Source: Siphonodentalium dalli (taxonomy: Eukaryota > Mollusca > Scaphopoda > Gadilida > Siphonodentaliidae). Taken from it: a stretch of 64,000 nt of DNA. A model generated the notes under the pieces. That model saw only the letters and a list, made by a program, of their open reading frames with translations, had not been told where the DNA came from and did no database searches. A program made the translations under genes and the position numbers. The stretch is taken from the NCBI GenBank assembly GCA_032622095.1, contig CP136064.1, positions 46,761,573-46,825,572 of the forward strand, written 5' to 3'. This document shows, one piece after another, positions 1 to 64,000 of this stretch (positions are counted from its first letter, which is position 1; every line of letters starts with the position of its first letter).

Positions 1-102
1 GTTCATTACCTCACAGTATTTGAGAGGTGCATTTTAACAAAAAATGGGAATTCTTGTCTACAAACGGACTCATATCACAATATCAATCTGATTTAACCAA
101 AT

Positions 103-500
103 AAGAAGGTTAAATATAAATATTCAGTTGATTGTATAGCTCTCCAAAAAATCTACTTTGCATACATAAGACCACCCCTAGAATATGCCTCATGCACATG
201 GGACAACTGCTCAGAAACAGAGAGAGAATTTATTGAGAAAATACAGTACGAAGTGGCCAGACTAATAACTGGCGGGTATAAAAGCATAAATGTCCTTTAT
301 CTGAATTGGGCTGGGAAAAGTTTAAAGAAGAAGAAAATCCAAACTCCACAAATTTTATAAAATATTCTATCGCCAAGCACCGCCTCTACTCTGTAACACA
401 GTTAACCGCCATCACACATGAGCAGACAGACATTAATTCAGAAGGATAGACTTAAGACCCCCATTTTCTGAAACGTCGTCGTATATCAACTCGTTATTTA
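103..500 (+). pseudogene. LINE reverse transcriptase remnant, 3' part of the RT region (left piece)
   Basis: Translation from about 103 gives the late reverse-transcriptase motif of jockey/CR1-type non-LTR retrotransposons: KYKYSVD, then YFAYIRPPLEYASCTWDNC, then a stretch ending VARLITGG. Near 305 the frame slips by one and continues as ELGWEKFKEEE. Two in-frame stops follow at about 450. The catalytic FADD part and the endonuclease would lie upstream of the window or are lost. The piece stops at 500 inside the motif RISTRYL, where a DNA transposon has inserted, and resumes in frame at 2259. It is dead: stops, a frameshift and an insertion. The family assignment to LINE is firm; the exact clade is not. 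Confidence 0.8.
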
Positions 501-2258
501 GAGACCTTTCGCATCCTCACGTTTACGATTACGAATACGGATAGCTATTCGTAGTCGTAAGTCTATCCGTATGGCCAAAAAGACCTTTCGCAAAACGATT
601 ACGCGTAAGAGTTTTGACGAACACGTACGATCATTATTTCGTACCACCTTTACAACCCAAAGTGTGTGTTTGGTATACAGTCCCTTAATACTTCACTTAT
701 CGTCTCATATGCAAAAATGCGATAATCATGACATGCTAATTTTGTCAATAATTCGACCAGTCACAACGTACGACCCGGGATTCTCGTGATATATTGTGGC
801 AATACAGATATAAATGCCAGTCATATGTGGTGGAAATTCAGTTCGTTGTTAGCATGGATGACCAGATAGACGTTATGCTGATGGTGAAGAGGGGTTCCTG
901 AATTTGGACCTCACATCAACCACGACGACATCGTTCAAGCCCCTTCAAGTCCACGATTTGATTTCAATGCGATTTCGGCTTCACCTCTTTGGGTTTAGGA
1001 AATCCGACATAAGGTTGGTGAGCTCGCTGTTGTGCATCACTTCCGATTTGTTACTACAAAATCGAAACAAAGTCGACACGGTAGAAGCGATGTGCATCAA
1101 GTTGCTTTTTTGTCAGATATTTGACAAACCGGCAAAATTTCGTTGAACAAAATGTTGATAAATAAGAGTTTTTTGGCAATTTTATGATATAGTTGACTGT
1201 GGTTAGCATTAATTTTGAGCAATTACTCGATTCTGATAACAGAAGCGGAATTTAAAAAAAAATTTGTTGTTGGAATCTGATGATATGGGGACATCTAATC
1301 GGATTGATTACCTTTAAATGTCGCATTTGTGCGTGTTTTTAAAATTAAAAATAAATGCAAAGAACAAACCTGACAGAGACTGCTGATCTATAAGGTGATG
1401 TCGGTGGGGGTGCCAAATATTTTTTTAGTTACGGTTCAGGAACAGAAATCACTACTTACCAGTTGAATCGGGATCTAGGGTAGGTTCAGATTACTTAGAT
1501 AGAAAGAGTACTTTATGTAACTTAGTACTCGGTTATGAATTCCATGTAATTTTAAAATGCCCTGCATTACAGACTCTACGAGAGAGATATATAAAACCCA
1601 ACTTCTACCGAAAACCGAATATTATTAAACTGAATGAACTATTCAATTCGGGAACGGGGAAGAGAACACAAAATCTTTCACTATATATTAATAGGGTTAT
1701 GCCATTCTTTAGGCTCTCCTGAGGCATTCTATAACTGCACACGTTAGGACACCACCATGGGTTTTTGAATTAAATAATTGTTGAATTTCACTATATAATG
1801 TGTACTATCTTGCACATAATAATCACTCAAAACTCCTCATGCATCGCACACTATATACTGTATTTTTGGCGACTGGTTTCATAGTGCACTCCTCTTACTG
1901 TAAAGTTTTCTGTCGCAGCCAGCGATGGCTATCCGTTGTGAATAGCGATCTTATTTCGCGGGAAGCTCGTGATTCACGACGACGAGTAGAGTGATTGACA
2001 ATCTAAACAGCATATCGAGGTCGTTGCTCAATACAACTTGGTGGTTTACATGATATACATATACAGTCTCGAACAGAGTAAAGTGATATATTGTAGAAAA
2101 TAAATTTCAGGTGTTATTTGAGCATATTAGAAACCATGAAATCGTAACCGTCATTACGGATAGTAAAATACGAGAACTATTAGAAAGTACACAACTGTTG
2201 GTGACGTAGTACCCTATCCGTATCCGTAATCGTAAACGTGGGTTTTGCGAAAGGTCTC
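501..2258. mobile_element. TA-flanked DNA transposon with ~44 bp inverted repeats, inserted in the LINE remnant
   Basis: The left end starts GAGACCTTTCGCA and continues through ACGTTTACGATTACG and ATACGGATAG. The right end is its reverse complement with few mismatches. TA stands on both sides (499-500 and 2259-2260). Removing the element and one TA joins the flanking LINE reading frame exactly (RYL before, LPATSRE after), which proves the borders. A partial extra copy of the terminal motif (AGACCTTTCGCAAAACG) lies at 581-597. No transposase is recognisable. The TA duplication fits Tc1/mariner-like and several other superfamilies, so I leave the superfamily open. It contains a fragment of another LINE at 1468-1722. 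Confidence 0.85.
1468..1722 (+). pseudogene. LINE C-terminal tail fragment inside the TA-flanked transposon
   Basis: The frame reads DYLDRKSTLCNLVLGYEFH, then VILKCPALQTLRERYIKP, and ends near INRVMPFFRLS before a TGA. It matches the C-terminal tail found after the reverse transcriptase in many invertebrate LINEs: a C..H...C knuckle (CN, EFH, KCP) followed by LR..YI. The first cysteine pair is degraded. About 80 codons are open. It lies inside the DNA transposon, so it either inserted there or was captured. It is not simply the missing tail of the outer LINE, since that element resumes only after 2259. Confidence 0.6.
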
Positions 2259-2260
2259 TA

Positions 2261-2470
2261 TTACCCGCAACTTCACGAGAATATAATGCACTCCCTGACT
2301 CCGATAGTTTGAAAATGTTTAAAAATAAACTTAACTCTGATTTACGCCAGAAGCAGTCGAAGGTGCGACATTATAACTATTCAAAATACCATAAAGCTTG
2401 TATAATTCACGCACAACTACGCCTCAAATGTAGCAATCTTAATGATGACATCTGCCAAAAAACTTATTTA
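2261..2470 (+). pseudogene. LINE remnant, right piece
   Basis: Continuation of the left piece across the inserted transposon. The frame reads LPATSREYNALPDSDSLKMF, then KNKLNSDLRQK, then IIHAQLRLKCSNLNDDI. The WN.LP-like block followed by an HT.LR..CS.LN block is the usual C-terminal order in this LINE group. Recognisable homology ends near 2470, although the frame stays open to 2542. The expected downstream cysteine-histidine tail is missing here. Confidence 0.7.
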
Positions 2471-3247
2471 GGACGAACAAGAGCACGTATGGACAAATCG
2501 AAACTGCTTACCACGTCTTACTGTACTTCCCCAAATACTTGATCATTAGAAACGAAACCTTCTCTAGTTTACAACTCTGGAGAACAGATATTATAGCAAC
2601 CCCCAAGGGTGCTTATACCTAAGGCATGTGTATGACGTCATATATTTTTTTCTATATCCATCAGTGAATTTTCAAGATCGTGGGTATAGATTTTGGAGAA
2701 ATTGTCACGTGACTTCCGGTTAGCAACCGTGTGGAGATTGCAAAAAACGCGGAATTGGAAATTAAGCATCGCGATAAAAATGAAAGTAACTACTTCACAA
2801 CTTACGAAGAATTAACATGTGATTTAAGTCTATTAATTTCATTTAGACCAATTTCGTTGGTCAGCTTAATGAAAACGAAAACTGTAGAAGTCATGACGAT
2901 AATCCAGACAATATTTTACAATCCACGACACGTCTTGTCAATTTGGCATATCGTGACCACTTCATGGTGTTAGGGAAATTAAGCAATTTATATCATCAGC
3001 CCATGTATGTGGGTGGCACCCATGCATCATTAAAGGTGTGAGCAGCTGATAAGGAATGGCTGTGCATATAAACAAAACAACTAGATTCCAAGAACCTGAT
3101 GACAGGTAGGACATTGGCAGAATTAAAATAAATGTTCCTCACAAGTCCAGGCAGTCATATTGAGAAAGTAAATTGAAGCGAACAGAGTGATTATTATTCT
3201 AACAAATTCCGTGTCATTACTGTTTATGTGCTGTTTTATAATACAAC
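2471..3247. other. No recognisable gene
   Basis: About 0.8 kb without recognisable coding or repeat structure. It holds two perfect 8 bp palindromes that resemble transcription-factor sites, TGACGTCA at 2633-2640 (CRE-type) and TCACGTGA at 2705-2712 (E-box type). No gene start can be tied to them. It may be the 5' region of the Mutator-like element that follows; no terminal inverted repeat was found. Confidence 0.4.
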
Positions 3248-3978
3248 AAATATGGTGTGCATAAAAGTTAAGAATGGAAGTAAATATAAGGACATCAGAC
3301 ATATCTGGGGTTTCAGAAGCGGGCAGTTCAAGCCTGTGCATACACAAGGATGGAAACATGGAAATATTCCTAAAAATAAAGTTCGGAGAACACATGTTCG
3401 AAACAGTATAAATAGCTCACAAAAAGTTAACCCTCTGCAAACCGCTTCAATTGACAAATGCCGGACTGGGAAGGAACATGTAGAGTCATCTATTGGTACA
3501 AGATCCAAATGCACTCAACCACCATGGTCAAAAGTAAGATATTCTGCACCTGAAAAAGCAAGGTATATTAAGTTCTGATTATCTGATACCAATAATAATT
3601 ATATTAACACACTTTTAAAGCAGATATCCACCATTAAACAGCCATAGTGTAAGAATGGAAAAATTCAAAATGAGCTTCAGACCCATATTCTGGTGATTCT
3701 TCATACATATTACTGCAGTTGATACTTAAATTTGAGTACGATATGGTGGAAATAGTTTTTGTTGAAAAATAATGTGAACATTTTGCATATAATCATGAGA
3801 AAATTAATAAAAATTACAAAAAAAACAATTTTGCTTTAAAGGGGTTAACAAATGAAATTCGTCCTTGCTGTAATCAAGAAATGATGTCATCACCATGATT
3901 TATAGTGATTTGACCAACTTTTAGCATCAAAACAGAAGTTGGACTGACTAGAAGACTAAATATTTAACATAACTGGTT

Positions 3979-3997
3979 GGGGGGGGGGGGGGGGGGG
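3979..3997 (+). repeat. G19 homopolymer
   Basis: A run of 19 G inside the non-homologous gap of the Mutator-like pseudogene (3580-4077). The rest of the gap is AT-rich with short A and T runs. It could be an intron or an insertion; no terminal repeats were seen. Such a run can form a G-quadruplex and is a likely assembly error point. Confidence 0.8.
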
Positions 3998-5176
3998 TGT
4001 ACTTGATTTTTCAAAATTTAGGGTCTAAATGTATAATGAATATTTAAAAAAGCTCCAATAAAAAAAAGAAACCATCAGTGTGGGAAAGGAAGAGCAACTC
4101 ATATAGATCTGTTCACATTCGATGTAACGCTGAGATGTGGAATTTCACATTCCGAGAACATAAGTCAGACCATCCAGATTGTGATGGATTTCTACATTGG
4201 GATATGGCAGCCGAAGAGGGTCGTGGGTTGTGTTCGCGACAACGAATGATGTGTAACATGTGCAAATATAAATATAAGATGTTTAATCTATACGAAGAGG
4301 TAATAACTGGAAAGCGTGGTCGCAGAACATAACAGCAAAATATCGGTTTGCGTATTGGCCTGAGTAAAACCCCAATAGCTGCTAATGCGTTGCGTCGAAT
4401 ATGTTTGAGTCCAAACATCAGAGCTCCATCAACACGAGGCCTGCAAAAAAAGGTAATAAGGTACTTGGATCCATAGTTGACAAAAATAAACTTGATCTGC
4501 AAACTCGACGTTCAGAGTTAGTGAAAATACAGAGGCGAGAGGGTAAAACAAATCCAAGAAATGTCGATATGCAAGCCGACGCCGTTTATAATAATCCCCT
4601 ATACAGCGGGCGGGGAAAAACCCGTTTCAACCAGCAACACAAGTAATTTTCTCAATTGCTGAGAACGTACGCCAAACCATGATATTATTGGGTTGACAGT
4701 TCATAACAAATTATGTTCAAAGGGCTGCCATTTAAAAGCCAAGTCATCACATAGGTGTTTTAAAGATGATTGCTGTGTTACGTTGCCCTTTGAACATAGC
4801 ATTGGTGACGAAAAAACCTGGCCAAAGGAGACACTTCATGATTTAAAGGAAAAAAGTGGTATTCATGCTGATGTTCTGACAACTGATGGGGATGCCGCAA
4901 CCGGTTTAGCAGCACAGGAGTTGTTTGAAGAGGACATAACCGATTCGCAACCCTTGCACCAGCTGGATACCACACATGTTTCCAGGAATCACAGAAAGTT
5001 TATCCGACACCACAAAATACTTCCTGATGTTATCGTTGGTTCGACTGCTAAATCCCGAGATCAAACACAGGGCAAGATGGCAATAGACTTATCAGACCGA
5101 TGTGGTGCGGAAATAAGAAAGGCTTTACAAAAGTTCCCAAGAAACATTCAGCTTATTAAGAATAAACTTTCATATG

Positions 5177-5422
5177 TGAGGTCCCCATCCCCACCCCCAT
5201 GGAATACGGAATACCACTTAACACAGAGGGTGGAATACGGAATACCAGTTAACAGCCATATGGAATACATAAAAATATATGAAAACTTCATGTTTTTGAA
5301 GGTCGGCGTACGAATACCGGTATTTTTAGAATACCGAATACCTCCTAACACAGGGGCCGGAATACGGCGTACCTCATAACAGGGCATGGAATACGGCGTA
5401 CGAAAAAGGGGGGGGTGGGGGC
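5177..5422. mobile_element. 246 bp hAT-like MITE inserted in the Mutator transposase
   Basis: The insertion is flanked by TTCATATG (5169-5176) and CTCATATG (5423-5430), an 8 bp target duplication with one mismatch. Its ends are GC-rich and roughly inverted (AGGTCCCCATCCCCACCCCC at the left; the right end reads CCCCCACCCCCC on the other strand). Inside, the motif GGAATACGG followed by (A/C)(A/G)TAC recurs at least four times, partly as an inverted copy, with TTAACA spacers. Deleting the insert and one duplication copy joins KNKLSY to GCDAVTQCY in frame. An 8 bp duplication fits hAT-type elements; the GC-rich ends make the superfamily uncertain. Confidence 0.75.
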
Positions 5423-5873
5423 CTCATATGGGTGTGACGCTGTAACACAATGTTACCAGGGCAGGCACACACTATGTAAAGAACATTATTTTGTGTGCAA
5501 GGGCACGGTTAAGGACAACTGGCTCATCAAAAGTAACTTTTTGCCCAAAGAATTCAAACTAAAGAAATCACCTCAGTCTGAAGAAGTCATTCGCGAACTT
5601 GTAAATCATCGACTCAATCCTGCCATGCTCGATAAAACCTGTGCGAACACCAACACACAAAAGGTGGAAAGTTTTAATCGAGCCTTAACAACGGCAATTC
5701 CAAAAAATGTGACATTTTCAATGAATGTGTTCGGTCGGGCACATTCAGTATGCCATTCAATAAATTGTGCAGCATCAAATTCAACAAGAAAACTAAGATG
5801 CATGCATCAGGTCGGCCGTGAACTATCTACCATAGAATTGTTGTAGCTATCGATTATACATTTTGGAACACCT

Positions 5874-5918
5874 GTCTGTATGTATGTGTGTATGCATGAA
5901 TGCATGTGTGTATGTGTT
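5874..5918 (+). repeat. TGTATG-type microsatellite
   Basis: Imperfect tetra/hexanucleotide repeat of TGTA, TGTG and TGCA words just after the end of the transposase frame. Confidence 0.7.
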
Positions 5919-5934
5919 ATAGACTCTAACACTG

Positions 5935-6514
5935 CTCGACTGATCCGACTCGGATTTGGTATTTAACGTGTCAACTTGACCTCGCTCATAGGCATGTTTC
6001 TGGACCTTGACCGATCCGACTAAAAATTTGTGTGTAGGACTACTTCGATCCCGGGAGCAATATTGACGGGTCCAATTTCACGTGGGACCATGTTCTCGAA
6101 CGTGCTGATGTAGGCATGTTTCTGGACTATTTGGACGGGTCAAATCTTGATCCCGACCTGACTTTGACATTCAAAAAGATCAATTCAAGGTCAAATCTGG
6201 TAAAACGAAGTATTTCAACGAAATATAATACCCACTGTTACTTTTGTCCCAGGAGTGTTTCGGGTGGGTCAAATTATGACCCTGACCTGATCTTGACATT
6301 CAAAATTGTCAATTCAAGGTCAAATCGGGTAAAGCCGGGCGGATTTCGACGGGTACTTTTGTCGTGACTTTTGTCCGGGGAGTGTTTTGGGCGGGTCAAA
6401 TCGTGACCCGACATGACGTTCACCTTTAAAATGGTCAATTCAAGGTTAAATCGCGCAATTCTCCGAAAATCAGAGGGGAACATCCCGGACGAAGTAGGGT
6501 CCACCAGCTACTAT
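5935..6514 (+). mobile_element. Helitron-like element remnant with ~121-129 bp internal tandem repeats
   Basis: About four and a half tandem units. Anchors are GGCATGTTTCTGGAC at 5991 and 6113, and GGGTCAAAT at 6137, 6266 and 6393. Each full unit carries TTTTGTCC..GGAGTGTTT, GGGTCAAATCGTGACCC and TCAATTCAAGGTCAAATC. After the last unit come CCCGGACGAAGTAGGG (6484-6499) and then CAGCTACT. This is a decayed form of the Helitron 3' end, a short hairpin about ten bases before CTAG. The same unit and end recur on the minus strand at 29558-29976 and 34206-34385. The 5' end is not visible. Confidence 0.65.
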
Positions 6515-6539
6515 TATATATTTCTAGATTTAGTTACAA

Positions 6540-8050
6540 ACTAAATACCTGTATATTGTACAAAGAAATGTTTGACAAATATATCTGTATCAATATTACC
6601 ATACGGGTCATTAAAATAGATACGACGAAACAAATTTTGAAGGGTGCATGGTATCAGGTAAATTTTTATATTTCAAATGATGACAGGAATGCGGAAAGTT
6701 GAAGTACCTACGTAATACTGGCTATCCGAATGAAGAGATATACATGTATATAAAAACCAAAATAGAAGATGACTGCTGGCGACAATGTTTTCCAAAAAAA
6801 TTCAAAGCATTCGATAGCTCCCATCTAGTTGTCAGCCCGAAGATCAATATAAAGTGTGGTGACTGTCAGATGAGGGATATGACTGTACAGTTGCTAAACA
6901 ATTCAGTCACGCAAAAGAGGATCAAACAGTAAGATACCAAATTGCCGCCTGTGGTAATGTTTTTTAACGAAATTCGGGAAAATTAGATTACTCTCCCCCT
7001 GGTTATCCAGAAGATCATTGTGGAATCTGGTGACGATCGGACAAGGGGTGTCGTCTGTAGGATCAACCAAATTATTTAGCCATAAAAATAGTAAAATTCA
7101 AGATCACCGCTGGCTGTGATGTCTTCACAAGGACAGCTTGAGAACAAAACATGGCTCACATCTAGCGGTGACCCAAACTATCCACATGAGAAAAAGTTCT
7201 CCAATAAAAGCTGGCTGCGCCAATTGATTCAAATTCGAAATTTAACAGGGTGTACTGCTTGTGGCCATGTTTTCCCCGCAAATTTGATAGACTGATGGAC
7301 AAAACCACTGAATCCGTTGAATCAATATACATGTATACATGGATTAATGTATATGCATTGTTATACACAGTACTGGTATATAAAGGTACTGAAAATAACA
7401 ATATTACTAGTATACACAAAATAAACCATATATCATGGCTATGGGTTCTAATATCCGAATATGACAGCTGATAACTTGGTGTGAATTGAAGAGTGGTGGT
7501 GTCTCACGCATATCTAACCCTCCATGTTAGAAACATGCCATTAAATGTCATAAGTATAATCTAGCCTGAGGACAGAAGTTATCCATAAAAACCCCCCTTA
7601 ATTCAACCAGATCCTCGCGCGATGTATGGTCGATCACATGATGATCTAGGGGGGATTAGAATTGTTGTATAAAAACAGCACTGCATGTAAATATAAAATA
7701 AAATAGTGCTACATCTTATTACAGATTATTGCCATATATAATCAGTGACTATACAGACAGTCTGACAAAATAAAGTTTCAGTGACACTCTATCCGAAGAG
7801 GGGAATAATTCCATCTGTTACAGTCAATGGAGCAATTATGAATCTGGAAAGGTGAAATTTCTAAGTAATACTAGATATCGACATGACGCGATAACATATA
7901 ACGTAAATGCAATATGGCCGCTGGCGACCATTTTTTCCTATAAAATAAAAAAAATATTTGATAGCTCTCATCTGATAGATCAATATCAAGATAAATATGA
8001 AGTTTAGTGATGATCGGATGAGTGAAGTGGACTGTGCTAAACGGTTTAGT
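6540..8050. repeat. Degraded dispersed repeats with a GCTGGCGAC core
   Basis: At least three weakly similar copies of one dispersed motif occur near 6770, 7100 and 7920. Each combines a GCTGGC(G)(A/C) core, a T-rich stretch, TTTGATAG or TTCGATAG with CTC(C/T)CATCT, and a GATCAATAT or GATCGGAT word. The core resembles the GGCCGCTGGTGGCCAT motif of repeats at 35-40 kb. Nothing coding was recognised. A sequence at 7600-7680 has no assignment. Confidence 0.45.
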
Positions 8051-8055
8051 AATGC

Positions 8056-8370
8056 TTAAAAAGATTTTTACCTTAATATTTTTATGTTCACTTTATAAAC
8101 TTCACTGAGTCATCTTTGTCATGTATTGAGTTTGATATCTTTTGTTAACAGTTTATAAATCATGTATGTCTCATGTTTGTTATTTTAATTTATGTGTTTA
8201 TTATCATTAAATAGAGTTGAATTCCTTAAAAAGATTCTTACCTCAATGTTTTTATGTTCACTTTATAAACTCCACTGAGTCATCTTTGTCATGTATTGAA
8301 TTTGATATCTTTTGTTAACAGTTCATATATTATGTATGTCTCGTGTTCGTTATTATATTATATACACTTT
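8056..8370 (+). repeat. 169 bp direct tandem duplication
   Basis: CTTAAAAAGATTTTTACC at about 8056 and CTTAAAAAGATTCTTACC at about 8226 begin two near-identical copies. They share TTTTTATGTTCACTTTATAA, CACTGAGTCATCTTTGTCAT and GATATCTTTTGTTAACAGTT. Both are AT-rich, with no coding signal. Confidence 0.75.
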
Positions 8371-9038
8371 ATAGTGTGTTTCAGAACGAAAACAAAATGA
8401 ATAAAATCAACAAATTTGTAAATTTAAAAACAATTCAAACGTTGTTGTATTCCATGTCCCAGCCCGGACATATACACCAAATTTCAATAATATTCATTGA
8501 GAAACAACGGACCAAACGCCATATAACACCCCGTATGCATCTTTTATTCCGAGTTGGCCTTTTATTCCGAGTTGGCACGCGCCGATTGGGCGAGTTAGCC
8601 CTGGTGCGAGTACGCCGATTTCGACACCTTTTCTATTTGCAGCAGGTTAAGTTTACGCGTAATTTAATTTACAAAGTTCCCCAATTGGTATCGTAAATAG
8701 AGCGACCTTATTTGACAGAGAATGCCTCTGTTATTGATTATAAAGTTGCTATACATTAAAAACGACAATTCACATGCTCGTTCAAGCACAGTAGTCTATT
8801 TTCCCCTTGTTAAAGGACATCCACAAATACTAAATAACGCTAACTTACTGCCGAATGTTTTACACGACAACTGTTAACATATTTGGGCTGAATTCATCTG
8901 ACGCGGTATTATTCCTCAAAATTAGCAACAAAACTATCGTTACTTGGAAATGTAGTTTGGGCTAACATTTACATAAATCATCCACATCATTATTCCGACA
9001 CACACGTCAGATGAAAAACTCACATGAAGTAACCGGCC
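8371..9038. other. No recognisable gene
   Basis: Open stretches here lack recognisable protein features. A 17 bp word, TTTTATTCCGAGTTGGC, is repeated back to back at about 8552-8586. Otherwise unassigned. Confidence 0.4.
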
Positions 9039-9041
9039 AAA

Positions 9042-9239
9042 TTGGCCGAAATAAAAAGTTTGTGTGATAATCTTGGCTGCAAAATAGCCGATGGTTCAAA
9101 GGTTGACAGATCATTACATCAAGATCAGAAAGACACTGAGTGCAGACGTCAGCACAAGAGAACGATGAAGGCTAAACGTACTCGTGTCGATAAAAGAAAA
9201 TGCTATATGACTTGTATGAGCAACACCAAGAGGTGATTA
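9042..9239 (+). pseudogene. Possible C-terminal piece of a Mutator-like transposase
   Basis: A 64-codon frame reads LGCKIADGSKVDRSLHQ, then KRTMKAKRTRVDKRKCY. The pattern (short G-rich step, S.V...LH.., then a strongly basic K/R stretch) resembles the tail that follows the N.A.S block in Mutator-like transposases, where the 3248-5846 pseudogene stops. If so, about 3.2 kb of later insertions separate body and tail. The match is from memory of the family and is weak in identity. The frame could instead be an unrelated basic stretch. Confidence 0.4.
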
Positions 9240-9387
9240 AGTACAAAACAAACTCAAACATGCCATCCTGAAGTACCTCTAAATCTGATGACATTGTAGC
9301 CGCAGAACGTTCATATGGAAAATACTATAAGGGGAAGAGGGTTAATATAAAAAACAAAATCTGTCAAATAATACCTAATGTTAGGCC

Positions 9388-9759
9388 CTATATTATACAT
9401 GGTGGATTACATCCCAAACAGTCCTCGTTCAACTTGCAGCTAAATCTCCCCTGATTATCTTGGTGACTTTCCCACAAATGGGCGGGGTTAATACACCCCC
9501 TCTGTCCACATAAATGGCTAGCTTCTTATGCTCCTGGGCCACTGAATGGCGGTATCTGCTGGCGCGTCAGTTGGTCCCGAATAACTAGGGCTAGTCGGTG
9601 GGTCTTCATGCGTTTATATACGCCATCTGGCCATTTAACCCATACCACCCCATGGCCCTGGTGCTTAGTTCCATGCCATAGCATGCAGGTCCCAAATGGG
9701 CCCCCAAGTCGACTTCTTCTGTTCAGTTTTGATGTACAATTTGTATAGAAAGTGTTCAT
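9388..9759 (-). pseudogene. HNH / His-Me finger endonuclease-like gene with one in-frame stop
   Basis: Reading from an ATG at 9759, the 123-residue frame shows CMLWHGTKHQGHGVVWV (about residues 25-41), a DGVYKRMKTHRLAL block (about 46-59), an in-frame TAA as codon 78 (9526-9528), then EASHLCGQRGCINPAHL (79-95) and a cysteine-rich end (C108, C114, C117, C121). This is the layout of the zinc-binding-loop homing-endonuclease family (zf-His_Me_endon). C..W.G....GYG and a THR(L/V)A motif precede SHLC....C.NP.HL, where the first histidine is the catalytic base and the cysteines and histidines bind zinc. Length fits that compact family. Only the stop codon breaks it (GCA TAA GAA), so it is a recent loss, or the stop is an assembly error. 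It faces the transposase tail at 9239 from the opposite strand. Confidence 0.8.
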
Positions 9760-11093
9760 TTTGAGATTTTTAATAGAAATTTGAGAGGGAGTTTGACTAA
9801 AATTCTATACTAGGACCTGGAATGGCTGGATAAGATGATGTATGTTTTTGGTTTGAATCTGCTTTAGGTTAGAAGCAACCAAATGTTTTCCATAGGCGAC
9901 AATGCTAACATATATTGATACTGTTTAAAAATAACACATACAAATTACCTTATTTTGCAAAAATCAAACCTACTGATCCTTAACACAAATTATGACACAA
10001 TGTCTTTGGTCGGAACTACCCCTTTTTTATTTAAGTCAGCGCTTTTGAAACTACCGTCAGATTCGCAGAAAATTTCCCATACCAAAATAGTACAGGTATC
10101 ATAAATGTTAAAATGCGTTACAGACACCCTTAATGGACAGATTCATGAATCTTCTTTAAATGAATCAATAGACTATAAAGCATAGTTTATTGCACCACAA
10201 ATATCTTGCTCATAGTTTAACCCAATCACCAGCCAGAATGTTTTTTATGCTGAATTGAGATATCGTGTAAATTCAACAAGGGGCATAATCCACCCTATTT
10301 AGTTTCTTCTAACCTGCATATTTGATCGTAAATTGTTGTTTTTGGGACACTGTTACCTTTTCGATTGTGGAAAATTGTTAAGATGGTCTGATTTCGGTTT
10401 CTGTGATAACCGGACTAGTTTAAATTCTGCGAAAATCGACTTAATCATTGACAATTTCCACTAAGAGATTCATGCCAATCATGGCATGATCCATTCCATG
10501 GTCTGACTTCGTTCAGTGCTGTGTTGTGAATTAGTATCAAAACACTGTCACATATACTGACACCCGAGGATACGGGTACAATTAACACGAGCTTCGATGT
10601 CAACCAATAGTGACAATAATAACAACAACAGCTCAACGAGCAGCTATTGCGATTAGAATGTTGAAAATGCAGTTGACAGTGTTCAGAATCTGATTGTTTC
10701 AAAGCACATGCATCATTGTATGTACATTTACAAGAGAGGATATACATGTACTTTATGCACCAGTGTAATTCAACAAAACCGTAAACAATGAACTGACGCC
10801 GCGCACAGACCAATTCATCCCGTGTTCATCAATTTTCATTGAAACGTGTGGATATGAGACATTGCCATTATTCGCCATGTTATTGTCAAGTTACCGGTAT
10901 TACGACAATTTACCGGGAGTACACTATTGGTTGGATGTTCTTATCAAACCATCTTTGGCTGACTCACTGATATTCATGGAAAATGTGCGACTACAGGAGA
11001 ACATTGTCGCCAAGTCATTGTGCACAGTTATTATGGGATCTGCTGTTGCCTTGAAGGTTCCAACCCCAACTAGCTGATATTGATACCGGTATA
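9760..11093. other. No recognisable gene
   Basis: AT-rich DNA of 1.3 kb. I looked for a right-hand inverted repeat of the Mutator-like element here and saw none that matches 2471-3247. Short open frames show no family motifs. Confidence 0.4.
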
Positions 11094-11100
11094 TACAATA

Positions 11101-11582
11101 CCAGTCAAAAGAAGTGGTATATTAAGCGCGCTATTTTCGCGCTCAATATCGCAATAATATTGCAAGTGGAAACGCTTATAAGCATGTCGCATGTGATATT
11201 ATTGCAATATTTTGCACTTAATATCTCAATATTTTGCTCTTAATATTGCGCTCAAAACTGTGACATTTAAATCAAATTATTGCTTCATCTATATTGTTTA
11301 TTGTATAAATAGAGACAATGTTTTAGATATGTATATAATTATAGTTGTAAATGCTATATGTACACTATATGCACAGTATTTATTTAATATTATATAAATA
11401 TGACACTATCGGGTCTGTATGAAATTTAGCGCGCTTAGTATCGCAAATATTTTGCGTTCAATATTGCAATAATAAGCGGGACAGATTTTTTATATTGTGC
11501 TATAATCACACGTTTTTTCTAAATTAAGCGCGCTCAATATCACAATAAAGGAACGCCTAAAAATACCACTTTATCTGACTGG
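11101..11582. mobile_element. 482 bp non-autonomous DNA transposon
   Basis: The left end reads CCAGTCAAAAGAAGTGGTAT. The right end, on the other strand, reads CCAGTCAGATAAAGTGGTAT. The flanks are TACAATA (11094-11100) and TACAGTA (11583-11589), a likely 7 bp target duplication with one mismatch. The interior repeats GCGCGC, CAATAT and TTGC words many times (AAGCGCGCT, CTCAATATCGCAATA), which may be subterminal binding sites. No coding capacity. Superfamily not assigned. Confidence 0.65.
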
Positions 11583-11589
11583 TACAGTA

Positions 11590-12275
11590 TTGTTATGATG
11601 TACGGATTCACCTGTTAAAACAAAAACTGTGTTTACAAGTGACTGGACAATTTCACGCCTTATATGTTACCAAAAAGTATGCCATTAAGATATTTTACTT
11701 TTACATGTACATAAATTTGAGTTTTAACTGTGAAACATGTAGCTTTGTTCTTGTTATGGCTTAAAAGGGCATGCCGATTCATGTTTTAGAATGGTCTAAA
11801 TTAGTATTACTCATAACTGAATAGTGATGGGTTGGCTTATCAGCTATTACTAGTATAGTTTTTTATTTACAGCCATATTTATACAGTAGTTAGTGAAAGG
11901 CGAACACATTACGCGTGCGCAGCCTTTTCCAGATTAAATTCTATGAGGCAGATAACAAGCTTGATCCTCTGCAGACTGCAAACTTTCATAAGTAGCGTCT
12001 ATCACTTTATGCATTGAGGATTTACATTTCATCTAAACTATGATCATAACATAAGAACTAAGATGTATTTTTCAGTTACGAATAACACTAGTTTCGACCA
12101 TTCAAAAACATATGAATCGTAATGCCAACCGGGAAATCTTATTGTCACCATGGGAACCTGGCTAATGCTATGGTAAATTAGCAAATGAAAAGCAAAACAT
12201 TGGTGTTGACCCATGAAAAATACCATTGGTCTGACCTTTATTAGTTACGGTCTTGATATTAATTAAAGGGTGCTG
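11590..12275. other. No recognisable gene
   Basis: AT-rich DNA with no recognised coding, RNA or repeat signal. Confidence 0.35.
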
Positions 12276-12540
12276 ATCCGTAAAAAATACAACGGTCTGA
12301 CAGTTACTGGTTACGGTCTGCCAGTTACTTTAACGGTTTTATACCGTGGAACATGCTACGACCTGACCGTATGTTTACGGTCAAATGTTGGCAGCGCTGT
12401 TGCGCGGTCTCAGACCGTTAAAGCGACGCATTATACCGTGGAACATGCTACGGTCTGACCGTATGTTTAACGGTCAAAAGTTGGCAGCGATGTTGCGCGG
12501 TCTCAGACCGTTGAAACGACGGTATTTTTTATAACAGTGT
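12276..12540. mobile_element. Small inverted-repeat element with a 92 bp internal duplication
   Basis: TAAAAAATAC followed by AACGGTCTGA at the left (12281) is matched on the other strand at the right by TAAAAAATACCGTCG and CAACGGTCTGA. Inside, a 92 bp segment is duplicated in tandem (12339 and 12431), sharing TTATACCGTGGAACATGCTA, TGACCGTATGTTT and GCGCGGTCTCAGACCGTT. The motif ACGGTC recurs in both orientations, giving several small hairpins. No target duplication could be fixed. Confidence 0.55.
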
Positions 12541-13848
12541 AGCTATCAGGCTTCTTTCTTTTTTAATTTTGTCGTAATGTGGTACCGTTTGACAGTTCTA
12601 TACTATTGAGCAATTTCATGAAAATAGATGCTATTGAAGTGTGAAATCGATATTCTTCATCATATATTTTCTAAATTGGTATTCAGTATTCAACACCTCA
12701 TGTTTAATGACATTCAGTATACTCATCCCCGTGTTACCTGGTGTGAGTTAACACCTCCTCAACCGCACGTGTACAACTACACATGCACACATTGCTTGGA
12801 ATTCACAGAATAATACTATCTATATATAATGCTTCACGCTTTATTTTTGTTCAAAATTAACTATTCTTATTATCTCATATCTTGCTCAGCTAATTTTCAA
12901 CCCAGCCAATATAAATGGCTCAGATGCATGGCTGATAACGACATTGTTATATGTTTACAACGCACCTAAATTAAATGGTTCATGACCGTTAAAAGCATGG
13001 TTTTGCCACATTAATGGCGCAACTGACCAACATGATGCTAACTATCAAGACTCCAAATCCATGTCATCCAAGAAACGATTCGAAAAGGACTTCATTCCAC
13101 AAATAGGAACATTCATCACCACAATAGATCCATTTATAATACCACCCCCCCCCCCCCCACATGGATCACCATTTGTCTCTGCCAGGCCTTCGCTTGTAAA
13201 TTTAATCAAACTATTTAATCATTTGTGTAAGCTAATGGGTCGTACTTCGGGCATTAATCAAATGATGTGTAATTTAAACTCAAAATACTATATGGTATAT
13301 ACTAACTCTATATGAGCAACATTTATTGACGGCGCCAAGTCAAACTGGATAAGAGTGGTCACTGGTTACATACCTCCTGTGATAGATACTGAATTGTTCA
13401 AAAATAATTTGAAACTGTTACAGCACACGTGAATAGCATTCAGAGTTCAGACACCAATAATCGTCATTGACGATGCACAGTTCAGGATTTGCGATTCTAC
13501 AGTGTACTTCGATTTATGAATATACAGAATAACTAATTCAAATACAGATATCTTCCTGTACCATGCATGGCATGCATGCAGTATACGGCAATATACACAT
13601 ACATATTATGAGTATAGTACATGGCAGTCGTTCATATCCCAGCAAAATATAGACCTCTATACGAAAAAATTCATTATAAACTGCCCGACGCAGTCTATAA
13701 TATAAGGCATAATTCCCACAGTTGGCAAAATTGCATGGCATATCAGGGCAAATCGTCATTATAGATCAATATCTATTGCACACTGTTGAATGATAAATTT
13801 CTGAATTATAGGGTATGTGCCTTGAATGTTTTATCGTTTATTAGAGAG
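12541..13848. other. No recognisable gene; poly-C run at about 13143-13158
   Basis: AT-rich, with a C homopolymer in a short open frame at 13061-13315. That frame has no family features, and its proline run is only the poly-C tract. Nothing else assigned. Confidence 0.35.
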
Positions 13849-13980
13849 ATGCAATGACACGATTGATTGCACGATTGAGTCTTGAGAGATATCTCAGGGC
13901 TGCTTTCGGTCAAATTTGTCTTATCCCTTTCCTAACGAGGGCTGCGCTGGAGTAGTATTACTGATCATGTGTCATTGCAT
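13849..13980. mobile_element. Short MITE-like inverted-repeat element
   Basis: ATGCAATGACAC at 13849 is matched by GTGTCATTGCAT ending at 13980, a perfect 12 bp inverted pair 132 bp apart. No clear target duplication. Confidence 0.4.
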
Positions 13981-14004
13981 TATATTATAGGGAGCATAGC
14001 ATAT

Positions 14005-14490
14005 ATGTGACCCGCATATATAAGAGAATGCATTGGCCTAACAATTTTTTATCATTTTTTTAAAAATAAATGTTTCTTACAATTTTTAGGACATAAAATA
14101 AAAAACATCCATTACCCTGCAGGGAGCCCCACACATATATAGAAGCATATAGAAGAGTGTCGTCTGCTCATGTTTGTCTGGGGCTCTGTATGGGTGAAAT
14201 TATAAAATTGTTAAAGAATACAAGAAAAAATTATTAAAATTGTTAGGCCAATGCATTCTCTTATATATGCGAGGCGACCTATGGTCGACTCGCATATATA
14301 ATATAATGCATTGGCACAGGGTAAAAAAATCCCAACTTACGACTGGATTTGATATGGCGGGTCACATATAAGATAATGCACTGGCTTACAAGGTCAAGAT
14401 AAATATTGTTAGGCCAACGTATTCTCTTATATATGAGAGGCTCCCTTTGGGAAACTCGCATATATAAGAGAATGCATTGGCACAGGGTAT
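14005..14490. repeat. Cluster of foldback repeats (CCAATGCATTCTCTTATATA family)
   Basis: The word GCCAATGCATTCTCTTATAT and its complement recur as near-perfect palindromes at about 14243-14320 and 14411-14487, with a half copy at 14005-14045. Each palindrome has a short loop such as GCGACCTATGGTCGAC. The stretch from the half copy to the first palindrome is also an inverted pair (both ends read GCATTGGCCTAACAATTTT). The same family lies at 42164-42424, inside the 32.8 kb block. Confidence 0.75.
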
Positions 14491-14618
14491 TCACAAAATT
14501 TCAAGAAGCTCCAGAGATGGAAGGGTTATAGAACAACTTATGGAATTACAGAGATCTCAGTGTGCATTTGGTAGTTGTTGAGCAAGTGCGTACTATAAAT
14601 CGTTCATCGTTCATTTCC

Positions 14619-15715
14619 GGTGTGACTAAACACAGCCAGGACCAGCCCGGACCGGCCCGGACCAGCCCGGACCAGCCCGGACCCCTCATATGGACTATAC
14701 GAGTGATTTTAAGGCCAATATAAGTGCAGGGGTGTCATGGAAACCCAATCAGGGTCGCTATTAACCCTCAAAATGCCAGCATCGGCTAACAGCCCGGACC
14801 GCCCCTGCTGCGTCCAGGTGTGATTTTAGTATTCAAATCTGTGCGAGGGTGTAAATGAAACCCAAATACGCACGGAGAGTGGTCAAGGTCAAACACAAGT
14901 GCCGCTTATTAACCCCTAAACTTCCCAGATTCAACCAGAATTACAAAATTGCGCCCCCAATAAACAAACTCACAGCCCGGACCCCCTTAATGCCATCGTA
15001 GTTATAATAACTCCTTACATATGTGTTGCGGAACTACCCTCGACTACACTCACGAAGAACCACGGGCGAGTTTCCCCACGAAAGTCTGGCGATTGACCCC
15101 CAAAATGCCGCCATCGCCGAATATGTTGACCGATAACGACGCTGACAACCCGACCGCCCCTGTGGCGTCTAGGTGTGATTTTAGAGTCCTAATATGTACA
15201 CGGGTGTCATGGAAACTCACATACACATGGACGATGGTCAAGGCAAAACAGAAGTGCCGATATTAACCCATAAACTTGCCAGATTCATTCAGAATTACCA
15301 AATTGTGCCCCCAACTCACAGCCCGGACCGCTTAATGTCCTGGTACTTCTAATAAATCCTTACATATGTGTCGCAGAAGTACATTTGACTACACTCACGA
15401 AGAAATAAGGGCGAGTCGCCCACGAAAGCCTGGCAATTAACCCCCAAAATCCCGCCATCGCCGAATATGTTTACCGATAACGAAGCTAACAGCCCGGACC
15501 GCCCCTACTGCATCTAGGGGTGAGTTTAGTGTACTTAACTGTTCACGGGTGTCGTGGGAACTCACATACACACGGACGATGGTCACGGCCAAAGAGAAGT
15601 GACGATATTAACCTCTAAACTTGCCAGATTTATTCAGAATTACAAAATTGTGCCCCCAATAAAAGAAACGAGGGCGAGTCTCCGGCCAAAACATCGAAAG
15701 ATTACCAACATAGAA
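14619..15715 (-). repeat. Left satellite arm, about two diverged ~522 bp units
   Basis: The same satellite as the right arm but in reverse complement and clearly more diverged. It opens with four close copies of a CAGCCCGGACC word. Matches to the right-arm unit include GGTGTGATTTTAGTATTCAA, TTAACCCCTAAACTTCCCAG and CACATATGTAAGG on the other strand. Units are shortened by deletions. The last recognisable satellite word (ACGAGGGCGAGTCTCC) is at about 15667. Confidence 0.8.
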
Positions 15716-15867
15716 ATGCGATGTGTTTGTTCGTTATAACATTTATTGATATAATTAACATAATTAATATTTTAACATAGAAATAAGCAATAGAGAATAC
15801 AAAAGCGAAATAATTAACGATCAGTAATTACAATAATCACATTACAAACAATTGACAGTTAGAATTT
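15716..15867. other. AT-rich spacer between the inverted satellite arms
   Basis: About 150 bp of AT-rich unique sequence with no coding potential. It separates the minus-oriented left arm from the plus-oriented right arm and corresponds to the loop of the foldback structure. Confidence 0.7.
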
Positions 15868-18800
15868 CTGAGAAGTTTAGGGGTTAATAAGCGGCACTTC
15901 CGTTTGAACTTGACCACTCTCCGCGCGTATACTAAAATCACACCTGGACGCAACAGGGGCGGTCCGGGCTGTTATCTTCATTTCGCGGCGAACATTTTCG
16001 CCGATGTCGGCAATTTGAGGGTTAATAGCGACCCTGAGTGGGTTTCCATGACACCCCTGCACTTATATTGGACTTAAAATCACTCATATAGTCCATATGG
16101 GGGTCCGGCCTGGACCGGGATAGTCCGGGCTGGTCCGGGCTGTCAGCGTCGTTATGGGTAAACATAATCGGCGATGGCGGCATTTTGGGGGTTAATTGCC
16201 AGGCATTCGTGGGCGACTCGCCCTTGTATCTTCGTGAGTGTAGTCGAGGGTAGTTCCACAACACATATGTAAGGGGTTATTATAAGTACGAGGACATTAA
16301 GGGGGTCCGGGCTGTGAGTTTGTTTATTGGGGGCGCAATTTTGTAATTCTGGCTGAATCTGGGGAGTTTAGGGGTTAATAAGCGGCACTTCCGTTTGACC
16401 TTGACCACTCTCCGTGCGTATTTGGGTTTCATTAACACCCTCGCACAGATATGAATACTAAAATCACACCTGGACTCAGCAGGGGCGGTCCGGGCTGTTA
16501 GCTTCATTTCGCGGCGAACATTTTCGCCGATGCCGGCATTTTGAGGGTTAATAGCGACCCTGAGTGGGTTTCCATGACACCCCTGCACTTATATTGGCCT
16601 TAAAATCACTCATGTAGTCCATATGGGGGTCCGGGCTGGACCGGGATGGTCCGGGCGGTCAGCGTCGTTATGGGTAAACATAATCGGCGATGGCGGCATT
16701 TTGGGTGTTAATTGCCAGGCATTCGTGGGCGACTCGCCCTTGTATCTTCGTGAGTGTAGTCGAGGGTAGTTCCACAACACATATGTAAGGGGTTATTAGA
16801 AGTACGAGGACATTAAGGGGGTCCGGGCTGTGAGTTTGTTTATGGGGGCGCAATTTTGTAATTCTGGCTGAATCTGGGAAGTTTAGGGGTTAATAAGCGG
16901 CACTTCCGTTTGACCTTGACCACTCTCCGAGCGTATTTGGGTTTCATTAACACCATCGCACAGATATGAATACTAAAATCACACCTGGACGCAGCAGGGG
17001 CGATCCGGGCTGTCATCTTCAATTCGCGGCGACATTTTCGTCGATGCCGGCAATTTGAGGGTTAATAGCGACCCTGAGTGGGTTTCCATGACACCCTGCA
17101 CTTATATTGGTCTTAAAATCACTCATATAGTCCATATGGGGGGTCCGGGCTGGACCGGGATGGTCCGGGCTGGTCCGGGCTGTCAGCGTCGTTATGGGTA
17201 AACATAATCGGCGATGGCGCATTTTGGGGGTTAATTGCCAGGCATTCGTGGGCGACTCGCCCTTGTATCTTCGTGAGTGTAGTCGAGGGTAGTTCCACAA
17301 CACATATGTAAGGGGTTATTAGAAGTACGAGGACATTAAGGGGGTCCGGGCTGTGAGTTTGTTTATTGGGGGCGCAATTTTGTAATTCTGGCTGAATCTG
17401 GGAAGTTTAGGGGTTAATAAGCGGCACTTCCGTTTGACCTTGACCACTCTCCGAGCGTATTTGGGTTTCATTAACACCCTCGCACAGATATGAATACTAA
17501 AATCACACCTGGACGCAGCAGGGGCGGTCCGGGCTGTTAGCTTCATTTGGCGGCGAACATTTTCGCCGATGCCGGCAATTAGAGGGTTAATAGCGACCCT
17601 GAGTGGGTTTCCATGACACCCTGCACTTATATTGGCCTTAAAATCACTCATATAGTCCATATGGGGGGTCCGGGCTGGACCGGGATGGTCCGGGCTGGTC
17701 CGGTCTGTCAGCGTCGTTATGGGTAAACATAATCGGCGATGGCGGCATTTTGGGGGTTAATTGCCAGGCATTCGTGGGCGACTCGCCCTTGTATCTTCGT
17801 GAGTGTAGTCGAGGGTAGTTCCACAACACATATGTAAGGGGTTATTAGAAGTACGAGGACATTAAGGGGGTCCGGGCTGTGAGTTTGTTTATTGGGGGCG
17901 CAATTTTGTAATTCTGGCTGAATCTGGGAAGTTTAGGGGTTAATAAGCGGCACTTCCGTTTGACCTTGACCACTCTCCGTGCGTATTTGGGTTTCATTAA
18001 CACCCTCGCACAGATATGAATACTAAAATCACACCTGGACGCAGCAGGGGCGGTCCGGGCTGTTAGCTTCATTTCGCGGCGAACATTTTCGCCGATGCCG
18101 GCATTTTGAGGGTTAATAGCGACCCTGAGTGGGTTTCCATGACACCCCTGCACTTTTATTGGCCTTAAAATCACTCATATAGTTCATATGGGGGTCCGGG
18201 CTGGACCGGGATGGTCCGGGCTTTCAGCGTCGTTATGGGTAAACATAATCGGCGATGGCGGCATTTTGGGTGTTAATTGCCAGGCATTCGAGGGCGACTC
18301 GCCCTTGTATCTTCGTGAGTGTAGTCGAGGGTAGTTCCACAACACATATGTAAGGGGTTATTAGAAGTACAAGAACATTAAGGGGGTCCGGGCTGTGACT
18401 TTGTTTATGGGGGCGCAATTTTGTAATTCTGGCTGAATCTGGGAAGTTTAGGGGTTAATAAGCGGCACTTCCGTTTGACCTTGACCACTCTCCGTACGTA
18501 TTTGGGTTTCATTAACACCATCGCTCAGATATGAATACTAAAATCACACCTGGACGCAGCAGGGGCGGTCCGGGCTGTTATCTTCAATTCGCGGCGAACA
18601 TTTTCGTCGATGCCGGCAATTTGAGGGTTAATAGCGACCCTGAGTGGGTTTCCATGACACCCTGCACTTATATTGGCCTTAAAATCACTCATATAGTCCA
18701 TATGGGGGGTTCGGACTGGACCGGGATGGTCCGGGATGGTCCGGGCTGTCAGCGTCGTTATGGGTAAACATAATCAGCGATGGCGGCATTTTGGGGGTTA

Positions 18801-20193
18801 ATTGCCTGGCATTCGTGGGCGACTCGCCCTTGTATCTTCGTGAGTGTAGTCGAGGGTAGTTCCACAACACATATGTAAGGGGTTATTAGAAGTACGAGGA
18901 CATTAAGGGGGTCCGGGCTGTGAGTTTGTTTATTGGGGGCGCAATTTTGTAATTCTGGCTGAATCTGGGAAGTTTAGGGGTTAATAAGCGGCACTTACGT
19001 TTGACCTTGACCACTCTCCGTGCGTATTTGGGTTTCATTAACACCCTCGCACAGATATGAATACTAAAATCACACCTGGACGCAGCAGGGGCGGTCCGGG
19101 CTGTTAGCTTCATTTCGCGGCGAATATTTTCGTCGATGCCGGCATTTTGAGGGTTAATAGCGACGCTGAGTGGGTTTCAATGACACCCATGCACTTATAT
19201 TGGCCGTAAAATCACTCATATAGTCCATATGGGGATCCGGGCTGGACCGGGATGGTCCGGACTGTCAGCGTCGTTATGGGTAAACATAATCGGCGAAGGC
19301 GGCATTTTGGGTGTTAATTGCCAGGCATTCGTGGGCGACTCGCCCTTGTATCTTCGTGAGTGTAGTCGAGGGTAGTTCCACAACACATATGTAAGGGGTT
19401 ATTAGAAGTACGAGGACATTAAAGGGGTCCGGGGTGTGAGTTTGTTTATTGTTTATTGGGGGCGCAATTTTGTAATTCTGGCTGAATCTGGGAAGTTTAG
19501 GGGTTAATAAGCGGCACTTCCGTTTGACATTGACCACTCTCCGTGCGTATTTGGGTTTCATTAACACCATCGCACAGATATGAATACTAAAATCACACCT
19601 GGACGCAGCAGGGGCGATCCGGGCTGTTATCTTCAATTCGCGGCGAACATTTTCGTCGATGCCGGCATTTTGAGGGTTAATAGCGACCCTGATTGGGTTT
19701 CCATGACACCCCTGCACTTATGTTGGCCTTAAAATCACTCATATAGTCCATATGGGGGGGTCCGGGCTGGACCGGGATGGTCCGGGATGGTCCGGGCTGT
19801 CAGCGTCGTTATGGGTAAACATAATCGGCGATGGCGGCATTTTGGGGGTTAATTGCCTGGCATTCGTGGACGACTCGCCCTTGTATCTTCGTGAGTGTAG
19901 TCGAGGGTAGTTCCACAACGCATATGTAAGGGGTTATTAGAAGTACGAGGACATTGAGGGGGTCCGGGCTGTGAGTTTGTTTATTGGGGGCGCAATTTTG
20001 TAATTTTGGCTGAATCTGGGAAGTTTAGGGGTTAATAAGCGGCACTTTCGTTTGACCTTGACCATTCTCCGTGCGTATTTGGGTTTCATTAACACCCTCG
20101 CACAGATATGAATACTAAAATCACACCTGGACGCAGCAGGGGCGGTCAGGGCTGTTAGCTTCATTTCGCGGCGAACGTTTTCGCCGATGCCGG
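15868..20193 (+). repeat. Right satellite arm, part 1: eight ~522 bp units
   Basis: The marker CACTCATATAGTCCATATGG or its variants recurs at about 16083, 16610, 17126, 17648, 18174, 18688, 19213 and 19739, a mean step near 523 bp. Each unit holds three modules of about 170-185 bp. All three start GGTCCGGGCTGT followed by CAG, GAG or TAG, and all have GGGTTAAT in the middle. Between the third and first module are one to three copies of a 10 bp word (GGTCCGGGCT, GGACCGGGAT). Minus-strand open frames of about 61 and 102-113 codons recur in phase with the units; I treat them as by-products. The arm ends abruptly at CCGG (20190-20193), where the 32.8 kb block begins. Confidence 0.9.
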
Positions 20194-20263
20194 TGTTCTG
20201 CTTAATAAGTACGTTGCCAGATAAGTCAGTATCTAAAAATAGAACGGCTTAAGTATAGGCCCC
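20194..20263 (+). repeat. Left terminal inverted repeat of the 32.8 kb block
   Basis: About 40 bp of strong match to the right end (TGTTCTGCTTAATAAGT and TGCCAGATAAGTCA), then weaker similarity to about 20263 (GTATAGGCCCCG). The partner is 52947-53016. Confidence 0.8.
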
Positions 20264-20766
20264 GGTGCGCACATGTGCTATGGACGAGCTCTGATTGGCT
20301 CTGCACATAAAGGTAAAGGTCGTACTTCGTGTCGGGATAATACATTTTGCCAAATTTTTATTTTGCTGTCACTCAAGATTCTGTGTTCTTTGAGAATCAG
20401 GTGTCTTGCGGATACCAAAGGTCCAAACTCTAATTGACGCGGGCAAATTTCACTGACTTTCATTTCAACCTGAATAGAAGATAGATCTAAGAAGATTTAC
20501 AAGACTTTCGTCCTCTTATAACTAGTTGAAACTTTCCTATGAAACAATAAGGACAAACAGTATAAAAACTCATTCTTTGTCAAAACAATCATTGAATGGA
20601 ACCACCTGGAGGCTGGAGGACACGGCCAACGCATATGATTTAACATCAACAACAACATTAACAGCGTAAGTCGTCCAACGGTGAACCTACAGCCAAATCA
20701 AGGCTCCTACACCCGCCCGACCAACATACAGATGCAGATCGAACTTGAAACAAGATAATCACAAAG
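20264..20766 (+). promoter_or_regulatory. Possible promoter and untranslated exon near the left end of the block
   Basis: An ATTGGCT (CCAAT-box complement) lies at about 20293. A consensus-like splice donor (AAA followed by GTGAGTATT) lies at about 20764, and a second possible donor (AGCGTAAGT) at about 20665. Less AT-rich than its surroundings. No downstream exon could be linked, so this is only a candidate transcription start for a passenger or transposase gene. Confidence 0.2.
20552..20611 (+). pseudogene. Very short LINE reverse-transcriptase C-terminal fragment
   Basis: Twenty codons read DKQYKNSFFVKTIIEWNHLE, close to the D.Y..SFF..TI..WN.L motif that follows the reverse transcriptase in mollusc LINEs. 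Nothing upstream or downstream extends it convincingly. It is a fragment at best, and the short match could be chance. Confidence 0.4.
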
Positions 20767-22426
20767 TGAGTATTTACTGTATTATATATTATAAATTAAT
20801 ATAAGTGTTTTCCACGTAAAAACATTCAATTAATTCTATTCAATATAATTCATTGTCATTGAGTGATTGACGCGAAATTAGGTTACTTAGTACAACTGAC
20901 CTCCTCGATACAATCATTATGATTAAACGCTGAAATGCATAAAACTAAAAGGCCATGTGCATGCGTTGAAATTATTCAGATTCAGGGGTCATTGATATTG
21001 TTGCCACATTTTGGTGTGTTGGCTGGTTGGAAACGGGCCAGCTCGTCCCACTCCCAGATCTACTCGTGGCCATATACTATAGCGACGAGGTCGCCGAGTC
21101 ACTATGTGGCCATGGAAACGACGATTAGCTTTCTTGAGTAAATTCTCCCAGCCTGCAAAGGTATCTGTGTCAACGGCGTCACGGGTGCATTGTATCGCAA
21201 CTACCGTACCGTAACGGTGCATATATTTATTATCGCCAATTCGTTATCGCTAATTTTATCAGGGAATTTCATAGGAAATGGTAGATAAAGAGTGATACCA
21301 TGCAATATTTCTCCTAGGCAAAAACAGCATTCTCTTTAATAGGCTTTTTTTTTAATTGTCCAAAACAAGCTCGAATTGTTCAATTATGTTACTGAATGTG
21401 TTAGATCTTGTTACTGTTAGAAATCAATTGTCATCTAAATAATTTGATCATTACTGATATTTAAAAACTTCAACTATATGTAACCATATTTGTTTTTATT
21501 TCAAAATACTTTCTGAGTATTAATTATATAATAATATAAGCCAACACACAACAACAACATAATGGTACTGTTTTGAAAGTTCATGTTTCTTGCAATAGGA
21601 AATTTGTATGGGCCAATTCCTTTGAATTCTGGGCATATAATATTGATATTGGTAATTACGTGGAGTGGACCCTTCTGTATCTGTTCATGACTCGTATTGA
21701 CTGACTTAGGTTTTCTCCGCACGGACTCCAATTCTGTAACACATGTGTTGGGAATATGTGTTTTGGGTACCCAGTACTAGTACATTACCAGTCGATTTGC
21801 AAAATCCTACCTGTCAAAAAGTTTGTTGTGAGCAAACCCGCCCTGTCGCCCAGCTTGAAATCACAGCTATTATCTACGGGTCAGGCAAATAATTCACAAA
21901 AAAAAAAATGCTGAAATGAGTTTTATGGCTTTTCATTTCATAATGAGGGATGTGAATACCATCCAGAGAAGAAGAATCATTCCAACCGGATGAAAATTAT
22001 TAATTGGCTTCTTTATCTATAAATTTGTATAAAACATTACTTTTACTGATAGGCGAGTCTGATCAAAGAGAAACTATTTCACAACATACCTATATTTTAA
22101 CATTGTTGATATACATTTATATATAGAGGATCTACATCGGCTCCTATAAGACATGCAATAATGTTTCACGTAACTGCCCTCATAAAGAAATAGTCCAAGA
22201 TAAATAAAGACTCTTTGTCGTATTTAATGGCGTATATTTAATGACATAATTTTTCAAACTTCTTCATTCATTTATAGCTTGTGGGAAAAATATTGGAAGC
22301 CAAAGTATTTTGAGACGTAGTGTACGGAATGTAAACAGACGACAGACCGATTTCAAGAGTGACCTGGCACTATTTCCAATTATTAAACGAACGTTTAATA
22401 TCACAATTTATAGAATGGGTTTATTG
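20767..22426. other. No recognisable gene
   Basis: AT-rich DNA of 1.7 kb. Short open frames at 20935-21141 (plus) and 20989-21222 (minus) overlap each other and show no family motifs. No structured repeats seen. Confidence 0.35.
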
Positions 22427-22636
22427 AATGGAATAAGGGTAGGACCATGTAATAAATATATTTTATAAAAAAAATTCGTACATTTTTGTTTACTGTTACA
22501 TGTATTTGACAAAACTTGCTGCATAAAAAATTCTGAGCAATCCTTCTGTTTGGTTTCAGACCAAGTCAATATGATACAAGTCGCTACAATCCAGTTTGGG
22601 AACACGAACGAACATACTGACATCCAGGGGATACAG
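22427..22636 (+). repeat. Direct repeat, copy 1 of 2
   Basis: About 210 bp matched closely at 23478-23696. Shared words include TACTGTTACATGTAT, TTCTTCTGTTTGGTTTCAGA (copy 2; one change in copy 1) and ACGAACATACTGACAT. The two copies flank an hAT-type element plus about 80 bp of further sequence. Confidence 0.8.
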
Positions 22637-22717
22637 TCTCAGGCAACCTATTGAAAGCATGAGGGACATTTTCAAGTGATGGGTGAGTATTTGTAGAGGC
22701 AGCTAGATATTTATCTC

Positions 22718-23451
22718 CAGTGTTCGCGCTGGACCGAAAAATATTTTAGCCAAATGAAAATTTTATTAGCCAAATGAGAAAAACTTTAGCCAAATGTTTT
22801 TTGGCCAAATTAAATCCTCATTTTCTGGGCGGTTCACAATTAATGACTAAAATATTCGCTTTAAACTTTATTTGTTATTCAGTATAAAAACATAATTAAA
22901 ACAACACAAAAACAACTTTAAAAACAATATTATACGAACATATGTATGTATTACATGAATATCACACAAGCAGATCAATTCATAAAACATTACTATAGAA
23001 TATGGCGGGATTTCACATCGCAAAAGCCCGCATAAATTCGCTAAGCTAATTAATTGTAATAACTCTATGTCGTTGACACTTTTATGACGAGAAGCCAGTT
23101 TATTAAACGGGATGCAGATTACGCAACCATTGATTAAGAACTGCTCTTCTGAACAAAGCATTTAGGTATTTTATCTTACAGACGGCTTAATCAGTTACAT
23201 AACCAGTATACAGCTTAAGCGTTTTGACGATTAGGCTGGTTAAATGTCATCGACAGCGTATTAACATAAGTACGAAATACTTTCGTCACATAACTTCGAT
23301 CTATTCAGCGCTTTTATTAATTAGCTTTACGACTCCATGCTTTCCGTCTCCATTTGGGGTTAAAAAAAGTTTAGCCAAATGAAATTTTTATTAGCCAAAT
23401 TCGAATAATATTAGCCATTGGCTAATTTGGCTACCGACAGCGCGAACACTG
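22718..23451. mobile_element. hAT-type non-autonomous transposon, 734 bp
   Basis: The ends are CAGTGTTCGCGCTG (22718) and its exact inverse CAGCGCGAACACTG (ends 23451). The flanks TTTATCTC (22710-22717) and TTTCTCTC (23452-23459) form an 8 bp target duplication with one mismatch. A CAGTG start with 8 bp duplication is typical of hAT elements. The motif TTAGCCAAAT is repeated several times just inside both ends, as expected of subterminal transposase-binding sites. The 97-codon open frame inside (minus strand) has no transposase features. Confidence 0.85.
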
Positions 23452-23477
23452 TTTCTCTCTAAATCACAGATATGAAA

Positions 23478-23696
23478 ATGGAATAAGGGGTAGGAGTCGT
23501 AGGACCATGTAATAAATATATTATATAACATTTTTTCGTACATTATAGTTTACTGTTACATGTATGTGATAAAACTTGCTGCATCAAAAATTCTGAGCAA
23601 TTCTTCTGTTTGGTTTCAGACCAAGTCAATATGATACTAGTCGCTACAATCTAGTTTGGGAACATAAACGAACATACTGACATTCAGGGGATACAG
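23478..23696 (+). repeat. Direct repeat, copy 2 of 2
   Basis: Partner of 22427-22636. A few substitutions and a short insertion after GAATAAGGGG (TAGGAGTCG) distinguish it. Confidence 0.8.
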
Positions 23697-24699
23697 AGCC
23701 ACTTGTTTTATGATTGACAGGTACAAAATCTATTCTAGCCATGGTTATCCGATCTGAATGTAATTTGGTATGGAGGTTTGCCATCACAAATACTTTCAAA
23801 AGAGTGCCCATTTGCGTTATTTGTGTTTTTATTTTGTCTGATTAATCGACCTTCATAAAATTTTCTCGATTTTTTGTCTGTCAGGCTTTGAACCAATTTC
23901 AACAAACAAAGTTTTGGTATTCACTCGTGCAGGTGTTATTCAGTCATCACGGGTCGGATTAAGACATCTTTCAAAATAAGCCAGATAAGAAAATTAATAA
24001 ACCTCATTAGAAAGATACCTTGGTGGGGGTATTACATGTATATATTATATATATATATTATATATTATACCAAGCTCTTTCCTAAGTAAAATAAAATAGA
24101 AAAATTGGCCATGCAAGCAGGGGGGGGGGTCGGAAAAAAATTTCAGGCACGTATGGCATTTTTTCACTTTCGATCATTTTTTGTACCCACCCACCCCCAC
24201 TGCCAAATTTCTTTCCGTTTTCGGCAGTTTTTTCCGACCATTTTTTTGACACCCCCCCCCCTTTTAACACTAAAACAGAGATTTGCGGGGGGAAATTCAC
24301 TGTAAACAGCTGTATATGAATTTCTGTGCATACTATTTATCATGGATGTTAACATGGGCATGTAAATAGGAATGAGTCATTTTGAGGTCATTCGGCAAAA
24401 AAAACATGGCTGCCAGTGGCTATCTTGGATTTCAAAATTTGCAACAAAATACAACACGATAACTGCCTGCAGTCAGTTTACCAGTTAGAATTACATTATT
24501 TCTCTCATTCAAAGTGGTTTTGAAGCCCAACTCATTGCCAAAACACTAAAAAACAGCAGGACATTTTTTTTTTAGTTGCGGAAAAAATTGCTTGTTGGTG
24601 GCTTTGACCACCCACCCACCCCGGCATACGTGCCGAAAAAAAAAAATGTACTTGTCCCATGTATCTACTATCTAGCTACTAACTATAGCAAGGGCGATT
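23697..24699. other. Low-complexity DNA with a dispersed-repeat fragment
   Basis: Holds an AT microsatellite (24035-24070), runs of G, C and A (24119-24129, 24251-24261), and at 24340-24450 a fragment of the ATGGCTGCCAGTGGCTATCT dispersed repeat also seen at 35-40 kb. Open frames here are products of the homopolymer runs. Confidence 0.5.
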
Positions 24700-25060
24700 T
24701 TTATCTCACAGATTTTTGGTAATGGGCAGGTGGTGGGTGGTCATTTTCAGATGAGTGATTTAACATAACTTGAACAAATATCAACTGATTTGTTGATATT
24801 TGATATATGAAACTTGCTCATTAATGCTCAACAATGTCTTGATCGAGTTTGAAAACCGGTCAGGTATGTGAAGCACAGCCCTTAATTAGTTAATTTTTAA
24901 TAGTGCCATAACTTGAAAAAAATTAATCAACTGATTTTGTTATATTCGGTATATGAGACTCGATTAATAATGTCTTGTTCGAATTCAAAGTCTACTAATA
25001 TGGTTTATAAGCATTCTTTCTCTATTTCTATAGATTACATGTATCTCATCCTGTTTTTTT
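24700..25060 (+). repeat. Diverged tandem repeats (GAGTTCGAAAACC family), left part
   Basis: About two weak units marked by ATAACTTGAA, TCAACTGATTT, TATATGA and a GAGTTTGAAAACCGG or TCGAATTCAAAG word. The same family continues at 25980-26054 and 28117-28700. Confidence 0.5.
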
Positions 25061-25279
25061 GAAGATATCCTACAAGCTATCCAACAGTGAACAGAATTTA
25101 GATCCTACTCAGGCTACTGGTAACTCTTAAGAAGAATTAGGATAGATAAAACAGTAACTATTAAGGTTATGGATCTACCACAGGTAACTTGAATTTTTAG
25201 CTGCATTAATTTTAGACTTATTTTAGTTCAACTGAGAAATTGTTATGACTGCTTGTCCAGGCAACATAACTTTAAAGAA

Positions 25280-25392
25280 TTGTGTGGTATAGCATGATAC
25301 AAGGTGATTTCAACTGATTTGGGACCAATACCAACACGAACCGATGGGTGGTATTGGTCCTGTTGAGTCTTGTATCATGCTATAACACACAA
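25280..25392. repeat. 113 bp hairpin
   Basis: Twenty-four bases from TTGTGTGGTATAGCATGATA on pair with CTTGTATCATGCTATAACAC onward (25369-25392) with one mismatch. An inner stem GGACCAATACC / GGTATTGGTCC surrounds a small loop. Probably a foldback MITE or hairpin-forming repeat. Confidence 0.75.
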
Positions 25393-26054
25393 CCCAAGAC
25401 ACTGTAACATTTTTACCATGTTGACAATTCTAACCAATTGGGAAAAAATGCTCCATCTGTGAGTTTGCATGCCAAAAGTTACATTTTGAACGAATCTGAT
25501 AACATTACTCTCACATGCCTTTAGAATAATCATGATGTCCCAATGATGAATTTTGTTTACATGATTCCAAATGATAACAACCAAGATCAGAATAATAATT
25601 GAGGTCTGTTGGATTGGGAAGAAGATGTTAAAGCTTTCAGAGGGGTAGTTGTGGAAAATGTTTTCTGTATAATTCCAAGTGATGTCCACCAAGATGACTT
25701 GGATAAGAAAAAAAATCTATATTTTTTTGCCAACTCTTTCCATGATGGGAGGTGGAAGTGGGTTGAGATATTTATACCTGAGTATCCCCTCTCCACCATG
25801 AATGAGCATAAGAAAAACAAGTTTAAGTTTGTTACAAACCTATGTAACACATCCATTTATTGATGAATTGTGACAATTTTTGGTACATGACTTTAATCTC
25901 ACATTTGACAGAAAGTCAGGCCAACCCCGTCTTTTATTTAACCAGAGTTATCCCACTTATTTATATGTAATTTTATGTCCATTAGTGTGGTAACTTTATA
26001 ACAAATGTCAGCTAATTAAATTCATATTTGGTTTATCGATCTTTCACAACAATA
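25393..26054. other. Unassigned DNA with overlapping orphan open frames
   Basis: Open frames on both strands overlap at 25375-25863. The plus frame (84 codons) has charged residues and an WKWVEIFIPEY stretch but no motif I know. Overlapping equally long frames on opposite strands argue against coding. The end (25980-26054) belongs to the GAGTTCGAAAACC tandem repeat. Confidence 0.3.
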
Positions 26055-28116
26055 GCAAGTTTGCGATACCCATCCGACGGGTACGGGTAAATCGGTGAAC
26101 ATCGTCACGGTCTTTTGTGTACTTTCAATGCAGCTAATAAAGCGATGGCGATTTGGAACGGGTAGATGTGTCCTGTTGACCGGTAACCTTTCACTACGAT
26201 TTTCTCACTCAAAGGTTCACGAATTACATGAAATTCCAGTCAGCTATGCGTTAACCTATTTATTGCAAGATGTCATGAGCAAACATCATTGATAAAGTTG
26301 TAATTTTAAGCCAGGTTTTATGTTCAAATTCTCGAGGCGGCTTCTAGCACTTAGATAAATACGGAAGGTCGATCATTTCACTGACAACTTTTTTCATGCT
26401 TTAATGACAGGTTGTCGTTAATAGAGTGAGTAGATAGCGCTATAGACACAGTCTCGACCCATTGCAGGGACGTGACTATATATGGTCTCTGCGTAAGGAG
26501 GGGTGTCCACCTTCGAATTTCCAACTACACCCCATGAACCATATCAAATTCACAAGTGGGGGGGGGGGATAATCCACTGGGTCGACCATTCAGTACAAGA
26601 AAATGTGTAGATCTGAGCCTGAAAAATCCTAATATCTAGTGGTCTAACGCCATGCAAATTCACCCAGATTTGTTTTTTCTTAAATTAATTATCAGTTTCT
26701 GACTGACCACTGGGGAGGGACCGGGACACACCGGATCGACCATGCTTCGGCCAGGTGTGAGAAATTTTTTAAATCTGAACTTGAAATTTGCTAAATCCTA
26801 ACATCCAGACTGGCATCAAGCTTTCCAATTGTTGTAAATTTTGAGACCTGACACCTCCCCCCCCCCCCAAAGGTTGGAAAATTTCCGACAGTATCTGATA
26901 GCCATTTCAGTCCAATTTGTTTACTAATACTAGGAAAATATGCAAATGTTGGTCGAAAAACTACAAATTCTCCAGTAATAATTTTTTGGAAAATCAAACT
27001 ACGAGAACAATTTCAACCTATTGTTGGTGTGAAATTTCCGACAAATGTTGTGTCAGGTATATCACATTTCCAACAGTTGAACATTTGACCAAAGTTGGGG
27101 GGCGAGACACCCCTGTCGTCCAGTCCCTGTGTCAACCCTTTAGTTTCTTTATCGTATATAATTGGGGACTGATTTCTCATTTTAATATATATTTACCATC
27201 TGAACGGACATGACGCATTTGAACCACAATACTTGTGTATATTGTAGCGGGGATAATATAGGTCGCTAAAGACACGAAATACCTGTACACACTCTGCAAA
27301 ATCTAAGCATAATCATAACGAGTTTCAGCTGTTTTCTGTGTTTCGCACAGAAGTGAAGCAAACGCTCTTTATTCATTACATTAAAATAAACAGACTACAT
27401 TTTAACACCTTTTATGCTTCCTAGTTTAATTTTTCAAACCTACCTCCGGGTTTAGATCCCGACAAAAATCCCAATTCTTGGGATAAATATTCCCTTGTCC
27501 CGACCCTTCGATCTGTTGAGGGATTCCAAACCAAAGATTACTTAATATGACTAAATATTCCCTAACTAAAATAAGGGACACATTCGGTCTTATATCTGAC
27601 TGAAAGTACATGCACGACATTATTAGACCCTGGGTCTAAAACAATACATTTTATACCGATTATTGGTTGGAAAAATTAACGTAATTATAAATTTGAGCTA
27701 TCATAATCTATTTTCTAAGTCTGAAAATTCCAACCGATTTATAGTCAACACTCGATCGGTCTATGACTTATATAATCCAATTGTTGAAAATGTTATCAAG
27801 ATGAGTGAAAGAAAAGCACCAACCCCTTCCAACTGCCGCCGCGTCCTTGATGACAGCAACTGATTATCCTGAGGCCCGCCCATCTAATATAAATACAAAT
27901 TTCCAACAATCAATAACGGTAAGTATAACATCGGCCAATAAAGTGAATGCGAATAACAATCTATCTATATTATAATATCTGTTTTGTTGCAGTTGGCTCA
28001 CCATACATTACCAGTCTATGTGATGAATTCTACCCGTAAAACAGTTTGCGAGTACAAAACGTGTACCGGTACGGGTAGCTACCCGTACCCGTACCGGTTT
28101 GAAATCGCAAACTCGC
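26055..28116. mobile_element. TA-flanked DNA transposon, 2.06 kb, inserted in tandem repeats
   Basis: The left end reads GCAAGTTTGCGATACCC, then ACGGGTACGGGTA. The right end in inverse reads GCGAGTTTGCGATTTC, then ACGGGTACGGGTAGC. TA flanks both sides (26053-26054, 28117-28118). The host repeat reads CACAACAATA before it and TAGTGTCCTGATTGAG after it, which join as in uninterrupted units (ACAACAATATCCTGA). The right terminal region is itself a strong hairpin, GTACCGGTACGGGTAGCTAC. No transposase was recognised. Interior holds C/G runs near 26557 and 26858. Confidence 0.8.
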
Positions 28117-28710
28117 TAGTGTCCTGATTGAGTTAAACAACCAGTTTTGTCCTTGTCCAATTTGTTTTACCTGAGTTACAGCCCTTAGTTTATCTCTTTT
28201 GAGTAATTTTGGGGAAATTTATGTCTGATGCACGATAACTTGAACAAACTTCAACTGATTCCATTCGTATTGGGTGTATGGATCTTTTACAACAATATCC
28301 TGAACGAGTTCGAAAACCTAATTTGTCCGACATTTTTTACCTGCGTTATGGCATCTAGATTGTCTATTTTAGCAATTTTATGACTGTTAGCACGGAAATT
28401 TCAACTGTATCCATTCATATTGAGTGTATGGATCTTTCACAGCAATATCATGATTGAGTTCGAAAACCAGGTTTGTCCGATTATTTTGACGGCCCTAGTT
28501 TGTTTATTGTCAGCAAGTTTATGACCATTTGCGTGATAACTTGAAGAAACTTTCAACTGATTCCATTCATATTGGGTATATGGACCTTTCACAACTATAA
28601 TCAATATCTCGGTTGAGTTCAAAAACCGGGTTTGTCCAATTTTTTTACCTGAGTTATGGCCCTTAATTCTGAGTTATGATTCTGAAGGGGAAAAAAAACC
28701 CGGATTGGAG
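28117..28710 (+). repeat. Tandem repeats of about 150-178 bp (GAGTTCGAAAACC family)
   Basis: Units anchored by GAGTTCGAAAACC at 28306 and 28456, with variants at 28128 and 28615. Each contains TTCAACTG(A)TTCCATTC, ATTGGGTGTATGGATCTTT and GAGTTATGGC. Diverged copies of the same unit start left of the transposon at 24700 and 25980. Confidence 0.7.
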
Positions 28711-28763
28711 CCATCTTTGATGAGCAACCCTAGTTTTGTCATCCTTGGGTGGGAGTATTTATA

Positions 28764-29443
28764 CAGTTAAACTTCGTTAAGTCAAATTGCAAGGGACCGT
28801 TGGATTACTTCGAGTTATCCGAGTGTTCGACTTAACTGTTTTGACCATTTGGTGACCACAAATTTCAACCAGTTGAATTCATATCGATCCGATATGGCCC
28901 ATGATTGCTGCATCAGTGTCATGGCATCGAGAACATTCAAATTGAGTTCAGCCTTCTTGTCAATAGCATTTCTTCGTTTGGAACATTGTTTTCGTTTTGG
29001 GAAGACATGACTGAATGAAATTATTCTCTGTATCAGGCCGTTTAAATATGGTTTTCATTTCGCCTGTCAACACTACTAATCCTCACAGGGGAAATTGACC
29101 CCCACACCTCGTTAATATGTTAAATAAACAATGCATTAGGATAAATAAAGACTCCAGGAAACTTCACAGCTTTTTAGGGTAATGAATAGAAGCACACTGA
29201 GTTATAATCACATGGTGATGCGTCGCCGACGGCGCTTCGACTTAACCATAGTAATTAGTGTTATAATCTGGCTGGTGGAACTAAATTTTGTTTCGACTTA
29301 AGCGGAATTTCGACTTATCCACCTTCGACTTAACCGTAATTATTCTAATGGCTTTGCTCACAAGCTCAGCCGGGACCAGGCGATGGCTTCGACTTAAGTG
29401 GGGTATTCGAGTTACCGACGTTCGAATTAACAAAGTTTAACTG
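28764..29443. mobile_element. pogo/Tigger-like MITE, 680 bp
   Basis: The left end CAGTTAAACTTCGTTAAGTC and right end (inverse) CAGTTAAACTTTGTTAATTC are flanked by TA (28762-28763, 29444-29445). CAGT ends with TA duplication and internal TTCGACTTAA words in both orientations fit pogo/Tigger elements of the Tc1/mariner superfamily. No open transposase frame. Confidence 0.8.
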
Positions 29444-29557
29444 TACTTAATGGTATGCCTGGAATCTCGCTGATTTTGTTTGTTATTATCACAGGTTGAA
29501 AAACTTTTTCTCAGAGTTAGTTGAAAAGTTGCAAAAATAAACAAACAAAATTCGCAA

Positions 29558-29976
29558 TTTGATCTTGAATTGAGCATTTTGAAGGTCAGGTCGGTGTCAT
29601 GATTTGACCCGTCCAAAACACTCCTCGAACAAAAGTACCCCTAGGTCTCAAATTCATCAAAATTTGTCTGTTTTACCCAATTTGACCTTGAATTGAACTT
29701 TGAAGGTCAAGATCAGGTCGGGGTCACGATTTGACCCTTTCAAAAGACTCCCCTGACAAAGGTACCTATAGGTATCAAATTTCGTCTAAATCCGTCCCGA
29801 TTTGACCTTGAATTGACATTTTTGAAGGTCAAGGTCAGGTCAGGGTCACGATTTGACCCATCCAAAATATTCCCCGGACAAAAGTAACCCTAGGTATCAA
29901 ATTTCGTCAAAATCCGTCAGGCAGTTTTCCCGGCCATAGCTAACAAACAGACAGAAGTCCCAAAATATATATTAGA
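29558..29976 (-). mobile_element. Helitron-like fragment with intact 5' end and ~121 bp tandem repeats
   Basis: On the minus strand the element begins A|TCTAATATATATTTTGGG at 29976, then TTCTGTCTGTTTG. It continues into tandem units anchored by GACCTTGAATTGA (plus-strand positions 29561, 29684, 29804; steps 123 and 120). The start resembles that of the Helitron at 47629 (TCTTATATCTATATTTGCG, then GTCTGTCTGTCTG). The 3' hairpin end is missing here. Units match 5935-6514 and 34206-34385. Confidence 0.7.
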
Positions 29977-30655
29977 TCTTGTATCTTTTCACACATAAAC
30001 ATGAACTCAGTGATTTTTTCTTCTCAATGTAATAGATACAGAAACATTTTTTGGGTTGGTGCAGAAATATACCACTTATATATATAGGCATTTCTTTGAC
30101 ACAAGGAATCTAATGCTGTGGACTAGAGTTGTCGAAGAGCACAACAATTGGTAACAAATTTATTGACGCTGACATCAACCACATGTATATTAAGAATTTA
30201 AGAGGATATCTCGTGATTTGAGTGCACAAAAACAATTATCTCATTGAGGAAAGTAGACAAATGTTTATTTTCCTGAGTGAAAATGTTTGGTATCAAAAAC
30301 AGTAAAGTTTAATCAATTTTTTTTGTTTTTATTTATTTGTTCAACAGTAATTATTTAAATAGAGATTAATGTGAAGGCACATACATGAAGGTAACATGAT
30401 GGATCTTTGAAATTGTGTTGTACATCTATTTGATTTCCTAACTCTCTACACAAGCACTATACTCTATAGGATATCTCATTTTTATACTCGTAATGGTCCG
30501 CTTCATAAGTTATTTGCAACAGTTAATTTACTGGACTGGATTGAATTTCTGAATCAAGAGTGTCCACAATATAAACATGCTTCTTTAATGACCCAAGACT
30601 TTGTGGTGATCTATAATTCACTCATGTTATTCTTACAACAACTTCTTCTCAAATT
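29977..30655. other. No recognisable gene
   Basis: AT-rich DNA with T runs; nothing assigned. Confidence 0.35.
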
Positions 30656-31273
30656 TCATTGTGCCGAATGGGTTCATATTTGGTACAAAGGGTCTTTGGG
30701 GGACTGTTATTCAGATTTGTTCAAATGAGGTCACTGGGTCGAATGTGGGCGGAGCCAGTGACATAACTAAAAAAAAAAAAAATTGTTAAATTTAGAATTT
30801 TTGGAATTTTCACCTTACTCAGTTTAACAAACAAAAAATAAGCATGTTATAAAATTTGAAAAAAAAGTGACACCATTATAACATCTGCAGAGTTATGAAA
30901 CTTTAATCTTCTGAAATTACAGAAATATTCCATTACCCATCCCCCTCCCACATGGCCCAGACCCACCCCCCACCCAGCAGTGGCCTACACCCAACCAACA
31001 TCCCTTCCAACAGATATCATTTCCAGCTTCCAACATTAATACCTGTTCTATTAAAGTTGCAGATATCTCTTTGTGGATAGACAGAGAGAAACACAGGTCA
31101 TTAATCTAGAATAGAAAAAAATGTCGCTGACAGCTTGTATAAACATACTGCTAGCAATTTAAACAAACTGCCTGAATTTAGTGTGTCTGACATTTGCAGG
31201 TCAGAGAATCATTAATAAGAGGCACAATCTATCATGTATTGTTCAACAGGGCAAATAGGATGTCTGTCATTTG

Positions 31274-31360
31274 CAGAATGAGGTCCCCAGAGGGTGAATT
31301 TAGTTATGCTATCCCACACAGCAGGCTATCATCAACAAATTCACCCTCTGGAGATTGCAG
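31274..31360. repeat. Hairpin MITE (GAGGTCCCCAGAGGGTGAAT family), copy 1
   Basis: GAGGTCCCCAGAGGGTGAAT is matched by AAATTCACCCTCTGGAG downstream. The stem is about 20 bp with loss of the final bases on the right. Confidence 0.7.
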
Positions 31361-31460
31361 AAGATAAAATTCATAATTGAGGTGTCCAATGGGTGAACAT
31401 AAACTTCAACTGAGGAACTTCAATCTTATCCTAGGTCTGCCATAGCAGTTGAGGGCTTAG

Positions 31461-31553
31461 CAGAATGAGGTCCCCAGAGGATGAATTAAGTGATGCTAGC
31501 CCACTGTGCAGCATAGCGTCACTAAAGTCACCCTCTGGGGGGACCTCATTCCG
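31461..31553. repeat. Hairpin MITE, copy 2 (best preserved)
   Basis: CAGAATGAGGTCCCCAGAGG pairs with CCTCTGGGGGGACCTCATTC; the stem continues through TGATGCTA / TAGCGTCA. Copies 1 and 3 (43961) share stem and target context (TGACAGACAC or TCAGACAC nearby). Confidence 0.8.
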
Positions 31554-32290
31554 TAGATGACAGACACACTATCACACTATTTCAAGGCTTGATTGTATAA
31601 TACATTGTGTTGCTTGAGGCCATGCAGATACAATGTAGGAATAGGCACACTATTTGCAGGCTTGCTCCTTTGGTGATTGTGGTTCAGATTTGTTCAACCA
31701 GGGTCACCAGGTCAAGTGGGTGCAAGGCCAGCTACATTACTCTTTCTCTACATAGTAATTCATGATGTGTCTTCTATGCAAGAATCGAACGGCCTATTTT
31801 GCTTATATTTGGTATGAAATTACCTTGGGTGACAGATTTATGAAAATGGGATCACAAAGTCAAATAAGGGCAGAGCCAGAGACTTAACTATTTCACTACA
31901 TAGTAATTCTTAAAATATGTTTGCAAGAACTAGTTGGCTTAATTAGCATGGAATGTTCTTCCTTGACTGCAATTCAGATTTTTTTTAAATGGGGTCACTT
32001 GGTCAAATAGGGGCCAAACGAAGGACAGTTTCACTCTTAATATGCTTCCTTCACAAGGACCATCAGGTCTATTTTACTGATATTTATGATATGTATGAAG
32101 GGTTCTTTGGTGTCTGGGATTCAAATTTATTTAGATGGGGTCACCAGGTTAAATAGGGTGGGACCAGGGACGTAACTGTATTAAATTTATCTTACATATA
32201 GTATGGAGGATCCTTTAGTGACTGAGATTCAGATTTGTTAACATGAGGTCAACCTGTTAAGGAATGACAGGCTATGGGGAGTTAACACTT

Positions 32291-34080
32291 TTGTGTCTAA
32301 TAAAATCATTGAAATACCAAATTCATAAAAAACATCTACCTTGAAACCACCTGACTGATTAATCTGACATACATGTATTGTGTCTTGGGTCCATGGATAA
32401 TTGGGCTTCAAACATGTCTAAATGGTTTTGGAAAAAGGCACTGGTGAGATTGGAAATTTCCAACAATTGAGAAAGTTTGAGGTGTCAGTTTTGAAATTCC
32501 AACCTACGACTTGGGAGTCTGTAGCCCGGTCAAAGGGGACTTGTTGAGCTGGAGGAGCGGGTGATCAGTAGTGTACAGTTGGTAATTTCAAGGTGGATTT
32601 TCACCAATCTACATATGTGAAGTCTCTCTAGCCACATATCCTGTTTAGAGCTATTTCTTTTAAAGTGATTATGAAAAGTTCTGACTGTTGTAGTCTCCAG
32701 CGTCCCAGTCTTATCAGTTCTTTGCAGTCTGGTGAGCGACCCCACAGTCATTGACTGTCTTGTTATGTTTTATCCTACTATTTTAACATTTAAATTTGAG
32801 TATGAACTACCTGTAGAATTTAGTTCCTGATAACATTCACTTAATTCAAATAAATCGTCTGAGGAATGTCAGTGTTATACATTTTATATGTCTTCCAACA
32901 CATGTACACATGTGGTGCACATATTAAATGTCAACACATGAATCTCATATCAGGTTTGCTCAAATTGGGTTGGTTATTCAAGAAGGGGAAGTCCTTGCAG
33001 ATTTAATACTCTGCCTTCAAATTAATTGAATCAAGAATATGTATGTACATGTATGTCACTGTGAACACTTTAATTTCTAAGCTGAGTGTATGATTCTAAC
33101 TATTTATTTTGAAGTAAATTTGACAAGTACTGACTGTTGTAGTCTTCATAGTGCCAGTCTTCTTCTCAGTTTTCATATTGAATTGTAAATTGGGCAATGT
33201 TGTCAGGCACTTATTTGATAAGTGTTCTGAATAAATATTTATGAATGCCATTACACAATAAAAATTCATGTTATTTTATTATGTGGCTGAAACTGGCTCC
33301 ATATTTAGTGTCGGATCGGCCTGCAGCCCATTTGTGCACTAAGTGCATACATAGAGGATCTCTAATGAGTCGCAATTTTATATGAAATTTATTAACCGAG
33401 CTAAAACTCGACTCAAATAAAAAATTTGTGGACAAGGTTCATAAATTTTGTAAATAAATTGGATGAATTCGAGATCCATTCTATCACATAATTGCATTTT
33501 AGCAAGGAAAACGATCTCGAAATGCCTGGGGTTAAATTTGTTTTTTTATTTCTTTACCACAACCAAAGAAGCCTTCAAGAAAAAATATAGTTCCATTTTG
33601 AATGCGTCTTTTCTTGCTGACAAAATTGTTCAACCACCATTATCACCAATGTTTATCTCACAGTCAACACTAAATAACACAACACAAATTGAATATCATA
33701 ATTATATTATAATTAACATAATAATAAAGGTCTGGCATTGATATCGACATCATTGAACGGAGCTCTTATGTCACTGCGCATGGGAATTATACATGTGTGT
33801 CTTACTAAAAAATATGAGATCGGATTTAGGGGCTACTGTGTGATAAATTTTGATCTTAGACACACTCTTTCTCTGGGAGCCTTTATTCAACCGCAGCCTC
33901 TTTGTGCACTTTTAGCACAATTTGTTCGTTTAATCATTTTGATTTAAAAAAAATAATTATTTAAAAGTTGAAAAAAATATTGAATTTATAATTATTTTTT
34001 ATGTTGAAGTCAAAACACATTTTTTTTTTAAATTAAGTTTATTTATTTTTTTAAATAAAAATTTCGATAAAATAACGGCA
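32291..34080. other. Unassigned AT-rich DNA with repeat fragments
   Basis: Contains a segment at 32600-32765 (CTGACTGTTGTAGTCT, AGTCTGGTGAGCGAC, CATTGACTGTCTTGTT) that recurs at 44745-44875, and part of it again at 33128-33170. A stretch at 33300-33460 shares words with the hairpin at 51719 (GAGGATCT, ACTCAAAT). Open frames at 33463-33947 show no family motifs. Confidence 0.45.
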
Positions 34081-34205
34081 TTACAACATCCGATGGGGTA
34101 CCCCCGGGTTACCACAACAAATCTGGTTGAATCTATCATAGGGGTCTGGGAGAAAAGTCATTAACAGCCAGAGAGATCCTACTCTTTTTATATATATATA
34201 TATTA

Positions 34206-34385
34206 CTAGAAGGTGACCCGACTTCGTCCGGGCTTTGTCCTTGAATTGTCCATTTTGAAGGTCAAGTGGGGTCACGATTTGACCAGTCCAAAACACTGCC
34301 CGGACAAAAGTACCCGACAAACGTGCCCGTCGAAATCCATCCGGTTTTACCCGATTTGACATTGAATTGATCATTTTGGGATTTG
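34206..34385 (-). mobile_element. Helitron 3' end fragment, ~121 bp repeat family
   Basis: On the minus strand the element ends CCCGGACGAAGTCGGG, TCACCTT, CTAG, then T outside. A hairpin (CCCG/CGGG stem) followed about ten bases later by CTAG and a flanking T is the Helitron 3' signature. About 1.4 tandem units precede it. Beyond 34385 homology stops. Confidence 0.75.
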
Positions 34386-35332
34386 ACAGAGATGTCCACA
34401 TTGAATGTGCAACTGCACACCTTGAACCATACCAAATATCCAAGTCTATGAAATTCCTTTGCACCCCATCGCACTTGGGTTGGAAATTTCCAACTATCTC
34501 AAGCTGGTACTGTTGTAAATTTCAGTGAAAGTAGGAAAATGTAAAACTTTTGGCCTAAAACAACAAATTGCACTGAATCATGCCAAATTCAACGCAACTT
34601 TGATTTAATATTTTGACAAAACACGCTGACGTCATGATAATACAAATATTTAAAATAAAAGAAAACATAAATAATAATTAGAAGTAGAATAGCATTGGTG
34701 TCTTCGAATCCATGCCTGATCGACAGTGCAAGTGTCTTTTGTGTGGCAGCAACTTTTGATATGACAAAAATAGCGATTACACTCAGGTGGTTGAATGCAA
34801 TATTGACACTTTTTCTTCTCTGAACTGATTTTATCCTCTGGACTAGCTGAAGTTGATGGGGGGGGGGGGGGGGGGGTAAACTATTACTATTAATTGTTAG
34901 TTGTGAGAAAATGATGCAAATTTATATTTCAGGTTCTGACATTTCACGTGGTAAGGATTGAGGCCCATTTCAGAGGCAGGAGGGGATGTGTGGCATAACT
35001 TTTAAAATAACAAAATGAAAATCAGCCAACACCAGCTTCACCAGCTCCAATGAAGATTTTTCTCAGTTTCTATATAAGACTGTGACATTGGTCAAGACAG
35101 ATAAATGGTTGCAAAGACACAGTTAAAGAAAAAAATGAGAACAAAACTTTCTCAAGAGAAGACACCACCTAAGGCTGTGTAAAAGACAAAGTTATGATTC
35201 ATCCTTCTCCTATACCCCACTTCAATGCAAAGGATTGCAAAGTTTGGTGCGAGATATAGAAATTAGTTCTGTCGGTCTTGTGCATATGTCTGTTAGGAAA
35301 TATTTTGCTCTATTTTGTTTAGGTGTAATTTT
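34386..35332. other. No recognisable gene; G run at about 34857-34876
   Basis: Partly similar to 26500-26560 (words such as TTCCAACTA and ACCCCAT). Otherwise unassigned, with a G homopolymer. Confidence 0.35.
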
Positions 35333-36288
35333 TAGCTCAACTTGCCAAAGTAAAATGTAAGCTATTGCCATGGGATGGCGTTTGTCTGAGCGTGTATCCG
35401 TCCATCTGTCAACAATTTCCCTACAGGTCACAGCTCTCATCCGATCATCACCAACTTCATAAGGATCTTTGGAGTGACCTCTACATGGGAGCCATGAATG
35501 TTTCCCGAAATTCGTTTAAAACAGCCATTTTGGATTTCAAATTTGAATTCATCGGCACACCTTTTAGTCGGTATTTATTGGAAAAATGTTTTGAAAATTT
35601 ACAGCCATGTTTAGGGTCACCTCTGGGTGGTGGCTATCAAAATTGAATGAATTTTTATGAAAAACATAGCTGCTGGCAGCCATCTTAGATTTTACTCTTT
35701 GCATGACTAAATTCTTTGGTGCCCTACAGTAGGCTAGAGATCACATCCATAATCCATTCGTCACCAAAATTCATATTAACCACTAGATAAAGAGTCATTA
35801 AATTTAGTTGAAAAACATGGCCACCAGTGGCCATTTTGGATTTTATTCTTTGCATAATCCTTCGCCATTTCCTACAGGCCACATCCCTCATTGTCACTAG
35901 ATGGGAGCCATCAAATTTTTTTTAAACAAACATACGGCCATCTTGGATTTCACAAATTAATTCATCGGCACACGCTGCAGCGGACGTTTATTGGAGAAAT
36001 GTTCAAAAAATTTACAGGCATTTCACGATCACTTCTGGATGGCAGCTCTTGAATTTGAACAATATTCAAAGAACTGCCGGCAGCCATCTTGGATTTTACT
36101 CTTTGCATCACTAAATACATTGTCATGCCCTTGACTGGCAACATTATTTTTTTTCTCATTGATCCCAAACTTCAGAAGGTGCTTCGGGTTGACCTCTGGT
36201 GAACGCTACTTAAAAATAACAACTTTCCGCATTCCTTATATCTCCATTGGCTGTAATGTATGAATTATCACCTCTCCAGGTTGAGCTA
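35333..36288. mobile_element. TAGCTCAAC-ended repeat element, copy 1
   Basis: Starts TAGCTCAACTTGCC and ends GGTTGAGCTA, an inverted pair, followed by the small palindrome AGTGTCATTGACACT. Inside, GGCCACCAGTGGCCATTTTG-type words recur about every 150-180 bp with TTTTACTCTTTGCATGAC. A second copy lies at 39289. The 93-codon frame at 35365 is a by-product of the repeat. Confidence 0.7.
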
Positions 36289-36409
36289 CAGTGTCATTGA
36301 CACTTTCATTATTAAAGATACATAATACGATTCAATGGTCCCCATATCATCCAGTAAAACAACAATGGAATTTCACAAAAAGCTGATTTGGTTATCCAAA
36401 TTAGTATAT

Positions 36410-37461
36410 CCCCATTTGCGTAGGTCCCATAAATGGGCGAAAAAAAAAATTTGAAGGGAGGAATGGGTGTATGTATATCTCAATTGAGACATATTTTAAA
36501 CGAAAATTGATACAATAATCGATAAAAGTGGCTTGTTCTATCAAAAATATGTGCCAAGGTTGATAAACATTTGCTGTGTATACCTTACTTGTATTTAAAT
36601 TTGTGCAGCACTATTGTTTTGCTCAGTTTTAAATGGGCGAATTTAAAATGGACACAAATATTTTTTGTAAATATCTTGGATCTGATGACAGTTTAAGTGG
36701 ATTAATCATTCCCGAAGATACATGTATATCTTAAACACCATCAAGACAGATTTACATAGTGTAAAACATAACTGCGTCATCAATTTGTTGTGAAGATGTG
36801 TGTTTATATGCTCGAAATAATTATTCGGACACTGAAATAGTTATAGACATCATTGAAATGAACTAGAAAGAAGTAAAACCACAACCGTGTATATGCTACT
36901 TGTCTGCAGGTTGTGTTGACATAACTAATTCAGGCTATTTGGTCAGGGAAGGTGTCACTCCATGGTTGTAGGTCGTGCTTTCGCGAACCATCAGTCTGGA
37001 TCATGTGTACTTCTTAACAATCACATGTATTTGAACATCATCAATGTTACCATGTTTTGTCACTTCACATATGGGTAATTGTGTTGATGTTGGTTGCTTG
37101 TATGAAACTATTGGCATACATGCAGACCTATATTTGTCCATTCAGTCTAACATTGAGTAATGTGTGTAATACATCAACATAGCCATTTTGTTTGCCATGT
37201 AGTTTTAAATTTGCACATCGATGGGTGTGCAAAAATTAGTACTGCACGAAAATTAAATACGAGTAAGGTAGGCATATATTTCACTGTATGCCCATAGCGA
37301 ATGTTTATCATCATATTGGTCTGCACCAGTGACATCGGAGGATATTATTGATAGAACAAGCCACTATTATCATGTCGTTATTCATTTTAAATCAGTCTAA
37401 ATTGACTGTTCCCCTTGAAATCTCTCTTTTTCGCCATTTTAGGGCACCTCTGCAAATGGGG
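36410..37461. mobile_element. DNA element with long (~180 bp) imperfect inverted repeats
   Basis: CCCCATTTGCGTAGGTCCCA at the left pairs with the inverse of the right end (CCCCATTTGCAGAGGTGCCC). Similarity then runs inward through GGCGAAAAA, AAGTGGCTTGTTCTATCA and TGATAAACATT. No coding potential. The target duplication is unresolved. Confidence 0.75.
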
Positions 37462-38171
37462 ACCTATTGCAATTAGTCACAATGTATGGTAGTGTTATTA
37501 GTTGTTAATATTGATATGATATTGTCACTTGCCATAGTATATATAAGTTTTATCGTGCCTCGACTTGTAACTTCACATTGTAACTTCACAATCTTTGGAA
37601 ACTCTGTCTCTTTGATGCTGTAATATATAAGCAATGGGGCACAAATTCCCAAAATTATGAAACTATGAAGAACTTTAGGATATCGGACGTTTTCCTAAAA
37701 CCAATTCAAACTTCTCAAAATAAAATTTATATTTTGCTTACAAACAAGACAAATGTTAAAACATTGACAATGGGCAATTCGCAGTAAGAACATGTTATAT
37801 TATTTGATTACTGATGTGGAAGCTATAATTATTTCAAGCTGCGTGATACATACTGTTCATGCATCATTTTCATATGTGTAAACATATTTTATTTTAAAAA
37901 AGTGGGGTATACTGTTTTGCACCTGTCTAGCCGTCCGTCAGACGTGCGTACGTACGTCTGATGTCTTTTCATATCATAACTTGAACAGTAGCTTGGATCT
38001 CAATGCAATTTGGTAGGACATTAAATTGAGGGCTCCTTTCGTCTTTTATAGTACGCATCACAAAAACAAAATCTCCAATGTCATTTTTCCCCTCATAGTT
38101 CAAATGCATCGCCCGTGGCATCACGTGACCAGAACATTGAAATCGATTGATAATTCACAGCTGATACTCTA
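37462..38171. other. No recognisable gene
   Basis: AT-rich, with a short palindrome near 37950 (CAGACGTGCGTACGTACGTC) and CCGTCCGTC words typical of the dispersed repeats around it. Confidence 0.35.
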
Positions 38172-38732
38172 GACCAAGTCTTCTTGGTCCACAACATCGG
38201 ATATCGGTTGGGATGATGCTGTTTTAGGACTAAGTCCCCTCCTGTTACTCTTCTATAATGGACTTTCTTTCAAAATATGTACTATATTTACATGTGAAGC
38301 CCAGACATTCACATGAACCCCTGAATGTGATAAATAATCTGACAGAATAATCTTGATAGAAAAGGTAAAGTGATGATATGATCGTTTCATGTATTGTTTA
38401 AATACATTTTCTGATAGCGAGACAAATCAAAATTCTCTGGAAAACAAAGCTTTGTTTACTTATCAATTTTGTTGCTCTGACATTTAATGGACCTCTGATA
38501 TAATTATGCATGTTTGATACTTTTGTATCATCATGCTTGGGAAAGGCTGCCATCTATGTTCATATACACAAAGCATCCATTTGACCTCATCTGAAGACAT
38601 ATAAGCAAGATAACTCCCACACACAATTATGGATGTAAAGTTTGTTGTAGAAGAGTAATGGGAGGGGACTCTTCCAAAACAGCATCAACCCAACAGATGT
38701 CCCAAGCTGTTGTGGACTGAGAAGACTTGGTC
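38172..38732. mobile_element. TA-flanked element, 561 bp, with ~95 bp inverted repeats
   Basis: The left end GACCAAGTCTTCTTGGTCCA and the right end in inverse (GACCAAGTCTTCTCAGTCCA) continue through GTTGGG(A/T)TGATGCTGTTTT and GTCCCCTCC. TA stands on both sides (38170-38171, 38733-38734). No coding capacity. Confidence 0.8.
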
Positions 38733-38956
38733 TAGTGAAACTCAAGCTATTATTGGACCGATTTGGTTCTGTGTGGGTTAAAAATACGAAGTTTCCGGTG
38801 GAGCTATAATCATCAATCCTTGTCCGTCCGTCCATCAAGAATCATCTTCTCCTCCAGAACCGTTAGACATAATGGGTTCATATTTGGTGTGGATGTTCCC
38901 TATGTGAATCACATTCAGGTTTGTTCAAATGAGGTCACCCGTTCAAATAGTTGAAT

Positions 38957-39230
38957 TTCATTGGGGCGAATGGGTTCATATTTGGTACAATTGGTCCTTG
39001 GGGGACTGTGATTCAGATTAGTTCAAATGAGGTCACTGGGTCAAATGTTGACGGAGCCAGTGACATAACTCAAAAAAACAAAACAAATTTTAATTCAGTA
39101 TTTTTGGAATTTTCACCTTGCTCAATTTAACAAACAGAATTTTTTTTTAAACATGTTATAAAATTTGAAAATGGTGACACCATTATAACATCTGCAGAGT
39201 TATGAAACTTTAATCTTTAATGAAATTATA
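38957..39230 (+). repeat. Second copy of the 30660-30918 repeat
   Basis: Shares GGGTTCATATTTGGTACAA, GGGGGACTGTTATTCAGAT (one change), GTGACACCATTATAACATCT and GCAGAGTTATGAAACTTTAA. An A-rich and T-rich middle differs in length. Confidence 0.8.
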
Positions 39231-39288
39231 TTCGGTATGGATGGGCCTTGGGTGACCGGGTTCAGATTTGTTCAAATAGGGTCATTTT

Positions 39289-39943
39289 TAGCTCAACTTA
39301 CTTTGTAAGTTTGAGCTATTGCCATGAGTTGGCATCCGTCGTCTGTGTGTCTGTCAACAATTTCCTTTGGCGCGGGCTACAGGTCGTACCTTTGGTCTGA
39401 TCTTTATGAAATTTGTCATGATTGTTGACATTGACATGTAGATGGGAACGAGTCATTTTGGGGTCATTCGGCCAAAAAACATGGCCGCTGGTGGCCATCT
39501 TGAATTTCAAAATTAAATCCATTGGCGCGGTCTACAGGTAGTCCTGTTCGTCTGATCATCATGAAATTTGTCATGGATGTTAATATTGACATGTAGATGG
39601 GAACGAGTCATTTTGGGGTCGTTCTGTCAAACAACATGGCCGCCAGCAGCCATTTTGGATTTTACTCTTTGCATGACTGAATCCTTGGGCGTGGGCTGCA
39701 GATCGTAGCTTTAGTCGGATCTTCATGAAATTTGTCATAGATGTCAACAATGACATGTAGACGGGAACGAGTTATTTTGGGGCCATTTGGCCAAAAAACA
39801 TGGCCGCTGGTGGCCATCTTGGATTTTACTCTTTGCATGACTAAATCCTTTGGCACAGCTAGGTTAGACATTTCAATTAGCACCTTTCCTATTCCTCCAT
39901 TTACTGTCAACCATTAAAATATTCCCCTACCTAAGTTGAGCTA
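39289..39943. mobile_element. TAGCTCAAC-ended repeat element, copy 2
   Basis: Starts TAGCTCAACTTACTTTGTAA, which itself folds back on GTTTGAGCTA, and ends AGTTGAGCTA plus CAGTGTCACTGACACT. It has three internal tandem units of 150-180 bp containing ATGGGAACGAGTCATTTTGG, ATGGCCGCTGGTGGCCATCT and TTTTACTCTTTGCATGAC. Better preserved than copy 1. Confidence 0.75.
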
Positions 39944-39967
39944 CAGTGTCACTGACACTTATATTAT

Positions 39968-40500
39968 GTTTACCCATACCATAGTATGGTAAACATAGTG
40001 TCGTTGTCCGGATTGACCACTCGTCGTTAGTCCGTCGTCTGTTTGTAGACACTTTACGCATGGTGCGATAACTGAAATATTTTCTATCTGATCAGAACCA
40101 AATTTTGTATATGAATTTCTCAGCACCAAATACAGATCAAGTTTGAATATGGGTTTGATCCGATTTTTGTAATGGAATTTTAGCCCTTTTTCGACTTAGA
40201 ATTCATGCATGCTGCCACAACTCAAAAACAATTTATCTGACCGTCACCAAATCTGGTATGCGAGTTTCTTAGCCCAAAATACATATCAAGTTTGAATATG
40301 GGTTTGATCCGATATTTTTTAATGGAGTTATGGCCCTTTGACATAGAATTCATGCATGCTTCGATAAATCAACCATTTTTCAAACTGATAGAAACCAAAT
40401 TTTGTATGTGAGTTTCTCAACTCAAAATACAGATCAAGTTCGAATATGGGTTTGATCCGATATTATTTAATGGCGGGCATTATGACCCTTTGATTATTTT
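39968..40500 (+). repeat. Dispersed repeat starting with TACCATAGTATGGTA hairpin, copy 1
   Basis: Opens with a 27 bp palindrome GTTTACCCATACCATAGTAT... at 39968, then GTCCGGATTGAC and AGACACTTTACGCATGGTGC. Then come tandem units of about 135-145 bp with AACCAAATTTTGTAT, AATACAGATCAAGTTTGAAT and GGGTTTGATCCGAT. Copy 2 is at 42880. Confidence 0.75.
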
Positions 40501-40654
40501 ATTCATCTCTAAAATATGTATCTCTAAGATACACAGTTTGCACTGTCCAAGTAGAATCTAATAAATCAGGTTTACAATGCCATGAAGTTGTCTTCTCACG
40601 TTGAGCAACAGAGATAGTATCAAGTGACAATGACTCTCTCTTGCATTGAGTTAA

Positions 40655-42042
40655 TGGACCTATCCATAGGTACCGCCCCAATTTCAATTATAGCCAATGA
40701 GCCGATAGCTTAAACCCGGAAGCGACATAGGACTGCCTAGTGATATGAATTGCACCACAAGCCAGTCCCTAACTACAGTTGTAAGCTATAGGGAATTTAC
40801 GAACACGGGAGCAAAATATGTCTTAAAAAGCTACAATGGTGTTGATATGTGCATGTGGAACATGTCCGATTGACGAACGATATTTATACATGTTTTAGTT
40901 CGGTTTCCTATATAAAAAAAAGTAACTATGACATCTCTTTAGGCTGGATTAAACAATGCCACCGACCACACTCGGATCCTAGTGTTATTTAAATTTCAAT
41001 ATTTATATATAACAGATTTCAGACTAAAACGTGGAAATAGTAGTCCCGATCGGTGATGCGTTATGAATATTAATTGTGCCGCGAGTATGTGTTTTATGTG
41101 AAGTGTTTTTCGTTATAAATGTATACATTTGTTGCTGTTATAACATCGTGGTAATATTGAGTTCGACTGTCTGCTATTCGCACTAACCTGTAGGAGCTCG
41201 TGCGAACGTCGATCTTACTGAATCCATTTGAGAATCTAAAGCTTCCTCCGACAATGTACGTGTAAATGAGAATCAACAGATGTTTTCCAAGAGAATTACA
41301 CGAAATTTCACACATTGCACGTGCTTCACAGTGTATACACGCAACCTTCACCGAACAAGTTCACTTTGTGCCATTTGTTGCCTCGACATGGCAACATGCA
41401 ACAGACTCCATGATAGTCGGCATTTTCTTTAATGTACATTATTTACGGGAAAATAGGATGTGCAATTTTAAAAGGCCATTATTTGATAATCCTTTGCATC
41501 CGGCCTGATGGCACCAGGGTTCATTCAGGACGCTCGTGTATGGTAATCTGATATCGTTATATTTATTTCGACAAAAGAGGGATTATAGATTAATTACCAC
41601 ATGTACACCTACGTTTGGTTTATTGCATCAAGGTGTGAACCATTAGCATAGCTTCGATAGTAAATTTGCTATTTGATATTGAAGTTTCATAATGGCTTCA
41701 TTTACACCGTTTGATTCAACGTATGCCTAAACATCTATCTTTGTTGTTTATCGGAAGTGACCTAACAATCACACCTGTTTTTTTTTTTAAACTGGTTCTA
41801 TTTTTGTTTATATCTAATGACAGTCACTTTTTCATGTTGCATATATACACACAAAGGTATCTTGAAAATCGTGATATTCAGAAGGGACCTATATTATGGT
41901 GTTACATGGCGTTTAACAACACAGTCCTTTCTCATCGGAAGCTATTTTAGCACTGAAGAGATAGCGGAATTGAGATGGCTTGTGGTGCGTAGTAACAGTA
42001 ACCATGCAGTCTACAGGTGGGCGGGACGTACGGATAGGTCCA
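40655..42042. mobile_element. TTAA-flanked DNA transposon, 1.39 kb
   Basis: Ends TGGACCTATCCATAGG and, in inverse, TGGACCTATCCGTACG, with further match at CCGCCC and at GCACCACAAGCCA. TTAA flanks both sides (40651-40654, 42043-42046). TTAA duplications belong to piggyBac and Kolobok elements; because TTAA is a palindrome a shorter TTA or TA duplication is not excluded. No transposase was recognised in the short frames inside. Confidence 0.75.
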
Positions 42043-42163
42043 TTAACTGCTAGCAGATGTGTTGGCCATATGATGAGATATCATAGATGGAATGTTTATG
42101 CTTTTATATTTTATATGCATGGTTATTTAAATTTCATCTTAACCCTTTACCCAGCAGAACGGC

Positions 42164-42424
42164 CCTGTGCCAATGCATTCTCTTATATATGCGAATCGAC
42201 AGAATGCATTGGCTTAACACATATTAAAAATGATAAAATTGTCAAAGAATGTAGAAAAATATTATAAAAAATGTTACAAAATGTACGAAAAAATTAAAAA
42301 ATTGTTAAAGAATGTAAGAAAAAATGGTAAAAAAGATTTTTTTTTAGGCCAATGCATTCTCTTATATATATGCGAGGCGACCTATGGTCAACTCGCATAT
42401 ATAAGAGAATGCATTGGCACAGGG
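42164..42424. repeat. Foldback repeats (CCAATGCATTCTCTTATATA family), inner copies
   Basis: A palindrome at 42349-42424 and a shortened one at 42164-42222 match the cluster at 14005-14490, including the GCGACCTATGGTC loop. Between them lie A-rich words (AAAAATTGTTAAAGAATGTA) also present near 14205. Confidence 0.75.
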
Positions 42425-42879
42425 CATAACTGTAACCATCACAATGTGGTCAATGAACCGGTTCCAATGATATCCATATTTGTATGGTTTTATTGAGATG
42501 GACCGAAGATATTTTAGGATGTTGAAGCTTTATTTGGGCGTTTTTGGCCGGTTTGTTGGTTAAAGGGTTAAAGGCATAATCTGGTTTTATGGTTTAATAG
42601 CATTACTATTGGAGGTTAATAATGTGATTGTGTTTAGTAGATTTGTTGGTTGCATGGGAAGACAACTTGAGAGCTCTGTATCAGTCTATGAGAACAAAAT
42701 AATTATTCAAAACACTTTTAGAACTGTAGGTCTAGTTTGTTTTATTTATATATTAATGGAAAGCTTTTTCGACATTGATTTCAATTGATTACAAATGTGA
42801 ATAGAAATATTAAAGAGGCACAACAGGTTTGAACTTTGATACATTTTTCTTGTACTCTGCATGAGATAAAACTTTTTAT
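42425..42879. other. No recognisable gene
   Basis: AT-rich; nothing assigned. Confidence 0.35.
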
Positions 42880-43290
42880 GTGTACCTATACCATAGTATG
42901 GTACACATAGTGTCAATGTCCGGATTGACAACTCGTCGTTCATCCATCCATCTGTACATCCATCTGTCTGTCCGTCCGTAGACACTTTAGGCATAATGCG
43001 ATAACTCTAACATTTTCTATTTGATCGGAACCAAATTTTGTATACAGGTTTCTCAGCCCAAAATACAGTTCTAGTTCGAATATGGGTTTGAATAGAGTTT
43101 TTTTTTTTTACAGTTTTGGCTGGTTATGGCCCTTTTTTACTTATAATTTACACATGCTGCCATAACTCAAAAACAATTTCATCTGATTGACACCAAATTT
43201 GGTATGTGAGATTATCAAGTTCGAATTTGGGTTTGATCCGATTTATTTTAAAGGAGTTATGACCCCTTTTTTTTTGTTAAAAATTTTAAT
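42880..43290 (+). repeat. TACCATAGTATGGTA-hairpin repeat, copy 2
   Basis: Opens GTGTACCTATACCATAGTAT and continues with GTCCGGATTGACAACTCGTC, AGACACTTTAGGCAT and the GGGTTTGA tandem unit. Downstream to 43420 is A/T-rich low-complexity DNA. Confidence 0.75.
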
Positions 43291-43960
43291 TTAAATTTTT
43301 TTTTTAGATTGAATTTCCTTGCTCAATTTAACACGCAAAAAATATTAAAAAACTTTTATATTAAATACCGGTAATAAAAAAAATATTTAATTAAAAAAAA
43401 AAAATTCATTGACACTAATTTGTTTTAGTTGTATACCATTAATTAGGTGTGATGTCCTTTTTTGAAGATATGAAGATTTTATTGCAATAGTTGCATGTAA
43501 TATAATGATAGCAATAAATTGCCATGTGAACATCCAATATCCAGAGTATATGAGAGTACCTTTAATAGATGTCATTCCAAGCGAAATCTGTTATTAATTG
43601 AGTGGTGACATATGTTACAAAGCTCTAGGGGGTGGTTGTATGCAGGTAAAGACAAACAACCTGCTGGCTGGATAATTGTTTATCCTATCTGTCAAATTTA
43701 TTAATGGCTAAACCATTGGATCTCACAGTGAGAGGTCATTGTGTGAATAGGGACAGAGTTATGAGATTTAAATCAACTCCTCCCCCACCCCAAATACTTT
43801 AACCCCTTCTTAAGACAAATTATTTGAGCTTTTGTTTTTAAGTTTAAGTACTGATATATGTATTACTGTGATCATATCTTAGACCAATTATCAGTTATAG
43901 CTAATCGCTATCGCTAAGGTATGGGTTAAACATCTGTCGATCGTGATTGGCCTCTCGTTA
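43291..43960. other. No recognisable gene
   Basis: A/T-rich low-complexity DNA, then unassigned sequence. Confidence 0.35.
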
Positions 43961-44052
43961 GGAAATGAGGTCCCCAGAGAGTGAATACGTTGTGCTATTC
44001 CACCTTGGGGAATAGTGTCATTAAATTCACCTTTTGTGGACCTCATTCTGCA
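43961..44052. repeat. Hairpin MITE (GAGGTCCCCAGAGGGTGAAT family), copy 3
   Basis: AATGAGGTCCCCAGAGAGTG pairs with the downstream AAATTCACCTTTTGTGGACC and CTCATT. Followed by CAGAGGTCAGACACTC, comparable to copy 2. Confidence 0.75.
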
Positions 44053-44907
44053 GAGGTCAGACACTCTAAATACAGACTTGGCTGTCCCAATATTATTTTG
44101 TTAACCACCACTCATCCAGGTGAAATCATACCCTATTGGATAGTGGGGATATATTTATATTACTAGATGAAGGGATCTCATAGATGGGGATTCACATTTG
44201 TTCTAATAGGGGCAGAGATAAGAGATTTAACTCTCCTCTATCCTGTTTGGTACTGGTATAATAATATTGATTTCTAGGAAGCCTGGGTGGGGGCAATGTT
44301 GGAGGCAACGGGAAAGGAGTGTAGAGCGGTGGAGTTTTGACCCCCTATTTGATCAAAATTTAAACAGTTGAAAATTTCATGCCTGGTATAACATTAGTTG
44401 TAGATTAGATGTTCACATAAAAAATAGGTTAGAATTGTTCTCATAGTTTGGTTTGTTTTTCCCTCATGTATGTTTTTAAACCAACAGTCCATATGTTCCT
44501 ACTTCAGGTTAAACTGTTGGACCAAATTGGCCACAAATTTTAACTTTATTTGGTTTGTAATTTTCAAACGTTTGAGATCTTGAAGTACTGGTACTAGTTG
44601 TAAAATTCAATCTAAGAGGGATGTGCAAAAGGATTTTTGTGAACTTTGTACTGTGGTATGGTTGTTTTCTTTAAAAGGTAAGATATTGGAGATTTGTCAG
44701 TGGTGTGCAATTAGAAATTTCATTTGACGAGCCTTGCTCATCTGAGAATCTCCAGCTATGTCCCTGTTTAGAACTACTTGTCTTAAGTGATATTGTCACG
44801 TGCTGACCCTTGTAGTCTTCAGAGTCTGTCTTTAAAGTCTGGTGAGCGACCCACAGTCGTTGACTGTCTTGTTTATGGGAATAAACAATAAAATAGCTAT
44901 ATAAATA
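44053..44907. repeat. Fragments of the 130 bp GATTCAGATT repeat and its 3' neighbour
   Basis: Weak matches to the 30656-32290 repeat (GGGGATTCACATTTGTTC, AATAGGGGCAGAG). At 44745-44875 there is a good match to 32600-32765 (AGTCTGGTGAGCGACCC, TTGACTGTCTTGTT). Suggests two truncated copies of one larger element. Confidence 0.5.
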
Positions 44908-45067
44908 AAGAAATGAATGCAGTGGGTTTATGCGTGTGTGTTATTGAGAGATACTGCACATAGGTTGTTGTGACACATTTAGTGTCAACCGCTTTACACA
45001 ATGTCCCCAAACGACCACAGCGCCGTGTCCCCCAATAACACACGCACACCCACTACATTCATTTCTT
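44908..45067. mobile_element. Foldback MITE, 160 bp
   Basis: AAGAAATGAATGCAGTGGGT, then TGTGTGTTATTG, pair with CAATAACACACG and ACCCACTACATTCATTTCTT at the far side. The flanks are AT-rich and the target duplication is ambiguous (TA or longer). Confidence 0.7.
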
Positions 45068-46322
45068 AAATACAATATTTTGTGCAACTCTCATTTTATC
45101 TTTGAAGCTCCATACTTTAATATATACATGTATGTACTACTATAGAGCACATATTAGATATTGTTGTTATGGACTTTTCCCGAAATTGAATAAATAGTTT
45201 GACAGTATTTCTCTTTCTCTCTCTCTCCATTGTCCTGGATATATGGCCTCTGAAAACAAGTTGAGGAGAAGACCTTCCAACATTTCATGGATGCATGAGA
45301 TGAAAATAATATTGCCTCTATCGATGAGATGAAACGACATTTTTATATCTTATCCTTTTAAGATATACCAACATGTATAACCAGTGTTATAAATGAAATA
45401 ACCATTGCAAGATGTTTATCAATTACAGATACAGTGCATGCGGTTCTGCATTACATTCAGTCAATAATGAATATATTTACAGGCATGTGGGCAATTGCAT
45501 CTTTCAATAAGTCATTTCTAAAGTGTTTCCATTTGTATTATCCCCCAGCTGTGTCACTAAATTACCCGCTTTTATATAGACAAGAATTCTACTGTCAATA
45601 TTTGGAGATATTTCATCCCAATATCTATAAATTCAAATCAATGTTAGTCAGCAATCTTGAAGCAGTGAAGAAACCACACCTGATGTTACCCACAGATTAC
45701 AATATTTTAGTCGCGCACTTCCATTTCAAATCAAAGTGGTTTGTTCAAAAAGATTCCCTACAGTATCTCCTCTGATGGGCCAACAGAAGCTTGAAGTTTG
45801 CAAAGAATCTTTCCATTTTTTAAACAGTTTAGTTTAAATATTCATCTGATGCCCTGTAGTACTTGTGGAGTTTCAATGTATTGAAGGAACAATAATTTAG
45901 ATATGTGCCTTGAATGGCAAGCGTTTGTATCAATTGTGTGTTGAAAGACAAGCCTGTGTTAGGATCTCCAATAATTGGATAGATGTCTGCATACAGTAAT
46001 ATATTTGAAGCTTTGAAGTACATTTATGACAAATTTGTGGGGATACCTTTACTAAATGGTAGATCAATGATGCACTTCACAATAAGGTGATATGGAGGTG
46101 ATTTTAAAATATGAAAATGGAGCCATCAGACAGTGATCAAGTACCTGCTTGGTGAGGAAACTTGCACTAGAGGAGGGGTGCTGTCAGCGCGGGAACTAAT
46201 CATTCCACCATACAAAAATAAGTCCATCATATCTCTATCAATTACTAGATAGGATACCTGGCATTGCTCAGGTAAAGAATGAACACATTATTAGTGCCCC
46301 CTCCAGTCATTTAAACTATTTA
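45068..46322. other. Unassigned DNA with one 113-codon orphan open frame
   Basis: The plus frame 45434-45775 is preceded by an acceptor-like ...TTACAG at about 45429, but the protein shows no motif, transmembrane segment or family similarity I recognise. The surrounding DNA is AT-rich. Possibly an exon, more likely chance. Confidence 0.25.
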
Positions 46323-47628
46323 TTAGTCACCTGAGATAAGCATCACATATATATTGCATGAAACTCTGGATAAAGTTACCTCTACTTTTAAGTTGATAAT
46401 AAACACTCTTATTGCTAATTACTAGTACTTCTTTAAGTCATCTAATGTCAACGGCACCTATCCCATGACACGCCCAATTTCATATTATCTCTGTGTACCA
46501 ATTTTCCCATATATCTTCTGAGATGATAAATGCTTTTAATTGATAAGCTATGTTAACATATTTTACAAACCCCCCCCCCCTTTATGTCATCTGATGTCCA
46601 TGTGTACCAATTTTACTACATATCGTTTAAAGGTACTCAATCCGTAAAGAGGGTCCCCATCTCAACAGATTCCAACAACAACAATCCGATCAGAGGAACC
46701 TATATTACTATTTCTTTGGCTTTGTGGGTAAAAAATATTTGATTCGAGTCGAGGAGCCCATCAAACAAAGCTCAGAGTTATTAGATATTGATTTTTGAAA
46801 TACGTTATGTTCTCGAGATGAGTACTAATAACTGCCGTAATCTGCTCTGGATGTGTACTCCAAATCTATTCAAACAGACAAGGATGGATAACTCTAAAAT
46901 CAAGTGGTAATTTTAACGCAATTTTGACTGAATTCTGGGCCAGATAGTATTCCCGATAATGAAAAATAATAGATTTCTAAATCGATATCTAACAAATCTG
47001 AGCTTTGATGGGTGACTTCCTCGACTCGAATCAAATATTTTTGACCCCCGAAGCCATTGAAATAGTAATTGAGAGGAGTTTTATCGGACTGAGTACCTTT
47101 AAGCTGATAAGAATTGCTCATCTCTATAATATAATCTATAAGTTCCCCTTTAAGTTTGCACGGGTCAATTTACCCCTGTATACCAATTTCCAGCGACCAG
47201 AGTCTAACCATTTTGTGTATATGATTCATTTTTTAAATTAGAATTGTTTATGCCCCTTTAAGTCGTCTGAATCAGATGTTAACAACACCTATCTCGTGAC
47301 AATATTCGTGTCAATTGACCCATGCGAAGCAATCTTTATTTCAAAATTCCGACCATTTTGGGTGTATAATTAATTATTATTGTCCTTTATAAGGACATCT
47401 GATGTCAATGGCACCAATCCCATGACACTCCACGGTCAATTGACCCATGTGTACATTTGTTTGCACCAATGGTCCAGCCAAAACAGTTTTTATTAATATA
47501 TGTCAGAGTTCTAAATTGAGTTAGATAATTTTACTAAAAGAAAACTGAAACTTTTGTACCCAAAGTAGCAGTCTCCAATTTCAAGGTGCTTATCTCTGAC
47601 ATAGCCTAAACATGCGCTCAGGTGATAA
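46323..47628. mobile_element. Element with internal ~100 bp repeats, split by a TTAA MITE
   Basis: TCACCTGAG at about 46328 and CTCAGGTGA near 47618 form a short inverted pair. Inside, GTCATCTGATGTC, CACCTATCCCATGACAC and GTGTACCAATTTT words recur four times. The MITE at 46631 interrupts it. Borders are approximate. Confidence 0.45.
46631..47098. mobile_element. TTAA-flanked MITE, 468 bp, with ~170 bp inverted repeats
   Basis: AGGTACTCAATCCG at the left and, in inverse, AGGTACTCAGTCCG at the right, with strong inverted match inward (AATATTTGATTCGAGTCGAG, GTTAGATAT). TTAA stands at 46627-46630 and 47099-47102. piggyBac or Kolobok type. A half copy of the left end occurs at about 63409. Two short open frames are arm by-products. 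Confidence 0.85.
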
Positions 47629-50448
47629 TCTTATATCTATATTTGCGAATGTCTGTCTGTCTGTCTGTCTGTCTGTTGTTCTATAGAAATTCACAGGGGA
47701 CCATCTAGATGATGCCAAAGGGGTCTACTAGGAGTAGTTTTTTACGAGAAAGATAATGGTCGTGGTTAGAATTTTCTAAAGTGACGCCGTTGTTGTCAGG
47801 GGCAGAAAGGGGTAGGGGCAGAAAAGGGGTAGGGGCAGAAAAAAAAATTGTCGCCGATTGCCACCAAACTTATATATAATCATCCCCATAATATGAGGAA
47901 TCTAATGGCGTGGTTCAAATATGGCAAAAGTCGCGCCAGGGGTGCCCGGAAGGGGGGGGGTAGATTTTTTTTCTGTCGCCGATTGCCACGAAACTTACAT
48001 ATAATCATCCCCATGATATGAAGAATCCAAAGGTGTGGTTTAAATATGTCAAAAGTGGCGTCGTTTGAGTCAGGGATGAACGGAAGGGGAGAGGGGCACC
48101 AAAATTGATCAAGCTAATTTTAGCGCCGATTTCCACCAAATTGATATATATTCTTCTTCATGATACAAGGAATCTAATTGTGCGATTTAACAACGCCAAA
48201 TTGTTGTTTTTGGATGAGAGATTGGGAGGGGTGGGAACTAAATTTGATAATAAGTCGCCGATTGCCACCACACTTATACAAAATCATCCCCATGGTATGA
48301 GGAGTCTAATGGTGTGGCTTTTTTCTGTCAAATGTGGCCCCATTCGAGTCAGGGTTGCATTGAAAGGGACAGGGGCACCAAAATTGATGCACAATATTTT
48401 AGCGCCAATTTCCACCAAATTGATACACGTTCTTATCCATGATACGAGGAATCTAATCGTGATCTAAAGAGCCATAGTGGTGCTGTTTGGGTGAGAGATG
48501 GAGAGGGGAGGGATTGGCACCAAATTTGATAAAAAAAATTGTTTAGTCGCCGATTATCACCAAACTTATAAACAATCATCTCCATGATATCAGGAGTGTA
48601 ATCGTGTGGTTTAAGGATGTCACAAGTGGGGCCATTCGAGTCAGTGGTATATAGAGATGAGAGGGACACAAAAACTTATATCTATATGTTTAGTGCCGAT
48701 TTCCACCAGATTGATACATATTCTTCTCCGTGATACGAGGAATCTTATCGTGTGGTTTAGATACACCAAATTGGTGCCATATGGGTGAGAGATATGGGGA
48801 CCTTAAATTTGATACGAATTTGTATACTCGCCAATTTTCACCAATTTCTTATATATGCATATCTAATCTCTAATGAGTCTTAGTTTGTGCAGCTTGAGTC
48901 CGAAATAGGAACGGGAGGGTCACCAAAACTGATACAAAATATTTTTAGTACCAATTACCATCAAATTCAGACACGTTCTTCTCAAATTATACAAGAATTA
49001 AAATCGTGCTGTCTGTCTGTCTTTTTTGTCTGTCTGTGTGCGTTCTATATATAACTTCACGCGGTACAATCGAGATGGCACCAAGGCGTTCTAAGAGGGG
49101 TAACTTTTTACAAGGAAGATAATGGTGCGGGTTAAAATTTTCTAAAATGACGCTGTTGGTGGGAGGGGAAATTAAAAAAATATGGTGAAATAGTTTTGTC
49201 GCTGATTTCCACCAAACGAATATATAATCACCTTCGCAATATGGCGTTGTTCGAGTCAGCGTTGCATCAACAATTGATTTAATAAACCAAATTCCACCAA
49301 ATTCATACACGTTTTTCTCTAATGATATACCATGAATTAAACCACATTTGCTGTCGTTTGCGTCACGGATGGCGAGCGGATATGCACTATCATTGATAAG
49401 ATTGCTATTCGCCGATATCCACATATAAGTTATATACAGTCACCAGGCCATCTCCATATCATTTTAAGTAGTTGGGCGTTCACATTTAACAATCCCGACA
49501 TATGGTGACCCACATAAGTCACTTGAACAATTATATCTTCTTAACAGTCATATTTATATGGGAATGGCAATTAAGGCATTCACACAATGAGCTAGCTAGC
49601 AAAAAGAGATAACTAGAAGAAGCATTAAAAGTATATTTATCATTCTATTGAAGAGATACATATATTCGTGCAAACTGAGAGACCTCGAACCGTCAGAGGA
49701 TTGCATATATATAATAACAAAATTTAGTCTGTTCCATTCAATGCAGTTTCCACAAAAAGTTACAATTTGTCAAGAGATATGGAAGGCCTGTTCAAAAATA
49801 GTGGTCACAGTGTGCAGTCAAATATAGTTTCTTCTGATATACAAGAAAATGCAGTTAGTAGCACAAGACTTTTCAGGATCCTACCAATACTGACATCTGA
49901 CAAGGGTTTTAGAACAGACTCATCGACTGACATAAACAACTCAAACTCTCGCTCTGTGCCTGGCACATGTAGCTGATATATGTGCGCAGCAACATTTCGT
50001 TTAAACTAAGAATATTTAGCCAATATATAGCACCATGAACAGAGGAGCACCTGGAAATTTCTTTGAAACATCTGTATCTTCATGGAGATATGATAGCCAG
50101 GTGTCCTTGAGATCATAGTCCAACTCACTAGATTGATTGATACATCTCAATATGTAAAACCCAATTATCATCTTTTATCGAACTAATGTGTTTATGATGT
50201 TCATGTATCATATTATAACGTCTAATGTATACGCAGTTGTAAATAAATAAATACTTCATTATTGGTGGAACGGATTAATCGCGATAAACAGAATGACAAT
50301 TGACAATGTGAGTGAGCCATGTTTTGTGATGCTATTTGAATATACAATTTATGAAAAAACGTATAACACTTTAAGCAAGAGCATTCTCTATTCCCAACAA
50401 ATATCCACAGCATACATTAACCCGGGCAACGCCGGGTAACCCTGCTAG
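47629..50448 (+). mobile_element. Non-autonomous Helitron, 2.8 kb
   Basis: Begins A|TCTTATATCTATATTTGCG followed by a GTCT microsatellite (about 47651-47676). Ends with hairpin ACCCGGGCAACGCCGGGT, then AACCCTG, CTAG|T (50448). These are the Helitron 5' TC, 3' hairpin and CTAG ends, with insertion between A and T. Tandem units of roughly 115 and 230 bp (CGCCGATTGCCACCAAACTT, ATGATACGAGGAATCTAAT, GTGTGGTTTAAA) fill 47830-49400. No Rep or helicase frame is present, so it depended on an autonomous partner. Frames at 48105-48467 and 48987-49424 arise from the repeats. Confidence 0.85.
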
Positions 50449-51718
50449 TATTTTATATTAGCAAAATTCTTTTGTCTGGGATTTTTTTTATCACGCTACC
50501 AGTAATTGCTCACTTATATTAACTTAGTATAGTCAAATGAAATATTTTCCAGTTCATTTCTTTAGGAAGTGACATCTGCAGTAAATAATCTTGTGTCACT
50601 AGTTTCCAAGAGGCATGGTACTACATCCTGCTGTTTAATTTGAGTATATGTTAAGCCATTCGCGCTTGCGTTAGTAATTTATTATCGAGCAATCGATATA
50701 TATAATTCGACAGTGCGTAAACTCGCACTTAATTCTCTTTTATTGAATACTCGATTGTTGGTTCGTTGAGTTCTTGGTAAAACAACAAGAACATAGAACT
50801 GACGAACTTGGGTCGTCCAAACCACTACTCGAAATTGATGCAATGGGCATTCTTCTGTGGAAATGGGGGGGGGGGTAGAAATGCATATAGAACTTACTTT
50901 CGTAAATGGTATTTCGTTTTCCCACGCATAAATTCATACAAACAATATTTTATTTGCAGAATATTCTGCAATTGAGTTGAACATACAGTAATTAATTTAG
51001 CACAGAGCACCCCTCCCCATGTAACTTGTGCTGCATGCGGCGGGGGAGAAAATGCCAGTAACATTGACGATATCAGTTATGTATATGCACGGACGCGTTG
51101 ACACGGGACGGGGTCGTGTTGTCTCCCCTTCCCACTTTGGTAAAAAAAAAATCAACAGTTTGAACTTTGAAGTCCAATACACTATAGGTTTGTGTGCAGT
51201 TAGCGATTATAAATTTCCAATATGTGGCCATAGTATGGTGCAATTATATAGACTTTCTTCAATTTTGAGAATTATTTTGGTTCGATCAAAGGTGGTGCAT
51301 TTAGAAATTCCAAGTTTTGCACCAAAACGGAAACATTCTAGACACGTTCATGTAGGGCCTAAATATGTTTTAAATATAAGTTTGCAAACCGTATAACCTT
51401 TATCGCGATTCTGATATAAATGGTTCATCCCTAGCTCAGACATATACGTATATAGTTTACCCACCCAACGGTGTATATACAACTATCAATTCCTATAATG
51501 AGTCCGTGCCACTATTTCTCCGATACAGTATATATATTTATCACATAATTTGCCATAAAAGCAGTTTCATAATTATCGATAAGAGACACGTTTAATATCA
51601 GCGCGTGCGATGACGTCACATCGTTCTTCAAATGACATGCGATCGCTGCGGTTTTTATCGTTGTTTTCGATGGATATTTCGCATTGCTTCGCGTTTATTT
51701 GATCATGTGATAAAAAGT
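50449..51718. other. No recognisable gene
   Basis: Unassigned DNA. Overlapping open frames on both strands at 50997-51396 have no recognised features. Confidence 0.3.
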
Positions 51719-51858
51719 ATCTCACACTCGTCCTATTTTATACGTAATTTATCAACCTCGTCCACTAAATTCTATTTGAGCCTCGGTAAACCTCGCTCAA
51801 ATCGAATTTAGTGAACTCGGTTGATAAATTCCGTATAAAATAGAAACTCATGTGAGAT
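51719..51858. repeat. 140 bp palindrome
   Basis: ATCTCACACTCGTCCTATTT at the left pairs with the inverse of TAGAAACTCATGTGAGAT at the right. The stem continues through TATACG(T/G)AATTTATCAACC and CACTAAATTC to a loop near CTCGGTAAACCTCG. A foldback repeat; weak relative at 33330-33460. Confidence 0.8.
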
Positions 51859-52946
51859 CCTCTATATACAGCCTATAATATAGACTGGGATTTGTGGATG
51901 CGAAGGCCTATATACAGGCACGCTTAACCACCTGTCACAGCAGACAGTCACACAAACACGGAGTTAACGAAATGTATAGGGGATATTTTGCATGGGATCC
52001 ATACATATATAGGTGTAGGCATGCTACCGAACATGGTTTGAGTGACTTTTTTTTCGCACGATGTCGCCTCGGTTGCTCTTTATTGGAGATTCGATCGATG
52101 GTTTACACTATAGCTGCCAATAATGCAAATATAGTACACTATATATTGATATAATGTGTGCTCTCATCTATAACTACGAGCAGCATCAGTATATAACCAC
52201 CAACTCAAAGTTTGTGATTATGTTGTGGTTGATTTAGTTAAATTCGCATGTTTCCGTGGTCTGACCGTGGATTGTAGTATAATATACTACAGAGCGCGCG
52301 GTATCAAACCCTGGAGGATCTTTAATTCAAGCGTACTTGACCAATCCATTGTTACGAATTTGTTAAATCATTTTAGTAACGTATTCAAAACTTGGTGTGA
52401 TTCTTCCCGTGTATCAATGCACATTCATTGTGATGCATGTATAGCCACCGAAGGGGTTATCGTGATAATATAGCCTATAGCATATACGACCATTCAAAGA
52501 AAGTAATATAGCCAAAAATACAGTAGTTATCAACAATGGTGTGTGTGGGGGGTGGGGGGGGGGGGCGGGGGTAATAACATTTGTTTTTCTCATTCAATGC
52601 TAAATTCTCAGAAGCATTTAATTATTTTGCCATAATTAGCAATCGGTGGGCCATATTTATTAATCGACATCATAAGTTAGGGTAGGTCTAGTCATTGCAT
52701 AAATGTGAATTTATTCTTATCAACAGCGATGCCATATGTATAAACACATTCCCTGTCCCCAATACGAAGAAATTTGCCCGGGGAGTTGATTTTAAACCTT
52801 TATTCGCGTAAAAACGTTTCAAAAATCAGATCACGGAAGCATTTTTTCGATATCGTGTGCGTAATACGTGATACACTACATATTTATTGACTAGGCAACG
52901 CCAAACGACCATGTCGTAATTGCAGCGATATTTCTCCGAGGGCGGG
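51859..52946. other. No recognisable gene; G-rich run at 52539-52572
   Basis: Open frames at 51894-52154 and 52225-52473 lack family motifs. A G-rich low-complexity stretch lies at 52539-52572. Confidence 0.3.
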
Positions 52947-53016
52947 GCTATACATCCACGTTACTATTATTAGAAATATTGACTTATCTGGCAGGACGAA
53001 CTTATTAAGCAGAACA
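52947..53016 (-). repeat. Right terminal inverted repeat of the 32.8 kb block
   Basis: In inverse reads TGTTCTGCTTAATAAGT, TCGTCC, TGCCAGATAAGTCA, then diverges with a residual GTATAGCCCCG match. Partner of 20194-20263. Followed by CCGG and satellite in the same phase as before the block. Confidence 0.8.
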
Positions 53017-56000
53017 CCGGCATTTTGAGGGTTAATAGCGACCCTGAGTGGGTTTCCATGACACCCCTGCACTAATATTGGCCTTAAAATCACTCATATA
53101 GTCCATATGGGGGGTCCGGGCTGGACCGGGATGGTCCGGGCTGGTCCGGGCTGTCAGCGTCGTTATGGGTAAACATAATCGGCGATGGCGGCATTTTGGG
53201 GGTTAATTGCCTGGCATTCGTGGGCGACTCGCCTTGTATCTTCGTGAGTGTAGTCGAGGGTGGTTCCACAACACATATGTAAGGGGTTATTAGAGGTACG
53301 AGGACATTAAGGGGGTCCGGGCTGTGAGTTTGTTTATTGGGGGCGCAATTTTGTAATTCTGGCTGAATCTGGGAGTTTAGGGGTTAATAAGCGGCACTTC
53401 CGTTTGACCTTGACCACTCTCCGTGCATATTTGGGTTTCATTAACACCCTCGCACAGATATGAATACTAAAATCACACCTGGACGCAGCAGGGGCGGTCC
53501 GGGCTGTTAGCTTCATTTCGCGGCGAACATTTTCGCCGATGCCGGCATTTTGAGGGTTAATAGCGACCCTGAGTGGGTTTCCATGACACCCCTGCACTTA
53601 TATTGGCCTTAAAATCACTCATATAGTCCATATGGGGGGTCCGGGCTGGACCGGGATGGTCCGGGATGGTCCGGGCTGTCAGCGTCGTTATGGGTAAACA
53701 TAATCGGCGATGGCGGCATTTTGGGGATTAATTGCCTGGCATTCGTGGGCGACTCGCCCTTGTATCTTCGTGAGTGTAGTTGAGGGTAGTTCCACAACAC
53801 ATATGTAAGGGGTTATTAGAAGTACGAGGACATTAAGGGGGTCCGGGCTGTGAGTTTGTTTATTGGGGGCGCAATTTTGTAATTCTGGCTGAATCTTGGA
53901 ATTTTAGGGGTTAATAAGCGGCACTTCCGTTTGACTTTATTCCACTCTCCGTGCGTATTTGGGTTTCATTAACACCCTCGCACAGATATGAATACTAAAA
54001 ATCACACCTGGACGCAGCAGGGGCGGTCCGGGCTGTTAGCTTCATTTCGCGGCGAACATTTTTCGTCGATGCCGGCATTTTGAGGGTTAATAGCGACGCT
54101 GAGTGGGTTTCCATGACACCCATGCACTTACATTGGCCTTAAAATCACTCATATAGTCCATATGGGGGTCCGAGCTGGACCGGGATGGTCCGGGCTGTCA
54201 GCGTCGTTATGGGTAAACATAATCGGCGATGGCGGCATTTTGGGTGTTAATTGCCAGGCATTCGTGGGCGACTCGCCCTTGTATCTTCGTGAATGTAGTC
54301 GAGGGTAGTTCCACAACACATACATTGTATGTAAGGGGTTATTAGAAGTACGAGGACATTAAAGGGGGTCCGGGCTGTGAGTTTGTTTATGGGGGCGCAA
54401 TTTTTTAATTCTGGCTGAATCTGGGAAGTTTAGGGGTTAATAAGCGGCACTTCCGTTTGACCTTGACCACTCTCCGTGCGTATTTGGGTTTCATTATCAC
54501 CATCGCACAGATATGAATACTAAAATCACACCTGGACGCAGCAGGGGCGGTCCGGGCTGTTATCTTCAATTCGCGGCGAACATTTTCGTCGATGCCGGCC
54601 ATTTGAGGGTTAATAGCGACCCTGAGTGGGTTTCCATGACACCCTGCACTTATATTGGCCTTAAAATCACTCATATAGTCCATATGGGGGGTCCGGGCTG
54701 GACCGGGATGGTCCGGGCTGGTCCGGGCTGTCAGCGTCGTTATGGGTAAACATAATCGGCGATGGCGGCATTTTGGGGGTTAATTGCCAGGCATTCGTGG
54801 GCGACTCGCCCTTGTATCTTCGTGTGTGTAGTCGAGGGTAGTTCCACAACACATATGTAGGGGTTATTAGGAGTACGAGGACATTAAGGGGGTCCGGGGT
54901 GTGAGTTTGTTTATTGGGGGCGCAATTTTGTAATTCTGGCTGAATCTGGGAAGTTTAGGGGTTAATAAGCGGCACTTCCGTTTGACCTTGACCACTCTCC
55001 GTGCGTATTTGGGTTTCATTAACACCCTCGCACAGATATGAATACTAAAATCACACCTGGACGCAGCAGGGGCGGTCCGGGCTGTTAGCTTCATTTCGCG
55101 GCGAATATTTTCGTCGATGCCGGCATTTTGAGGGTTAATAGCGACGCTGAGTGGGTTTCAATGACACCCATGCACTTATATTGGCCGTAAAATCAATCAT
55201 ATAGTCCATATGGGGATCCGGGCTGGACCGGGATGGTCCGGACTGTCAGCGTCGTTATGGGTAAACATAATCGGCGAAGGCGGCATTTTGGGTGTTAATT
55301 GCCAGGCATTCGTGGGCGACTCGCCCTTGTATCTTCGTGAGTGTAGTCGAGGGTAGTTCCACAACACATATGTAAGGGGTTATTAGAAGTACGAGGACAT
55401 TAAGGGGGTCCGGGGTGTGAGTTTGTTTATTGTTTATTGGGGGCGCAATTTTGTAATTCTGGCTGAATCTGGGAAGTTTAGGGGTTAATAAGCGGCACTT
55501 CCGTTTGTCATTGACCACTCTCCGTGCGTATTTGGGTTTCGTTAACACCATCGCACAGATATGAATACTAAAATCACACCTGGACGCAGCAGGGGCGGTC
55601 CGGGCTGTTATCTTCAATTCGCGGCGAACATTTTCGTCGATGCCGGCATTTTGAGGGTTAATAGCGACCCTGATTGGGTTTCCATGACACCCCTGCACTT
55701 ATGTTGGCCTTAAAATCACTCATATAGTTCATATGGGGGGGTCCGGGCTGGACCGGGATGGTCCGGGATGGTCCGGGCTGTTAGCGTCGTTATGGGTAAA
55801 CATAATCGGCGATGGCGGCATTTTGGGGGTTAATTGCCTGGCATTCGTGGACGACTCGCCCTTGTATCTTCGTGAGTGTAGTCGAGGGTAGTTCCACAAC
55901 GCATATGTAAGGGGTTATTAGAAGTACGAGGACATTAAGGGGGTCCGGGCTGTGAGTTTGTTTATTGGGGGCGCAATTTTGTAATTTTGGCTGAATCTGG

Positions 56001-59000
56001 GAAGTTTAGGGGTTAATAAGCGGCACTTCCGTTTGACCTTGACCATTCTCCGTGCGTATTTGGGTTTCATTAACACCCTCGCACATATATGAATACTAAA
56101 ATCACACCTGGACGCAGCAGGGGCGGTCAGGGCTGTTAGCTTCATTTCGCGGCGAACGTTTTCGCCGATGCCGGCATTTTGAGGGTTAATAGCGACCCTG
56201 AGTGGGTTTCCATGACACCCCTGCACTAATATTGGCCTTAAAATCACTCATATAGTCCATATGGGGGGTCCGGGCTGGACCGGGATGGTCCGGGCTGGTC
56301 CGGGCTGTCAGCGTCGTTATGGGTAAACATAATCGGCGATGGCGGCATTTTGGGGGTTAATTGCCTGGCATTCGTGGGCGACTCGCCTTGTATCTTCGTG
56401 AGTGTAGTCGAGGGTGGTTCCACAACACATATGTAAGGGGTTATTAGAGGTACGAGGACATTAAGGGGGTCCGGGCTGTGAGTTTGTTTATTGGGGGCGC
56501 AATTTTGTAATTCAGGCTGAATCTGGGAAGTTTAGGGGTTAATAAGCGGCACTTCCGTTTGACCTTGACCACTCTCCGTGCATATTTGGGTTTCATTAAC
56601 ACCCTCGCACAGATATGAATACTAAAATCACACCTGGACGCAGCAGGGGCGGTCCGGGCTGTTAGCTTCATTTCGCGGCGAACATTTTCGCCGATGCCGG
56701 CATTTTGAGGGTTAATAGCGACCCTGAGTGGGTTTCCATGACACCCCTGCACTTATATTGGCCTTAAAATCACTCATATAGTTCATATGGGGGTCCGGGC
56801 TGGACCGGGATGGTCCGGGCTGTCAGCGTCGTTATGGGTAAACATAAACGGCGATGGCGGCATTTTGGGTGTTAATTGCCAGGCATTCGTGGGCGACTCG
56901 CCCTTGTATCTTCGTGAGTGTAGTCGAGGGTAGTTCCACAACACATATGTAAGGGGTTATTAGAAGTACGAGGACATTAAGGGGGTCCGGGCTGTGAGTT
57001 TGTTTATGGGGGCGCAATTTTGTAATTCTGGCTGAATCTGGGAAGTTTAGGGGTTAATAAGCGGCACTTCCGTTTGACCTTGACCACTCTCCGTGCGTAT
57101 TTGGGTTTCATTAACACCATCGCTCAGATATGAATACTAAAATCACACCTGGACGCAGCAGGGGCGGTCCGGGCTGTTATCTTCAATTCGCGGCGAACAT
57201 TTTCGTCGATGCCGGCAATTTGAGGGTTAATAGCAACCCTGAGTGGGTTTCCATGACACCCTGCACTTATATTGGCCTTAAAATCACTCATATAGTCCAT
57301 ATGGGGGGTCCGGGCTGGACCGGGATGGTCCGGGATGGTCCGGGCTGTCAGCGTCGTTATGGGTAAACATAATCGGCGATGGCGGCATTTTGGGGGTTAA
57401 TTGCCTGGCATTCGTGGGCGACTCGCCCTTGTATCTTCGTGAGTGTAGTTGAGGGTAGTTCCACAACACATATGTAAGGGGTTATTAGAAGTACGAGGAC
57501 ATTAAGGGGGTCCGGGCTGTGAGTTTGTTTATTGGGGGCGCAATTTTGTAATTCTGGCTGAATCTTGGAATTTTAGGGGTTAATAAGCGGCACTTCCGTT
57601 TGACTTTATTCCACTCTCCGTGCGTATTTGGGTTTCATTAACACCCTCGCACAGATATGAATACTAAAATCACACCTGGACGCAGCAGGGGCGGTCCGGG
57701 CTGTTAGCTTCATTTCGCGGCGAACATTTTCGTCGATGCCGGCATTTTGAGGGTTAATAGCGACGCTGAGTGGGTTTCCATGACACCCATGCACTTACAT
57801 TGGCCTTAAAATCACTCATATAGTCCATATGGGGGTCCGAGCTGGACCGGGATGGTCCGGGCTGTCAGCGTCGTTATGGGTAAACATAATCGGCGATGGC
57901 GGCATTTTGGGTGTTAATTGCCAGGCATTCGTGGGCGACTCGCCCTTGTATCTTCGTGAATGTAGTCGAGGGTAGTTCCACAACACATACATTGTATGTA
58001 AGGGGTTATTAGAAGTACGAGGACATTAAGGGGGTCCGGGCTGTGAGTTTGTTTATGGGGGCGCAATTTTTTAATTCTGGCTGAATCTGGGAAGTTTAGG
58101 GGTTAATAAGCGGCACTTCCGTTTGACCTTGACCACTCTCCGTGCGTATTTGGGTTTCATTATCACCATCGCACAGATATGAACACTAAAATCACACCTG
58201 GACGCAGCAGGGGCGGTCCGGGCTGTTATCTTCAATTCGCGGCGAACATTTTCGTCGATGCCGGCCATTTGAGGGTTAATAGCGACCCTGAGTGGGTTTC
58301 CATGACACCCTGCACTTATATTGGCCTTAAAATCACTCATATAGTCCATATGGGGGGTCCGGGCTGGACCGGGATGGTCCGGCTGGTCCGGGCTGTCAGC
58401 GTCGTTATGGGTAAACATAATCGGCGATGGCGGCATTTTGGGTGTTAATTGCCAGGCATTCGTGGGCGACTCGCCCTTGTATCTTCGTCAGTGTAGTCGA
58501 GAGTAGTTCCACAACACATATGTAAGGGGTTATTAGAAGTACGAGGACATTAATGGGGTCCGGGCTGTGAGTTTGTTTATTGGGGGCGCAATTTTGTAAT
58601 TCTGGCTGAATCTGGGATAATTTTAGGGGTTAATAAGCGGCACTTCCGTTTGACCTTGACCAGTCTCCGTGCGTATTTGGGTTTCATTAACACCCTCGCA
58701 CAGATATGAATACTAAAATCACACCTGGACGCAGCAGGGGCGGTCAGGGCTGTTAGCTTCATTTCGCGGCGAACATTTTCGCCGATGCCGGCATTTTGAG
58801 GGTTAATAGCGACCCTGAGTGGGTTTCCATGACACCCCTGCACTTATATTGGCCTTAAAATCACTCATATAGTCCATATGAGGGGTCCGGGCTGGACCAG
58901 GATGGTCCGGGCTGGTCCGGGCTGTCAGCGTCGTTATGGGTAAACATAATCGGCGATGGCGGCATTTTGGGGGTTAATTGCCAGGCATTCGTGGGCGACT

Positions 59001-62000
59001 CGCCCTTGTATCTTTGTGAGTGTAGTCGAGGGTAGTTCCACAACACATATGTAAGGGGTTATTAGAAGTACGAGGACAATAAGGGGGTCCGGGCTGTGAG
59101 TTTGTTTATTGGGGGCGCAATTTTGAAATTTTGGCTTAATCTGGGAAGTTTAGGGGTTAATAAGCGGCACTTCCGTTTGACCTTGACCACTCTCCGTGCG
59201 TATTTGGGTTTCATTAACACCCTCGCACAGATATGAATACTAAAATCACACCTGGACGCAGCAGGGGCGGTCCGGGCTGTTAGCTTCATTTCGCGGCGAA
59301 CATTTTCGTCGATGCCGGCATTTTGAGGGTTAATAGCGACGCTGAGTGGGTTTCCATGACACCCATGCACTTATATTGGCCTTAAAATCACTCATATAGT
59401 CCATATGGGGGGTCCGGGCTGGTCCGGGCTGTCAGCGTCGTTATGGGTAAACATAATCGGCGATGGTGGAATTTTGGGGGTTAATTGTTAGGCATTCGTG
59501 GGCGACTCGCCCTTGTATCTTCGTGAGTGTAGTCGAGGGTAGTTCCACAACACATATGTAAGGGGTTATTAGAAGTACGAGGACAATAAGGGGGTCCGGG
59601 CTGTGAGTTTGTTTATTGGGGGCGCAATTTTGAAATTTTGGCTTAATCTGGGAAGTTTAGGGGTTAATAAGCGGCACTTCCGTTTGACCTTGACCACTCT
59701 CCGTGCGTATTTGGGTTTCATTAACACCCTCGCACAGATATGAATACTAAAATCACACCTGGACGCAGCAGGGGCGGTCCGGGCTGTTAGCTTCATTTCG
59801 CGGCGAACACTATGATTTTCGCCGATGCCGGCATTTTGAGGGTTAATAGCGACCCTGAGTGGGTTTCCATGACACCCCTGCACTTATATTGGCCTTAAAA
59901 TCACTCATATAGTCCATATGGGGGGTCCGGGCTCGACCGGGATGGTCCGGGCTGGTCCGGGCTGTCAGCGTCGTTATGGGTAAACATAATCGGCGATGGC
60001 GGCATTTTGGGGGTTAATTGCCAGGCATTCGTGGGCGACTCGCCCTTGTATCTTCGTGAGTGTAGTCGAGGGTAGTTCCACAACACATATGTAAGGGGTT
60101 ATTAGAAGTACGAGGACATTGAGGGGGTCCGGGCTGTGAGTTTGTTTATTGGGGGCGCAATTTTGTAATTTTGGCTGAATCTGGGAAGTTTAGGGGTTAA
60201 TAAGCGGCACTTCCGTTTGACCTTGACCACTCTCTGTGCGTATTTGGGTTTCATTAACACCCTCGCACAGATATGAATACTAAAATCACACCTGGACGCA
60301 GCAGGGGTGGTCCGGGCTGTTAGCTTCATTTCGCGGCGAACATTTTCGTCGATGCCGGCATTTTGAGGGTTAATAGCGACGCTGAGTGGGTTTCCATGAC
60401 ACCCATGCACTTATATTGGCCTTAAAATCACTCATATAGTCCATATGGGGGGTCCGGGCTGGTCCGGGCTGTCAGCGTCGTTATGGGTAAACATAATCGG
60501 CGATGGTGGAATTTTGGGGGTTAATTGTTAGGCATTCGTGGGCGACTCGCCCTTGTATCTTCGTGAGTGTAGTCGAGGGTAGTTCCACAACACATATGTA
60601 AGGGGTTATTAGAAGTACGAGGACATTAAGCGGGTCCGGGCTGTGAGTTTGTTTATTGGGGGCGCAATTTTGAAATTTTGGCTTAATCTGGGAAGTTTAG
60701 GGGTTAATAAGCGGCACTTCCGTTTGACCTTGACCACTCTCCGTGCGTATTTGGATTTCATTAACACCCTCGCACAGATATGAATACTAAAATCACACCT
60801 GGACGCAGCAGGGGCGGTCCGGGCTGTTAGCTTCATTTCGCGGCGAACATTTTCGTCGATGCCGGCATTTTGAGGGTTAATAGCGACGCTGAGTGGGTTT
60901 CCATGACACCCATGCACTTATATTGGCCTTAAAATCACTCATATAGTCCATCTGGGGGTCCGGGCTGGACCGGGATGGTCCGGGCTGTCAGCGTCGTTAT
61001 GGGTAAACATAATCGGCGATGGCGGCATTTTGGGTGTTAATTGCCAGTCATTCGTGGGCGACTCGCCCTTGTATCTTCGTGAGTGTAGTCGAGAGTAGTT
61101 CCACAACACATATGTAAGGGGTTATTAGAAGTACGAGGACATTAATGGGGTCCGGCCTGTGAGTTTGTTTATTGGGGGCGCAATTTTGTAATTCTGGCTG
61201 AATCTGGGAAGTTTAGGGGTTAATAAGCGGCACTTCCGTTTGACCTTGACCACTCTCCGTGCGTATTTGGGTTTCATTAACACCCTCGCACAGATATGAA
61301 TACTAAAATCACACCTGGACGCAGCAGGGGCGGTCCGGGCTGTTAGCTTCATGTCGCGGCGAACACTATGATTTTCGCCGATGCCGGCATTTTGAGGGTT
61401 AATAGCGACCCTGAGTGGGTTTCCATGACACCCCTGCACGTATATTGGCCTTAAAATCACTCATATAGTCCATATGGGGGGTCCGGGCTGGACCGGGATG
61501 GTCCGGGCTGGTCCGGGCTGTCAGCGTCGTTATGGGTAAACATAATCGGCGATGGCGGCATTTTGGGGGTTAATTGCCAGGCATTCGTGGGCGACTCGCC
61601 CTTGTATCTTCGTGAGTGTAGTCGAGGGTAGTTCCACAACACATATGTAAGGGGTTATTAGAAGTACGAGGACATTAAGTGGGTCCGGGCTGTGAGTTTG
61701 TTTATTGGGGGCGCAATTTTGTAATTTTGGCTGAATCTGGGAAGTTTAGGGGTTAATAAGCGGCACTTCCGTTTGACCTTGACCACTCTCCGTGCGTATT
61801 TGGGTTTCATTAACACCCTCGCACAGATATGAATACTAAAATCACACCTGGACGCAGCAGGGGTGGTCCGGGCTGTTAGCTTCATTTCGCGGCGAACATT
61901 TTCGTCGATGCCGGCATTTTGAGGGTTAATAGCGACGCTGAGTGGGTTTCCATGACACCCATGCACTTATATTGGCCTTAAAATCACTCATATAGTCCAT

Positions 62001-62537
62001 ATGGGGGGTCCGGGCTGGTCCGGGCTGTCAGCGTCGTTATGGGTAAACATAATCGGCGATGGTGGAATTTTGGGGGTTAATTGTTAGGCATTCGTGGGCG
62101 ACTCGCCCTTGTATCTTCGTGAGTGTAGTCGAGGGTAGTTCCACAACACATATGTAAGGGGTTATTAGAAGTACGAGGACATTAAGGGGGTCCGGGCTGT
62201 GAGTTTGTTTATTGGGGGCGCAATTTTGTAATTCTGGCTGAATCTGGGAAGTTTAGGGGTTTATAAGCGGCACTTCCGTTTGACCTTGACCACTCTCCGT
62301 GCGTATTTGGGTTTCATTAACACCCTCGCACAGATATGAATACAAAAATCACACCTGGACGCAGCAGGGGCGGTCCGGGCTGTTAGCTTCAATTCGCGGC
62401 GAACATTTTCGTCGATGCCGGCATTTTGAGGGTTAATAGCGACCCTGAGTGGGTTTCCATGACACCCATGCACTTATATTGGCCTTAAAATCACTCATAT
62501 AGTCCATATGGGGGTCCGGGCGGTGTTTAGTCACACC
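53017..62537 (+). repeat. Right satellite arm, part 2: about 18-19 units of ~522 bp
   Basis: The ATAGTCCATATGG marker recurs 19 times from about 53097 to 62499 (mean step near 522 bp). Single-unit variants show higher-order copying. TTGACTTTATTCCACTCTCC occurs at 53931 and 57600 (3669 bp apart), as does the insert ACATACATTGTATGTAAGG. CGATGGTGGAATTTTGGGGG occurs at 59461, 60501 and 62057, and GAACACTATGATTTTCGCC at about 59805 and 61362. The segment 55271-56174 matches 19290-20193 in part 1 at a constant offset. The arm ends at GGGGGTCCGGGC followed by the outer inverted repeat. Confidence 0.9.
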
Positions 62538-62990
62538 CTTCGTTTCCGAGCACACCATTGCCCACTACGACGAATAGCTTGAACGTAACCTGAAGCGTCA
62601 GATACACAGTATCAGCATGGGTACCGATAGACAACAATTTTCCATTCGTACATTCATTCCACAATCAAGTATTTCTCGCTTGCTATTACGTGTAAGTGTA
62701 TTCGCCTCGAGTGACGTGGAATTTAGAATTTTCTGACTCGCACTAATCCCTTCAATGGACAATGACCCATACATATCTAATGGAAGCTTCAATATTTGAG
62801 GTCTTTGCAAATACAATAATTATTGATAATACATCTTTAGCTTTCGTACGCGAAATATAAAAACAACCATCTGGAGATTAAGACTCATGTTAATGTTGCA
62901 TGGCCACACACTGACCGGTCTAAAAGCCGGGTATTAAAATATCTTCACGGCCATGTGGATAAGCGTCACGACGGCCCTGGGCAGTCATGA
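62538..62990. other. Right flank of the foldback element; no recognisable gene
   Basis: Begins with CTTCGTTTCC, the putative right copy of the 10 bp duplication. The rest is unassigned. Confidence 0.4.
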
Positions 62991-62998
62991 ACTAACGG

Positions 62999-63119
62999 CT
63001 ATATAAACTAAGAAATCTCTAAAGTTTGGAGCAGAAGCCTATTGTTTGACTTACAGATAAAGGAACGATATCGTCAGAAGTCGTCACCATTCTACACCCA
63101 ATTATGAAGGAATTCAATG
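62999..63119 (+). promoter_or_regulatory. Candidate TATA promoter and short first coding exon
   Basis: TATATAAA at about 62999 is followed some 100 bp on by ATG AAG GAA TTC AAT and a consensus donor GTAAGT (about 63120). This would encode only five residues (MKEFN) before an intron, with the remaining exons beyond the window. TATA box, spacing and donor are suggestive but can arise by chance in AT-rich DNA. Confidence 0.25.
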
Positions 63120-63170
63120 TAAGTTCATATAATCACACTCTGTAATAACGTATATGCAGTTCGGTGGCAC

Positions 63171-63687
63171 GTCCCGTTCTCGGTATTTATATGTCCCGTT
63201 CTCGGTGTGAAAATTTTTCAACTCTGTGGAATTTCAACAGAAATGGAGCGTATTTCAAAGTGTTTAATTTATTTCTCCACGTTATCAATTAGGCCAGATA
63301 TTCCATCATATCGTTATCGATAAAAATGGATCGTATATATACCGTGTTTATATGAACAAGTACACACCTGCGAAGTGTATAAGCAAACTCTGGATAAAGT
63401 CAATACAGGTACTCAATCCGATCAGACGGTCCCCATACCATCAATATACAACAACAACAACAACAACAACAACATTTCTTCAAAATACGCTTTAGTTATC
63501 AGAATTTTTTTATTAAAATAATGCTAACCACTGTCAACTATGGTATCAAATTTCCCAAAACTTATTATTTATCAACATTTTGTTCAAACTGTAATTACTT
63601 TGAAGTTCGCTCCATTTTGTATTGAAATTCGACAGCGTTGAAAAAAATGGACACCGAGAACTGGACATATAATTACTGAGAACGGAA
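63171..63687. mobile_element. DNA element with ~95 bp imperfect inverted repeats
   Basis: The left TCCCGTTCTCGGTATTTATA and TGTCCCGTTCTCGGTGT match the inverse of the right end (TTCCGTTCTCAGTAATTATA, TGTCCAGTTCTCGGTGT). The match continues through GAATTTCAA and ATGGAGCG. The repeat GTCC(C/A)GTTCTCGGT occurs twice in each arm. It contains a half copy of the 46631 MITE (AGGTACTCAATCCGATCAGA at 63409) and an ACA microsatellite at 63450-63472. Confidence 0.7.
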
Positions 63688-64000
63688 CAAATGTCAGTTG
63701 AAAATCAAGTCACAAAAATAGTTTCCAAGTGATAAATTTATTTACAATATCATGAACAGTTTTAACAACGAACGCCGTTTGTGTTATATGTTTCTAAAAA
63801 TGAGACCATTAAAGCCATATTAAGCGCTTATTTCACTACTTCAAACTGATAATGTACTACTATTTGAAGAATTATTTTAAAAACTAGTTAAGGGCACGGA
63901 TTGCCTTCGTTATAGGCTCTTATAATTTACAAATAACTGTTACCAAGTTATGAAAAATTTCCTCAAGAATATACTAATAATATACTATAATGATAGTGTG
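63688..64000. other. No recognisable gene
   Basis: AT-rich DNA to the end of the window; nothing assigned. Confidence 0.35.

Follow-up and report, generated by a model that had tools for sequence, protein, structure and literature searches.

The window, a 64,000-nucleotide stretch of the Siphonodentalium dalli genome, contains an array of an approximately 525 bp satellite whose left part (15867..20193, forward strand) and right part (53017..62521, forward strand) are separated by a single block at 20194-53016, exactly 32,823 bp in window coordinates. The block has matching inverted ends. Its left end reads TGTTCTGCTTAATAAGTACGT-TGCCAGATAAGTCA from 20194, and its right end, at 53016, reads TGTTCTGCTTAATAAGTTCGTCCTGCCAGATAAGTCA as the reverse complement; the two differ by one substitution and a 2 bp gap. 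The terminal inverted repeats comprise 35 bp on the left (20194..20228, plus strand) and 37 bp on the right (52980..53016, minus strand) of near-identical sequence, followed by a weaker extension (73 columns, 79% identity). The first 21 bases of the left repeat are also the outer 21 bases of all 17 other right ends whose sequence was available in full, out of 19. Copies of CCGG lie immediately outside both ends, at 20190..20193 and 53017..53020, in agreement with the initial annotation. The same tetranucleotide precedes 19 of the 20 other left ends read and follows all 19 other right ends read, as well as that of a second full copy on contig C7.

The target CCGG lies at the centre of the palindrome ATGCCGGCAT, of which the array has 20 intact copies; CCGG occupies 1.2% of satellite positions. 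The satellite was said to keep its orientation and phase across the break, and the array is indeed continuous once the block and one CCGG are taken out. The resulting 4.2 kb joined sequence aligns over its full or near-full length at 12 places, the best alignment reaching 96.3% over 54068-58261. The interrupted satellite unit is 99.1% identical to 55663-56190, and this unit and its two neighbours find their best matches (99.0-99.8%) within 55140..56716 on the forward strand. This duplicated block is colinear with the target region, has no gap at the junction, and is a paralogue of the target in its empty state. The insertion is young, with a near-identical empty site adjoining it.

The interior was divided by CpG content into a left segment (20194..23677, observed/expected ratio 0.95) that also occurs in other copies, a core (23678..49040) that is mostly CpG-depleted (0.58 and 0.53) and has no Pfam domain, and a right segment (49041..53016, 1.07). 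The borders between these segments are approximate because the segmentation was trained partly on the window element itself, and no inverted signature was found at them. The contrast between ends and core is backed by block permutation, and the patchiness of CpG by simulation. A T-rich direct match of 13 bases, one copy at 23870 and the other at 49022, slightly exceeds what chance would give (0.12 expected for 12-mers). The core holds diverged tandem repeats and MITE-like palindromes, for example a 264 bp palindrome at 42162..42425 whose 39 bp arms are 95% complementary. A nested inverted-repeat element of 1,400 bp with normal CpG content occupies 40649..42048.

Altogether, the 17-base terminus occurs exactly 219 times in the genome to which the window belongs (2.23 Gb in 9 contigs). 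It is preceded by CCGG at 193 of these sites and lacks it at the other 26, whereas controls, among them the reversed pattern of terminus plus CCGG, gave no occurrence. A probe spanning the right end (52817-53040) gave 40 scored matches of at least 97% identity, the window included, nearly all of which stop at the element edge and CCGG. The pairing analysis took in the first 100 of the 193 CCGG-flanked ends. Among these listed ends, 78 form 39 convergent pairs with a median length of 33.7 kb and 22 have no partner; one neighbour in the wrong order corresponds to two elements with one CCGG in common. Pairs of similar spacing occur on contigs C1-C5 among the matches listed. The outcome that the initial annotation had named as speaking against it, ends that always belong to a small element with no shared content, did not turn up: 37 of the 39 listed pairs are at least 20 kb long, up to 77.9 kb, and the two small ones (624 bp and 8.0 kb) are deletion derivatives. 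The 624 bp derivative, at C5:20471704, retains 81 bp of the left end and 557 bp of the right.

The interior travels with the ends. A probe from the core detects at least 40 copies genome-wide, and of 40 scored matches of at least 96% identity, 26 lie inside end pairs, seven others have a listed right end no more than 100 kb away and seven have neither. Some insertions, LINEs among them, are private to other copies. In L017, a copy that was traced, no match over 250 bp lies beyond element position 9282, nor was a right end seen within some 35 kb. The full copy on C7 measures 31,648 bp and has CCGG next to each end; the sequences around it differ from those around the window element. This copy, the one other that was traced through, is colinear with the window element from end to end at 94-99% identity per segment. 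The low-CpG core is present in both, as is the stretch holding the nested 1,400 bp element; the C7 copy lacks the segment at 29301..32314 (element positions 9108-12121), which takes in the lowest-CpG stretch. Substitutions between the two copies amount to 0.93%, a figure computed only over segments that are no shorter than 500 bp and no less than 93% identical, with one duplicated stretch counted twice. Judging from this divergence and from the near-identical empty site, the family is young.

Fixed inverted ends, CCGG flanks, unrelated insertion sites and a common interior define one mobile unit. The ends, their pairing, the C7 copy and the core probe together therefore identify a young, multicopy family of giant transposons, in the sense of single mobile units longer than 20 kb. 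The block is thus neither a one-off insertion nor an accumulation of nested elements, and it is not a product of misassembly. The proposal of a single non-autonomous 32,823 bp element with a 4 bp target duplication is upheld by the same evidence. Two other arrangements were considered. A composite of two copies is not supported: the terminal repeat is all that both ends share, and the one further terminus match in the window has 3 mismatches, which is at chance level. The capture of a unique 25 kb host segment between 7 kb vehicle ends was dropped for this locus because the core is multicopy, and it was kept solely as an idea about the founder.

We consider it likely that these copies belong to a DNA transposon family that was active recently, whose members are about 33 kb long and yielded no coding content, and which relies for its movement on a Ginger1-type integrase acting in trans. 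At E ≤0.1, no Pfam domain turned up in any of the six frames of the window copy. Applied to the left flank, the same search did recover a Mutator transposase (2.9e-24). The ORFs tested from other copies contained no integrase, and neither these ORFs nor the six frames of the window copy yielded a transposase with these ends; no coding relative with the same ends was found. Rfam searches gave no family at the gathering threshold and no tRNA was found. When 29.5-44.5 kb was compared in six frames with PDB sequences, one match appeared (E 0.025) and was judged to be noise. A copy without any domain is what a non-autonomous element would show, in keeping with the earlier remarks that no transposase, integrase or recombinase was recognised inside the block and that it would be non-autonomous.

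It is less probable, and in our judgement unlikely, that the family is or recently was autonomous, with integrase retained in some copies of 47-78 kb and most copies having arisen by decay or deletion from a large element that was coding or virus-like. The length of the longest listed pair would suit such a history. So would the endogenous nimaviruses of sesarmid crabs, which according to the portion of the source used here (PMC10871703) are 265 and 285 kb long, have a 46 bp inverted repeat at their ends and contain a Ginger2-like transposase. However, apart from the six frames of the window copy, which gave no Pfam domain, the three longest ORFs in parts of other copies are pieces of non-LTR retrotransposons, and a 58.7 kb pair looks doubled or nested, with two core-probe matches 24 kb apart. 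The present family resembles the nimaviruses in being a giant unit with inverted ends of the kind attributed to a Ginger-class transposase. In contrast, the nimaviruses are described as coding virus genomes with an internal transposase and AT-repeat targets, whereas this family is about 33 kb long, targets CCGG and has no genes found.

The proposed assignment of the ends to Ginger1 rests on published features, as given in the sections drawn on from Bao, Kapitonov and Jurka 2010 (PMC2836005). Ginger1 elements, 2.6-7 kb long when autonomous, have TGT...ACA ends with a TGTNR 5' end, terminal inverted repeats that span about 40-270 bp and 4 bp target duplications of CCGG (75%) or CCGT/ACGG (24%). 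The published elements encode an integrase-like transposase with YPYY, H2C2, DDE, GPY/F and an OTU or Ulp1 domain. The family shares the 4 bp CCGG duplication (CCGG at 193 of the 219 exact termini), TGT...ACA and non-autonomous copies with common ends; its inverted repeats of about 40 bp, near-identical over 35 and 37 bp and then more weakly alike, sit at the lower edge of the published range. The Ginger-like hint in the initial annotation is stronger than it was, since the published target of Ginger1 is CCGG. Its reservation about the fifth base is real, since TGTTC rather than TGTNR begins the window element and all 20 other left ends read. The length also departs from that of Ginger1 (32,823 bp here, 33.7 kb as the listed-pair median), and Ginger1 has the coding content that was not found here.

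The fifth base and the size, together with the 26 exact termini without CCGG, might indicate another or undescribed superfamily that likewise prefers CCGG, with a convergent likeness to Ginger1, but we regard this as improbable. The published description of Ginger1 combines TGT...ACA ends with a 4 bp duplication of CCGG, just as here, whereas Ginger2/TDD elements prefer AT-rich targets (RTATAY) in the same source text (PMC2836005). IS481EU elements are reported from parabasalids, and their duplications measure 4, about 15 or about 25 bp in the account available. Outside the genome, one viral contig (L001) matched the terminus pattern; its only notable similarity is the 20-mer, attributable to chance. 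A second end pattern had no match in viral contigs, nor did a longer one in bacterial and archaeal genomes.

Growth in place of a small Ginger-like element to 32.8 kb by nested insertions within the satellite would account for the many palindromic and tandem repeats in the block and for the private LINEs of other copies, but it is refuted by the colinear copy on another contig and the core shared by many other end pairs; the insertion site is also young, and we give this reading very little weight. Satellite arrays are prone to misassembly, but as a general explanation an artefact or chimeric join is already refuted by the 193 recurrences of exact ends with CCGG and the similarly spaced pairs on several contigs, and it is the least credible of all.

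Under the favoured reading of movement in trans, a Ginger1-type (Gypsy-like) DDE integrase supplied by another element would bind the approximately 40 bp ends, excise the entire block and join it to staggered CCGG sites. Copies would build up through repair of the gap at the donor site, with the sister or homologue as template. The founder probably originated when ends of this type enclosed a long piece of host DNA that was depleted in CpG beforehand. This piece may since have been copied along as cargo; the CpG depletion of the core and its shared dispersed repeats suggest that it is probably of host origin.

Giant DNA transposons are known in eukaryotes, and in the excerpts consulted Polintons/Mavericks are typically 15-25 kb and up to 40 kb (PMC6431247), while Teratorn reaches 180 kb with herpesvirus and piggyBac genes (PMC10175614). 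The present family is like them in size class. However, Polintons/Mavericks encode a family B DNA polymerase, integrase, protease and packaging ATPase (PMC6431247) and Teratorn encodes its own proteins (PMC10175614), whereas no such domain was found in the window copy. Host-like DNA between transposon ends and movement in trans recall non-autonomous and Pack-type elements, but Pack-MULEs are at most 7 kb, most being 1-2 kb (PMC6431247), far below the median pair length here. We tentatively suggest, as a possibility short of our main reading, a class of protein-free giant cut-and-paste transposons: gene-less, CpG-depleted, host-derived units of about 33 kb, with around 100 intact copies, that use the integrase of another element.

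If most of the approximately 200 termini pair, the family would comprise about 100 copies and roughly 3 Mb of the genome, in units well above the usual size of gene-free mobile DNA. If a class of protein-free giants of this kind exists, cargo size need not halt the natural amplification of a DNA transposon in a eukaryote. A family in which no genes were found, which keeps its length near 33 kb over many copies and has a four-base target, allows direct tests of how ends separated by 33 kb are brought together by a DDE enzyme, of what preserves the length, and of whether large pieces of host DNA become duplicated by such a route.

The element occupies 20194-53016 (32,823 bp) and is bounded by inverted repeats (35 and 37 bp) whose alignment shows a single substitution and one 2 bp gap, with CCGG on each side. 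Satellite units of 507-530 bp surround it and keep their orientation and phase from one side to the other. When the two flanks were joined minus one CCGG, they aligned without interruption at 12 places over the full or nearly full 4.2 kb, the best alignment reaching 96.3% (54068-58261). The interrupted unit has its closest relative at 55663-56190 (99.1%), and the best partners of its neighbours follow in order: 55140-55662 for the left neighbour at 19159-19681 (99.0%) and 56191-56716 for the right neighbour at 53037-53561 (99.8%). Base by base, the junction is gapless against this paralogue. An empty paralogue of the insertion site is present in the array, which argues for a recent insertion; alternatively, an empty site beside the element could stem from exchange with a chromosome that lacks the insertion. 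The array at 53037-58280 carries a block duplication of several units (99.0-99.8% identity), the right copy with one extra unit, and inverted satellite units lie left of the main array at 14643-15663.

Copies of the ends were examined in the 2.23 Gb genome, in nine contigs (the window is C4:46761573-46825572). With the left end probe, 40 of 1160 first-look candidates were scored; these are long matches of at least 94% identity and include the window. With the right end probe, 40 of 231 candidates were scored, with identities of at least 97%. The genome contains 219 exact occurrences of the 17-base terminus, 193 of them (88%) with CCGG directly in front; control patterns for both searches gave no occurrence genome-wide. 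Pairs, defined as convergent termini within 100 kb, were analyzed among the first 100 CCGG-flanked ends listed, which cover C1-C4 and part of C5. Thirty-nine convergent pairs account for 78 of these 100 ends, with lengths from 624 bp to 77.9 kb and a median of 33.7 kb; 30 of the 39 measure 25-45 kb and 37 at least 20 kb, and one long pair looks doubled. Some of the 22 unpaired ends have a partner lacking CCGG, e.g. C1:146361483 with C1:146335255. One neighbouring couple of ends is in the wrong order and represents two back-to-back elements with one CCGG in common (L028, C3:271112218). A second locus, L029 (C3:274357073), has a similar appearance and is a near copy of L028, a picture that would fit reuse of the element's CCGG as a target followed by duplication of the region. 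Among the ends that were read, CCGG precedes 19 of 20 left ends (the exception is L027) and follows all 19 right ends, as well as the C7 (second full copy, on contig C7) and window copies. Since CCGG makes up only 1.2% of positions in the window's satellite, a chance CCGG target is unlikely even there.

The copies share their interior. All 20 other left ends, read for about 9.5 kb inward, match the element from base one, at 89.7-99.2% identity over the first matched piece. Among the matches listed, most remain colinear for several kb, with private gaps and insertions, and two (L023 and L025) lose most colinearity early. A contrary case, L017, matches up to element position 9282, and the next 26 kb were read without a match longer than 250 bp; because it shares its left flank letters with L014, it appears to be a shortened duplicate of that locus. 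The C7 copy, the sole other copy followed end to end, was traced through the adjoining stretches L012, L033, L034 and L035. It is 31,648 bp long, holds element positions 1-4461, 6578-9107 and 12122-32823 in order, with smaller gaps (e.g. 31345-31669) and a single internal duplication (about 4.5 kb), and is followed by CCGG at C7:65577859. Its segments are 94.0-99.4% identical to the element; substitutions alone amount to 0.93% of 31,525 aligned positions, counted in segments of at least 500 bp and 93% identity, with one duplicated stretch counted twice. A direct repeat of 198 bp (22439-22636 and 23499-23696, 91% identical, 1,060 bp apart) has both units also in other copies.

Of 113 candidates for a 301 bp core probe (45400-45700), 40 were scored, each with at least 96% identity. 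Judged against the 39 pairs from the CCGG list and nine paired by hand from end-probe matches or ends read, 26 of the 40 fall between paired ends, representing 24 distinct pairs with that of the window among them, and 23 of these 26 are 3.6-7.5 kb from the end faced by the probe's 3' side. Another seven have a listed right end no more than 100 kb away, and the last seven lack both a surrounding pair and such an end, among them C3:74451472 inside and C1:172542300 near CCGG-less termini. Deletion derivatives comprise a 624 bp copy on C5, with an 81 bp match to the left end and 557 columns to the right end, and an 8.0 kb copy (L064, C3:187320990-187329060). The two L064 flanks repeat each other in inverted orientation (GAATCTCTAC...GTAGAGATTC), which suggests insertion inside a palindromic repeat. 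Altogether, the element has fixed ends and a fixed target, with CCGG on both sides, is present in many whole-unit copies and has been recently active.

Translated in six frames, with X at stops, the whole element had no match to Pfam at E ≤0.1; the same procedure recovered, in the left flank, a decayed Mutator-like transposase (PF20700, ~4129-5169, plus strand, E 2.9e-24). A weak PF05551 match (~9427-9606, minus strand; zinc-binding loop, His-Me homing endonuclease) has E 3.1e-5, under the 27-bit cut-off; a His-Me homing endonuclease is reported to be encoded by KolobokP transposons, which occur in molluscs and other phyla (PMC9587614). The stretches L010-L035, read around other copies, contain 15 ORFs of at least 170 codons; of eight tested, three match non-LTR retrotransposon domains and five have no domain match, the tested L035 ORF being located outside the element.

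According to Bao et al. (PMC2836005), Ginger1 has a 4 bp target, CCGG (75%) or CCGT/ACGG (24%), ends that read TGTNR within inverted repeats of some 40-270 bp, and a length of about 2.6-7 kb. The element matches this target but not the fifth base or the length, and no integrase or transposase with these ends was found in the six frames of the window copy or the eight tested ORFs; therefore we do not assign it to Ginger1, although it probably works like one, and a Ginger1-type integrase supplied in trans would move the unit. Crab endogenous nimaviruses (PMC10871703) are units of 265 and 285 kb with a Ginger2-like transposase and their own proteins, and offer a precedent for giant units associated with a transposase of the Ginger class; unlike them, the element yielded no recognisable genes. 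Searches of open-licence papers turned up no description of an element this large that is CCGG-specific or Ginger1-like.

The core (approximately 23678-49040) is CpG-poor, with observed/expected ratios down to 0.12 at 31001-32500, where TpG/CpA is raised; the ratio is near 1 in the 3.5 and 4.0 kb element ends and in the satellite, and a patch of 0.53 also occurs in the left flank. Terminal 500 bp blocks average 0.97 versus 0.60 inside, a contrast reached by 5e-5 of random and 6e-4 of contiguous block choices in permutation. In invertebrates, depletion of this kind is typical of gene bodies methylated in the germline. The C7 core is also low and patchy (0.27-1.03, L033 and L034), with ends near 0.9-1.2, so much of the depletion predates the split of the two copies. 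Likewise, a nested 1,400 bp element (40649-42048) lies inside a stretch that the C7 copy also has, and thus travelled as part of the unit. The core has dispersed repeats in common with DNA outside the element, and the ends do not; a core of host DNA acquired by the founder would fit these observations, without being proved by them.
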